Of a stretch of 45,095 bases of DNA, positions 1 to 45,095 are shown piece after piece. The position numbers and the translations under genes were made by a program. Source of the stretch: Tannerella sp. (GTDB lineage Bacteria; Bacteroidota; Bacteroidia; Bacteroidales; Tannerellaceae); contig JAISXP010000155.1 in assembly GCA_031270465.1 (NCBI GenBank), positions 1 through 45,095 of the forward strand. The letters run 5' to 3'. The first letter of the stretch is position 1. The number at the start of each line of letters is the position of its first letter. The notes beneath the pieces were generated by a model, which saw only the letters and a program-made list of their open reading frames with translations, did no database searches and was not told the DNA's origin.

Positions 1-31
1 TTGTTTTTCTGAAAAACAGTTTGTATCTTTG
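1..31 (+). promoter_or_regulatory. Bacteroidetes-type promoter at window edge
   Basis: TTG at 1-3 is followed after 20 bases by TATCTTTG at 24-31, which fits the Bacteroidetes -33/-7 pattern. Only weak short frames follow: a 22-codon frame starting at 43, and another open frame reading to about 153. I recognise neither. The promoter could drive a small RNA or a decayed gene. From about 155 to 274 I see only A+T-rich sequence and the AATTACG repeat. Confidence 0.4.
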
Positions 32-218
32 TATCGGGTTTTATGCAGACAAAGGCAAGACAGAGGTGGACAAACAGTACCCTTGGACAAGCCCCAAATC
101 GTACCCCATAAGACTGAAACAACGACTTATCTTACTGTCTTTCAGATAAATAAAAAATCAATTAAAAGTCCTGCGAGGGCTATACATGCTGCGAGAATTT
201 TTACTGATGTTTTCATAT

Positions 219-266
219 AAATTACGAATTATAAATTACGAATTACGAATTATGAATTATGAATTA
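219..266. repeat. AATTACG/AATTATG short tandem repeat
   Basis: About six imperfect 7-9 base units of the form AATTACG or AATTATG run head to tail just downstream of a decayed minus-strand gene. They look like slipped-strand intergenic repeats, not a protein-binding array. Confidence 0.7.
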
Positions 267-274
267 ATTATTTT

Positions 275-432
275 TTACTGCTTTAAGCGTTTTCGTTTTG
301 CCGTCTTTTCTAATCGGAACAGGTACATGCCTGTCGGTAGGCGTTCCGGATAGACGGTTTCATCGGCGACGGTCACCTTTTGGGTATGGATGGCCACACC
401 GGTGGACGTGAACACTGTGAGCGTGCAGGCGT
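275..432 (-). pseudogene. Decayed C-terminal sorting/DUF6383-like domain fragment
   Basis: The minus-strand frame ending at 275 encodes about 50 residues with the pattern of Bacteroidales C-terminal domains: a short beta strand (LTVFTSTG), a Val/Thr-rich strand, then LPTGMYLFRLE and a basic tail. This resembles the end of type IX secretion sorting domains or of DUF6383-type domains, which carry LPxGxYxxR before a Lys-rich end. There is no upstream protein in the same frame. The frame runs into the 433-466 palindrome and then the end of the HU-like gene, so I read this as a remnant cut off by a repeat. A short real gene is less likely. The family assignment is tentative. Confidence 0.35.
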
Positions 433-466
433 ATGGTAGAAATGCACAATTTTGCGTTTCTACCAT
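433..466. repeat. 34-base imperfect palindrome (GGTAGAAAYGCA family)
   Basis: Left arm ATGGTAGAAATGCACAA and right arm TTTTGCGTTTCTACCAT are nearly perfect reverse complements. The central 28 bases (436-463) match the palindrome at 885-912 in length and layout. It lies 14 bases beyond the HU-like stop codon and at the broken edge of the 275-432 fragment. It may also act as a weak terminator. Confidence 0.75.
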
Positions 467-479
467 GCCAACGCCCGCG

Positions 480-857
480 CTATACCGTTCCCTGCTCAAA
501 ATGTATTTCTTCCAGTTTTCTTTTCAGTTCGACGCTGGGGGTGAAGATGATTTTCGTGTCCGAAATCATTCCGGTGTTGAAATCCTTTGCATCGTCGACG
601 CCCTCGCTACCGAACGACACGCGCATCGTCCCCAGTTCGCCGAGGTTGATACTTTTGCCCATCAACAGGTATTTGGGGATGACGTCGGTCAGGCTTTCTA
701 TCACGTTCGATACGTCGCCCCTCGAAAGGGACGAGATGTTGACGATTTCTTTCGTCAGGTCGCTTTTTGCGATTTTGCCGTCGTTTACGGGTGCGGCGTA
801 CCATTTGACCTTGCTCCGGTCTTGCGGGTTTGCCCGCTGAATCAGTTTGTATTTCAT
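480..857 (-). CDS. HU-family DNA-binding protein (Bacteroidetes type)
   Basis: This 125-residue protein begins with the phrase typical of Bacteroidetes HU-related proteins (YKLIQRANPQD near residues 3-13, then KWYAAPVNDGK). It continues with a helical segment (LSRGDVSNVIESLTDVIPKYL) and the beta-arm region GKSINLGELGTMRVSF, ending with a short helix. Members bind DNA without strong sequence preference and help shape the nucleoid or mobile loci. Length is near the usual 120-160 residues. It has no operon partner: palindromic repeats lie on both sides, at 433-466 and 885-912. Family assignment is firm; the cellular role is inferred. Confidence 0.85.
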   Translation of the reverse strand: MKYKLIQRANPQDRSKVKWYAAPVNDGKIAKSDLTKEIVNISSLSRGDVSNVIESLTDVIPKYLLMGKSINLGELGTMRVSFGSEGVDDAKDFNTGMISDTKIIFTPSVELKRKLEEIHFEQGTV

Positions 858-884
858 ATCGGTTTAATTATTTAATGTGTTTCC

Positions 885-912
885 GTAGAGACGCAAAATT
901 TTGCGTTTATAC
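885..912. repeat. 28-base palindromic repeat, second copy
   Basis: GTAGAGACGCAAAATTTTGC continues to TTTATAC, giving an almost perfect 28-base palindrome centred on AAAATTTT. It is a sibling of 436-463, and the two copies bracket the HU-like gene. This is the form of short interspersed palindromes found in many copies in bacterial genomes. Confidence 0.8.
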
Positions 913-967
913 AAATTCCACCTGTTTGACATCTAAATAAATACCTCTGCCGGCGTCGGATAATTTC

Positions 968-1055
968 CATGCGGGAGAAAATTTATTTCCGCACGTGAGA
1001 AAATAAATTTTCATACGGGAGGAAATTTATCTCCATACGGGAGGAAATATACCGC
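968..1055. repeat. Four-unit tandem repeat, exact 22-base period
   Basis: Units start at 968, 990, 1012 and 1034. Units 1, 3 and 4 share CATRCGGGAGRAAAT; unit 2 is more diverged (CGCACGTGAGAAAATAAA). Each of the first three units has an A+T-rich second half. It lies between the AraC-type and HU-like genes and encodes nothing convincing. The 22-base period is about two helical turns, so binding sites on one DNA face are possible, but simple tandem duplication would look the same. Confidence 0.75.
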
Positions 1056-1096
1056 CCGCCGAACGGTACAAAATTAGGTGAATAGCAAAAGTGGGA

Positions 1097-1192
1097 GTGT
1101 CCAAAATGACAATTTTTTTGGTCGGATTGTGTCCAAAACAACAAAACTTTCAGCGGGGCTGTGTCCAAAACGACAAAATCGGACTTATCGGC
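1097..1192. repeat. Three-unit repeat, exact 32-base period (GTGTCCAAAA)
   Basis: GTGTCCAAAA occurs at 1097, 1129 and 1161. Each is followed by a variant of YRACAAAA and then about 14 variable bases. The array sits just downstream of the minus-strand AraC-type gene, whose stop is at 1209. On the minus strand the units read as repeated TTTTGGACAC. The conserved half and variable half recall an array of binding sites or a degraded repeat. It is too short and too irregular to be CRISPR. Confidence 0.75.
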
Positions 1193-1208
1193 GCCCGATT
1201 TTGCGTTT

Positions 1209-2324
1209 TCACTGATTTTTGCGCCAGTTTTTTGGCGTAAGGCTGGTTTGCTTGAGGAACTGTCGTCCGAAATTGCTTTTGTTGTTAAAGCCCGTGTGCA
1301 GCGCCACATCGTGGATGCTCATCTCCGGATGCTGCCGCAGCAGTTTTTGGGCTTCTTCGATGCGCAGTTCGTTAATCCATCCTCGGAAGGTCTGTTTGCA
1401 ATATTTATTAATGTAAGACGACAGATAGTTGCGGTTGGTGTACAGTTCGGCAGCCAGCGTATCGACGGTAATGCCCTGCCGGGTGAACTGCCCTTCGGCT
1501 ACCCATTTCGCCAGTTTTTTTTCGATTGCGACAAAAGCCGTTTCGCAGGCCGCTGCCGGCGTGTTGTCGGCGGGGGGAGGGTTGCCGGTCGTCGGCGCGT
1601 CTTCCACCGCCGTTTCGATGAAGTGAAACCGGAAGGCGTAGTTCAAGAAACAAATGCCAAAGAACGTGTAGAAGAACCACACCGGCACGACGGTAAAGAG
1701 CAGCGATCTGAGATCGGACGTGAACAACTCCGGCAACAGCACCAGCACGCCGATCGTCAGCGCGGCATAAAAAGAAAAGGCTACCCATCGCAGCCGCCCG
1801 GCTACGCTGTCGGAAAAATAGTTGTCCATCTGTTGGCCGAACTGTCGGTAGTTGGCGGTGAACAGCCGCGTGTAGCGTATCAGCTGGATCACATAGAGCA
1901 GGAGTAAGCCGTAAAGCGCCGTGCGGAAACAGTCCGGCGTACAGACGAAATAGACGGCGAAGACCGCTACGACAAACGTCAGGACAAGCGCCAGTTCGCG
2001 GCAGAAGCGACGGCGTTCCATCCACTGCACATTGAGCAGCGTAATCAGCGCCCAGGTGAAAAGGAAAGCCTGCGAAAAGGCAATGGCCAGCGTCACCGTC
2101 TGCGTCAGCGGATCATTGTCGCCGTCCGCATCGCGAAAAACATATTCCATCCCGTTGACAAGAGCGAAAAACAGGTAGGCGCAGGCCATCATCTTCCGCG
2201 CCTTTCGGTAGTTCCGGAGCAGGGGACGTTCCGGTATGGCAATGAACAGAAACAGCAGCCCGAAAATCACAAGCAGGCTGGCGGTTGCGACGATGGAAAG
2301 GGTGTCGTAGAGTTCGTGAATCAT
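1209..2324 (-). CDS. Membrane-anchored AraC-family regulator
   Basis: The protein has 371 residues. The first ~235 are strongly hydrophobic with about seven membrane-spanning segments (for example near 8-29, 46-62, 79-99, 112-145, 184-200, 213-232). A Pro/Ala-rich linker follows, then a C-terminal AraC helix-turn-helix domain from about 263 to 371, recognisable by ELRIEEAQKLLRQHPEMSIHDVA and GFNNKSNFGRQFLKQTSLTPKNWR. Such proteins are thought to sense a membrane or extracellular signal and bind DNA with the cytoplasmic domain. It is transcribed away from the polyene-type cluster that starts at 2921, so it is a reasonable candidate regulator of that cluster, but nothing in the sequence proves this. 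Confidence 0.9.
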   Translation of the reverse strand: MIHELYDTLSIVATASLLVIFGLLFLFIAIPERPLLRNYRKARKMMACAYLFFALVNGMEYVFRDADGDNDPLTQTVTLAIAFSQAFLFTWALITLLNVQWMERRRFCRELALVLTFVVAVFAVYFVCTPDCFRTALYGLLLLYVIQLIRYTRLFTANYRQFGQQMDNYFSDSVAGRLRWVAFSFYAALTIGVLVLLPELFTSDLRSLLFTVVPVWFFYTFFGICFLNYAFRFHFIETAVEDAPTTGNPPPADNTPAAACETAFVAIEKKLAKWVAEGQFTRQGITVDTLAAELYTNRNYLSSYINKYCKQTFRGWINELRIEEAQKLLRQHPEMSIHDVALHTGFNNKSNFGRQFLKQTSLTPKNWRKNQ

Positions 2325-2690
2325 CGTTCTTCCGGTTTAAAGGATTTCAAATGATTCATCGGCAGCCGGAAACGGCGGCCGGATAAAAACAGACGGCGGA
2401 TGCGCCTTTAACTCGCTATTTATAAAGGAATTACCCCCCCCCATAGGGGATACGCAGGGTTTCGTCCGGCCGGGTCGACAGGAATCCTCCCGGTACCGCA
2501 AAGCCGGCTTTCCGACGCAGCAGGCGCTTGATAACCCCCCACGGTCAAAACGGATGTAATTGCTTTTTCTCATAATCTTCTGTTTGCTGTCGGCTAAATA
2601 TTTCACAAATGTAGTGATTTTGGAGAAAACCGGCCGGTGATTGTCGCTTTTTATTTTTTTGGGATGCGAAATAAATAAACGGTAGCAGTC

Positions 2691-2771
2691 TTCCCGTGTC
2701 CCGTTAGGGACGCAATGTTGGTAGAAACAGGCAACCCACCTCCGATACATCGTCCCCACGGGACACGGGAA
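2691..2771. repeat. 81-base inverted repeat with 21-22 base arms
   Basis: Left arm 2691-2712 begins TTCCCGTGTCCCGT and right arm 2751-2771 is its reverse complement with one mismatch and one gap. The 38-base loop includes GGTAGAAAC, which recalls the palindromes at 433-466 and 885-912. The form suggests a REP/MITE-like element. It is too far upstream of 2921, and lacks a T-run, to be a terminator for known genes. Confidence 0.75.
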
Positions 2772-2867
2772 TCGAACCGTTACATGCTATATATTTCGCG
2801 TGCCTAAAAATAAAACGCGACAATTTGAATTGCACCCAACGAATGAATGGAGATGTAAAAAAAAGCG

Positions 2868-2875
2868 TATCTTTG
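2868..2875 (+). promoter_or_regulatory. -7 element of the biosynthetic cluster promoter
   Basis: TATCTTTG fits TANNTTTG and lies 45 bases before the methyltransferase start. I see no clear -33 TTTG at the right distance, which would suit a promoter that needs an activator. Confidence 0.5.
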
Positions 2876-2920
2876 CATCCTGATTAAAAAAACATTATTT
2901 ACCGTCAAGATAAAAAACGT

Positions 2921-4012
2921 ATGATGAGACTTTTTTCTGCCTTAGAAAAGATATATACGAAAGAAAACCTGTCTGCATTGCAGGCGCAGCGGCTGGCACA
3001 CGAGATTTCGTTCGGTCCGGTCGTTTTTCAGGCGTCGCGCCTGATGGTTAAATTCGGTATCATGCAGTTGCTGATAGATTCCAAAGAGGGACTGACGATC
3101 GACGAGGTTGCAGAAAAGACAGGGCTTTCGCACTATGCCGCACAGGTTTTGCTCGAGTCATCACTCACCATCGGGACAACGATTTATGCAGAGGGTCGTT
3201 TCACTGCCTCCAAAGCCGGCTGGTTTTTGCTGAACGATCCGATGGTGAAAGTAAATATGGCATTCAACCACGATGTCAACTATCTGGGCTGGTTTCGTCT
3301 GGAAGAAGCCCTGCTGAACGGCACACCCGAAGGACTGAAAGTGTTCGGAGACTGGAAAACCATCTACGAAGGCTTGTCGGCTCTTCCTGCACAGGTGCAA
3401 AAAAGCTGGTTCGATTTTGACCATTACTATTCCGACGAAGCATTCGACGAAGCTCTCAAAATCGTATTCGCCGGTCATCCCCGCACACTGCTCGACGTGG
3501 GCGGCAATACGGGACGATGGGCTTTGCGGTGCGTGGATTATAATGACGGCATACAAGTCACGGTCATGGATTTGCCCTCGCAACTGGAAATGATGAAACA
3601 GCAAACGGCCGGCAGGAAGGGCGCCGAACGGATTTCGGGTCATGCCGCCGACTTGCTGGACAGGTCTGTCCCTTTCCCCGCCGGTTTCGACGTCGTCTGG
3701 ATGAGCCAGTTCCTCGACTGCTTCTCGGACGAAGAAGTCACGGGCATCCTCACCCGCACAGCCGCCTCGATGGATGCCGGCGCTACGCTCTTTATCATGG
3801 AAACGTTCTGGGACAGGCAACGCTTCGAAACAGCCGCCTACTGCCTTGCGCACATAAGCCTTTACTTTACGGCAATGGCCAACGGCAACAGCAAAATGTA
3901 TCATTCCGAAGACATGATACGCTGCGTGGAAGCCGCCGGTCTTGAAATTGAAAAAATAATCGACGGACTGGGAAAAGCGCATACCCTCCTCGTGTGTAAA
4001 AGAAAACAGTGA
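2921..4012 (+). CDS. SAM-dependent O-methyltransferase (first gene of polyene-type cluster)
   Basis: A 363-residue protein of the methyltransferase-2 (acetylserotonin O-methyltransferase-like) type. The N-terminal ~100 residues form the winged-helix dimerisation region (LTIDEVAEKTGLSHYAAQVLLE). The SAM site is the glycine-rich LLDVGGNTG at residues 190-198, and the acidic motif IV region includes FDVVWMSQFLDCFSDEE. It would transfer a methyl group to a hydroxyl of a small aromatic or polyene substrate. Related methyltransferases occur in Bacteroidetes polyene pigment clusters, where they are thought to decorate the aryl head; that role is inferred. ATG at 2924 is an equally possible start. 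It overlaps the next gene by one base. Confidence 0.88.
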   Translation: MMRLFSALEKIYTKENLSALQAQRLAHEISFGPVVFQASRLMVKFGIMQLLIDSKEGLTIDEVAEKTGLSHYAAQVLLESSLTIGTTIYAEGRFTASKAGWFLLNDPMVKVNMAFNHDVNYLGWFRLEEALLNGTPEGLKVFGDWKTIYEGLSALPAQVQKSWFDFDHYYSDEAFDEALKIVFAGHPRTLLDVGGNTGRWALRCVDYNDGIQVTVMDLPSQLEMMKQQTAGRKGAERISGHAADLLDRSVPFPAGFDVVWMSQFLDCFSDEEVTGILTRTAASMDAGATLFIMETFWDRQRFETAAYCLAHISLYFTAMANGNSKMYHSEDMIRCVEAAGLEIEKIIDGLGKAHTLLVCKRKQ

Positions 4013-4455
4013 TGCCGTTCGACGAGATAGACATACTGGACATACTGCCGCAACGGCCGCCTTTCGTGATGATCGGAAAGCTGCTGCATGTCGACGAACG
4101 TGTTACGCGCACCTCGCTGCTCGTGTGCGATGACAATATATTCTGCGAACACGGGCAGCTGACGGAATCGGGCGTCATCGAAAATATCGCCCAGACATGC
4201 GCCGCCCGCATGGGCTACATTAATAAATATGTGAGCAACGACACGGTGAAACTCGGATTTATCGGTTCCATCCGCAACATGGAAATCGTCCGGCTGCCCC
4301 TGACCGGCGAAACCCTCGTGACACAGATAGATGTGCAGGAAGAGATCTTCAGGATGACGCTGGTATACGCAACGGTCAGAGTCGAAGACGAACTCATCGC
4401 GTCGAGCGAAATGAAAATATCAATAACCGACATTGAACGTCAGGAAAATGAATGA
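4012..4455 (+). CDS. Hotdog-fold 3-hydroxyacyl-ACP dehydratase-like protein (FabZ/ApeI family)
   Basis: I use ATG at 4012, which overlaps the methyltransferase stop, in preference to GTG one codon upstream. The 147 residues form a single hotdog domain: LPQRPPFVMIGKLL near 12-25, then SGVIENIAQT at 53-62, where Glu57 fits the catalytic acid of FabZ-type dehydratases (ExxAQ). The catalytic His of the usual GHFP motif is not present at the expected place; the region reads NIFCEHGQLTE. A dehydratase is required at each round to form the conjugated double bonds. The later hotdog domain at 10629 has the opposite residue pattern (His present, Glu absent), so the two may work as a heterodimer. Confidence 0.82.
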   Translation: MPFDEIDILDILPQRPPFVMIGKLLHVDERVTRTSLLVCDDNIFCEHGQLTESGVIENIAQTCAARMGYINKYVSNDTVKLGFIGSIRNMEIVRLPLTGETLVTQIDVQEEIFRMTLVYATVRVEDELIASSEMKISITDIERQENE

Positions 4456-4879
4456 AAAGAACAATATACTGAAGGCTTCCGTGGAGATTAAGATTCGCTT
4501 CAGCGAAGTCGATTCGATGAACATCGTCTGGCACGGCTCACATGCGCTCTATTTCGAAGATGCACGCGAAGCCTTCGGCGCAAAATATGGACTTGGCTAC
4601 CTTGATATTTTCGCCAACGGGTATTACGCACCGTTGACGGACTTGCGTTTCAGCTATAAAAAACCGCTGATATACGGGCGGAAAGCACACGTCGACATTA
4701 CATACCGGCATACCGAAGCCGCCAAAATCGTTTTCGACTACGAGATATTCGATTCGGAAGACGGCTCGCAGGCCGCCACAGGCTCTTCGACGCAGGTCTT
4801 CCTCGATACGCAATACCGGCTGGTATGGACGAATCCGCCTTTCTACGAGGAATGGCAACGAAAATGGGGCTTGATATGA
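4448..4879 (+). CDS. Acyl-CoA/ACP thioesterase, 4-hydroxybenzoyl-CoA thioesterase family
   Basis: ATG at 4448 overlaps the previous gene by eight bases and gives 143 residues; no ATG lies further upstream in frame within a reasonable distance. The signature IRFSEVDSMNIVWHGSHALYFEDARE near residues 14-39 is split here as RFSEVDSMNIVWHG plus YFEDARE, the YbgC/4HBT pattern with the catalytic Asp. Aryl-polyene clusters encode a thioesterase of this family that probably edits or releases ACP-bound chains. It overlaps the downstream ketosynthase start by four bases (ATGA), which indicates translational coupling. Confidence 0.88.
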   Translation: MNEKNNILKASVEIKIRFSEVDSMNIVWHGSHALYFEDAREAFGAKYGLGYLDIFANGYYAPLTDLRFSYKKPLIYGRKAHVDITYRHTEAAKIVFDYEIFDSEDGSQAATGSSTQVFLDTQYRLVWTNPPFYEEWQRKWGLI

Positions 4880-6699
4880 TAAAGCAGACAGGAAACAATA
4901 TCATTTCGTCACTGGGATTCACGGCTCTGGAAAATTACGAATCGGTGAAATCGGGTCGTTCGGGCGTCGCGCGCTACGAGAACTGCATGGGTCTGCCCGA
5001 ACCGTTCATGGCTTCGCTGATCGACCGGGAACGGCTGAACGACTGTTTTGCCACGCTCCGTTCCTGTACGGACGATTACACACCCCTCGAAAAAGCGGCA
5101 ATCCTGTCGATACACGACGCCGCAACGCAAGCCCGTGTTGACTTGTCTGCTCCGCGCGTCCTGTTTCTGCTGTCAACGACCAAAGGCAACGTCCATCTGC
5201 TCGATGAAAATGAAAACCGACACCATCCCGACGCCGCCTGTCTGTGGTATTCGGCGCAACGCATAGCCGATTATTTCGGCAATCCCAACACGCCATCCGT
5301 CATATCCAACGCCTGCATATCGGGAGCCTGCGCTCAAATCGAAGCCTTGCGGCAATTGAATGCGGGCATGTACGACTGCGCCGTGGTGACGGGTGTCGAC
5401 ATGCTGTCCGGATTTATCATTTCGGGGTTTCAGTCGTTCAAAGCCCTGTCTTCCGGTGTCTGCCGTCCGTTCGACGCATCGCACGACGGGTTGAATCTCG
5501 GAGAGGCCGCCTCCACCATTATCTACCGGAAGGCCGACGAAACGGATATGAGCGGCGTCACGCTGATATGCGGCGCCGTACGCAACGATGCCAATCACAT
5601 CTCAGGCCCTTCACGGACGGGCGAAGGCTGTTTTCTCGCCTTGCAGTCAGTTACGAAAGAAGTGAATACGAACGACCTTGCATTCATCAGCGCACACGGG
5701 ACGGCTACGGTATATAACGACCGGATGGAGGCCGTCGCCCTTGCGCGCGCAGGACTTGACGGCGTGCCTGTGAACGGGCTGAAAGGTTATTTCGGACATA
5801 CACTGGGGGCGGCCGGCGTTCTTGAAAGCGTGATTTCGTCGTACGCACTGGCCGACCGTACGATTTTGCCGACGCCGGGCTTCACCGCAGGCGAGGCCGA
5901 TTCGACGCTTCGCATAACCGACCGGATTGCCCGCACGGAAAAACCGTATTTCATCAAGACGCTTTCGGGCTTTGGAGGCTGCAATGCGGCATTGCTGTTT
6001 CATTTCTCTCCGAAGAAAAGCGGGGATTCGAAGATTCAAAGATTCAAGGCTCCAGCGGCAATGCCGGCGCTTTACATATACAGGCATTGCCGCATCTCCG
6101 GCGGACGTGCGACGGTGGACGGAAAAACAGTCTTCGCCGGACAGGAAACGGAAAGCGGGAAGTTCCTCACCGCGCTGTACCGCTCGCTGAAAACGGACTA
6201 TCCGAAGTTTTTCAAGATGGACAACTTGTCGAAGCTCGGCTTTCTGGCGTCCGAACTGATTCTTCGCGAAGAGGCCTCGCGTTTTACGCCGTGTGTGGAC
6301 AGGGCTGTCGTTGGTTTCAACCGAAGTTCGTCGCTTGATACCGACATCGCATACCAGGCTACGATTCGCCATGCGGACGATTTTTTTCCCAGCCCTTCCG
6401 TCTTCGTTTATACGCTTCCGAACATCGTCACCGCCGAAATTGCCATCCGCAACAGGATATACGGCGAAACGTCGTTTTACGTTTGCGCACATTTCAATGC
6501 AGGACAGATAGCGACGACGGCAGGCCACGTTTTCCGGGATGGAAGCGTCCGCCATGCGCTGGTTGCATGGGTGGATTATTTCGACGGACAGTACGACGCG
6601 CTGATGTGGCTGACAGGAACTGCGCCGCCGGACGACACATTGCCGGGAATACCTTTTTCGGCAGACAAATTACAGGAAATATATTACAATCAAAATTAA
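4876..6699 (+). CDS. Beta-ketoacyl-ACP synthase fused to a degenerate ketosynthase-like domain
   Basis: ATG at 4876 overlaps the thioesterase stop. Residues 1-380 are a complete ketosynthase with Cys147 in SNACISGAC, His274 in SAHGTAT and His308 in GHTLGAAG. Residues about 396-607 form a second domain that matches the small 3-oxoacyl-synthase-like proteins of Bacteroidetes pigment clusters (YPKFFKMDNLSKLGFLASEL, NRSSSLDTDIAYQATI, VFVYTLPNIVTAEIAIRN). It lacks a nucleophilic Cys. In related clusters I know this domain as a separate gene; here the junction is a linker (GDSKIQRFK, about 383-391) encoded by a GATTC-type repeat, and Met396 looks like the old start. The first domain should extend the chain; the second may be structural. 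Confidence 0.85.
   Translation: MIKQTGNNIISSLGFTALENYESVKSGRSGVARYENCMGLPEPFMASLIDRERLNDCFATLRSCTDDYTPLEKAAILSIHDAATQARVDLSAPRVLFLLSTTKGNVHLLDENENRHHPDAACLWYSAQRIADYFGNPNTPSVISNACISGACAQIEALRQLNAGMYDCAVVTGVDMLSGFIISGFQSFKALSSGVCRPFDASHDGLNLGEAASTIIYRKADETDMSGVTLICGAVRNDANHISGPSRTGEGCFLALQSVTKEVNTNDLAFISAHGTATVYNDRMEAVALARAGLDGVPVNGLKGYFGHTLGAAGVLESVISSYALADRTILPTPGFTAGEADSTLRITDRIARTEKPYFIKTLSGFGGCNAALLFHFSPKKSGDSKIQRFKAPAAMPALYIYRHCRISGGRATVDGKTVFAGQETESGKFLTALYRSLKTDYPKFFKMDNLSKLGFLASELILREEASRFTPCVDRAVVGFNRSSSLDTDIAYQATIRHADDFFPSPSVFVYTLPNIVTAEIAIRNRIYGETSFYVCAHFNAGQIATTAGHVFRDGSVRHALVAWVDYFDGQYDALMWLTGTAPPDDTLPGIPFSADKLQEIYYNQN
6021..6053 (+). repeat. GATTC-type repeat forming the KS/KS-like linker
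   Basis: GGATTCGAAGATTCAAAGAT followed by TCAAGG lies inside the reading frame and encodes DSKIQRFK (Asp384 to Lys391). The same motif occurs at 11001-11054, 13362-13402 and 28551-28602, with a shorter relative at 18861-18879. Confidence 0.75.
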
Positions 6700-6707
6700 A
6701 TGACAAT

Positions 6708-6965
6708 ATGGATAAACTGATTCTAAAGTTGAAAGAAGAGATTATCGAAGTTTTGAATCTCGAAGACATTACGCCGGCCGACATCGACGAAAACGCACCA
6801 CTCTTCGGAGACGGACTGGGGCTTGATTCCATCGACGCGCTCGAGCTGATTGTCCTGATGGAAAAGAATTACGGCATCAAGTTGAAAGACCCTTCGCAGG
6901 GACGCGATCTTTTCAAGTCCGTACGTATCCTTGCCGAATATATTCAGGCAAACAGAACAAAATAA
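6708..6965 (+). CDS. Acyl carrier protein
   Basis: An 85-residue acidic four-helix protein. Ser41 in GLGLDSIDALEL is the phosphopantetheine site. The start is ATG at 6708; the frame is open upstream but only as a shadow of the ketosynthase, and translation from 6708 gives a standard ACP length. It would carry the growing chain between the ketosynthases, dehydratases and oxidoreductases of this cluster. The gap to the next gene is two bases. No phosphopantetheinyl transferase is encoded in the window, so a housekeeping enzyme must activate it. Confidence 0.95.
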   Translation: MDKLILKLKEEIIEVLNLEDITPADIDENAPLFGDGLGLDSIDALELIVLMEKNYGIKLKDPSQGRDLFKSVRILAEYIQANRTK

Positions 6966-6967
6966 TC

Positions 6968-8164
6968 ATGCGGGAGGAAATCTTTGTGACGGGCGCAGGT
7001 ATCGTTTCCGCACTGGGAACAGACCGGCAGGAGACGCTGGCTGCATTGCGCAGTCGCCGTTCGGGCATCGGCGCGCTTCGTTATCTGAACACTTTGCATA
7101 CGGAATTTCCCGTCGGCGAGGTGAAAATGAGTAACGGAGAGATGATGCGGCAGTTGAATATCTCCGAAGAGGAGGTGACGACACGCACGTCGCTGATGGG
7201 TATGATGGCTGCCCGCGAAGCCATCGGACAGGCCTGTCTGCAAGAAGACTCCCGCCCGCGGATCGCGCTGATTTCGGGGACAACCGTCGGCGGAATGGAT
7301 AAAAGCGAACAGTATTATATCGATTTCCTGACGAACGACACAAGAAATGCGTATATCGCCACCCACGACTGTGGCGCATGTACCGAAATGATTGCCGACT
7401 ATTTCGGCCTTTTTTCGATGGTAGACACGATTTCGACGGCATGTTCGTCGGCCGCCAATGCCATCATGCTCGGCGACATGCTGCTCCGCGAAGGAAAGGC
7501 GGACATTGCCGTAGTTGGCGGAAGCGAGTGCCTTACGAAATTTCACCTGAACGGTTTCAACACGCTGATGATCCTCGACGACGCCCCGTGCCGTCCGTTC
7601 GATGCAACCCGCGCAGGGCTGAATCTGGGCGAGGGAGCGGCATATCTCGTACTCGAATCCGAACGCACGTTTCGCCGGCGCGGCGTCACACCGCTGTGCC
7701 GTCTGACGGGCTACGCCAATACGTGCGATGCATATCATCAGACCGCCACGTCGCCCGAAGGTGAAGGCGCCTGTCTGGCAATGACGAAAGCGCTGGAATC
7801 GGCGCACCTGAAACCCGAAGACATCGACTACCTCAATGCACACGGCACAGGTACGCAAAACAACGACCTGACCGAAGGCATTTCCATTCAGCGGGTTTTC
7901 GGCGACGTCATACCGCCCGTGTCATCTACCAAAGCGTTTACCGGACATGCAACCAGTGCGGCGGGCAGCATCGAAGCCGTCATCTCGCTCCTGGCGCTGC
8001 AACACGATTTTATCCCCGTCAACCTGCACTTCTCCACGCCGATGAAAGAACTGCGCTTCACACCGGCGACGGACGAAAAACCGCCCAAACCGTTGCGGCA
8101 CGTCATGTCCAACTCGTTCGGGTTCGGCGGAAACGATACGTCTCTCATTTTTTCAAAAACTTGA
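6968..8164 (+). CDS. Beta-ketoacyl-ACP synthase II-type
   Basis: A 398-residue complete condensing enzyme. The catalytic triad is visible: Cys159 in STACSSAAN, His292 in NAHGTGT and His327 in TGHATSAAG, plus the C-terminal NSFGFGGND. The N-terminus VTGAGIVSALG is typical of the FabF branch. It is followed after six bases by a ketosynthase-like protein without the nucleophile, which is the arrangement of a KS/chain-length-factor pair in type II polyketide systems. It therefore probably does the iterative elongation, while the ketosynthase at 4876 may start or prime the chain. That division is inferred. Confidence 0.93.
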   Translation: MREEIFVTGAGIVSALGTDRQETLAALRSRRSGIGALRYLNTLHTEFPVGEVKMSNGEMMRQLNISEEEVTTRTSLMGMMAAREAIGQACLQEDSRPRIALISGTTVGGMDKSEQYYIDFLTNDTRNAYIATHDCGACTEMIADYFGLFSMVDTISTACSSAANAIMLGDMLLREGKADIAVVGGSECLTKFHLNGFNTLMILDDAPCRPFDATRAGLNLGEGAAYLVLESERTFRRRGVTPLCRLTGYANTCDAYHQTATSPEGEGACLAMTKALESAHLKPEDIDYLNAHGTGTQNNDLTEGISIQRVFGDVIPPVSSTKAFTGHATSAAGSIEAVISLLALQHDFIPVNLHFSTPMKELRFTPATDEKPPKPLRHVMSNSFGFGGNDTSLIFSKT

Positions 8165-8170
8165 CGCCTC

Positions 8171-9208
8171 ATGCAGCAAAATATTTACATCTCGGCAGCA
8201 AAACAGATTTCGGCGCAGTCTCCTTTGTCGGACGACTGGGTGGAGCATCCGCTGCTCTACGGCGAATCGTTCGTGCCGGCCATCGACCCGGACTACAGGC
8301 AGTATTTCCCACCCAACGCCGTCCGCCGGCTGGGGAAAATCCTGAAGCGCGCCCTGCTCGTTTCGCGGCAGGTGATGGACGAGGCAGGAATCAATTCGCC
8401 CGACGCCATCATTACGGGCACCGGATTCGGATGCATCGAAAATACGGAAATATTTCTCGACGCAATGCTGAAAGAGGGAGAAGCGTATCTCAAGCCTACG
8501 CATTTCATGCAGTCGACGCACAACACCATCAGTTCGCTGATTGCGATAGACTGTGGCTGCCACGGCTACAACATGACGTATTCGCACAAGGCGCTCTCGT
8601 TCGAATGTGCATTGCTGGATGCATTTGTCCGGTTGAAAAACGGAGAGGCGACAAATGTGCTGGCAGGCGGGCACGACGAACTGACACCTCATTTTCATAC
8701 TCTCCTGCAACGGCTGGAACGTATGGAGGCAGGCACGGCTTTTCGCAGCGAGACGGCTGTCGGCATGATGCTCACAAACCGGCACGTTCAAAACGCGCTT
8801 TGCCGCATAGACGGAATCGAGACTTTTTACCGTCCGAACGACCGGCAACTGAAACAGGCTCTGGACAGGATGCTGGCATACGCCGGATACCGGTATGACG
8901 AAATAGACGCCGTCATGACAGGCTGCAACGGAATGCCTGCCGACGAACAGGCTTACGACTGCCGGTGTACGAAACTGTTTCCCGATAAAAAACGGCTTCG
9001 TTACAAACGCCTGTTCGGCGACTCGTTTACGTCATCCGCCTTGGGGGTGTATGCAGCGGCTACATGCCTGCGCCGACGGCATATACCCGCGCATCTCTTC
9101 GAGGAGCAGACACAAGACGCTCTCGACGGCGCAACATGTTTGCTGCTTTATCATCTGTCTGAAAATAAAACTCATTCACTAATCCTTCTGTCATCATGTG
9201 GAAACTAA
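8171..9208 (+). CDS. Ketosynthase-like chain length factor
   Basis: A 345-residue thiolase-fold protein of the beta-ketoacyl synthase family. At the position of the active-site Cys the sequence is GYNMTYSHKALSFECALLDA, with Ser-His in place of Ala-Cys-Ser. The usual HGT and GHT histidine motifs are also missing (VMTGCNGMPAD and FGDSFTSSALG occupy those sites). This pattern is that of chain-length-factor subunits, which pair with an active ketosynthase and set chain length. Its partner is most likely the product of the gene at 6968. It overlaps the small membrane protein gene at 9196 by 13 bases. Confidence 0.85.
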   Translation: MQQNIYISAAKQISAQSPLSDDWVEHPLLYGESFVPAIDPDYRQYFPPNAVRRLGKILKRALLVSRQVMDEAGINSPDAIITGTGFGCIENTEIFLDAMLKEGEAYLKPTHFMQSTHNTISSLIAIDCGCHGYNMTYSHKALSFECALLDAFVRLKNGEATNVLAGGHDELTPHFHTLLQRLERMEAGTAFRSETAVGMMLTNRHVQNALCRIDGIETFYRPNDRQLKQALDRMLAYAGYRYDEIDAVMTGCNGMPADEQAYDCRCTKLFPDKKRLRYKRLFGDSFTSSALGVYAAATCLRRRHIPAHLFEEQTQDALDGATCLLLYHLSENKTHSLILLSSCGN

Positions 9209-9549
9209 TTCTTTTATCCGTGACGCAATGCCTGTTTCTGTGCGGAGGGCAGGTCTTTCTGAAACTGACCGTGGAAAAGACGGGCGCGTTCCGGTTTGCA
9301 TGGGCTTTTTTCCGCAACCTGCTCGTCAACTGGAATTTTCTGGCTTCCGGTCTGTGCATGGCGGTGGCCAGCTGCCTGTGGATGTACATGCTCAAGCGAT
9401 ACGAACTGTCGGTCGTTTATCCGATGATCAGCATCAGTTATGTTTTCGGAATGCTGGCATCGATATACATTTTCCACGAAACGGTATCCTTTGTGCGCTG
9501 GATCGGCGTTTTCATGATTATGACAGGCGTAGTATTAATTGCAAGATAA
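9196..9549 (+). CDS. Four-helix EamA/SMR-like membrane protein
   Basis: A 117-residue hydrophobic protein with four membrane segments, roughly 3-21, 40-63, 70-91 and 99-116. The loop KRYELSVVYPMISISYVFGMLAS is characteristic of half-size EamA proteins such as those that flip polyprenyl-linked aminosugars (ArnE/ArnF-like) and of small multidrug resistance proteins. Half-size members act as dimers. In this cluster it could flip a lipid-linked or glycosylated intermediate across the inner membrane; this fits the glycosyltransferase domain at 11055 but is an inference. Start ATG 9196 lies within the end of the preceding gene. Confidence 0.75.
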   Translation: MWKLILLSVTQCLFLCGGQVFLKLTVEKTGAFRFAWAFFRNLLVNWNFLASGLCMAVASCLWMYMLKRYELSVVYPMISISYVFGMLASIYIFHETVSFVRWIGVFMIMTGVVLIAR

Positions 9550-9557
9550 ACACCGGT

Positions 9558-10202
9558 ATGAAAAACAGGAAAGTATTTTATTCATTTGCCTTCGCGTGGC
9601 TGTTCGGCCTGGCGATACATGCGCAGATGCCGCCGGCGACAGCGGAACAGCAAAAAATGATGCTGGAGAAAATCATGGCGGCCTCCGAAAAGATGGAAAG
9701 CCTGATTTGCGATTTCGAACAGACGAAGGAACTGTCCGTCCTGAGCGAGCAAATCATCTCGAAAGGGAAAATGTATTACAGGAAAAACGGCAGGCTGCGC
9801 TGGGAATATCTTTCGCCCTACAGCTATACGTTCATCCTGAACGACAAGAAAATACTGCTGCAAACCGAAACGGGCAAAAACGTGATTGACATAAAATCGA
9901 ACCGGTTCTTTCAGGAGATAGTCAAAATCATGATAAACGGTGTGGACGGAAGCGGACTGACCGACTTCAAAAATTTCACAAACAGCTATTACTGGAGCGA
10001 TAAGAAATGGGAGGTCATCCTCAGCCCCGTCAAAAAGGAGATGAAACAGATATTTTCGTCCATCAAACTGACGTTCAACGTCAACGATTTCACGGTCGAA
10101 AGTGTGGTGATGGAGGAACGGAACGGCGATAAAACAAACATCCGTCTGACGGATAAAAAACTGAACGGCAAGGTTGAAGACAGGCAGTTTAATATTGATT
10201 AG
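9558..10202 (+). CDS. LolA-like outer-membrane lipoprotein carrier
   Basis: I use ATG at 9558, which begins a signal peptide (basic MKNRK, then FYSFAFAWLFGLAIHAQ, likely cut after Ala-Gln near residue 23). The 214-residue protein has the LolA pattern: a short helix, DFEQTKELSVLSEQIISKGKM and YRKNGRLRWEYLSPYSYTFILNDKK. LolA-type proteins hold acyl chains in a half-barrel while crossing the periplasm. Aryl-polyene and flexirubin clusters carry a dedicated LolA homologue, thought to carry the hydrophobic product or a lipoprotein to the outer membrane. It lies eight bases after the small membrane protein gene. Confidence 0.85.
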   Translation: MKNRKVFYSFAFAWLFGLAIHAQMPPATAEQQKMMLEKIMAASEKMESLICDFEQTKELSVLSEQIISKGKMYYRKNGRLRWEYLSPYSYTFILNDKKILLQTETGKNVIDIKSNRFFQEIVKIMINGVDGSGLTDFKNFTNSYYWSDKKWEVILSPVKKEMKQIFSSIKLTFNVNDFTVESVVMEERNGDKTNIRLTDKKLNGKVEDRQFNID

Positions 10203-10632
10203 CGTGTACGCCTGTCTGGCCGTTTCGTGCCGGACTGTAGGGGATGCGCCCGCCGCGATACGGATGTTCGATGCCGGCAGGACATCCGGCTATCAGGTGC
10301 GCATCCGAACGGAACAGGCCGAAGTGACGGGCATCCTGATAGTGAAACATATCGACGGCGAATGGCGCGGAAGCCTGATGAACGAGTTCGGCCTCAAGGC
10401 GTTCGATCTCGTCGCATCCGAAAGGAAATGCCGTCTGATACACGTCGTCCCGTTTCTGGACAAGTGGTATATCCGCCGCACGATTGAACGCGATTTCATC
10501 TATCTTTTCCGCGATGCGCCGAAAGGAAAAGCGGCGAGAAACAAACGCCTGACACGGACGGGCGAGGGCGCTTTCGTCCTGAAAAACACGGCGAGGCACA
10601 TCGAGTACACATTTCAAGCGTTTACCCTATGA
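10174..10632 (+). CDS. Outer-membrane lipoprotein with TTG start
   Basis: The start must be TTG at 10174: it overlaps the LolA-like gene by 29 bases and is the only start that gives an intact lipoprotein signal, with a hydrophobic stretch and the lipobox LAVSC, placing the lipidated Cys at residue 19. The mature part (~133 residues) is basic, beta-rich and has no domain I can name; by position it could play the part of LolB- or DUF3261-like partners found next to LolA in polyene clusters. The inefficient start and overlap suggest coupling to the upstream gene. It overlaps the next gene by four bases (ATGA). Confidence 0.75.
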   Translation: MKTGSLILISVYACLAVSCRTVGDAPAAIRMFDAGRTSGYQVRIRTEQAEVTGILIVKHIDGEWRGSLMNEFGLKAFDLVASERKCRLIHVVPFLDKWYIRRTIERDFIYLFRDAPKGKAARNKRLTRTGEGAFVLKNTARHIEYTFQAFTL

Positions 10633-11795
10633 AACTGATAGACGACTTTTTTCACATCCTGCAGATGCACGAAAACGAATCGGGATTCGTGTACACAATC
10701 GCCCTCAACAAAGACCATTTCATCTACCGGGCGCATTTCCCCGGAAACCCGATTACGCCGGGCGTATGCATCATCCAGCTGTGCAAAGAATTGATGGAGC
10801 ACAGGCTGAAACGGCCGCTGTTTGTCCGCAGGGCGCTCAACGTGAAATTCCTGTCGGTAATCAATCCCGAGGCGTGCGACACGCTGCAGGTCGTTTTTTC
10901 CAAAGTCGCGACGGTGGACGACGGCTGCAAGGTTGCCGTTTCGATCTGCCGGGACGATACGCAATTTGCCAGGGCGAGCCTTTTCTTCCAATGGAGGGAA
11001 ATTCGGGATTCGAAACTCGAAATTTCAGATTCCAGATTCGGGATTCGGGATTTGATGAAGCAGGCGGGCGTATGCACAGTCATTCCCACCTACAACAACA
11101 ACGCTTTCCTGAGCGGCGTGCTTGATGCCGTCCTGCAGTATGCCCCGTCCGTGATTGTGGTAAACGACGGCTCGACGGACGGCACGGAGGAAACGCTGAA
11201 CCGCTACCGGCAACAAATCAAAATCGTTTCGTACAGCCCGAACAGGGGGAAAGGCCATGCGTTGCGCCGCGGCTTCGACGAAGCGGAAAAGTCGGGCTAC
11301 TCGTATGCCCTGACGATGGATTCGGACGGCCAGCACGATGCCCGCGACATCCCGAAATTCGTGGAAGCCCTCCGCCGGCATCCCGACAGCATGATCATCG
11401 GCAGCCGCAATCTCCGGCAGGAAAACATGCCCGCGGCGAATACTTTTGCCAACCGCTTCTCCAACTTCTGGTTTACGATGCAGACCGGCATCCGCCTGCC
11501 CGACACGCAGACCGGCTTCCGCCTCTATCCCCTGAAGCAGATGAAGGGCATGAGAACATTCTCGTCGCGCTACGAAGCCGAACTCGAACTGCTCATACGC
11601 TCGGCTTGGCGAAACATCCCCCTGCACCCGATACCCGTACGGGTGCGATACCTGCCCGAAGGCGAGCGCGTAACGCATTTCAGGCCGGGCATTGATTTCC
11701 TGCGCATCAGCATACTGAACACGCTGGCCGTCGTCGGCGCGATTTTCTACGGATATCCCGCACGGCTGTTCCGGCGGCTGAAAGACGGAATTTAG
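10629..11795 (+). CDS. Hotdog dehydratase-like domain fused to family 2 glycosyltransferase
   Basis: A 388-residue two-domain protein. Residues 1-124 are a FabZ-like hotdog fold with His36 in AHFPGNPITPGVCIIQ; the catalytic Glu of FabZ is Gln50 here. Residues 125-142 (including DSKLEISDSRF) are encoded by a GATTC-type repeat. Residues 143-388 are a GT2 glycosyltransferase with VVNDGSTDGT and the DxD-type TMDSDGQHD, close to dolichol-phosphate-mannose synthase-like enzymes, with a hydrophobic C-terminal stretch. Met143 (ATG 11055) is very likely the old independent start. The glycosyltransferase would add a sugar to a lipid or polyene. No stop separates the two parts, so a fusion is expected unless translation also begins at 11055. 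Confidence 0.87.
   Translation: MKLIDDFFHILQMHENESGFVYTIALNKDHFIYRAHFPGNPITPGVCIIQLCKELMEHRLKRPLFVRRALNVKFLSVINPEACDTLQVVFSKVATVDDGCKVAVSICRDDTQFARASLFFQWREIRDSKLEISDSRFGIRDLMKQAGVCTVIPTYNNNAFLSGVLDAVLQYAPSVIVVNDGSTDGTEETLNRYRQQIKIVSYSPNRGKGHALRRGFDEAEKSGYSYALTMDSDGQHDARDIPKFVEALRRHPDSMIIGSRNLRQENMPAANTFANRFSNFWFTMQTGIRLPDTQTGFRLYPLKQMKGMRTFSSRYEAELELLIRSAWRNIPLHPIPVRVRYLPEGERVTHFRPGIDFLRISILNTLAVVGAIFYGYPARLFRRLKDGI
11001..11054 (+). repeat. GATTC-type repeat forming the dehydratase/GT2 linker
   Basis: Five GATTC-like units (ATTCGGGATTCGAAACTCGA, then TTTCAGATTCCAGATTCGGG, then ATTCGGGAT) lie in frame between two enzyme domains and end directly before ATG 11055. It belongs to the family at 6021, 13362 and 28551. 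Confidence 0.75.
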
Positions 11796-11805
11796 CCAAT
11801 CGCCA

Positions 11806-11871
11806 AACACAAAGATACGGGGAACACGGAGAAAAGACATATTCTCCGTGTTCTTTGTGCCTCCGTGTTTG
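11806..11871. repeat. CCGTGTT-type repeat with 12-base-pair hairpin
   Basis: GAACACGGAGAA (11822-11833) and TTCTCCGTGTTC (11842-11853) form a perfect 12-base-pair stem with an 8-base loop. The flanks CAAAG and CTTTG extend it after a bulge, and the right flank repeats CCTCCGTGTTT. There is no following T-run. It lies ten bases past the glycosyltransferase stop, so it may stabilise or end the upstream transcript, or be only a low-complexity repeat. Confidence 0.65.
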
Positions 11872-11934
11872 AATAAAGAAAAAATCTCTTCGCAGTTCAC
11901 GAAAAAAAACAATAATTTTTTTTTCACCGGATAA

Positions 11935-11967
11935 TTGCGCCATATTCAAAAAATATTGTTACATTTG
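11935..11967 (+). promoter_or_regulatory. Internal cluster promoter before the exporter gene
   Basis: TTG at 11935-11937 and TACATTTG at 11960-11967 are 22 bases apart, close to the Bacteroidetes pattern. The rest of the 313-base gap has a 25-codon frame (ATG 11996, stop 12071-12073) that I do not recognise and do not call. This promoter would make the exporter and oxidoreductase genes a second transcription unit. Confidence 0.55.
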
Positions 11968-12108
11968 CCCCCGTTTTTGATTAAAGTAAAAATACATGAA
12001 CCACAGCTCACATATCACCTTCGCTTTTTCGGCGGTGCAACAGTTTGAATTGATAATCGACACAGTCAAATGACGCCGGTTCGTTTTACCGTTTAACCTG
12101 CCGATAAG

Positions 12109-15100
12109 ATGACGGATTTTTTTGTTTCCATATTCAAGCGTTGTGCCGCGCACAGAAAACTGACGGTTGTGCTGTCGCTGCTGCTTACGCTCGCTCTCAC
12201 GCCGGCGCTCCTGACAATGGAATACAGGGAAGACATTGCCGAATTTCTCCCCGACAGCAAGGAAAACGAACGCATCAACACCATTTACCGCCATATCGGA
12301 ACCTCCGGCAAACTGATGATTTTTTTCTCGCACAAGGATTCGGCGCAGCATGACGCCGAACGCATCATCGAGGCGATAGACAGTTTTGCGGTACGGCTGG
12401 AAGAGAATGACAGCCTGCGCGTCATCCCCGAAGTCATCGCACGGATAGACGAAAGCCTCCTGCCCGAACTGATGGATTTCATCCGGAGCAATGTGCCCTA
12501 TTTCCTGACCGAAAACGATTTCCGCCGCATCGACTCTCTGCTGACGGACGAATACGTCGCCTCCTGCCTGAAAAACGACAAACAGCTGCTGACGATGCCT
12601 TCGGGCGCAATCATGAAAGACAATATCGTCGGCGACCCGCTGCACCTGTTCGCTCCCCTGTGGCAGGAACTGAACGCTTTCAGCGCCGGCGAAAACAGGG
12701 AACTGAACGACGGATACATCTTCTCGGACGGCGGACGGAAAGGAACCGTCATCGTGACTTCGCCCTACGGCGTGAGCGAAACGGACAGAAACGCGGCGCT
12801 GCTCACACTGATCGACCATACGGTGAGGCAGGTGGAAACGTCGTTCCCCGACATGCGAATCAGCTGTTTCGGCGCGCCCGCCATCGCCGTTGCCAATGCA
12901 GACCGGATAAAGAGCGACAGCCTGCTGGCCGTTTCGCTGTCCGTCCTGCTCATCCTTGTCCTGCTGATATTCTTTTTCCGCAACATGCGACACATCCTGC
13001 TCGTGTTCCTTTCCGTGTTTTTCGGATGGCTGTTTGCCCTCGCGCTGCTGGCCGTATTCAAAGGTAGCATATCCATTATTGCACTCGGCATCAGCTCCAT
13101 CTTTATCGGTATAGCCATCAATTATCCGCTTCATTTCATCGACCGCACACGGCATCAGCCCGACGTCGGGCAGGCGCTGAAAGAGATTGCCTCGCCGCTG
13201 CTCATCGGGAACATCACGACGGTAAGCGCCTTCCTCAGCCTCGTCTTCATCCCTTCAAACGCCATGCGCGACATGGGTCTGTCCGGCTCGCTGCTTCTGG
13301 CGGGGACGATACTGTTCGTGCTGATTTTCCTGCCTCACCTGGTTCGGCGGCACGGGAAGCACAGTTCGAAGAGTCAGGGCTTCGGGGATTCAAAGATTTT
13401 CGACCGCTTCGTCTCCTTTGCTCCCGAACGGAAGAAATGGATTATATGGAGCGTGCTGATTCTGACATGCCTGTTTCTCTATCTGAGCCGGTTCACGACG
13501 TTCGAACCGGACATGAACAAAATCAACTATATGACCGACCGACAGCGCGAAGACATGCAACACATGATGCAGTTACTCGAAAAACGCGACAGGGATATCG
13601 TCTATTTCGTCTCCGAAGGCGCGACGCTCGACGATGCACTGTCGGCCAGCGAACAGAACGCATGGCTGCTCGACACGCTCGTGCGCCGTGGATGGATAGA
13701 AAGCATTTCGGGGACGGGTGTCTTCCTCGCGTCCGGAGCGGAACAGCAGCGGCGAATCGACCGGTGGAACGGTTTCTGGCAGCCGCGCAGGGAATGGCTG
13801 CTGCAGCAACTGGAGGCGTCCGGACAGGCGGAGGGATTCAGGAAAGGTTCGTTCGAACCGTTTGCACAACTGCTGAAACGCGATTTCACCGTGCAGGACG
13901 AAACCTTTTTTGCACCGCTCGTCTCGCTGCTGGCCGAAAACTATATCGTGCGCGACGAAAACCGTCACATGCTCGTCCATCTGCTGTATTGCAGCAAGGA
14001 CAGGACGGCTGCGCTCGAAGACGCCATCAGAAGCGACGCCGGGAACGCTTTCGTGTTCGACTCGCGCGACATCGGGCGGCGCATGGTGGATGCGCTTTCC
14101 GACGACTTCAACTACGTGCTCTTCTTCTGCGGATTCATCGTCTTTCTTTTCCTGACAATATCGTTCGGGAGGCTCGAACTCAGTCTGATGACATTCCTCC
14201 CGCTGGCGGTTAGCTGGATATGGATTCTGGGCATCATGCAGCTGACCGGGATGAGTTTCAACATCGTCAATATCATCCTTGCCACGTTTATCTTCGGTCA
14301 GGGCGACGATTATACCATTTTTATTGCCGACGGACTGATATACGAATATGCATTCCGTCGGCGCATGCTGGCTTCACACAAGCGCAGCATCATGCTCTCT
14401 TCGCTCATCATGTTTTCCGGTATCGGGACGCTGATTTTCGCCCGGCATCCTGCGCTGCATTCGCTGGCCGAAGTGACGATTGTCGGAATGTTCTCGGTCG
14501 TCATGATGGCATACATCATTCCGCCGTTTATTTTCCGGTGGCTTACGCAGCGGAAAGACGGCGGATACCGCGAAGTGCCCGTCACATGCCGGCGGGTGCT
14601 TTATTCCGTCTATTCGTTTGCCGCTTTCCTCGTCGGGAGCATCCTCGTCACTGCTGTGGGCTTTTCGCTCTTCATCTTCGGGAAGACCGAAAAGCGGCGG
14701 CTGCGCTATCATACGTTCCTCTGCCGCGTGTCGCGCTTTGTGGTGAAGCGCATTCCAGGCGTGAAGTTCCGGCTCGACAACCTGTCGCACGAATCATTCG
14801 AACGGCCGGCCGTCATCATCTCCAACCATCAGTCCCATCTCGACCTGAAGTGTCTGCTGATGCTCACGCCACGGCTGGTGATTCTGACGAACGACTGGGT
14901 CTGGAACAATCCCTTCTACGGGCAACTGATCAGATATGCGGATTTTTACCCCATATCCGGCGGCATCGAACACTGTATCGACGAACTTGCCGACCGTATG
15001 AAAAACGGTTATTCCATCGTGATCTTCCCCGAAGGCACACGCTCGGAAGATTCGTCCATCCTGCGGTTTCATCGCGGCGCATTTTATCTGGCGGAAATGC

Positions 15101-15729
15101 TGACAGCCGACATACTGCCCATCATTCTCCACGGCGTGGGCGACGTGTTGCCCAGGAAGGATTTCATGCTGCGCGAAGGACGCATCACGGTCGAGATTCA
15201 TCCGCGCATTGTACCCGGCGACACCCGCTACGGTACGGATTATGCCGCCCGGACGAAACAACTCCGACAATGGTACGGCGAACAGTTCGGCGCAATGTGC
15301 ACCCGCCTGCAGGATGCACGGTACTACAAAAGCTTTGTCCTGCACAACTATTTCTATAAAGGCGCGTCCGTCGAGCGGAGCGTATCCGCCGCGCTGAAAA
15401 AGACAGACTGCTTTGCCCGCTGGATAGATGCGCATCACGGCAATGACAGCATACTGGTCGTGAACAGCGGATACGGCGAGTTCGCCTTCCTGTTTGCGAT
15501 GGTGCACAGACAATGCCGCATCACAGCCGTCGATCGCGACGAAGACAGGACAGCGCTGGCGCGCGCCTGTGCCGGACTGCCTCCCAACCTGCATGTCTGC
15601 CTCGAAACGGACTTGCCGGCAGACGCAACGTTCGACAAAGTATATCTGCTGCGCCCCGACAGTGCACAGACGAAGGCGTACAGCCATTATAATCCTATAA
15701 TAATAAACGAATGGAAAAACATGTTCTGA
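12109..15729 (+). CDS. MMPL/RND exporter fused to acyltransferase and Rossmann domain
   Basis: A 1206-residue protein in three parts. Residues 1 to about 850 are an MMPL-type RND transporter: a membrane helix near 18-36, a large periplasmic loop, helices near 265-420, then a second half with the same plan, including the helix 5 region FIFGQGDDYTIFIADG. Residues about 890-1070 are a PlsC-type acyltransferase with HX4D at His907-Asp912 (NHQSHLD) and FPEGTRS at 973-979. Residues about 1105-1195 resemble a Rossmann methyltransferase (ILVVNSGYGEF, then AVDRDED), possibly degenerate. MMPL proteins with an attached acyltransferase are known from Bacteroidetes pigment clusters. It would acylate and export the product. 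A GATTC-repeat insertion encodes GFGDSKIF near 424-431 between the halves. Confidence 0.88.
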   Translation: MTDFFVSIFKRCAAHRKLTVVLSLLLTLALTPALLTMEYREDIAEFLPDSKENERINTIYRHIGTSGKLMIFFSHKDSAQHDAERIIEAIDSFAVRLEENDSLRVIPEVIARIDESLLPELMDFIRSNVPYFLTENDFRRIDSLLTDEYVASCLKNDKQLLTMPSGAIMKDNIVGDPLHLFAPLWQELNAFSAGENRELNDGYIFSDGGRKGTVIVTSPYGVSETDRNAALLTLIDHTVRQVETSFPDMRISCFGAPAIAVANADRIKSDSLLAVSLSVLLILVLLIFFFRNMRHILLVFLSVFFGWLFALALLAVFKGSISIIALGISSIFIGIAINYPLHFIDRTRHQPDVGQALKEIASPLLIGNITTVSAFLSLVFIPSNAMRDMGLSGSLLLAGTILFVLIFLPHLVRRHGKHSSKSQGFGDSKIFDRFVSFAPERKKWIIWSVLILTCLFLYLSRFTTFEPDMNKINYMTDRQREDMQHMMQLLEKRDRDIVYFVSEGATLDDALSASEQNAWLLDTLVRRGWIESISGTGVFLASGAEQQRRIDRWNGFWQPRREWLLQQLEASGQAEGFRKGSFEPFAQLLKRDFTVQDETFFAPLVSLLAENYIVRDENRHMLVHLLYCSKDRTAALEDAIRSDAGNAFVFDSRDIGRRMVDALSDDFNYVLFFCGFIVFLFLTISFGRLELSLMTFLPLAVSWIWILGIMQLTGMSFNIVNIILATFIFGQGDDYTIFIADGLIYEYAFRRRMLASHKRSIMLSSLIMFSGIGTLIFARHPALHSLAEVTIVGMFSVVMMAYIIPPFIFRWLTQRKDGGYREVPVTCRRVLYSVYSFAAFLVGSILVTAVGFSLFIFGKTEKRRLRYHTFLCRVSRFVVKRIPGVKFRLDNLSHESFERPAVIISNHQSHLDLKCLLMLTPRLVILTNDWVWNNPFYGQLIRYADFYPISGGIEHCIDELADRMKNGYSIVIFPEGTRSEDSSILRFHRGAFYLAEMLTADILPIILHGVGDVLPRKDFMLREGRITVEIHPRIVPGDTRYGTDYAARTKQLRQWYGEQFGAMCTRLQDARYYKSFVLHNYFYKGASVERSVSAALKKTDCFARWIDAHHGNDSILVVNSGYGEFAFLFAMVHRQCRITAVDRDEDRTALARACAGLPPNLHVCLETDLPADATFDKVYLLRPDSAQTKAYSHYNPIIINEWKNMF
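13362..13402 (+). repeat. GATTC-type repeat inserted in the exporter gene
   Basis: TTCGAAGAGTCAGGGCTTCG followed by GGGATTCAAAGATTTTC adds an in-frame segment containing Asp427-Ser428-Lys429 in the cytoplasmic linker between the two exporter halves. It is more diverged than the copies at 6021 and 28551. Confidence 0.6.
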
Positions 15730-17201
15730 TTGTAGGAAGCGGCCTGGGCGGATTGACGTGCGGTTATATCCTGTCGAAAAACGGATTCAGGGTGAGCCTG
15801 TTCGAAAAGAACGTTCAACCGGGCGGATGTCTACAGACATTCGTACGCCACGGCGTGAAGTTCGAAACGGGGATGCATTACGTGGGAAGCATGGAGGAAG
15901 GGCAGACACTGCACCGTTTCTTCAAATATCTCTCGCTGCTTCCCGACGTGGAGATGTCGTCGCTCGACAAATCGGCTTACGACATCATCTCGCTCGGCGG
16001 CCGGCGTTTCGCCTATGCCAGCGGCGCCGAGCGCTTCGTCGATTCGCTGGCCTCCCGTTTCCCGAACGAGAGGCGCAATCTTGAACGCTACGTCGGCGTG
16101 ATACGCAGCGTGGCTAACGACTCTCCGCTGTATTCGTTACGCCATACGCATCCGGTGACGCTGCTCAACCCCGAATATATCAAGCAGAGCGCAAGTTCGT
16201 TTGTCGATTCGGTGACATCCGACCCGCTGCTGCGGCAAGTACTGGCAGGCAATCTGCCGCTCTACGCCGGCATCCGGGGGAAAACGCCGCTCTACATCCA
16301 CGCGCTTGTCAACGATTTCTACAACAAAAGCAGCTACCGTATCGTTGGCGGAAGCGATGTCATTGCCCATTCGCTGATCAAATCCATCCGGGCGGCGGGC
16401 GGCGCGGTACGTACGCTGTCGAAGGTTGTAAAAATCGACTGCGACGAGAAGAAAGCCGTTGGCGTCACGCTTGAAAACGGCGAAGAGGTACGGGGCGACT
16501 ACATCATTTCCAACATTCACCCGTGCCGCACCATCGAACTGCTCGATACCCGTCTGATACGGAAATCCTACTGCGAACGGATCATGAACCTGCGCAATAC
16601 GGTGTCGAACTTTACCGTCTACATTCATTTCAAAAAAGATACGGTGCCCTATCTCAATTCCAATTTTTTCCACTACAACGGGGCGAGCGTCTGGGGCTGC
16701 GAAGACTATACGGAGGCAGACTGGCCGAAATCGTTTCTGTACATGCATCACTGCTCGGAGCACAGTCAGCGCTATGCCGTGGCGGCGGTACTGTTTGCAT
16801 ACATGAATTTCGAGGACGTGGCAAGGTGGAACGGCACGCGCATCGGCCGCAGGGGCGAAGACTACGAAGTCTTCAAACGGCAAAAGGCGGAGCGCCTGCT
16901 CGACGAACTGGAAAAACAGATGCCCGGTACACGTGCAAACATCGAACGGTACTACACGTCCACGCCACTGACCTATCTCGACTACACCGGGACGGAAAAA
17001 GGCTCGATGTACGGCATCTTTCGCGACTGCACGGAGCCGGTGCAGACCGTCGTCTCGCAGCGCACCAAAGTGTCCAACCTGTTTCAGACGGGACAAAACA
17101 TCAACTCGCACGGCATACTCGGCGTCATCATCGGCGCAATCATCGCTTCGGGCGAACTGCTCGGCGTAAACACCATTATCGAACAGATAAAACGCACGTA
17201 A
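15711..17201 (+). CDS. CrtI-like FAD-dependent oxidoreductase, copy 1
   Basis: A 496-residue protein with an N-terminal dinucleotide-binding fold: VLIVGSGLGGLTCG (GxGxxG at residues 9-14) and the FAD-ribose acid Glu32 in LFEKN. It continues with the substrate region PGGCLQTFVRHGVKFETGMHYVG and ends with TGQNINSHGILGVIIGA, the second FAD motif typical of phytoene desaturase/carotene isomerase relatives. Members of this family reduce, oxidise or isomerise conjugated chains. In polyene clusters the job is not settled; desaturation or cis-trans isomerisation is likely. It overlaps the exporter gene by 19 bases and is followed after three bases by a paralogue. Confidence 0.88.
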   Translation: MEKHVLIVGSGLGGLTCGYILSKNGFRVSLFEKNVQPGGCLQTFVRHGVKFETGMHYVGSMEEGQTLHRFFKYLSLLPDVEMSSLDKSAYDIISLGGRRFAYASGAERFVDSLASRFPNERRNLERYVGVIRSVANDSPLYSLRHTHPVTLLNPEYIKQSASSFVDSVTSDPLLRQVLAGNLPLYAGIRGKTPLYIHALVNDFYNKSSYRIVGGSDVIAHSLIKSIRAAGGAVRTLSKVVKIDCDEKKAVGVTLENGEEVRGDYIISNIHPCRTIELLDTRLIRKSYCERIMNLRNTVSNFTVYIHFKKDTVPYLNSNFFHYNGASVWGCEDYTEADWPKSFLYMHHCSEHSQRYAVAAVLFAYMNFEDVARWNGTRIGRRGEDYEVFKRQKAERLLDELEKQMPGTRANIERYYTSTPLTYLDYTGTEKGSMYGIFRDCTEPVQTVVSQRTKVSNLFQTGQNINSHGILGVIIGAIIASGELLGVNTIIEQIKRT

Positions 17202-17204
17202 GTC

Positions 17205-18719
17205 ATGGAAACAAAACAGACGGTAATCATCATCGGCGGCGGAATCGGGGGACTGTTCTGCGGAGCAATCCTGAGCAGGGAAGGCTGGCATGTGAAAATC
17301 TTCGAACGCCATTTCAAACTTGGCGGCGGACTGCATCAGTTCGTGCGCCGGGGCGTCGCCTTCGAGACGGGCATGCACGTCATGGGCGCGTTTCATCCCG
17401 GCGGCGTCCTGCACAGAATCTGTTCCTATCTCGGTATCCTGGACCAACTGACTATCCTGCCGGAAGACGACGACTGCTTCGACATGTTCCATATCAAATC
17501 CGACGGGCGAAAATACCTCATGCCGCGAGGATACGAACGGTTCGCGGCAAACCTGTGCCGGCATTTCCCCGAAGAACGCGAGAATATTCATCACTACATG
17601 AAAGCTCTGTACGGCATCTGTCGGGAAGTCAGGCTGTACAACATGGAAAATCCCGACATCTCCTTTCAGGAATTTTCGGACGGCTTCATGCGAAGCGTCG
17701 GCGATTTCATTGACTCCTTTACCCAAAACGAACGGCTGCGATACGTCATGGCCTACTGCAATCCACTCTATGCGGGCGACCGGAATGCCACGCCCGTGTA
17801 TATCCACGCGCTGATAAGCAAATTCTACATCGAAGGCGCATGTCGCTTCGCCGGAGGCAGCCAACAACTTGCGGATGCGCTCGCCGGCGTCGTCCGGCAG
17901 GCGGGAGGCGAAATATACACGGGTAACGGCGTGACTCGTGTTGAAATAGAAAATAAAAACGCAGCATATATCGTCGCGGCAGACGGGACGCAACACCGTG
18001 CCGACCGCTATATTTCGAGCATTCATCCGTCGTCATTCTTCAAACTGACGGACACATCCAAAATACAGCGCTCCTACTGGCAGAGAATCGATTCCATCCC
18101 GAATACGTATTCGGCCTATACGCTGTACCTCGTCTTCAAACCGGAATCTTTCCCCTTCTTCAACTACACGTATTATTATCAGGACGATTATGAAGAGACG
18201 TGGAAACACCACCTCTACACCGAAGAGACCTGGCCGAAGGGACTGATGTTTATCACGCCTCCCGTCACGAAACACGATGTTTTCGCCGAAAAAATGATCG
18301 TAAACTGCATCATGAACTTCGACACCGTCAGCCGGTGGGAAGATACCGTCAGCGGGAAACGCGGCAAAGAGTACGAAGCATTCAAACGCCGCTGCGAAGA
18401 AAAAATCATCCGCAAACTGGAAGAAATATTCCCGGACATACGTTCATGCATCAGGGGAATATACAGTTCAAGCCCGCTTACCATCCGCGACTTCTACAAT
18501 CAGAAGGAAGGCGCAATGTATGGCGTCAGAAAAGACTGCCGCAACATGGCGCTTTCGCATATTGCCGTACGGACAAAAATGAAAAACCTCTTCTTTACGG
18601 GACAGAGCATAAATTTGCACGGCATTTTGGGCGTCCCCCTCACCGCCATCAACACCTGCGCCGAACTGGTCGGGATGGAAAATCTGCTTGACAGGATAAA
18701 TGCATACAAAACACAATAG
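17205..18719 (+). CDS. CrtI-like FAD-dependent oxidoreductase, copy 2
   Basis: A 504-residue paralogue of the preceding protein with the same plan: IIIGGGIGGLFCG (GxGxxG at 11-16), an acid in IFERHFKLGGG, HQFVRRGVAFETGMHVMG, and a C-terminal TGQSINLHGILGVPLTAI. The two proteins share many short motifs, such as CxPVYIHALI-like and YSSSPLTxRDF-like segments, but have diverged clearly, so this is an old duplication. The pair might form a heterodimer or act on different steps. It is the last gene of the cluster; no clear hairpin terminator follows. Confidence 0.88.
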   Translation: METKQTVIIIGGGIGGLFCGAILSREGWHVKIFERHFKLGGGLHQFVRRGVAFETGMHVMGAFHPGGVLHRICSYLGILDQLTILPEDDDCFDMFHIKSDGRKYLMPRGYERFAANLCRHFPEERENIHHYMKALYGICREVRLYNMENPDISFQEFSDGFMRSVGDFIDSFTQNERLRYVMAYCNPLYAGDRNATPVYIHALISKFYIEGACRFAGGSQQLADALAGVVRQAGGEIYTGNGVTRVEIENKNAAYIVAADGTQHRADRYISSIHPSSFFKLTDTSKIQRSYWQRIDSIPNTYSAYTLYLVFKPESFPFFNYTYYYQDDYEETWKHHLYTEETWPKGLMFITPPVTKHDVFAEKMIVNCIMNFDTVSRWEDTVSGKRGKEYEAFKRRCEEKIIRKLEEIFPDIRSCIRGIYSSSPLTIRDFYNQKEGAMYGVRKDCRNMALSHIAVRTKMKNLFFTGQSINLHGILGVPLTAINTCAELVGMENLLDRINAYKTQ

Positions 18720-19065
18720 GTATTGTATTATCTTTTTCGTGTGTTCCTGTATGGTGTGTCTATGGTGTCTGTATGGTTTCCTGTATCAGTAGCCTGACGT
18801 AGGAAGAAAATTTTTCCGCATAAATAATTGTCTCTTCAAAAAAATATATTCTACAAAAACGGGATTCGAGATTTCGAGGACGTTCGGATGGATTAAAGAA
18901 TATTCGTCGACAACTCGGTGCCGGCCGGTCGCAGGTAATGAAAATTTCATTATTCTGTTACGCTTCCGTAATAACACAGCAATACCTTTGCCCCGTCAAA
19001 TTATTAACGATAATTAAACTGATTAAAAATAACTATCTTTTTATTAACTATTTAAACTTTATTTT
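18720..19065. other. Intergenic region with TATGGTGT repeats and SusC promoter
   Basis: At 18746-18787 the sequence repeats TGTATGG and CTATGGTGT several times. A short GATTC-type relative (GGGATTCGAGATTTCGAGG) lies at 18861-18879. A 63-codon minus-strand frame at 18786-18977 has no recognisable features. The leader from about 18991 to 19065 is A+T-rich without a strong hairpin. Confidence 0.55.
18983..18990 (+). promoter_or_regulatory. -7 element upstream of susC-like gene
   Basis: TACCTTTG matches TANNTTTG exactly and would place the start of transcription about 65 bases before the SusC-like start codon. The -33 region near 18957 is weak, which fits an activated promoter. Confidence 0.5.
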
Positions 19066-22000
19066 ATGACAAAAAACTGTACTTTATTTAGATGGATCGC
19101 ATGGCGGAAGATAATGTGCCTGCTGTGTGTCCTGAATTGTTCACTTGCCTTGCTGGCTCAAAAGAGGGTCACAGGCACGGTGAATGACGCCGGCGGAGAA
19201 GCAATCATCGGAGCAAATGTGGTGGAAAAAGGCACCACCAACGGCATCATGACGGATGTGGATGGAAATTTTGTACTGAGTGTTCAAAACGACGCTGTTT
19301 TACAGATTTCATATATCGGTTTCGTTGCACAGGAGATTGCGGTCGGTAATCAAACTCATATCCGGATCACGCTTCGCGAAGACTTGAAAGCGCTGGAGGA
19401 AGTTGTGGTTGTAGGATACGGGATACAGAAGAAAGTGAATCTGACAGGCGCCGTTGCGCAAGTCACTGCGGCGGAACTGGAAAACCGTCCGGTTTCAAAC
19501 GTATCGCAAATCCTGCAGGGAACGATGCCGAATGTAAACATTACGTTCGCCAGGGGAGGAGAACCCGGTTCGGGAGGCGATATAAACGTGCGCGGGATAG
19601 CATCGATTAACGGAGGCGATCCCCTTGTGTTGATTGACGGCGTGCCGGGTGATATCAATCGAGTAAATCCTCGCGACATCGAATCGATTTCCGTGCTGAA
19701 AGATGCTGCGGCATCGGCTGTCTACGGGGCGCGGGGCGCTTTTGGAGTCATCCTGGTTACAACCAAAAATGCACAGGCCGGGAAAATGAACATCTCCTAC
19801 GGCACATTCTTTGCCACATCGTCGCCGACGATAAGTACCGATTTTCTTACCACAGGATATGACCACGTCATGCTGAATGACGAAGCTTTCCGACGGACAA
19901 CCGGCAATACATACACCCGCTACTCGGAAGAAGATTATGCCGAACTGGAAGCGCGCCGCTACGACAAAACGGAAAATCCCGCCCGCCCCTGGGTTGTTGT
20001 GAAGAATGTGAACGGACGGGATATTTACAACTATTACGGAAACTACGACTGGTGGAAGACGGTGTTCAACGAGCAGCAATCCTCTCAATCACACAGTTTG
20101 AATCTGTCCGGCGGCACGGAAAAACTAAACTTTCTGCTCTCAGGAAATTTTTATACTAAAGAAGGCATTATGAAAGTCAATACGGATAAATTCAGTTCAT
20201 ACAATTTCCGCTCTAAAATCAATGCGCAGATATTTCCTTTCCTGAAAGTGACCAACAACACGTCATATTATGACAACACGTATGATTATTACGGAATAGA
20301 AGGCGGCGGCAATTCCAACTTCATATATGTGACCGTACATGCGCTGCCGGCGTATGCACCTGTAAATCCGGATGGGACGCCTACATACAACACATTGAAA
20401 AACAACTATTCCATTGGCGACGGTTTGTATGCCCTGCTCCTGGGCGGTAATTCGAAAGGCGCGAAGGGTATACACGAATTTACTACCACGACAGGGATTG
20501 AAACCGATCTGCTCCCCGGCTTGAAACTGAATGCGGATTATACGTACAGCATCTATATCGCAGACGACTGGTATCGCACGACTGTTGCCGAATATTCCAT
20601 CGAGCCGGGAAAACTGGATGTGGTGCCCAATTTTAATACCGACCAGTTGAAGAAAGAACTCTGGCTGGACCCGATGCATGTGTTTAATGCATACGCCAAT
20701 TACAACCGGGCATTCGACAGGCATTCCGTCAGCGTGACGGCGGGTATTAACTTTGAAAACAAACAACATGCACGCATGTTTGCTTCGCGAAAAAACCTGA
20801 TTTCGGAAACGCTGAACGATTTGTCTCTGGGAACCGGCGACATGCTGGTAAGCGGCGGTGCCTATGATTACACCCTCTTCGGCGCTTTTTTCCGTGTAAA
20901 CTACGATTTCAACAATCGCTACCTGATGGAAGTAAACGGGCGTTACGACGGCACCTCTCGCTTCAAGCAGGGGATGCGTTTCGGTTTCTTCCCGTCCGTT
21001 TCGGCAGGATGGCGCGTCAGTGAAGAATCTTTTTTCAAAACAGCTAAAAATACGGTCAATAACTTGAAAATACGCGCTTCATACGGTTCTTTGGGCAATC
21101 AGGCCGTAAACAAAAGCAACCCGAATTATTATCCTTACATTTCCACTATGGCAATGAGTTTGTCTTCCTGGCTGATCGACGGACAAAAGGCGCAAAACGT
21201 AAGCGCCCCCAATCCGATTACCGACAATCTGACGTGGGAAAAAGCGACCACCATCAATGGCGGACTTGACATAAGTTTCCTGGACAGCAGGCTGAATGTG
21301 TCGGCCGATGCCTACGTGCGCAATACGGTAGACATGCTTGTGCCCGGAGAAACGCTCCCGGCCGTATTCGGCTCCAGTTCGCCTCAACAGAACGCCGGCG
21401 ATCTGAGGACAAAAGGTTACGAATTTGTTGCAGGATGGAAAGACCGGACTACGCTCTGCGGCAAACCTTTCAGTTACGGCGTATCGGTTGCCCTGGGCGA
21501 CGCCGTATCCGAAATAACGAAATATGATAATCCCAATAACCTGCTGTCCAACCATTATGTCGGGAAAAAATGGGGCGAAATATGGGGTTTCAAGATCGAC
21601 GGATATTTCAAGTCGGACGAAGAGGCTGCCAACTGGAAAATCGACCAAACGTTTTTGGACAGGCAACTGCTGAATTCGCCGGGCGAATGGGGAAAGTTGC
21701 GCGCCGGCGACTTGAAATTCATCGACGTAAACGGCGACGGCGTGATTAACGCAGGAAAGCAAACGGCAGACGACCACGGCGACCTGATGATTATCGGCAA
21801 CACACAGCCCAGATACAATTATGGACTGAACATGAATGCCAACTGGAACGGGCTGGACATATCGGTATTCTTCCAGGGTATCGGCAGGCGCGACTGGTAT
21901 CCCAACGGCAATGCCGACAAATTCTGGGGGCCTTATTCCCGTCCGTACTATTCTTTCCTGCCCAAGGATTTCGAAGATAAGATATGGTCGGAAGACAATC

Positions 22001-22320
22001 CCAATGCATATTTTCCCGTACTGCGCGGATACATGGCTTTAAATTCGGGAAATAACCTGAACACACCGAACGACAAGTACATACAAAACATCGGATATCT
22101 GCGCCTGAAAAATCTGGTCGCAGGTTATACCTTGCCGAATCCGTGGATGCAGAAAGCCGGAATACAACGTTGCCGCCTGTATATAAGCGGCGAAAACATC
22201 CTGACCTGGACTCCTTTCGAAACTGATTATATCGACCCCGAACAGCCGGTAGCCGACAGCAACGGACGCAGTTATCCTTTGGCCAAGACGCTATCGATAG
22301 GATTGGACATTACTTTTTAA
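19066..22320 (+). CDS. SusC/RagA-family TonB-dependent outer-membrane transporter
   Basis: A 1084-residue outer-membrane protein. A signal peptide ends near residue 32 (LLAQ). Residues about 33-105 form the carboxypeptidase-D-like regulatory domain (VTGTVNDAGGEAIIGANVVEKG), followed by the TonB box region EEVVVVGYG, a plug domain with NVRGIASINGGDPLVLIDGVPG, and a long beta barrel ending in the hydrophobic Phe-terminated LSIGLDITF. With the SusD-like partner at 22343 it imports an oligomer or complex nutrient. The downstream secreted phosphodiesterase/phosphatase points to a phosphorylated substrate. No ECF sigma factor, anti-sigma factor or hybrid two-component system is next to it. Confidence 0.95.
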   Translation: MTKNCTLFRWIAWRKIMCLLCVLNCSLALLAQKRVTGTVNDAGGEAIIGANVVEKGTTNGIMTDVDGNFVLSVQNDAVLQISYIGFVAQEIAVGNQTHIRITLREDLKALEEVVVVGYGIQKKVNLTGAVAQVTAAELENRPVSNVSQILQGTMPNVNITFARGGEPGSGGDINVRGIASINGGDPLVLIDGVPGDINRVNPRDIESISVLKDAAASAVYGARGAFGVILVTTKNAQAGKMNISYGTFFATSSPTISTDFLTTGYDHVMLNDEAFRRTTGNTYTRYSEEDYAELEARRYDKTENPARPWVVVKNVNGRDIYNYYGNYDWWKTVFNEQQSSQSHSLNLSGGTEKLNFLLSGNFYTKEGIMKVNTDKFSSYNFRSKINAQIFPFLKVTNNTSYYDNTYDYYGIEGGGNSNFIYVTVHALPAYAPVNPDGTPTYNTLKNNYSIGDGLYALLLGGNSKGAKGIHEFTTTTGIETDLLPGLKLNADYTYSIYIADDWYRTTVAEYSIEPGKLDVVPNFNTDQLKKELWLDPMHVFNAYANYNRAFDRHSVSVTAGINFENKQHARMFASRKNLISETLNDLSLGTGDMLVSGGAYDYTLFGAFFRVNYDFNNRYLMEVNGRYDGTSRFKQGMRFGFFPSVSAGWRVSEESFFKTAKNTVNNLKIRASYGSLGNQAVNKSNPNYYPYISTMAMSLSSWLIDGQKAQNVSAPNPITDNLTWEKATTINGGLDISFLDSRLNVSADAYVRNTVDMLVPGETLPAVFGSSSPQQNAGDLRTKGYEFVAGWKDRTTLCGKPFSYGVSVALGDAVSEITKYDNPNNLLSNHYVGKKWGEIWGFKIDGYFKSDEEAANWKIDQTFLDRQLLNSPGEWGKLRAGDLKFIDVNGDGVINAGKQTADDHGDLMIIGNTQPRYNYGLNMNANWNGLDISVFFQGIGRRDWYPNGNADKFWGPYSRPYYSFLPKDFEDKIWSEDNPNAYFPVLRGYMALNSGNNLNTPNDKYIQNIGYLRLKNLVAGYTLPNPWMQKAGIQRCRLYISGENILTWTPFETDYIDPEQPVADSNGRSYPLAKTLSIGLDITF

Positions 22321-22342
22321 TTCACATCAAACATTTTAAATC

Positions 22343-24088
22343 ATGAAGAAAATATTTATCTCTATTACTGCCATACTGGCCATCCTTTCGGCTTGCGATA
22401 TGGAAAAATATCCGCTGGACGCCGTTTCTCCGAACACATTTTTCAATACGGAAAGCGATCTGCGGCTATATACCAATTCTTTTTATTTAGCGTTGCCCTC
22501 GGCAGAAGGCGTCTATAACGAGGCGGTGGACAACATAGTGAAACAAAGCCTGGAAGACGAAATAAGCGGGATGCGTATCATCCCCACGAGCGACGGAGGC
22601 TGGACATGGACTAACCTGCGCAACATCAATTTTTACCTGGCAAATTCGTCGAAATGCGAAGATGCTGACGCCCGTGCGCATTACGACGGTGTGGCATGGT
22701 TCTTTCGTGCATACTTTTATTTTAACATGGTGAAACGTTTCGGCGACCTCCCCTGGTATGACGAAGTTATTAGTGACCAGGATATCGAAAATCTGCAAAA
22801 AGCAAGAGACCCGCGAACCCTCGTGGTCGACAATATCCTCAAAGACATTAACAATGCCATCGACAACCTGCCTTCCGATCACCGGATAAACGAAGTAACC
22901 CGATGGACTGCTCTTGCCCTGAAAGCAAGAATATGTCTGCATGAAGGAACATTCAGAAAATATCATACCGAATTTAATCTTCCGAACAGCGAAACGTTTC
23001 TCGACGAAGCAATCAAAGCTTCCGAAGAACTGATGACGAAGAGCGGATACAGCCTGTACAGCACGGGACGCCCGGAAAGCGATTATCTGAATCTCTTTGC
23101 CTCGATAGACGCCAATCCTGTGGAAGTGATTTTGGCAAAAGGATTTAGCGATGAATTGCAGGTGTACCATAATTTGAACTATTACACAATGACGGCTTCC
23201 TACGGGCGTCCGGGACTGGAAAAACGACTGGTGAACAGTTACCTGATGAAAGACGGAACACGATTCACCGACCGGCCGGATTACGGGACCCTGTTCTTTA
23301 CAGACGAAACAAAAAATCGTGATCCGCGCCTGTCTCAAACCATACGCACTCCGGGATATACACGCATCGGCAATACAGAGCCTCTCGTACAGGAATTTGG
23401 AGCCACGGTCACGGGATACCAACTCATCAAGTTTGTTTCCACGGAGCGATACGACACCTACGCTAAGAGCATAACCGATATGCCCATCTTTCGTTTTGCA
23501 GAGTCTTTGCTGATTTATGCAGAAGCAAAAGCCGAGAAAGGAACATTGACACAGGACGATATCGACAAGTCCGTCAATCTTTTGCGATCCCGTGCAGGCA
23601 TGCCCGGCTTAGTCTTGTCGGATGCAAATGCAAATCCTGACCCTTATCTGGCGAAACAGTATCCGCACGTCGGCGGATCAAATAAAGGCGTAATCCTCGA
23701 AATCCGGAGAGAACGGAGAATCGAACTGGTGATGGAGACACTCCGTTACGACGACATGATGCGCTGGAAAGAAGGCGCCACTTTTATGGAACAGTTCAAG
23801 GGAATGTATTTCCCCGGACCGGGAAATTATGATCTGGATGAAGACGGCAATATCGACGTCTGTCTCTACGACGGCGAACGACCCGCGGTCGAAGGGCGAA
23901 AAGTACAGTACCTTAAACTGAACGGCGACGTGACCCTCGAAAACGGGACAAACGGCTGTATCGTAATCAATCCGCACATTGAAAAGAAATGGGATGATGA
24001 CAAAGATTATTTATATCCGATACCTATTCAGGAACGGCTGCTGAATCCGAACCTCACACAAAACAAAGGATGGGTCGACGGAGTCTGA
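22343..24088 (+). CDS. SusD/RagB-family nutrient-binding lipoprotein
   Basis: A 581-residue lipoprotein with signal peptide MKKIFISITAILAILSAC; Cys18 is the lipid anchor and the following DMEK is the acidic context for export to the cell surface in Bacteroidetes. The mature protein has the SusD pattern: YPLDAVSPNTFFNTESDL near the start, TPR-like helices with HYDGVAWFFRAYFYFNMVKRFGDLPW, and a C-terminal RRERRIELVMETLRYDDMMRWKEG. It caps the SusC barrel and binds the substrate. It follows the susC-like gene after 22 bases and is closed by a strong terminator at 24107. Confidence 0.95.
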   Translation: MKKIFISITAILAILSACDMEKYPLDAVSPNTFFNTESDLRLYTNSFYLALPSAEGVYNEAVDNIVKQSLEDEISGMRIIPTSDGGWTWTNLRNINFYLANSSKCEDADARAHYDGVAWFFRAYFYFNMVKRFGDLPWYDEVISDQDIENLQKARDPRTLVVDNILKDINNAIDNLPSDHRINEVTRWTALALKARICLHEGTFRKYHTEFNLPNSETFLDEAIKASEELMTKSGYSLYSTGRPESDYLNLFASIDANPVEVILAKGFSDELQVYHNLNYYTMTASYGRPGLEKRLVNSYLMKDGTRFTDRPDYGTLFFTDETKNRDPRLSQTIRTPGYTRIGNTEPLVQEFGATVTGYQLIKFVSTERYDTYAKSITDMPIFRFAESLLIYAEAKAEKGTLTQDDIDKSVNLLRSRAGMPGLVLSDANANPDPYLAKQYPHVGGSNKGVILEIRRERRIELVMETLRYDDMMRWKEGATFMEQFKGMYFPGPGNYDLDEDGNIDVCLYDGERPAVEGRKVQYLKLNGDVTLENGTNGCIVINPHIEKKWDDDKDYLYPIPIQERLLNPNLTQNKGWVDGV

Positions 24089-24106
24089 TAATATCCGCAT
24101 TTTTTT

Positions 24107-24138
24107 GGAGGGAGAAAACCTTCTCCCTCCATATTTTT
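24107..24138 (+). terminator. Rho-independent terminator after susD-like gene
   Basis: GGAGGGAGAA (24107-24116) and TTCTCCCTCC (24121-24130) form a perfect 10-base-pair stem with loop AACC, followed by ATATTTTT. It separates the SusCD unit from the phosphatase gene, which has its own -7 element just downstream. Confidence 0.9.
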
Positions 24139-24141
24139 CCT

Positions 24142-24149
24142 TATTTTTG
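24142..24149 (+). promoter_or_regulatory. -7 element upstream of the EEP-phosphatase gene
   Basis: TATTTTTG fits TANNTTTG and lies between the terminator at 24107 and the start codon at 24178. I do not see a convincing -33 element; the expected spot falls inside the terminator hairpin. Confidence 0.45.
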
Positions 24150-24177
24150 TCGCGAAACTATATACATTAAAAATAAT

Positions 24178-26040
24178 ATGAAAACAATGAAACACCTGCC
24201 CGCGTTCGCCATTCTGCTTTTATCCGGCTGGACGGCGGCTCTTTCCGCACACAACATCGTGCCGAAGGAAGAAAACACCATCCGGATAATGAGTTACAAC
24301 GTCCATAACTTTGTAGGGATGGACAGCAAAAGAGACTATCAGCGGATAGCCGATGTGATCAGCGCCGCCGCGCCGGATGTCGTGGCCATACAGGAAGCCG
24401 ACAGCGTGACGCAACGCAGTGAAGGTGACTTCACGCTACGCGAACTGGCCGATCGGACTTTGATGTTTCCCGTCTACGCGCCGGCCATCGACTTTCAGGG
24501 CGGAAAATACGGCATCGGCATTCTTTCGAAAGAAAAACCCCTGAAAATTCAGCGAATACCTCTGCCCGGACGTGAAGAACGCAGAATGTTGCTGATTGCC
24601 GAGTTTGAAAAGTACGTGTTTGCATGCACGCATTTCTCATTAACCCCGGACGACCGTCTGGCTTCGGTGGACATCATCAGGCAGGCTGTCAAAGGCGTCA
24701 CCAAACCCATGTTCCTCGCCGGCGACATGAATTCCGTGCCCGATTCCAAACCGCAGCTCGCATTGCGCGAAACATTTGTGACGCTGAACGATACTGCCGC
24801 ACATACCATTCCCGTAGTTGACCCGAAACGTTGTATCGATTATATCTACGGCTATAAAAACGGCCATACATACACCGTACTGAACCGGCAGGTCATCGAC
24901 GAGCCGGTAGCTTCCGACCATCTGCCCCTCTTCGTCGATGTGCGGCTGAAAGCCGATGTGTCCGCCATATTCAGAACAAAGCCCTATCTTCAAAATCCGC
25001 TCGACAACGGGATAACTGTCTCCTGGTTTACCGACGTACCAGCGCATGGCTGGGTAGAATACGGCACAGACTCTTCCATGCCCCTGAAGAAAGAGCGGAT
25101 TGTTGACGGTCAGGTAGTATGTAACACGAAACAGCATAAAATCCGCCTGACAGACCTGCAACCGGGCGTGACGTATTATTACAGAATATGCTCGCGCGAG
25201 ATTACCTTGTACCGGGCATATAAAAAGGAATTTGGGGAAACGGCGCGTTCGGACATGTACACTTTCAGGATACCTGCCGCGACAGACGAATTCACTGCGC
25301 TGGTATTTAATGACCTGCATAAGAAAAATGATGTGCTGAATTATTTGTACGAACAGGTTAAAGACCGTGCGTACGATTTCGTCATCTTCAACGGAGATTG
25401 CATCGACGATCCCGTAAATGAAGCCGAAGCCATTCATTTTCTGTCTCGTATGAACGAAACGGTACATGCCGAAACAGTACCCGTCTTCTATCTGCGCGGA
25501 AATCACGAAATACGCAACGCCTATTCGATTCAAATGCGCAATCTCTTTGATTATGTGGGCGACAAGACGTATGGTGCATTTAACTGGGGTGATACGCGGT
25601 TCGTCATGCTCGACTGCGGCGAAGACAAGCCGGATAGCACATGGGTATATTACAACCTGAACGACTTCAGCGGACTGCGCAATGAACAGGTCCGTTTTCT
25701 GAAGGACGAGCTGTCGGGAAAGGTATTTAAAAAAGCAGCGAAAAAAGTGCTCGTTCATCATATTCCTGTCTACGGGATGCCGGCGGACGCCTATAACCCC
25801 TGCCTGACTTTGTGGGGCAATCTGCTGGCGAAAGCGCCTTTCGATATTTGCCTCAACGGTCATACACACAGGCACACATTCCTTCCCAAAGGCGCTGCGG
25901 ACAACAGTTATCCCGTGATGATTGGCGGCGGAAACCGCATGGAAACGGCAACGGTCATGATACTTCAAAAGAAAGGCGAAAGACTGTATCTTAAGGTCTT
26001 AAATACAAAAGGAGATTTGCTGAACGACCTGGTGTTTTAA
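24178..26040 (+). CDS. Secreted EEP-domain and purple-acid-phosphatase-like fusion protein
   Basis: Start ATG 24178 begins a signal peptide (MKTMKHLPAFAILLLSGW, likely cleaved after TAALSAH, near residue 24). Residues about 35-258 are an endonuclease/exonuclease/phosphatase domain: SYN with Asn41, QEAD with Glu73, GDMNS at 182-186 and SDH at 246-248. Residues about 265-365 look like the fibronectin-type N-terminal domain of purple acid phosphatases (GVTYYYRI). Residues about 370-620 are a metallophosphoesterase: Asp379 and His381 in NDLH, GDCID at 406-410, GNHE at 441-444, HH at 527-528 and GHTHRH at 561-566. All metal ligands of both enzymes appear present. It could cut a phosphodiester and then the monoester, supplying the SusCD transporter. 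Confidence 0.88.
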   Translation: MKTMKHLPAFAILLLSGWTAALSAHNIVPKEENTIRIMSYNVHNFVGMDSKRDYQRIADVISAAAPDVVAIQEADSVTQRSEGDFTLRELADRTLMFPVYAPAIDFQGGKYGIGILSKEKPLKIQRIPLPGREERRMLLIAEFEKYVFACTHFSLTPDDRLASVDIIRQAVKGVTKPMFLAGDMNSVPDSKPQLALRETFVTLNDTAAHTIPVVDPKRCIDYIYGYKNGHTYTVLNRQVIDEPVASDHLPLFVDVRLKADVSAIFRTKPYLQNPLDNGITVSWFTDVPAHGWVEYGTDSSMPLKKERIVDGQVVCNTKQHKIRLTDLQPGVTYYYRICSREITLYRAYKKEFGETARSDMYTFRIPAATDEFTALVFNDLHKKNDVLNYLYEQVKDRAYDFVIFNGDCIDDPVNEAEAIHFLSRMNETVHAETVPVFYLRGNHEIRNAYSIQMRNLFDYVGDKTYGAFNWGDTRFVMLDCGEDKPDSTWVYYNLNDFSGLRNEQVRFLKDELSGKVFKKAAKKVLVHHIPVYGMPADAYNPCLTLWGNLLAKAPFDICLNGHTHRHTFLPKGAADNSYPVMIGGGNRMETATVMILQKKGERLYLKVLNTKGDLLNDLVF

Positions 26041-26143
26041 TGTTGTTCTTTGCCGGGCTTCTTCCAGCAGCCCAGATTTGAACCGCGAATATCATGCCGT
26101 GCAGTATAAATAGCGATTTATTTCTCAAAATACGCCTTCAATA

Positions 26144-26536
26144 ATGCATCATAAAAACAAACGTATTCGTGAATGCCTCTATTGCGAGAATAATCATCAG
26201 TTAGAAGGAGACGTAGAATTAGATGAGTCTTTCGTTGGCGGTAAGAACAAAAATCGGCATGCTAATAAGAAAGTGAAGAACTCTCAAGGCAGGAGCTTCA
26301 AAGATAAAACTCCAGTATTAGGAATGCTGCAACGTGGAGGCAAGGTGGTTTGTCGTGTCGTGAAAGATACATCAAAGAAAAGTCTCACTGCTCCTATATT
26401 GAAAACCATTAAACGTACCGCCACGCTTTTTACCGATGAGTGGGGTGGCTACGATACAGTTGGTAAAATCTACACCCGATATATCGTTGATCATAGTAGC
26501 GGTCAGTATGTTGATGGAGATGCTACCACAAATTAG
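26144..26536 (+). pseudogene. Truncated IS1595-family transposase
   Basis: The 130-codon frame matches the core of IS1595/ISXO2-like DDE transposases: EGDVELDESFVGGKN with the first catalytic Asp, TPVLGMLQRGGKVVCRVV, and TLFTDEWGGY with the second catalytic Asp. The N-terminal zinc-ribbon region is missing. The protein stops at GDATTN, before the conserved third acidic region (family members continue with a Glu-Gly-Phe-Trp-type segment). The piece is visibly more A+T-rich than its neighbours. I find no terminal inverted repeats around it. It is an inactive relic between the phosphatase gene and lpxB. The 103 bases before it hold no gene. Confidence 0.85.
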
Positions 26537-26567
26537 TTGGAGTTAATTCGTATATAATTACCTAAAT

Positions 26568-27698
26568 TTATTTCAGCGCTTCGACGATCAGTCCGGCCGT
26601 GCGCTGTGAGGCGCCGGGCTGCCCCAGCAGGCGGATGACTTCGTCGTAACCGTCCTGCATCTGCCGGCGATATGCAGGCTCGTGCAGCAGCCGTTTCAGT
26701 TCGGCGCGAATCCGTTTCCTCGAAAACTTCGCGCCGAACAGTTCCTGCACGATTTCGCGCCCGCCAATCAGATTGACCAGCGAAATATAGGGCGCATGAA
26801 AGAAGTGACGGTAAATGAAATTCACTAACCATCCTCCCGGAAAACTGTAGCATACCACCTGCGGCACACGGAACAATGCCGTTTCCAGCGTAGCCGTGCC
26901 CGATGTCACCAACGCCGTATGACTGTTCTCCAGCAGTGTATACGTTTGTCCGAAGACGACAGGGACGTTCCGCCCGTTCATGTACTTTGCGTAGTCGTCT
27001 TTTTCCAGTCCGGGTGCGCCGGCGATCACACACCGGTATTCGGGAAACGACAGGGCTGCATCCATCAAGGCAGGCAGATTCTTCCTGATTTCCTGCCGCC
27101 GGCTTCCCGCCAGTATGGCGATCAGCGGGCTTTCGTCCGGTCTGCCGTCTTGCGGGGAATCGCTTTTTCCGTCACGGCATTTCTCCCTGTATGTGGCGAC
27201 GGAATCGACCGACGGGTTGCCGACGTAATCCACCGGATAGTCCAGCGAGCGATAGAAGGCTTTCTCGAACGGGAGAATGCAAAACATACGGTCTACGTGG
27301 CGGCGAAACGCGCGGATGCGGTATTTTTTCCACGCCCATATTTTCGGCGATATGTAGTAGTACACAGGAATATGGCATTTTGTCTTGACATATTTCGCTA
27401 TTCGCAGATTGAATCCGGGGTAGTCGACGAGTATCACTACATCCGGCCGGTATGTGCGGATGGCTTCGCGGCAGCATTTCATGTTGTGCAGGATAGTTCG
27501 CGCATGCAGCAGCACCGGCAGGACGCCCATGTAAGCCATTTCGCGATAGTGCTTTATCAGCGTTCCACCGGCAGCCTGCATCAGATCGCCACCGAAAAAG
27601 CGAAACTCGGCCTGCGTATCCTGCGCCTGCAGGGCGAGCATCAGATTCGATGCGTGCAAATCACCCGAAGCCTCTCCCGCTATCAGAAAATATTTCAT
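26568..27698 (-). CDS. lpxB: Lipid-A-disaccharide synthase
   Basis: A 376-residue GT19 glycosyltransferase. It begins MKYFLIAGEASGDLHASNLM, the LpxB hallmark, and contains YMGVLPVLLH, VDYPGFNLRIAKY, YYISPKIWAWKKYRI and TSGTATLETALF. It joins UDP-2,3-diacylglucosamine and lipid X to give lipid A disaccharide at the cytoplasmic face of the inner membrane. Length is normal. It lies four bases downstream of surE on the same strand, a common pairing in Bacteroidetes, and is expressed from the surE promoter. Confidence 0.96.
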   Translation of the reverse strand: MKYFLIAGEASGDLHASNLMLALQAQDTQAEFRFFGGDLMQAAGGTLIKHYREMAYMGVLPVLLHARTILHNMKCCREAIRTYRPDVVILVDYPGFNLRIAKYVKTKCHIPVYYYISPKIWAWKKYRIRAFRRHVDRMFCILPFEKAFYRSLDYPVDYVGNPSVDSVATYREKCRDGKSDSPQDGRPDESPLIAILAGSRRQEIRKNLPALMDAALSFPEYRCVIAGAPGLEKDDYAKYMNGRNVPVVFGQTYTLLENSHTALVTSGTATLETALFRVPQVVCYSFPGGWLVNFIYRHFFHAPYISLVNLIGGREIVQELFGAKFSRKRIRAELKRLLHEPAYRRQMQDGYDEVIRLLGQPGASQRTAGLIVEALK

Positions 27699-27702
27699 GC
27701 CG

Positions 27703-28482
27703 TCATTCCTCCGTGAACTGCCATGTTTTCAGCGTATCCATAAAGGCGTAGTCCGTCACGTCGATGCGGCAGGGCACCAGCGAAGCATATCCGCAGTCCA
27801 GCATCCGCGTATCGTCGTCGGGGTGACCGGGTTTATCCCGTACGAAATCACCGGTCAGCCAGTACTGTATCTGTCCGTTCGCGTCCGTTTCGCGGTCAAA
27901 TTCCCTTATCCACCGTCCTCCGGCCTGCCGGCAGACGGCAATGCCTTTCACCCTGCCGGCCATGTCGGGCACGTTCAGGTTCAGGCAGGTGCCGTGCGGC
28001 AGACCTTTTGCGAGCATCAGTTGAGCAACCATTCGCCCCAGCCGTCCGGCTTCGGAGAAATCGGCGTCGGGGGTATAGTCGGAGAGCGATACCCCCAGCG
28101 AGGGGATACCGATTACGCAGCCTTCCGTCACCGCGCCCATTGTCCCCGAATAGTGGACGCAAACGGCCTGATTGCCACCGTGGTTGATGCCGGATATCAG
28201 CAGGTCGGGCGTGCGGTCGAGGATCTCGTTGACGGCGAGTTTTACGCAGTCGACGGGTGTGCCCGAACAGCGGTAGACGGTCAGATTTTCACCCTGCTGC
28301 ATCATCGTGCAGGTTAGCGGAGCGGTCGATGTGATGGCGCACGACATGCCCGAACGGGGGCCGTCGGGGGCGAATACGACCAGATTGCCCAGCCCGTGCA
28401 GGCTATCGGTCAGTTGCTTGAGGCCCTTTGCATTTATGCCGTCATCGTTTGTGATTAAAATCAAAGGTTTCTCTTTATTCAT
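27703..28482 (-). CDS. surE: 5'/3'-nucleotidase SurE
   Basis: A 259-residue SurE-family phosphatase. Metal ligands are visible in ILITNDDG (Asn12-Asp13-Asp14) and in SGINHGGN, with the conserved PDGPRSGMS loop and the [11 protein letters not shown] segment. It removes phosphate from nucleoside monophosphates and is classed as a stationary-phase survival protein. It is the first gene of the surE-lpxB unit, with a good promoter at 28507-28537. Confidence 0.96.
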
Positions 28483-28506
28483 TCAAAATTGTTTATTGAG
28501 AAGCTG

Positions 28507-28537
28507 CAAAAGTAAGCATTTATATTGCATGTGACAA
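28507..28537 (-). promoter_or_regulatory. surE-lpxB promoter
   Basis: Read on the minus strand, TTG (28537-28535) is followed after 20 bases by TACTTTTG (28514-28507), a close match to the Bacteroidetes promoter pattern. The -7 element lies 24 bases before the surE start. Confidence 0.75.
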
Positions 28538-28550
28538 GATTTTGAGCACT

Positions 28551-28602
28551 GGAATTGAGATTCGGAGATTCAAAGATTCAAATATCAGGAATTTGAGGAT
28601 TC
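28551..28602 (+). repeat. GATTC-type repeat, intergenic copy
   Basis: GAGATTCGGAGATTCAAAGA continues as TTCAAATATCAGGAATTTGAGGATTCGG, here in two pieces; this is the best non-coding member of the family whose other copies lie inside reading frames at 6021, 11001 and 13362. It sits between the divergent surE and cls genes. Confidence 0.7.
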
Positions 28603-28649
28603 GGTGAAAAATTTTCGGCAGATATGGAGGATTATAGCGGGAAAGATTG

Positions 28650-28657
28650 TATTTTTG
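28650..28657 (+). promoter_or_regulatory. -7 element upstream of cls
   Basis: TATTTTTG matches TANNTTTG, 25 bases before the cardiolipin synthase start. No clear -33 element is seen. Confidence 0.5.
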
Positions 28658-28681
28658 TATCCGTAAAAGAGTAATACTTGC

Positions 28682-30118
28682 ATGACGGATATTCAAATAC
28701 AGAGTATTGTGGGAATTGCCCTGTTCCTTTTGTACGCCATTTCCATCGGGAGTCTGGTGCTTGTGCTGCTGCTCGAAAACAGGAATCCGCTGAAGACGAT
28801 TCCCTGGGTGATCGTCCTGATATTCCTTCCCGGTGTCGGGTTGATTTTTTATTTCTTTTTCGGACAGGACAATCGCCGTCAGCGTATCATTTCGGGGAAG
28901 ACGTACAAGCGTATCATGCAGCCGATCCGTTCGAATCGCATCGTACAGGATTCGTGCAGTGTTTCGCCTCAGTATCAGCCTCTGTCGAATCTGCTGCTTC
29001 GCAACGGGCAGAGCGTCCTGTTTCACGGTTGCGGACTGGAATGTTTCACTGGCGGGACGGACAAGTTTGCTTCACTTCTCGAAGAAATCGGCAGGGCGAG
29101 GCATCACATTCATCTGCAATACTACATCTTTGCCGATGACGTAATCGGACGAAAGGTGCAGCAGGCGCTGATAGCCAAAGCCAGAAGCGGAGTAAGCGTT
29201 CGCGTGCTGTATGACGATGTGGGCTGCTGGAACGTGAAGAAAGCGTTTTTCAACGAAATGCGCCGGGCAGGCATCGAGGTGTACGCTTTCCTTCGCGTGG
29301 TTTTTCCGATCTTTACCAGCAAGGTGAACTATCGCAACCACCGCAAGATAGTCGTCATCGACGGGAAAGTCGGCTATCTGGGCGGGATGAACATTGCCGA
29401 CCGGTACGTCAGCGGTTCTTCGCTGGGACTGTGGCGCGACACGCATTTCAAAATCACCGGAAAGGGAGTGCACGGCCTGCAATCCGCCTTCCTGATCGAC
29501 TGGTATGCCGCAAGCCGCCTGCTAATCAAGGGCAGGGAATACTATCCACATGCCGAAACGTCTGGCGGCAACCTCGTGCAGATTGCCGTCAGCGGCCCCA
29601 CAGGGCGGTGGCGAACGCTTTTGCAGGCCGTTTCGTTCTGCATCAACAACGCAAAAAAGTATATCTACATTCAGACCCCCTATTTCCTCCCGACCGAAGG
29701 TCTCAACCAGGCGCTGCAAACGGTAGCGCTCGGCGGCGTCGACGTCCGGCTGATGCTGCCCAAGCAGTCGGACACGCGCTCCGTCAACATGGCCACTCAT
29801 TCCTTTCTGGACGACATGATAAGGGCTGGTGTCAAGGTCTATTTCTACCGCTCCGGTTTCCTGCATTCGAAACTCCTGCTTGTCGACGACGCCCTGGCCT
29901 GTATCGGCTCTTCGAACTTCGATTTCCGCAGTTTTGAACACAATTTCGAAATCAATGCCTTCGTTTACAACAAGTCGTTCGCCGAACAAATGAAAGCCAT
30001 GTTCATACACGACCTCGAAACGGACTGTGAGCAGGTCGTACCCTCGCAGTGGCTCACACGCCCCGTTCCCGTGCGCATTGCCGAATCGTTCATGCGTCTG
30101 TTTTCGCCGCTGCTTTGA
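28682..30118 (+). CDS. cls: Cardiolipin synthase (phospholipase D family)
   Basis: A 478-residue protein with two N-terminal membrane helices (about 9-31 and 41-61, LFLLYAISIGSLVLVLLL and IVLIFLPGVGLIFYFFFG) and two HKD motifs: His220-Lys222-Asp227 in NHRKIVVIDG and His395-Lys397-Asp402 in LHSKLLLVDD. This is the standard layout of bacterial ClsA, which joins two phosphatidylglycerol molecules into cardiolipin and glycerol at the inner membrane. Length is normal. It stands alone between surE (divergent) and the leucine operon. Confidence 0.95.
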   Translation: MTDIQIQSIVGIALFLLYAISIGSLVLVLLLENRNPLKTIPWVIVLIFLPGVGLIFYFFFGQDNRRQRIISGKTYKRIMQPIRSNRIVQDSCSVSPQYQPLSNLLLRNGQSVLFHGCGLECFTGGTDKFASLLEEIGRARHHIHLQYYIFADDVIGRKVQQALIAKARSGVSVRVLYDDVGCWNVKKAFFNEMRRAGIEVYAFLRVVFPIFTSKVNYRNHRKIVVIDGKVGYLGGMNIADRYVSGSSLGLWRDTHFKITGKGVHGLQSAFLIDWYAASRLLIKGREYYPHAETSGGNLVQIAVSGPTGRWRTLLQAVSFCINNAKKYIYIQTPYFLPTEGLNQALQTVALGGVDVRLMLPKQSDTRSVNMATHSFLDDMIRAGVKVYFYRSGFLHSKLLLVDDALACIGSSNFDFRSFEHNFEINAFVYNKSFAEQMKAMFIHDLETDCEQVVPSQWLTRPVPVRIAESFMRLFSPLL

Positions 30119-30222
30119 ATCTCATTGAAACGAACAGAATTGCGAAGATATTAAGGATGAAAATAACAATGCGCGAAAAACTTTCGGTTTTAAAGAAAAG
30201 GAAGAAAAAAAATACGAATTGT

Positions 30223-30253
30223 TTTGCAGATTCAAAAAACAGCATTATCTTTG
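30223..30253 (+). promoter_or_regulatory. Leucine operon promoter
   Basis: TTTG at 30223-30226 and TATCTTTG at 30246-30253 are 19 bases apart, an excellent Bacteroidetes promoter. Transcription would begin near 30260, shortly before the leader peptide start at 30274. From 30119 to 30222 the sequence is A-rich and holds no gene. Confidence 0.8.
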
Positions 30254-30273
30254 CCGCGCAAAAAATAAAAAAG

Positions 30274-30354
30274 ATGATGTCAGCGAACATACAGCGCCTT
30301 ATTATTATTCGTCCCGTTCATATTCTTCTACTTTTGGAGAAGAATGGGAAGTGA
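30274..30354 (+). CDS. leuL: Leucine/isoleucine attenuator leader peptide
   Basis: A 26-residue peptide beginning Met-Met (ATG 30274 or 30277) with two regulatory codon runs: three Ile codons ATT-ATT-ATT at 30301-30309, and Ile-Leu-Leu-Leu-Leu (ATT CTT CTA CTT TTG) at 30322-30336. It ends at TGA 30352-30354. It lies between a strong promoter and a terminator that overlaps an alternative pairing (30346-30436). The runs match the amino acids that the operon is expected to make: leucine, and isoleucine if the second synthase is a citramalate synthase. The peptide should have no function other than to time ribosome movement. Gene symbol is by analogy with enteric leuL. Confidence 0.85.
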   Translation: MMSANIQRLIIIRPVHILLLLEKNGK

Positions 30355-30436
30355 GGCTGTGCGTGTCGTTTTGATATTTGTCCGTAAATAAACAAAGATG
30401 ACCTTTCTCACTTCCCTTGTGTGAGAAAGGTTTTTT
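30346..30436 (+). promoter_or_regulatory. Transcription attenuator of the leucine operon
   Basis: Terminator: ACCTTTCTCAC (30401-30411) and GTGAGAAAGGT (30421-30431), an 11-base-pair stem followed by six T. Antiterminator: GGGAAGTGAG (30346-30355), which covers the leader stop codon, is the exact reverse complement of CTCACTTCCC (30407-30416) in the 5' stem and loop of the terminator. A ribosome stalled on the Leu codons at 30325-30336 leaves 30346-30355 free to form the antiterminator; a ribosome at the stop codon hides it and the terminator forms. Confidence 0.88.
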
Positions 30437-30464
30437 ATTGAATTAAAATAAGATACAAAATATT

Positions 30465-31961
30465 ATGTCAGAGAAATTGTTTGTTTTTGATACAACACTG
30501 CGCGACGGCGAACAGGTGCCGGGCTGTCAACTGAACACCGTGGAGAAGATACAGGTGGCCGAAGCACTTGAAGAACTGGGTGTAGATGTCATTGAAGCAG
30601 GTTTCCCGGTGTCGAGTCCGGGCGACTTCAACAGTGTGATTGAAATATCGAAGGCCGTCACGTGGCCTGTTACTTGCGCACTGACACGAGCAGTGGAGAA
30701 AGACATCGACGTGGCGGCAGAATCTTTACAGTCGGCCAGGCGCAAACGTATCCACACGGGTATCGGCACGTCGGACTATCATATCCGCTACAAATTCAAT
30801 TCCAGTCGGGAAGAAATTCTGGAACGTGCCGTCGCTGCCACGCGCTATGCAAAAAAATACGTGGAAGACGTGGAATTTTATTGCGAAGATGCAGGACGGA
30901 CGGACAACGAATACCTGTCGCGGGTGGTCGAAGCTGTTATCCGGGCCGGCGCCACAGTCGTCAATATCCCCGACACGACCGGCTATTGCCTGCCCGACGA
31001 ATACGCCTCCAAAATCCGTTACCTGACCGAGCATGTCGACGGAATCCATAAAGCCGTAATTTCCACGCACTGCCATAACGACCTCGGCATGGCAACAGCC
31101 AATACTGTGCAGGGCGTCCTGAACGGCGCGCGTCAGGTCGAGGTGACCGTCAACGGCATCGGCGAACGCGCAGGAAATACTTCACTCGAAGAAGTAGCGA
31201 TGATTTTCAAAAGCCACCGCACGCTGGGCATCGACACCAATATCAATACAACCAAGATTTACAGCATCAGCCGCATCGTGTCAAGCCTGATGAACATGCC
31301 GGTACAGCCCAACAAGGCCATTGTCGGACGCAATGCCTTCGCCCACTCATCAGGCATACATCAGGACGGCGTACTGAAAAACCGCGAGAGCTACGAGATC
31401 ATCGACCCGAAGGATATTGGATTGGACGACAATGCCATCGTCCTGACAGCCCGAAGCGGACGCGCCGCGCTGAAACATCGCCTGAATCTGCTCGGCGTAA
31501 AGCTGGAACCCGAAAAGTTAGACAAGGTATACGAAGATTTCCTGCGACTGGCTGACCGGAAAAAAGACATCAGAGACGACGACATCCTGCTGCTTGTCGG
31601 GAAAGACCATACCTCGTCGCAGCGCATCAAAGTGCACTATCTGCAAGTGACCTCAGGTATCGGGCTGCAGCCGGTGGCAAGCGTCTGCCTCGACATCGCC
31701 GGCGAGAAGTTCGAATCGGCGGCTTCGGGCAACGGCCCGGTCGATGCTGCCATAAAAGCCGTCAAAAGCATCATCCACCGGCAAATGACAATTCAGGAAT
31801 TTCTGATTCAGGCCATCAACAAAGGCAGTGACGACATCGGGAAAGTGCACATGCAGGTCGAATACGAAGGTAATATCTATTACGGATTTTCGGCCAATAC
31901 CGATATTATTGCCGCTTCGGTAGAAGCTTTTGTCGATGCAATCAATAAATTTGCAAGTTGA
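30465..31961 (+). CDS. leuA: 2-isopropylmalate synthase
   Basis: A 498-residue protein. The TIM-barrel catalytic part begins [14 protein letters not shown] and includes the metal-binding HCHNDLGMA and NGIGERAGN motifs; the C-terminal ~120 residues are the LeuA allosteric domain ([26 protein letters not shown]) that binds leucine. It condenses acetyl-CoA with 2-oxoisovalerate in the first step of leucine synthesis. It is the first structural gene after the attenuator and is followed by leuC, leuD, a second synthase, mgsA and leuB on the same strand. Confidence 0.95.
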
Positions 31962-31994
31962 TATTTCGAGAACAAAAAAACAATTGATTGAAAA

Positions 31995-33404
31995 ATGAAA
32001 ACTTTATTCGAAAAAATTTGGGAAAAGCATGTCGTGGATACGCTTCCCGACGGCACGGTTCAGTTATACATTGACCGCCTGTACTGTCACGAAGTAACAA
32101 GTCCTCAGGCTTTTGCCGGACTGCGCAGTCGCGGACTGAGACCCTTCCGCCCGGAGCGCGTCACGTGTATGCCCGATCACAATATTCCTACGCTGGAGCA
32201 GGACAAACCCATCGAAGACCCCGTGTCGCAAAATCAGGTAGACACGCTGGAACGGAATGCAGTCGATTTCGGGCTGGAATATTACGGACTGCTGCATCCC
32301 AAAAACGGAATCATACATGTCGTCGGTCCCGAAAACGGGCTGACGCAGCCGGGAATGACCATCGTCTGCGGCGACAGCCACACTTCGACCCACGGCGCGA
32401 TGGGCGCGATAGCTTTTGGTATCGGTACGAGCGAAGTCGAGATGACCCTCGCTACGCAATGCCTCCTGCAGCAGAAACCAAAAACCATGCGCATCACCGT
32501 CGATGGCAGGCGAAAGCCGGGCGTGACGGCAAAAGACATGGCGCTGTACATCATCCGGCGGATGACGACCGGCGGCGCAACCGGCTATTTCGTGGAATAT
32601 GCCGGCGAAGCAATCCGCAGTGCAAACATGGACGAACGCCTTACGATCTGCAACCTCTCCATCGAAATGGGTGCGCGCGGAGGCATGATTGCGCCGGACG
32701 AGGTAACGTTCGACTATCTGAAAAACAGGGAGTTTTCTCCCAAGGGAGATGACTGGAACAAGGCAGTGACATACTGGCGGACGCTTTGCACGGACACTGC
32801 TGCCGCATTCGACCGCGAAGTGTCGTTTCGTGCCGAAGACATCGAGCCGATGGTTACCTACGGGACAAATCCTGGAATGGGAATCGGTATCGGCGAGACC
32901 ATCCCGTCGCTCGAAAGCGTGGAGGAATCCGGACGCGCGTCTTTTCGCAAGGCGCTCGATTACATGGGCTTCGAGCCCGGCGACCCGATATTGGGCAAAC
33001 CTGTAGACTACGTATTTCTGGGCAGTTGCACCAACGGTCGCATCGAAGATTTCCGTGCCTTTGCTTCCGTGGTGAAGGGACGGACGAAGGCCGTCGGCGT
33101 GACCGTCTGGCTGGTGCCCGGCAGTTGGCAGGTAGTACGTCAGATTCACACCGAAGGTATCGATAAAATATTGACGGAAGCCGGATTCGAACTTCGCCAG
33201 CCGGGTTGTTCGGCCTGCCTGGCGATGAACGACGACAAGGTGCCGGCCGGCAAATACGCCGTGAGTACAAGCAATCGCAACTTCGAAGGCCGTCAGGGTC
33301 CGGGCGCACGCACCATCCTTGCCGGGCCGCTGGTGGCTGCCGCGGCGGCCGTCACGGGGAAAATCAGCGATCCGAGAATGTTAATTAGCAAATTTCCCAA
33401 TTGA
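31995..33404 (+). CDS. leuC: 3-isopropylmalate dehydratase, large subunit
   Basis: A 469-residue aconitase-family subunit. The [4Fe-4S] ligands are visible as Cys in FLGSCTNGR and the pair in [33 protein letters not shown] is diagnostic for LeuC. With LeuD it isomerises 2-isopropylmalate to 3-isopropylmalate, and can process citramalate in the same way. After the usual ending at ISDPR the protein has the extra residues MLISKFPN, which are encoded by the start of an ACTAATTT-type repeat (33382-33421); the repeat supplied the present stop codon. Confidence 0.96.
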
Positions 33405-33421
33405 CTAATTTACTAATTTAA
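33382..33421 (+). repeat. ACTAATTT-type short repeat between leuC and leuD
   Basis: TTAATTAGCAAATTTCCCAA, then TTGACTAATTTACTAATTTA. Units of ACTAATTT/AGCAAATTT repeat about four times. The first half encodes the last residues of LeuC and the second half is the spacer before leuD. It is another low-complexity intergenic repeat that has entered a gene end. Confidence 0.65.
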
Positions 33422-33427
33422 AAATAT

Positions 33428-34030
33428 ATGAAAACCAAGTTTGATATATTGACATCCACAATTGTGCCGCTTCCGCTTGAGAACGTGGATACGGATCAGA
33501 TTATTCCGGCGCGCTTCCTGAAGGCCACCACGCGCGAGGGTTTCGGCGACAACCTGTTTCGCGACTGGCGCTACGACAAGGAGGGAAATATAAATCCCGA
33601 TTTTGTCCTCAACCAGAGAAGATATAAAGGTCGTATTCTGGTGGCCGGAAAAAATTTCGGCAGCGGATCGAGCCGCGAACATGCTGCCTGGGCGATTGCC
33701 GGGTACGGTTTCCGTGCGGTCGTTTCCAGTTTCTTTGCCGATATATTCAAAAACAATTCGCTGAATAACGGTATCTTGCCGGTAGTCGTTTCGCCGGAAT
33801 TTCTGGCGGAGATATTCGAAACCGTAACGGAGGATTCTGAAATGACGTTGACAATCGATCTGAAAAAACAGCAAATAACGAACAATGCCGGCGGCCATTC
33901 GGAACATTTCGAAATCAATCCCTACAAAAAAGACTGCTTGCTGAATGCACTCGACGACGTCGACTATCTGCTGAGCCGAAAAGATAAAATCGAAGCGTAC
34001 GAAATTCAAAAACAGAAATTAAAGTATTAA
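33428..34030 (+). CDS. leuD: 3-isopropylmalate dehydratase, small subunit
   Basis: A 200-residue LeuD with [12 protein letters not shown] near residues 22-33 and the substrate-loop motif [14 protein letters not shown]. It forms the swivelling subunit that completes the active site of LeuC. Spacing to leuC is 23 bases, all repeat-derived, and to the next gene 18 bases. Confidence 0.96.
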
Positions 34031-34048
34031 AAAACAGATTATTGTGGC

Positions 34049-35563
34049 ATGAGTATGATAGAACTTTTAGACACAACGCTGCGCGATGGCGAGCAGACGA
34101 ATGGCGTCTCCTTTTCAGGGCATGAAAAAAAGGAGATTTCGCGCTTGCTGCTTGATGAACTGAACGTAAACCGGATAGAGATTGGTTCCGCCCGCGTTTC
34201 GAAAGGCGAGTTCGACGCTGTCAGGAGGATTGTACAGTGGGCGTCGCGAGCCAACTGTTTGCCGCGAGTAGAAGTGTTGGGATTTGTCGACGGCGGCGAA
34301 TCGCTGCAGTGGATAAAATCAGCCGGCGGCCAGGTGGTGAACCTGCTGTGCAAAGGCTCGCAAAAACATCTGGCAGAACAGCTTCGGAAAACGCCGGAGC
34401 AACACATCGACGACATCATCCGCGAAGCAGACACAGCCGGACAAATGGGGATTGCCGTCAACGTATATCTCGAAGACTGGTCGAACGGTATGCGGCAGTC
34501 GCCCGAATACGTGTACCGGCTGACGGATGCCCTGGCCGGACTGCCGCTGAAACGTATCATGTTGCCGGATACTTTGGGCGTGCTGAATCCCGAAGCGACA
34601 TACACGTATTGCCGGGACATGGTCGCACGTTATCCCGAAATACATTTCGACTTTCATGCGCATAACGACTACGATCTGGCGGTGGCAAACGTCTACGCCG
34701 CCATCCGTGCAGGCGTTCGCGGCGTACATACGACGGTGAACGGGCTGGGCGAACGCGCCGGCAATGCCTCGCTGAGCAGCGTTGTGGCTGTGATACACGA
34801 CCAGCTGAAGATGCAAACATCCGTGAACGAAAGAAAGATAACCCATGTCAGCAAAACCATCGAAGCCTGTTCCGGCGTACACGTCGCGCCCAACAGCCCG
34901 ATAGTCGGCGAACACGTATTCACGCAGTGCGCAGGTGTACACGCCGACGGCGACAGCAAGAACAATTTGTACTGCAACGACCTGATACCGGAGCGATTCG
35001 GACGCATGCGCGAATACGCGCTCGGCAAGACGTCCGGCAAAGCCAGTATCCGCAAGAATCTCGAAATGCTTGAAATCGAATTGAGCGAAGACGACATGCG
35101 CAAAGTCACGGAACGCGTCATTGAACTGGGCGATAAAAAAGAAATCGTCACGCAGGACGACCTTCCCTACATCATTTCCGACGTTTTGCAGCAGGACACG
35201 CAGGAAAACAATATCAGGATATTGAATTATTCACTATCTTTGGCACAGGGATTGAAGCCGGTGGCGACGTTGAAAATTGAAATTCAAGGCGCAATTTACG
35301 AAGAAACGGCCACGGGCGACGGCCAGTACGATGCATTTGTGCGTGCGCTCCGCAGGATTTACAAGTCCCTGGGGCGTCCGTTCCCGATGTTGACGAATTA
35401 TGCCGTGTCAATCCCGCCCGGCGGACGCACCGATGCCTTTGTGCAGACCATCATCAGTTGGCGTCACGAAGGCGTGGACTTTAAGACGCGCGGCCTGGAC
35501 GTCGACCAGATGGAAGCCGCCATCAAGGCTACCGTCAAGATGTTGAATAAAATTGAACGATAA
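34049..35563 (+). CDS. Second isopropylmalate-synthase family enzyme, possible (R)-citramalate synthase
   Basis: A 504-residue paralogue of LeuA with [22 protein letters not shown], the metal ligands HAHNDYDLA, NGLGERAGN, and a C-terminal regulatory domain (LKIEIQGAIYEETATGDGQYDAF). It differs from LeuA at many substrate-pocket positions. Two synthases in one leu operon, together with Ile codons in the leader peptide, suggest that this one makes citramalate from pyruvate and acetyl-CoA, which LeuCD and LeuB then turn into 2-oxobutyrate for isoleucine. A homocitrate-type or redundant LeuA role cannot be excluded. ATG at 34055 is an alternative start. Confidence 0.85.
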   Translation: MSMIELLDTTLRDGEQTNGVSFSGHEKKEISRLLLDELNVNRIEIGSARVSKGEFDAVRRIVQWASRANCLPRVEVLGFVDGGESLQWIKSAGGQVVNLLCKGSQKHLAEQLRKTPEQHIDDIIREADTAGQMGIAVNVYLEDWSNGMRQSPEYVYRLTDALAGLPLKRIMLPDTLGVLNPEATYTYCRDMVARYPEIHFDFHAHNDYDLAVANVYAAIRAGVRGVHTTVNGLGERAGNASLSSVVAVIHDQLKMQTSVNERKITHVSKTIEACSGVHVAPNSPIVGEHVFTQCAGVHADGDSKNNLYCNDLIPERFGRMREYALGKTSGKASIRKNLEMLEIELSEDDMRKVTERVIELGDKKEIVTQDDLPYIISDVLQQDTQENNIRILNYSLSLAQGLKPVATLKIEIQGAIYEETATGDGQYDAFVRALRRIYKSLGRPFPMLTNYAVSIPPGGRTDAFVQTIISWRHEGVDFKTRGLDVDQMEAAIKATVKMLNKIER

Positions 35564-35569
35564 AACATT

Positions 35570-36019
35570 ATGATTATGAACAAAAAACTGACAATTGCGC
35601 TGGTAGCGCACGACAAGCGGAAGGCGGATATGGTAGAATGGACGCTCCACAACGCAGAATTTCTTTCGCGTCACTACTTGATATGTACCGGGACTACGGG
35701 CGGACTGATTTCCGGCGCCTTTAAAGAGAAAGGCATCCATGTCGAAATCACCTGCATGCACTCCGGTCCGCTGGGCGGCGACGCCGAAATTGCAGCCATG
35801 GTGGTACGCAAGGAAATAGACCTGGCCATCTTCCTGATTGACGACCTCAACCCGCAACCGCACGAAGCCGACATCCAGATGCTGCTTCGCCAGTGCAGGG
35901 TACACAACATTCCCATCGCCTGTAACCGCTACAGCGCCGATTTGATGCTGACAAGCACATTGTGGGACGACGACACTTATGTCCCTATGGAACCTAAATA
36001 CGTGTATTTCAAACGATAA
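35570..36019 (+). CDS. mgsA: Methylglyoxal synthase
   Basis: A 149-residue protein with the family signatures [24 protein letters not shown] and [14 protein letters not shown], where Asp71 is the catalytic base, and an internal [12 protein letters not shown]. It turns dihydroxyacetone phosphate into methylglyoxal and phosphate, a bypass that relieves sugar-phosphate build-up. It sits within the leucine operon, six bases after the second synthase and two bases before leuB, so it should be controlled by the same attenuator. ATG 35576 is also a possible start. Confidence 0.95.
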
Positions 36020-36021
36020 AA

Positions 36022-37095
36022 ATGAAACTAAATATTGCTGTTTTACCGGGCGACGGTATCGGACCTGAAGTGGTGGCGCAGGCCGTGAAGGTGATCAGAG
36101 CCGTTTGCCGGAAGTATGGGCACGAACCGGTATACCGCGAGGCACTGGTCGGAGCCTGCGCCATCGATGCGGCAGGCGATCCGTATCCCGCTGAGACGCA
36201 TGCGCTTTGCATGAATAGCGATGCCGTGCTCTTCGGTGCTATCGGCGCTTTGAAGTACGACAGCGACCCGTCGGCGAAAGTTCGTCCCGAACAGGGATTG
36301 CTTGCCATGCGCAAACAGTTGGGACTGTATGCCAATATCCGTCCCGTCACGACGTTCCCTTCGCTGCTGTACCAGTCGCCGCTTCGACCGGAACTGATCG
36401 ACGGCGTAGACCTCGTATGTATCCGCGAACTGACGGGCGGAATATATTTCGGACGCCCGCAGGGACGCAGTGAAGACGGACGGACGGCGTACGACACGTG
36501 CGTGTATTCCTGTGAAGAAATTGAACGCATCGTCCGTCTGGCGTATGAATATGCTGTGAAACGTCGCAGGAAAGTGACCGTAGTAGACAAGGCCAATGTG
36601 CTGGCCACTTCGCGGTTATGGCGACAGGTAGCACAGGAGATTGAAAAGGAATATCCCGGTGTGGAAACGGAATACATGTTTGTGGATAATGCAGCCATGC
36701 GTCTGATTCAGTGGCCGAAGAGTTTCGACGTACTGGTGACGGAAAACATGTTTGGCGACATCCTTACCGACGAAGCATCTGTCATCGCAGGTTCGCTCGG
36801 CATGTTGCCGTCGGCATCCATCGGGATACATACGTCCGTATTCGAACCGATTCACGGCTCATACCCGCAAGCTGCCGGGAAAAACATTGCCAATCCGCTG
36901 GCTGCGATACTTTCGGCGGCGCTGATGTTTGAGTATGCCTTCAGTCTGGCGGACGAGGGACACGCTGTTCGAGAGGCCGTTGTCGCATCAATGAACAAAG
37001 GTGTCGTCACGGGCGACATTGCTCACGGAGGCACGGCACATTCGACCTCGGATGTGGGCGACTGGATAGCCGAACATATTCTCTCGACTCTCTGA
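36022..37095 (+). CDS. leuB: 3-isopropylmalate dehydrogenase
   Basis: A 357-residue protein of the isocitrate/isopropylmalate dehydrogenase family: [18 protein letters not shown] at the start, the substrate-binding [23 protein letters not shown], the Lys of TVVDKANVL and the metal ligands of [12 protein letters not shown], then [10 protein letters not shown]. It oxidises and decarboxylates 3-isopropylmalate with NAD. It is the last gene of the operon; the terminator at 37089 overlaps its stop codon. Confidence 0.96.
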
Positions 37096-37114
37096 TAAAT
37101 ACAGAGAATTTTTT
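37089..37114 (+). terminator. Terminator of the leucine operon
   Basis: TCTCTG (37089-37094) and CAGAGA (37102-37107) form a 6-base-pair stem with a 7-base loop, followed by ATTTTTT. The stem includes the last bases of leuB. It is short but placed correctly between convergent genes. Confidence 0.6.
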
Positions 37115-37124
37115 GAATCCTGAA

Positions 37125-37955
37125 CTAATAAGACTGTTTCAGCAGCGTTTCAACCGTCGTTTTATCATATCCCAGTTCCAAAGCTTTTTTGAAATCGACG
37201 GCTGCTGATTCTTTCTCGTACTGAGCAAGTTTGATTTTGCCGCGCAGCATGTAGAGTTCGGCGGAAGGCTCGGCTGTTTCGGCAAAAACTCTGTTCAGGT
37301 CCGACCGTGCACGTCCGTTCCTGTTCGTCAGATAGTATAGTTCGGCACGTTCCTCAAAGAGGCGTATGTATTCCGGATTCTTATTTATCAGATAGTTGAG
37401 AATCACTTCACTCTCGTTGTAATTTCCTCGCACCTTTTCCAGAATGGCATATCCCAGGCGTCCTTTCATGGTTTCCGGATTGATTTCGACGATTTTCTCG
37501 AAATCGGCTTCGGCAAGGATGAAATTCTCCGAGTGAAGATGGAGCAGTCCTCTCTGGAACAGAGCATCTTCGTCGCGCGGGTCGACAGACAGCAGCATTT
37601 GATAGTCGAGGATGGCCTTTTCCGTTTCGCCCATTTCGGCATACAATTCGGCGCGATTCCTGAGAATCAGCTTGTCGTTTGCCCGTTGACTCAAGGCGGC
37701 CGAATAGGAAATGAGCGCGTCGTCATGTTTACCCTGACGGCGCTGTATCGTACCCAGATTAGTCAGCAACGCATAGTTGTAGCGATTGGCCGGTTCGAGG
37801 CGCATCGCTGCTTTCAGACATTCTTCCGCCGCAGGCAGATCGTTTTTGTCAATGTATGCGTAACTCTTCTGAATCATTCCGTCATACGTCTGCGCACGCA
37901 AACCGTCCTGAAAGACAATTGATAAAACACAGATAAGCAAACCTGTAATCTTCAT
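37125..37955 (-). CDS. Periplasmic tetratricopeptide-repeat protein
   Basis: I choose the ATG at 37955 over one 13 codons upstream because it directly begins a signal peptide (MKITGLLICVLSIVFQDGLRAQ). The 276-residue protein then has about seven TPR-like helix pairs, for example SYAYIDKNDLPAAEECLKAA, GTIQRRQGKHDDALISYSAA and AEMGETEKAILDYQMLL. Such proteins act as scaffolds for protein partners in the periplasm or outer membrane. Nothing in the neighbourhood identifies the partner. A TATATTTG -7 element (37982-37975 on the minus strand) precedes it. Confidence 0.85.
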   Translation of the reverse strand: MKITGLLICVLSIVFQDGLRAQTYDGMIQKSYAYIDKNDLPAAEECLKAAMRLEPANRYNYALLTNLGTIQRRQGKHDDALISYSAALSQRANDKLILRNRAELYAEMGETEKAILDYQMLLSVDPRDEDALFQRGLLHLHSENFILAEADFEKIVEINPETMKGRLGYAILEKVRGNYNESEVILNYLINKNPEYIRLFEERAELYYLTNRNGRARSDLNRVFAETAEPSAELYMLRGKIKLAQYEKESAAVDFKKALELGYDKTTVETLLKQSY

Positions 37956-38008
37956 AAGACTGTATTTAAGTATACAAATATACGCCTTAATCACACATAA
38001 ACGACAGG

Positions 38009-38030
38009 AAAAAGCATTATTATGCTTTTT
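38009..38030. other. Perfect hairpin between divergent genes
   Basis: AAAAAGCAT (38009-38017), loop TATT and ATGCTTTTT (38022-38030) form a perfect 9-base-pair stem with A and T runs on both sides. It lies between the divergent TPR gene and rpsP, where no terminator is needed, so it could be a protein-binding palindrome or a relic of a terminator. Confidence 0.45.
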
Positions 38031-38129
38031 TTTGATGTATCGGGCGCTACCCCAAACCGTTTATATTGCAGATGAAAAAATATTTTCCAAAAAATGCAGT
38101 CAAAAACGCTACACATGAAACTTTTTTAT

Positions 38130-38137
38130 TACCTTTG
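38130..38137 (+). promoter_or_regulatory. -7 element upstream of rpsP
   Basis: TACCTTTG matches TANNTTTG, 37 bases before the rpsP start. No strict TTTG is found at -33, which is usual for many strong Bacteroidetes genes. Confidence 0.55.
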
Positions 38138-38174
38138 CCCCGCTTAATACAAGACTTAATTAATATTCAGACAA

Positions 38175-38702
38175 ATGGCAACAAAAATCAGATTGCAGAG
38201 ACGCGGCCGCAAGGGATATGCATATTATCCGGTCGTTGTCGCAGACAGCAGGGCTCCACGGGATGGAAAGTTTATTGAAAGGATAGGTTCTTATAATCCG
38301 AACACTAATCCTGCTACAATAGATTTGAATTTCGATAGGGCTTTGTATTGGTTACAGGTAGGCGCCCAACCGACGGATACGGTGCGTTCGATACTCAGAG
38401 GCGAAGGCGTATGCTTGAAAAAGCACTTGCTCGAAGGCGTGAAAAAAGGCGCCTTTGATGAAGCTGCAGCCGAAGCAAAATTTCAGACTTGGCTGGCCGA
38501 CAAGGAAATCGCTTCGCAGGCGAAAAAGGACAAAGATCGCGAAACACGCAAAGTCGTTGAAAAAGAGCGCTTAGCTGCAGAAAAGGAAGCAAATAGAGCG
38601 AAAGCGGAAGCTGTGGCGCAGAAAAAGGCTTCGATTGCCGCGGCCAAAGCTGCCGCCGAAGCAAAAGCCGCCGCCGAAACGGAAAACAGTGTGGCAGAAT
38701 AA
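38175..38702 (+). CDS. rpsP: Ribosomal protein S16 with long Ala/Lys-rich tail
   Basis: Residues 1 to about 80 are a standard S16 ([20 protein letters not shown], then [20 protein letters not shown]). Family members in many bacteria end near 80-90 residues, but this one has 175: the extra ~90 residues are a highly charged helix rich in Ala, Lys and Glu, probably a coiled coil. Extended S16 proteins are common in Bacteroidetes. It is monocistronic, with its own promoter and a strong terminator. Confidence 0.95.
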
Positions 38703-38730
38703 AATCGGGTAACCATATCGGAAAATTAAA

Positions 38731-38772
38731 AATCCGGCAGCATGTAAATCTTACAGTTGCCGGATTTTTTTT
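38731..38772. terminator. Bidirectional terminator between rpsP and thioredoxin-like gene
   Basis: AATCCGGCA (38731-38739) and TGCCGGATT (38758-38766) form a 9-base-pair stem, with an inner stem TGTAA/TTACA. Eight T follow on the plus strand, and an A-rich run on the left gives a T-run for the minus strand, so it can serve both convergent genes. Confidence 0.88.
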
Positions 38773-38794
38773 GAAAAAACTATGCACTTGAAGA

Positions 38795-39247
38795 TTATTC
38801 TTTTTCGAGCAGGAAACTTTCGATCTGTTCGACGAGTGTCTCTTTGGGCAAAGCGCCCAACGATGCCTGCGGTTTGCCCTTCACCGGAACAAACAATATC
38901 ATCGGGATGCTGCTGATGCCGAAAACCGACGCCAACTCGTGCTCGCTGTCTACATCAATCTTATAGAACACGACGTCGTCCTTATATTTGGCCGCCAATT
39001 CTTTCATGATGGGAGCTACACGTTTGCACGGACCGCACCAGTCCGCATAAAAATCTACTATACAAGGTTTATTACCTTCGTATACCCATTCTTCGCTGTT
39101 TGCTTCGTAGTTATATATTTTGGCAAGGAAATCGGCCTTGTTCATGACGATGACTTCGCCTTCTTCCACCTTGTTCGACTGAGCATTAGAACAGTTGACG
39201 GTCATGGACATCAACGGGATAATAAATAAACATCTCCAATAATTCAT
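38795..39247 (-). CDS. Thioredoxin-fold lipoprotein or periplasmic thioredoxin
   Basis: A 150-residue protein with an N-terminal export signal (MNYWRCLFIIPLMSMTVNC); Cys19 in TVNCSN could be a lipidation site, although cleavage after NAQ is an alternative. The thioredoxin domain carries the active site WCGPC at residues 70-74 in FYADWCGPCKRVAPIM, and the cis-Pro in SSIPMILF. It would reduce disulfides or act in oxidative folding in the periplasm. It is monocistronic, with a TATATTTG -7 element at 39289-39282 on the minus strand. Confidence 0.9.
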   Translation of the reverse strand: MNYWRCLFIIPLMSMTVNCSNAQSNKVEEGEVIVMNKADFLAKIYNYEANSEEWVYEGNKPCIVDFYADWCGPCKRVAPIMKELAAKYKDDVVFYKIDVDSEHELASVFGISSIPMILFVPVKGKPQASLGALPKETLVEQIESFLLEKE

Positions 39248-39677
39248 CTTCTTTTGTTTTTACGGTTACACGAATTTGCGGCAAATATACAAACAAAAAA
39301 AATATAACAGCCGGATAAGCGGAATATTTTTTTGCGTATCTGTAAAATATTTTTCTCTTTCACTTGTCTGCATAAGTTTAGAAATTGTAACCTGAGATTT
39401 GAGAGACCGAATTCTGTTGCACAGACGTTCTGTAATGGAAACCGAATTGTTGTCGGTCTGGCATCCGTCATCATTGTAAACGATGTGAAGCAATCCGAAA
39501 AAAACAATCATTGAAACAACATGTGCAAACCATGCCACACACAGTAACACAAGCGTTCACCATGCATTTTTTACGGCAAAAACCGGCTATCTGAAAAAAA
39601 CATGTTATAAAACATATTCCAATATGAAAAAGTTCGACAAAAGAATCTTAATTTTACGCGCAAATTTGTAACATGCG
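39248..39677. other. Intergenic region between thioredoxin-like gene and galM
   Basis: These 430 bases are A+T-rich and have only short overlapping frames with no recognisable features. A small palindrome ATGTTATAAAACAT lies at about 39603-39616, and CAAATTTG at 39661-39668 is close to the galM start. I could not place a convincing galM promoter. Confidence 0.45.
39282..39289 (-). promoter_or_regulatory. -7 element of the thioredoxin-like gene
   Basis: On the minus strand TATATTTG matches TANNTTTG, 35 bases before the start codon. The -33 region is A/T-rich without a clear TTTG. Confidence 0.5.
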
Positions 39678-40760
39678 ATGAAGGAAAACAAGATTATACT
39701 TTCGGGTTTACATACGGATGACTTCCGTAAAATTATTGATAACAAGGAAGTTTCGCTCTGTTTGCTGACCAACGGAGCCGGCGCGGAAGTGGCGGTGACG
39801 AACTACGGCGCAAAGATTGTGTCGCTTATGGTGCCGGATAAAAACGGCAAATTTACGGACGTCGTCACGGGACATTCGTCCATTGACGACTATCTTGCAT
39901 CCGAAGAACCATACTTCGGCGCGGTATGCGGACGCTACGGCAACCGGATCGCCAAGGGTCGTTTCACGCTCGACGGCATCGTATATGACAAACTGGCGCT
40001 CAACAACGGCCCGAACAGCCTGCACGGCGGCGTCAAGGGATTCAATGCCGTCGTCTGGGACATGAAACAAAACGACGCCCGCTCGGTGGAGCTGACATAC
40101 ACTTCGGCAGACGGCGAGGAGGGCTTCCCCGGCACGCTGACCGTGACGGTTACATACACCCTGACCGATGGGAATGAACTCGTCGTCGCGTATCACGCCG
40201 TCACCGACAAGCCCACCGTGCTCAACCTGACAAATCATTCCTACTTCAACCTGTCGGGCGCAGGAGACCCGACCATCGGAGATCATCTGCTGACGATCAA
40301 TGCCGACCGTTACCTGCCGACGGACGAGACGTCCATTCCCCTCGGTGCACCCGAAAAGGTCGAAGGCACGCCGATGGATTTCCGTACGCCGCACGCAGCG
40401 GGCGCGCGCATCCACGACGATTTCGAACAGTTGGTTATCGGACGGGGGTATGACCATACATATATACTAAATAAGAAAGAAGGCGAACCGACGTTTGCCG
40501 CGCGCTGCATGTCGCCCAAGACGGGCATCGTCGTGGAAGTATTCACGACCGAACCGGGCGTGCAGCTTTATACGGGCAACTGGATGACGGGCAACCTCGT
40601 CGGGAAGCACGGACAACGCTATCCCCAACACGCCGCGCTGTGCCTCGAAACGCAGCACTTCCCCGACAGCCCGAACCGCCCCGATTACCCGACAACAGTC
40701 CTTCGCCCGGGCGAAAGCTTCGACAGCCGGACGACATTCAAATTTTACGCAATACAATAA
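39678..40760 (+). CDS. galM: Aldose 1-epimerase (mutarotase)
   Basis: A 360-residue protein with the GalM signatures NNGPNSLHGG (His116), NLTNHSYFNLSG (His187, the catalytic acid) and CLETQHFPDSPNRPD (Glu324, the catalytic base). It interconverts the alpha and beta forms of galactose so that galactokinase can use it. It is the first gene of a three-gene galactose operon with a sugar transporter and galK. It has no obvious signal peptide, so a cytoplasmic location is likely. Confidence 0.95.
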   Translation: MKENKIILSGLHTDDFRKIIDNKEVSLCLLTNGAGAEVAVTNYGAKIVSLMVPDKNGKFTDVVTGHSSIDDYLASEEPYFGAVCGRYGNRIAKGRFTLDGIVYDKLALNNGPNSLHGGVKGFNAVVWDMKQNDARSVELTYTSADGEEGFPGTLTVTVTYTLTDGNELVVAYHAVTDKPTVLNLTNHSYFNLSGAGDPTIGDHLLTINADRYLPTDETSIPLGAPEKVEGTPMDFRTPHAAGARIHDDFEQLVIGRGYDHTYILNKKEGEPTFAARCMSPKTGIVVEVFTTEPGVQLYTGNWMTGNLVGKHGQRYPQHAALCLETQHFPDSPNRPDYPTTVLRPGESFDSRTTFKFYAIQ

Positions 40761-40796
40761 ACTCAATATTATTAGTAATTTAAAATTTCAAATCTT

Positions 40797-42095
40797 ATGA
40801 CAAACAAACAAGAAAAAAATTATGCTTTACCCATCATTATGATGATTCTGCTGTTTGGTATGATATCGTTCGTAACCAATCTGGCGGCGCCGATGGGTGT
40901 TGTGCTGAAGGCACAGTTCAACGTTTCCAACTTTGCGGGACTTTTAGGCAATGCCGCCAACTTCATTGCCTACGCCGTGATGGGAATACCCAGCGGCATC
41001 CTGCTGCAAAGAGTAGGCTACAAGAAAACAGCCCTGATTGCCATCGCCGTGGGTTTCATCGGAGTAGGCATCCAGTATCTCTCCGGTTATGCCGGACAGG
41101 AAGCCGCATTCGGCGTATATCTGGCAGGTGCATTCGTGGCCGGATTCTCCATGTGTCTGCTCAATACGGTAGTTAACCCGATGCTCAACACGCTGGGTGG
41201 AAGCGGCAACAAGGGCAACCAACTGATTCAGGTCGGCGGTTCTTTCAACTCCGTAATGGCAACGCTTACTCCCATGATTGTGGGCATGTTGATTGGCGAC
41301 GCCGCCAAGGCCCGAATCACGGACATATTCCCCTTCATGTATGCAGCGATGATCGTATTTGCCGTCGTCTTCATAGTGATGTGGTTGGTAAACATACCGG
41401 AACCTCACGCCGAGCAATCTTCCGAGCCGCTGGGCAAGTTGATTTCGGGCGCGGTGAAATTCCGCCACTTCATTCTGGGAGCGCTCGGCATCTTCGTGTA
41501 TGTAGGCGTCGAAGTGGGTACGCCCGGCATACTGAATCTGTTCCTTGTCGACCCGAACATTCCGAATCCGCTGAATACGACGACGGCGGGCTTCGTAGCC
41601 GGCACCTACTGGCTGCTGATGCTGATCGGACGCCTGGTTGGCGCCTCTATCGGCGGAAAAGTTTCCAGCAAGGCGATGCTCTCCGCAGCATCCGCCACGG
41701 GACTGCTGCTCGTACTGTGCGCCATCTTATCGCCGAGCAGCACGGAGGTGTCTCTGCCCGTACTGAAAAGCGTAGATGGCGTCACCTCCTTCGGCTTCCT
41801 CGACGTGCCCGTAAATGCGGCATTTCTTGTACTGATAGGTCTCTGCACCTCCATCATGTGGGGCAGCATCTTCAATCTGGCAGTCGAAGGCCTCGGCAAA
41901 TACCTGACGGCCGCTTCGGGCATCTTCATGGTGCTGGTTTGCGGCGGCGGCATCCTGCCCGCCCTCCAGGGATGGATTGCCGACGTCGCCGGATACCTGA
42001 CCAGCTACTGGGTCATATTCGCCGGCCTGGCTTACCTGCTGTTCTACGCTCTGATCGGAAGTAAAAATGTCAACAAGGATATTCCTGTCGCATGA
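40797..42095 (+). CDS. MFS glucose/galactose transporter (GluP/FucP family)
   Basis: A 432-residue inner-membrane protein with about twelve membrane helices. It begins with ALPIIMMILLFGMISFVTNL, followed by GIPSGILLQRVGYKKTALI with the loop between helices 2 and 3, and later LNTVVNPMLNTLGG, which is typical of FucP/GluP-type proton-sugar symporters. The position between galM and galK points to galactose or glucose. Start and spacing (36 bases after galM) fit an operon. Confidence 0.92.
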   Translation: MTNKQEKNYALPIIMMILLFGMISFVTNLAAPMGVVLKAQFNVSNFAGLLGNAANFIAYAVMGIPSGILLQRVGYKKTALIAIAVGFIGVGIQYLSGYAGQEAAFGVYLAGAFVAGFSMCLLNTVVNPMLNTLGGSGNKGNQLIQVGGSFNSVMATLTPMIVGMLIGDAAKARITDIFPFMYAAMIVFAVVFIVMWLVNIPEPHAEQSSEPLGKLISGAVKFRHFILGALGIFVYVGVEVGTPGILNLFLVDPNIPNPLNTTTAGFVAGTYWLLMLIGRLVGASIGGKVSSKAMLSAASATGLLLVLCAILSPSSTEVSLPVLKSVDGVTSFGFLDVPVNAAFLVLIGLCTSIMWGSIFNLAVEGLGKYLTAASGIFMVLVCGGGILPALQGWIADVAGYLTSYWVIFAGLAYLLFYALIGSKNVNKDIPVA

Positions 42096-42131
42096 TGCAA
42101 TGATGATTCACATACACAAAACAGACAGAAT

Positions 42132-43271
42132 ATGGAGACAGAATATGTAAGAAGCCGCTTCGTCAAACATTTCGACGGCAGCACGGGGACGCTTTACGCC
42201 TCGCCCGGACGGATCAACCTGATCGGCGAACATACCGACTACAACGGAGGATTCGTATTCCCCGGAGCAATCGACAAGGGAATAGTCGCCGAAATAAAAT
42301 TGAACGGCACAAAGAAGGTACGGGCATACTCGATTGACATGAAAGACTATGTCGAATTCGGACTCAACGAGGAAGATGCGCCGCGCACCAGCTGGGCAAG
42401 GTATATTTTCGGCGTGTGTCGCGAAATCATCAAGCGTGGCGGCAAACTGGAAGGCTTCAATACGGCGTTTGCCGGCGACGTGCCGCTCGGAGCGGGCATG
42501 TCGTCGTCCGCAGCGCTGGAAAGCACGTACGCCTTTGCGCTCAACGACATTTTCCAGCTGGGCATCGACAAGTTCGAACTGGCGAAAATCGGACAGGCTA
42601 CGGAACACAACTACTGCGGCGTCAAATGCGGTATCATGGACCAGTTCGCTTCCCTCTTCGGGAAAAAGGGCAACCTGATACGGCTGGACTGCCGCTCGCT
42701 CGAATACGAATATTTTCCCTTCGACCCGCAGGGCTACAAGCTGGTGCTGCTCGACACGGTCGTGAAGCATGAACTGGCCTCGTCGGCCTACAACGCGCGG
42801 CGCGAATCGTGCGAACGGGTAGCGCGCAAACTGAATGTGGAGTTTCTGCGCGACGCGACGCCCGAACAACTCGAAAGCGTCAAAAGCGAAATCAGCGAAG
42901 AAGACCGCAAGCGCGCCGAATACGTGATCGGCGAGAAGCAGCGCGTACTGGACGTGTGCGATGCCCTCGTGAAGGGCGACTACGAGACTGTCGGGCAGAA
43001 AATGTACGAGACGCACCACGGGATGAGCCAGCTCTACGAGGTGAGCTGCGAGGAACTGGATTTCCTGAACGACGTAGCCCGCAAATGTGGTGTGACCGGC
43101 TCGCGCGTGATGGGCGGCGGCTTCGGCGGATGTACCATCAACTTAGTGAAGGACGGACTGTACGAACCCTTTATCCTGAAAGCAAAAGAAGCCTACAAGG
43201 CAAAGTTCGGGCGCTGGCCGAAAGTATACGATGTCGTCATCAGCGACGGGGCGCGGAAATTGAGCGATTAA
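42132..43271 (+). CDS. galK: Galactokinase
   Basis: A 379-residue GHMP kinase. The galactokinase signature is GRINLIGEHTDYNGG at residues 26-40, the ATP-binding loop is PLGAGMSSSAA at 118-128, and the third motif is MGGGFGGCTINLV near the end. It phosphorylates alpha-galactose at C1, the entry step of the Leloir pathway. galT and galE are not in the window. A strong terminator follows at 43306. Confidence 0.96.
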   Translation: METEYVRSRFVKHFDGSTGTLYASPGRINLIGEHTDYNGGFVFPGAIDKGIVAEIKLNGTKKVRAYSIDMKDYVEFGLNEEDAPRTSWARYIFGVCREIIKRGGKLEGFNTAFAGDVPLGAGMSSSAALESTYAFALNDIFQLGIDKFELAKIGQATEHNYCGVKCGIMDQFASLFGKKGNLIRLDCRSLEYEYFPFDPQGYKLVLLDTVVKHELASSAYNARRESCERVARKLNVEFLRDATPEQLESVKSEISEEDRKRAEYVIGEKQRVLDVCDALVKGDYETVGQKMYETHHGMSQLYEVSCEELDFLNDVARKCGVTGSRVMGGGFGGCTINLVKDGLYEPFILKAKEAYKAKFGRWPKVYDVVISDGARKLSD

Positions 43272-43305
43272 ATAACAGTATTATTGATTCAATGATTATA
43301 TTTGG

Positions 43306-43337
43306 GGCGGACGCTGTGAAGCGTCTGCCTTTTTTTT
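43306..43337 (+). terminator. Terminator of the galactose operon
   Basis: GGCGGACGCT (43306-43315), loop GTGA and AGCGTCTGCC (43320-43329) form a 10-base-pair stem with one G-U pair, followed by eight T. Confidence 0.9.
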
Positions 43338-43411
43338 ATCAGGGGTTTCCGGGCCGGCGGGGACACTTCGTGTGTCAATGAGCAGGTTCATCCCGCGTGC
43401 GGTAATAAATC

Positions 43412-43443
43412 GAGGCGGACACCATACAAATGGTATCCGCCTC
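43412..43443. other. Second hairpin downstream of galK
   Basis: GAGGCGGACACCAT (43412-43425) and ATGGTATCCGCCTC (43430-43443) pair over 14 bases with one mismatch and loop ACAA. The plus side continues with TTCCCTCTCTCTCTTT, a poor T-run; the minus side has none. It may be a weak terminator for the convergent minus-strand lipoprotein gene, or an mRNA 3' end stabiliser. Confidence 0.55.
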
Positions 43444-43532
43444 TTCCCTCTCTCTCTTTGATGCCGGAGGCACCGGCATCACTAACAATGCAAATATTAC
43501 TCTTTACAGCAAACAAAAATATTTTCAATCAT

Positions 43533-45002
43533 TTACGGCGTCTTAAACTGAATGGTATCCGTCCGCACGGCGCCGTCCACGTACAGTTTATGCACGACCA
43601 CGGTATCCCGCGGCGTGACGGGCACCGTCGTACGGAATGTTTTGTCCGACGGGCCGAAACTGATTCCTGTGCGCGAACCCGGATAGGATATGTAGTAATC
43701 GTATACATTGATGCTGTCGGCATCGAAAGTCACGCCGACATATCCGTTTAACGGAATCGTATATTCTCCGCCCGCGTCGTCCGCTCCGCCCACTTTGTCG
43801 ACGAGCGAATATGTAGAAAGAGACGCAGTGTGCGAAATGGCGCTAATTGTCCAGCGGCCGAAATTCGATTTCACTCCGGTTGATTCGCTCTTCAGATAAT
43901 AAAGAGTGCCGGATGCGAACTGGGCGTCAAAAGGAGCAATAATCGGGTAAAGCCCCGATATGCTGTCTACGGGAATGTAATAAATCGTACCGGCAAAAGG
44001 TCCGGCAGAGCGTGTCAGGTATCCGGACAAAGCCACGGGCGCTCCAAATTTAAACGGCAGGGCAATGTTTCTGGAGTCATAGAGTTTCAAATTAGTCAAC
44101 ACGTCTGCTCCTAAATCCGTCGAGATAACAAGTGCGGTATGCTTGGCGCTCAGCGTGGTCAGAATCTGATTTACCTGCACGAATTTTCCATGATTCCACG
44201 GATTGTAGCCCGCAGGAAGAGTTGCAACGCGCCAGCAGTCCATTGTCAGAATCGCCGTGTCATTGACGGCGCTCAGCGAGAGATTGACGGTCGGGCTGAT
44301 CACATTTCCCTGCACATATCCCAGCAACTCGATCGTGCCGTCGGAGGCGCTGCCGCTGTAAAACAGGGGTACGCTTTCCCACAGATTACTGTTGTCTCTA
44401 TTTTTGACATGAAGCGTGAAGTTGCCCGAACTTCCTGTTACGTACGCAATAAAAGTCTCTATTCCGCTTGCTTTAATGCCGGAGGGGACGGTGTCGTACT
44501 TGTTGGTTGCGGCATTCCATTCGGTCAGGTACCACGTTGTATCGGACTGGTTGATGTACGGTGGCGGCGCGTTGAGGCCGTTGGAGCCGTCGATTCCTGT
44601 CGCCTTGACCGGCGGATCCGTCAGGTAGCCGTCACAAAGCCAGTAGCCCTCAGGAGAGATTGTCCATGTGCTGCCCGGCGTGCCGTTGGTTCCATTCCGG
44701 ATGACATATTCTTCGCCGTTGCTCAATACCAGTGTGAATCCGCCTGGAGTCGAGGGGAGAGGTTCGACCCTCGAAACCCAAATCTTTTGGTTTATCGTCG
44801 CCTGAAGCTGACTGACATTCGCATTCAGTGCGATACGTAAATCCGATACTGCCTGGTTTACGCTGTCCACCCTGTCATTCAGATTTCTGATCTGCGGTGA
44901 ATAGTCTTCACTGCATCCCCAAAAACCAACCGTCACGGCAAATGCAAGTACAATACAGCAAATCATCGTCTTTCCTAAATTTTCTTTTGCGCTCATAATC
45001 AT
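43533..45002 (-). CDS. Large surface lipoprotein with DUF4988-like N-terminal region
   Basis: A 489-residue lipoprotein. The signal ends in GFWGC, followed by SEDY, an acidic surface-export signal of Bacteroidetes. Residues about 35-72 form a coiled coil (IRNLNDRVDSVNQAVSDL and following). Then comes a segment like DUF4988 (FTLVLSNGEEYVIRNGTNG, WTISPEGYWLCDG), which occurs at the N-terminus of Bacteroides surface proteins, some of them polysaccharide-lyase-related. The remaining ~330 residues are beta-rich with no domain I can name. The start is ATG 45002 or ATG 44996; both keep the signal. Function is unknown, probably surface binding. Confidence 0.8.
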   Translation of the reverse strand: MIMSAKENLGKTMICCIVLAFAVTVGFWGCSEDYSPQIRNLNDRVDSVNQAVSDLRIALNANVSQLQATINQKIWVSRVEPLPSTPGGFTLVLSNGEEYVIRNGTNGTPGSTWTISPEGYWLCDGYLTDPPVKATGIDGSNGLNAPPPYINQSDTTWYLTEWNAATNKYDTVPSGIKASGIETFIAYVTGSSGNFTLHVKNRDNSNLWESVPLFYSGSASDGTIELLGYVQGNVISPTVNLSLSAVNDTAILTMDCWRVATLPAGYNPWNHGKFVQVNQILTTLSAKHTALVISTDLGADVLTNLKLYDSRNIALPFKFGAPVALSGYLTRSAGPFAGTIYYIPVDSISGLYPIIAPFDAQFASGTLYYLKSESTGVKSNFGRWTISAISHTASLSTYSLVDKVGGADDAGGEYTIPLNGYVGVTFDADSINVYDYYISYPGSRTGISFGPSDKTFRTTVPVTPRDTVVVHKLYVDGAVRTDTIQFKTP

Positions 45003-45046
45003 AAAGTTTTAATTATAAAAATAATGTTCCAAATTAAAGAATGCCA

Positions 45047-45077
45047 CGAAGGTACGGCTTTTTTTCTTATGTGCAAA
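45047..45077 (-). promoter_or_regulatory. Promoter of the surface lipoprotein gene
   Basis: On the minus strand TTTG (45077-45074) is followed after 19 bases by TACCTTCG (45054-45047), one mismatch from TANNTTTG. The leader to the start codon is about 40 bases. Confidence 0.65.
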
Positions 45078-45095
45078 TTTTATTTTCTCCAATCT

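Follow-up and report, generated by a model that had tools for sequence, protein, structure and literature searches.

A Tannerella flexirubin-type aryl-polyene cluster and its probable second locus

The question raised by this locus is where a polyene-type gene cluster obtains its starter unit and its ketoreduction when neither function is encoded beside it. The window analysed, 45,095 nucleotides from a Tannerella sp. genome, is an entire contig (C102), and it carries at 2921-18719 a run of 14 genes, all on the + strand, that belong to a flexirubin-type aryl-polyene system. A preliminary description had assigned these genes to the aryl-polyene/flexirubin clusters, had noted the missing functions, and had left three options: a housekeeping FabG serves the cluster, a second locus exists, or the product is different in kind.

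We annotated the cluster and its left neighbour with profile models (scores in bits), and the genes are as follows.

1209..2324, - strand: AraC-type regulator, adjoining the cluster by position (PF12833, 68.7)
2921..4012, + strand: FlxJ-family methyltransferase (NF053543 of NCBIfam, 607, cut-off 560; Methyltransf_2, Dimerisation2-like)
4009..4455, + strand: probable hotdog 3-hydroxyacyl-ACP dehydratase (FabZ, 34.4, cut-off 113; position as in contiguous clusters)
4448..4879, + strand: 4HBT-type thioesterase (PF13279, 51.7, cut-off 25.5)
4876..6699, + strand: ketosynthase (KS) with Cys-His-His motifs, fused to a second KS-like domain
6708..6965, + strand: acyl carrier protein (ACP; PF00550, 35.7, cut-off 20.8; LDSID motif)
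6968..8164, + strand: KS (Cys-His-His motifs; matches to FabF-type structures)
8171..9208, + strand: chain-length-factor (CLF)-like KS partner (PF13723, 36.3, cut-off 25)
9196..9549, + strand: half-size EamA/ArnE-like membrane protein of 117 aa (PF00892, 37.7, cut-off 28.2)
9558..10202, + strand: LolA-like periplasmic carrier (PF03548, 49.3, cut-off 23.6)
10174..10632, + strand: small lipoprotein-like protein, labelled by eye, with homologues at the equivalent position in relatives
10629..11795, + strand: dehydratase domain (PF07977, residues 1-57) fused to a GT2 glycosyltransferase (PF00535, residues 151-268)
12109..15729, + strand: MMPL exporter (PF03176, 60.9) fused to an LPLAT-type acyltransferase (PF01553, 73.9)
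15711..17201, + strand: CrtI-like FAD oxidoreductase 1 (PF01593, 77)
17205..18719, + strand: CrtI-like FAD oxidoreductase 2 (PF01593, 67.8)

All genes named in the preliminary description lie on the + strand within 2921-18719, and its list required two amendments: the first KS contains an additional, fused KS-like domain, and the second dehydratase domain forms a single protein with the GT2 glycosyltransferase. The 4876-6699 fusion is homologous to two separate genes in three relatives (G039, G023 and G030), and the 10629-11795 fusion, with the dehydratase at its N-terminus, to separate genes in G057 and G056. Intergenic spacing ranges from -29 to +8 bases, with a single exception of 313 bases at 11796-12108, and a scan downstream of the cluster for promoters and terminators revealed no terminator-like site. 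The type II set of KS, CLF, ACP, dehydratase and thioesterase expected of such a cluster is present in conserved order, and FlxJ, a gene name that follows NCBIfam usage, exceeds its cut-off. The dehydratase call at 4009-4455 is weak because its FabZ score lies below the cut-off and no Pfam family matched at 0.01; it is based on position and on homology in relatives. Structure-sequence searches gave general KS matches only, and none of the 11 cysteines of the CLF-like protein lies in an AC[SI][SG] context. The half-size EamA-type protein described earlier was confirmed, and it scored 53 bits against the ArnE model, below the cut-off of 92. A Pfam search of the lipoprotein-like protein gave no match, and CrtI-like oxidoreductase 1 reached 128 bits against the CrtD model, far under its cut-off of 549.7.

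Profile searches of the Tannerella genome itself found no match to PF00221, PF13561, PF00501, PF01648 or PF08541 on C102, bearing out the reported absence of a ketoreductase, ammonia lyase, AMP-ligase, phosphopantetheinyl transferase (PPTase) and dialkylresorcinol synthase (DarB) from the contig. The same genome contains, on contig C92, a block in the order FlxA-FlxB-KS-ACP-LpxL (LpxL-type acyltransferase), flanked on both sides by unrelated genes. Three genes of this contig are given here.

C92:7425-8966: FlxA tyrosine ammonia-lyase (NF053541, 809, cut-off 700; ASG motif at residue 140)
C92:8963-9694: FlxB ketoreductase (NF053542, 395, cut-off 340; YSAAK motif)
C92:12324-14867: Mfa2-like gene, right of LpxL

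Both FlxA and FlxB belong to the families expected of a flexirubin-type aryl-polyene cluster. We conclude, with a probability of about 0.9, that the 14 genes on C102 are the larger part of such a cluster and that five more of its genes lie at the second locus on C92. Clusters of this known kind specify a yellow-orange pigment of the membrane. Since the starter enzyme and the ketoreductase are encoded at a second place in the genome, these results indicate a scattered cluster, not new chemistry: the pathway is ordinary and its layout unusual. The original assignment was right, as the NCBIfam models for FlxA, FlxB and FlxJ were all over cut-off, and of the three options offered, the second locus was the correct one.

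In the proposed pathway, FlxA would convert tyrosine to 4-coumarate, which a ligase, either FlxY or a substitute, would activate. The KS/CLF pairs would then elongate the activated starter with malonyl units, and each beta-keto group would be reduced by FlxB and dehydrated by the hotdog dehydratases, giving a conjugated polyene. The methyltransferase and the CrtI-like enzymes may tailor this polyene, and the acyltransferase, MMPL exporter, LolA-like carrier and lipoprotein-like protein are predicted to place it into the outer membrane as a lipid.

FlxY was not found in the assembly (183 contigs, 90.66% complete), so the absence of the ligase, reported for the contig, holds for FlxY across this incomplete assembly. 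The nearest match, on C145, scored 548 bits as PaaK and 200 as FlxY (FlxY cut-off 520) and was rejected as FlxY; this PaaK could in principle stand in for it. AMP-binding proteins on C28, C44 and C60 gave no match at 1e-5 to a FlxY homologue, the one comparison covered; one of them may be a substitute ligase. One PPTase lies on C36, and an AMP-ligase near it was rejected, with all 25 families listed, out of 103, below their cut-offs and no cluster homologue nearby.

DarB (NF053539), which is expected of a flexirubin proper, had no match at 1e-30 in the genome, where two KAS III proteins scored 35-37 bits as DarB against a cut-off of 550. The absence of a dialkylresorcinol synthase thus holds for DarB across the assembled genome. 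A full flexirubin, a dialkylresorcinol ester, could still be made if FlxY and DarA/DarB belonged to the 9% of the genome that the assembly lacks; DarB matches in 20/37 same-genus genomes and the presence of FlxY in three (G003, G010 and G016) of the four genomes whose CLF is nearest are compatible with this. However, DarB is also absent from all four (G003, G010, G016, which is 99% complete, and G028), and we consider a full flexirubin unlikely. With DarB missing both here and in these four genomes, esterification of the product to a dialkylresorcinol is unlikely, and the product would probably fall outside the strict definition of a flexirubin, an orange pigment that is a polyene ester of a dialkylresorcinol. 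A tentative extension, somewhat doubtful at present, is that in the Tannerella sub-clade of this genome the flexirubin-type pathway lost its dialkylresorcinol branch, and perhaps FlxY, was split into unlinked loci and now yields a different membrane lipid, namely a tyrosine-derived aryl polyene joined to a glycerolipid or sugar lipid via the MMPL-acyltransferase and dehydratase-GT2 fusions.

It is very improbable that the cluster works with no ketoreductase or lyase of its own, housekeeping FabG reducing the chain from an unusual starter toward a product different in kind. The lyase and ketoreductase genes are indeed not on C102, and the genome contains nine SDR matches, one of which adjoins a KAS III gene on C134. 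Nevertheless, FlxA and FlxB are present over curated cut-offs, in an order that elsewhere is joined directly to a C102-type cluster. Housekeeping FabG was rejected as the required reductase since the dedicated FlxB makes it unnecessary, and a product different in kind was left without support.

We compared linkage and order among relatives. In L070, L072 and L073, the C92 order is followed contiguously by the C102 order, FlxJ-DH-TE-KS-ACP-KS-CLF-EamA-LolA-LP-DH/GT2-MMPL-CrtI1, as far as the compared stretches reach. The same order was found in L071, with no match for the lipoprotein (LP), and in G057, with a polysaccharide deacetylase at the place of the EamA-type protein. These contiguous clusters of other Bacteroidales thus have like genes in nearly like order, and they are unbroken between LpxL and FlxJ, where the break lies here, indicating that C92 and C102 together represent a contiguous cluster broken once. 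Within Tannerella, FlxA is unlinked from CLF in 18/18 genomes having both, by 1.17 Mb in the one-contig genome G030, whose pathway genes occupy four loci, DarB counted. Most relatives are fragmented MAGs, so that, except for G030, a different contig is weaker evidence than a large distance. In 11/60 relatives with the full 10 kb upstream of CLF, neither FlxA nor FlxB lies in that stretch. The preliminary description had named an invariable split among relatives as an outcome that would refute it; this outcome was obtained in part, for linkage in the genus but not for break points, which differ among same-genus genomes, nor for other families, where the cluster is contiguous.

The FlxA-FlxB-KS-ACP-LpxL block recurs in G010, G016 and G003, again apart from the contig with the CLF, and the FlxA of C92 groups with those of the three genomes in a single clade (100/98), which makes a binning error less likely. 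The FlxA and CLF trees agree incompletely, so the histories of the two halves may differ in part. The isolate codes of the nearest named MAGs are of a style that suggests a termite-gut origin; the passages searched in two termite papers (PMC11481507, PMC9137090) did not contain these codes. Least probable is an apparent split, C92 and C102 being chromosomal neighbours broken by assembly: the assembly is in 183 contigs, of which these are two, but other genes occupy the would-be joining sides inside both (AraC left of FlxJ, Mfa2-like right of LpxL), and FlxA and CLF lie far apart in G030, so an assembly break was rejected as the cause.

Aryl-polyene clusters of Proteobacteria (E. coli type, Ape genes) follow the same KS/CLF/ACP/DH/TE/LolA/GT2/MMPL logic. 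To our knowledge, their starter does not come from a tyrosine ammonia-lyase, and they lack the CrtI-like pair and FlxJ of the Tannerella cluster. A literature search on Tannerella found aryl-polyene clusters listed for the genus and no pigment study, and none was found joining aryl polyene, flexirubin and Bacteroidales. The Chitinophaga pinensis flexirubin cluster comprises flxA-flxY with darA/darB separate (Schoner et al. 2014, PMC3992019), and shares with the present system the FlxA lyase, FlxB reductase, several KS, dehydratases, acyltransferase, LolA, glycosyltransferase and exporter. There, as described, dar lies apart from flx (PMC3992019). In the present genome the division runs through flx itself, which occupies two loci; the assembly yielded no FlxY, and DarB is absent. 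Our findings locate a predicted polyene pathway with a tyrosine-derived starter among the relatives of Tannerella forsythia, and they indicate that an ordinary aryl-polyene pathway can appear defective when a single window or contig is read. As the pathway genes occupy two or more loci in the genus, prediction tools that rely on clustering may overlook or mislabel it.

The C102 end lies 2.9 kb left of the cluster start, leaving a short left flank. No contig other than C92 itself was found to overlap the left end of C92. In G010, roughly 0.7 kb separates the end of a SASA-UbiA-radical SAM-C11 run from X128-FlxY-acyltransferase; C92 carries the same run in inverted orientation to the left of FlxA, and there, beyond C11, a GH95 gene precedes the contig end.

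Family searches of the window confirmed the gene list that the preliminary description had given for 2921-18719 on the + strand of C102 (45,095 bases), a contig that the window covers from end to end and that belongs to a genome of 3.03 Mb in 183 contigs, 90.66% complete. The cluster comprises 14 genes on a single strand, and neighbours are spaced by -29 to +8 bases (overlap or gap), apart from a 313-base gap just upstream of the MMPL gene. Two fusions were added to the list: a further KS-like domain is joined to the first ketosynthase (KS), and GT2 is fused to the second dehydratase (DH) domain. The methyltransferase satisfied the NCBIfam FlxJ model (607 bits, cut-off 560), and the weakest call was the dehydratase at 4009-4455 (FabZ 34 bits, cut-off 113). 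Downstream on the same strand, a SusC/SusD-like pair was named by eye at 19066-24088. Its SusC-like gene follows the second CrtI-like gene, where related genomes have, immediately 3', a B12-binding radical-SAM-like gene below all cut-offs (L053:16501-17781, L055:17260-18543 and L069). A leucine-biosynthesis-like group lies at 30465-37095; it encodes a pair of distinct HMGL/LeuA-dimer proteins, along with one member each of the aconitase and isopropylmalate-dehydrogenase families.

Searches of the window's own genome returned zero matches on C102 for ammonia lyase, SDR, AMP-ligase, phosphopantetheinyl transferase (PPTase) or KAS III, indicating that the absence of lyase, ketoreductase, ligase and PPTase from the window, as originally proposed, is real. 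A second locus had been offered as one explanation, and this proved correct: FlxA and FlxB were found on another contig of the same genome, C92 (15,029 bases), in a five-gene block at 7425-12111. These results indicate that the cluster is of the ordinary flexirubin type, with the lyase and reductase that it lacks encoded at a second locus, and that its only unusual point is the dispersal of genes within the genus.

Genes of the C92 block (7425-12111)
FlxA tyrosine ammonia-lyase, 809 bits (cut-off 700)
FlxB ketoreductase, 395 bits (cut-off 340)
KS, top score FabB-like, below cut-off
ACP
LpxL-type acyltransferase, PF03279 72.6 bits (cut-off 22.3)

GH95, C11 peptidase, radical SAM, UbiA and SASA genes flank the block on the left and an Mfa2-like gene on the right, so the block is complete within its contig. 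The sole PPTase found in the genome, a single PF01648 match, adjoins a gldE/gldD-like gene on C36. The SASA-UbiA-radical SAM-C11 block beside FlxA is inverted relative to Tannerella sp. Im510_bin93 (G010), where it adjoins X128-FlxY-acyltransferase (L042:2347-7180 vs L153:1-5577).

We then compared gene order outside the genus. The genome G057, which comes from another family and is 99% complete, carries one series, FlxA-FlxB-KS-ACP-LpxL-FlxJ-DH-TE-KS-KS-CLF-deacetylase-LolA-(185 aa, unmatched)-DH-GT2-MMPL-CrtI-(AAT)-FlxY, in which a second ACP had no scored row. In three contiguous clusters of other Bacteroidales (L070, L072, L073), the order was that of C92 followed by C102, up to the first CrtI-like gene, as far as the stretches extend; L071 agreed except that no lipoprotein row scored. 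The combined C92 and C102 order is thus the contiguous order of relatives, indicating that in the window's genome the cluster is interrupted once, where FlxJ would follow the LpxL-type gene. Outside the genus, FlxA lay on the contig of the chain-length factor (CLF) in three of the four genomes with FlxA over cut-off (G039, G056 and G057; exception G037). CLF relatives occupied at least 579 stretches in named genomes, and the best 80 were used, which include some same-genus members or copies of genomes already compared. Where the 10 kb upstream of CLF was complete (60 of these 80), FlxA was present in 32, FlxB in 47, both in 30 and neither in 11; FlxY was present in 14 of the 53 with a complete 10 kb downstream.

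Among 37 same-genus genomes, the window's own included, CLF was found in 35, FlxB in 31 and FlxA over cut-off in 19. All 18 genomes having both CLF and FlxA carried them on separate contigs or, in the one-contig G030, far apart, although most compared genomes are fragmented, which weakens a different contig as a sign of unlinked genes. In G030, FlxA lies at 0.834 Mb, FlxB at 0.905 Mb, CLF at 2.005 Mb and the dialkylresorcinol synthase DarB at 2.403 Mb. FlxB adjoined FlxA in 4 of 31 genomes (the window's own, G000, and G003, G010 and G016), was no more than 8.5 kb from a CLF in 10 and was in neither position in 17, indicating that break points differ within the genus. FlxA had no match in 18 of the 37 genomes, including G004 and G018 (93% and 98% complete); these two do have CLF and FlxB, and their lack of a FlxA match would reflect gaps in the assemblies or a pathway that begins from a different starter.

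According to PMC3992019, a flexirubin is by definition the ester of an aryl polyene and a dialkylresorcinol; the same work, on Chitinophaga pinensis, established FlxA as a tyrosine ammonia-lyase and FlxY as a 4-coumarate-CoA ligase, and the dar genes of that species are apart from flx. Of the 37 same-genus genomes, 20 had a DarB match; a single match exceeded the curated cut-off, the remaining full-length ones scored 505-548 bits, and that of G036 was in two pieces. No match was obtained in the window's own genome (G000), in G003, G010, G016 or G028, or in any of 24 genomes outside the genus. The two KAS III proteins of the window's genome, on C57 (above FabH cut-offs) and C134 (top score KAS III, below cut-off, 237 vs 249), scored 35 and 37 as DarB. 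The product is therefore probably an aryl polyene without dialkylresorcinol. Since a survey of bacteria from the human mouth and airways already lists Tannerella aryl-polyene clusters (PMC8549736), the pathway is not new to the genus; no description of the broken arrangement was found in the portions consulted of the literature on flexirubin/aryl-polyene clusters and Tannerella.

FlxY (model NF053551, cut-off 520; G030 protein 687) was not found in the window's assembly, which is 90.66% complete, nor in G028. The best own-genome match, a C145 protein, scored as PaaK. The FlxY proteins of G003, G010 and G016 are 69-70% identical to that of G030. FlxA of G030 and of T. forsythia is adjoined by three genes, which encode a protein of 123-128 aa (no Pfam/NCBIfam match), FlxY and an acyltransferase of 379-383 aa (L046:9995-12833, L051:5819-8651). 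G027:C273, G033:C78 and G009:C168 each encode, some 1.2 kb away from FlxY, another FlxY-like ligase of about 50% identity.

The two halves grouped differently in trees of CLF (91 rows) and FlxA (34 rows). The window's CLF clade grouped with L070-L073 (97/88), apart from 11 rows of other Tannerella that form their own clade (100/100). In the FlxA tree, the C92 protein and those of G003, G010 and G016 grouped with L071 (100/98), and L070, L072 and L073 grouped with other Tannerella (99/98). These groupings suggest that genes passed between lineages and left a mosaic, rather than moving in a single clean transfer. G002 carries two CLF copies, one of the window-clade type and one of the other Tannerella type.
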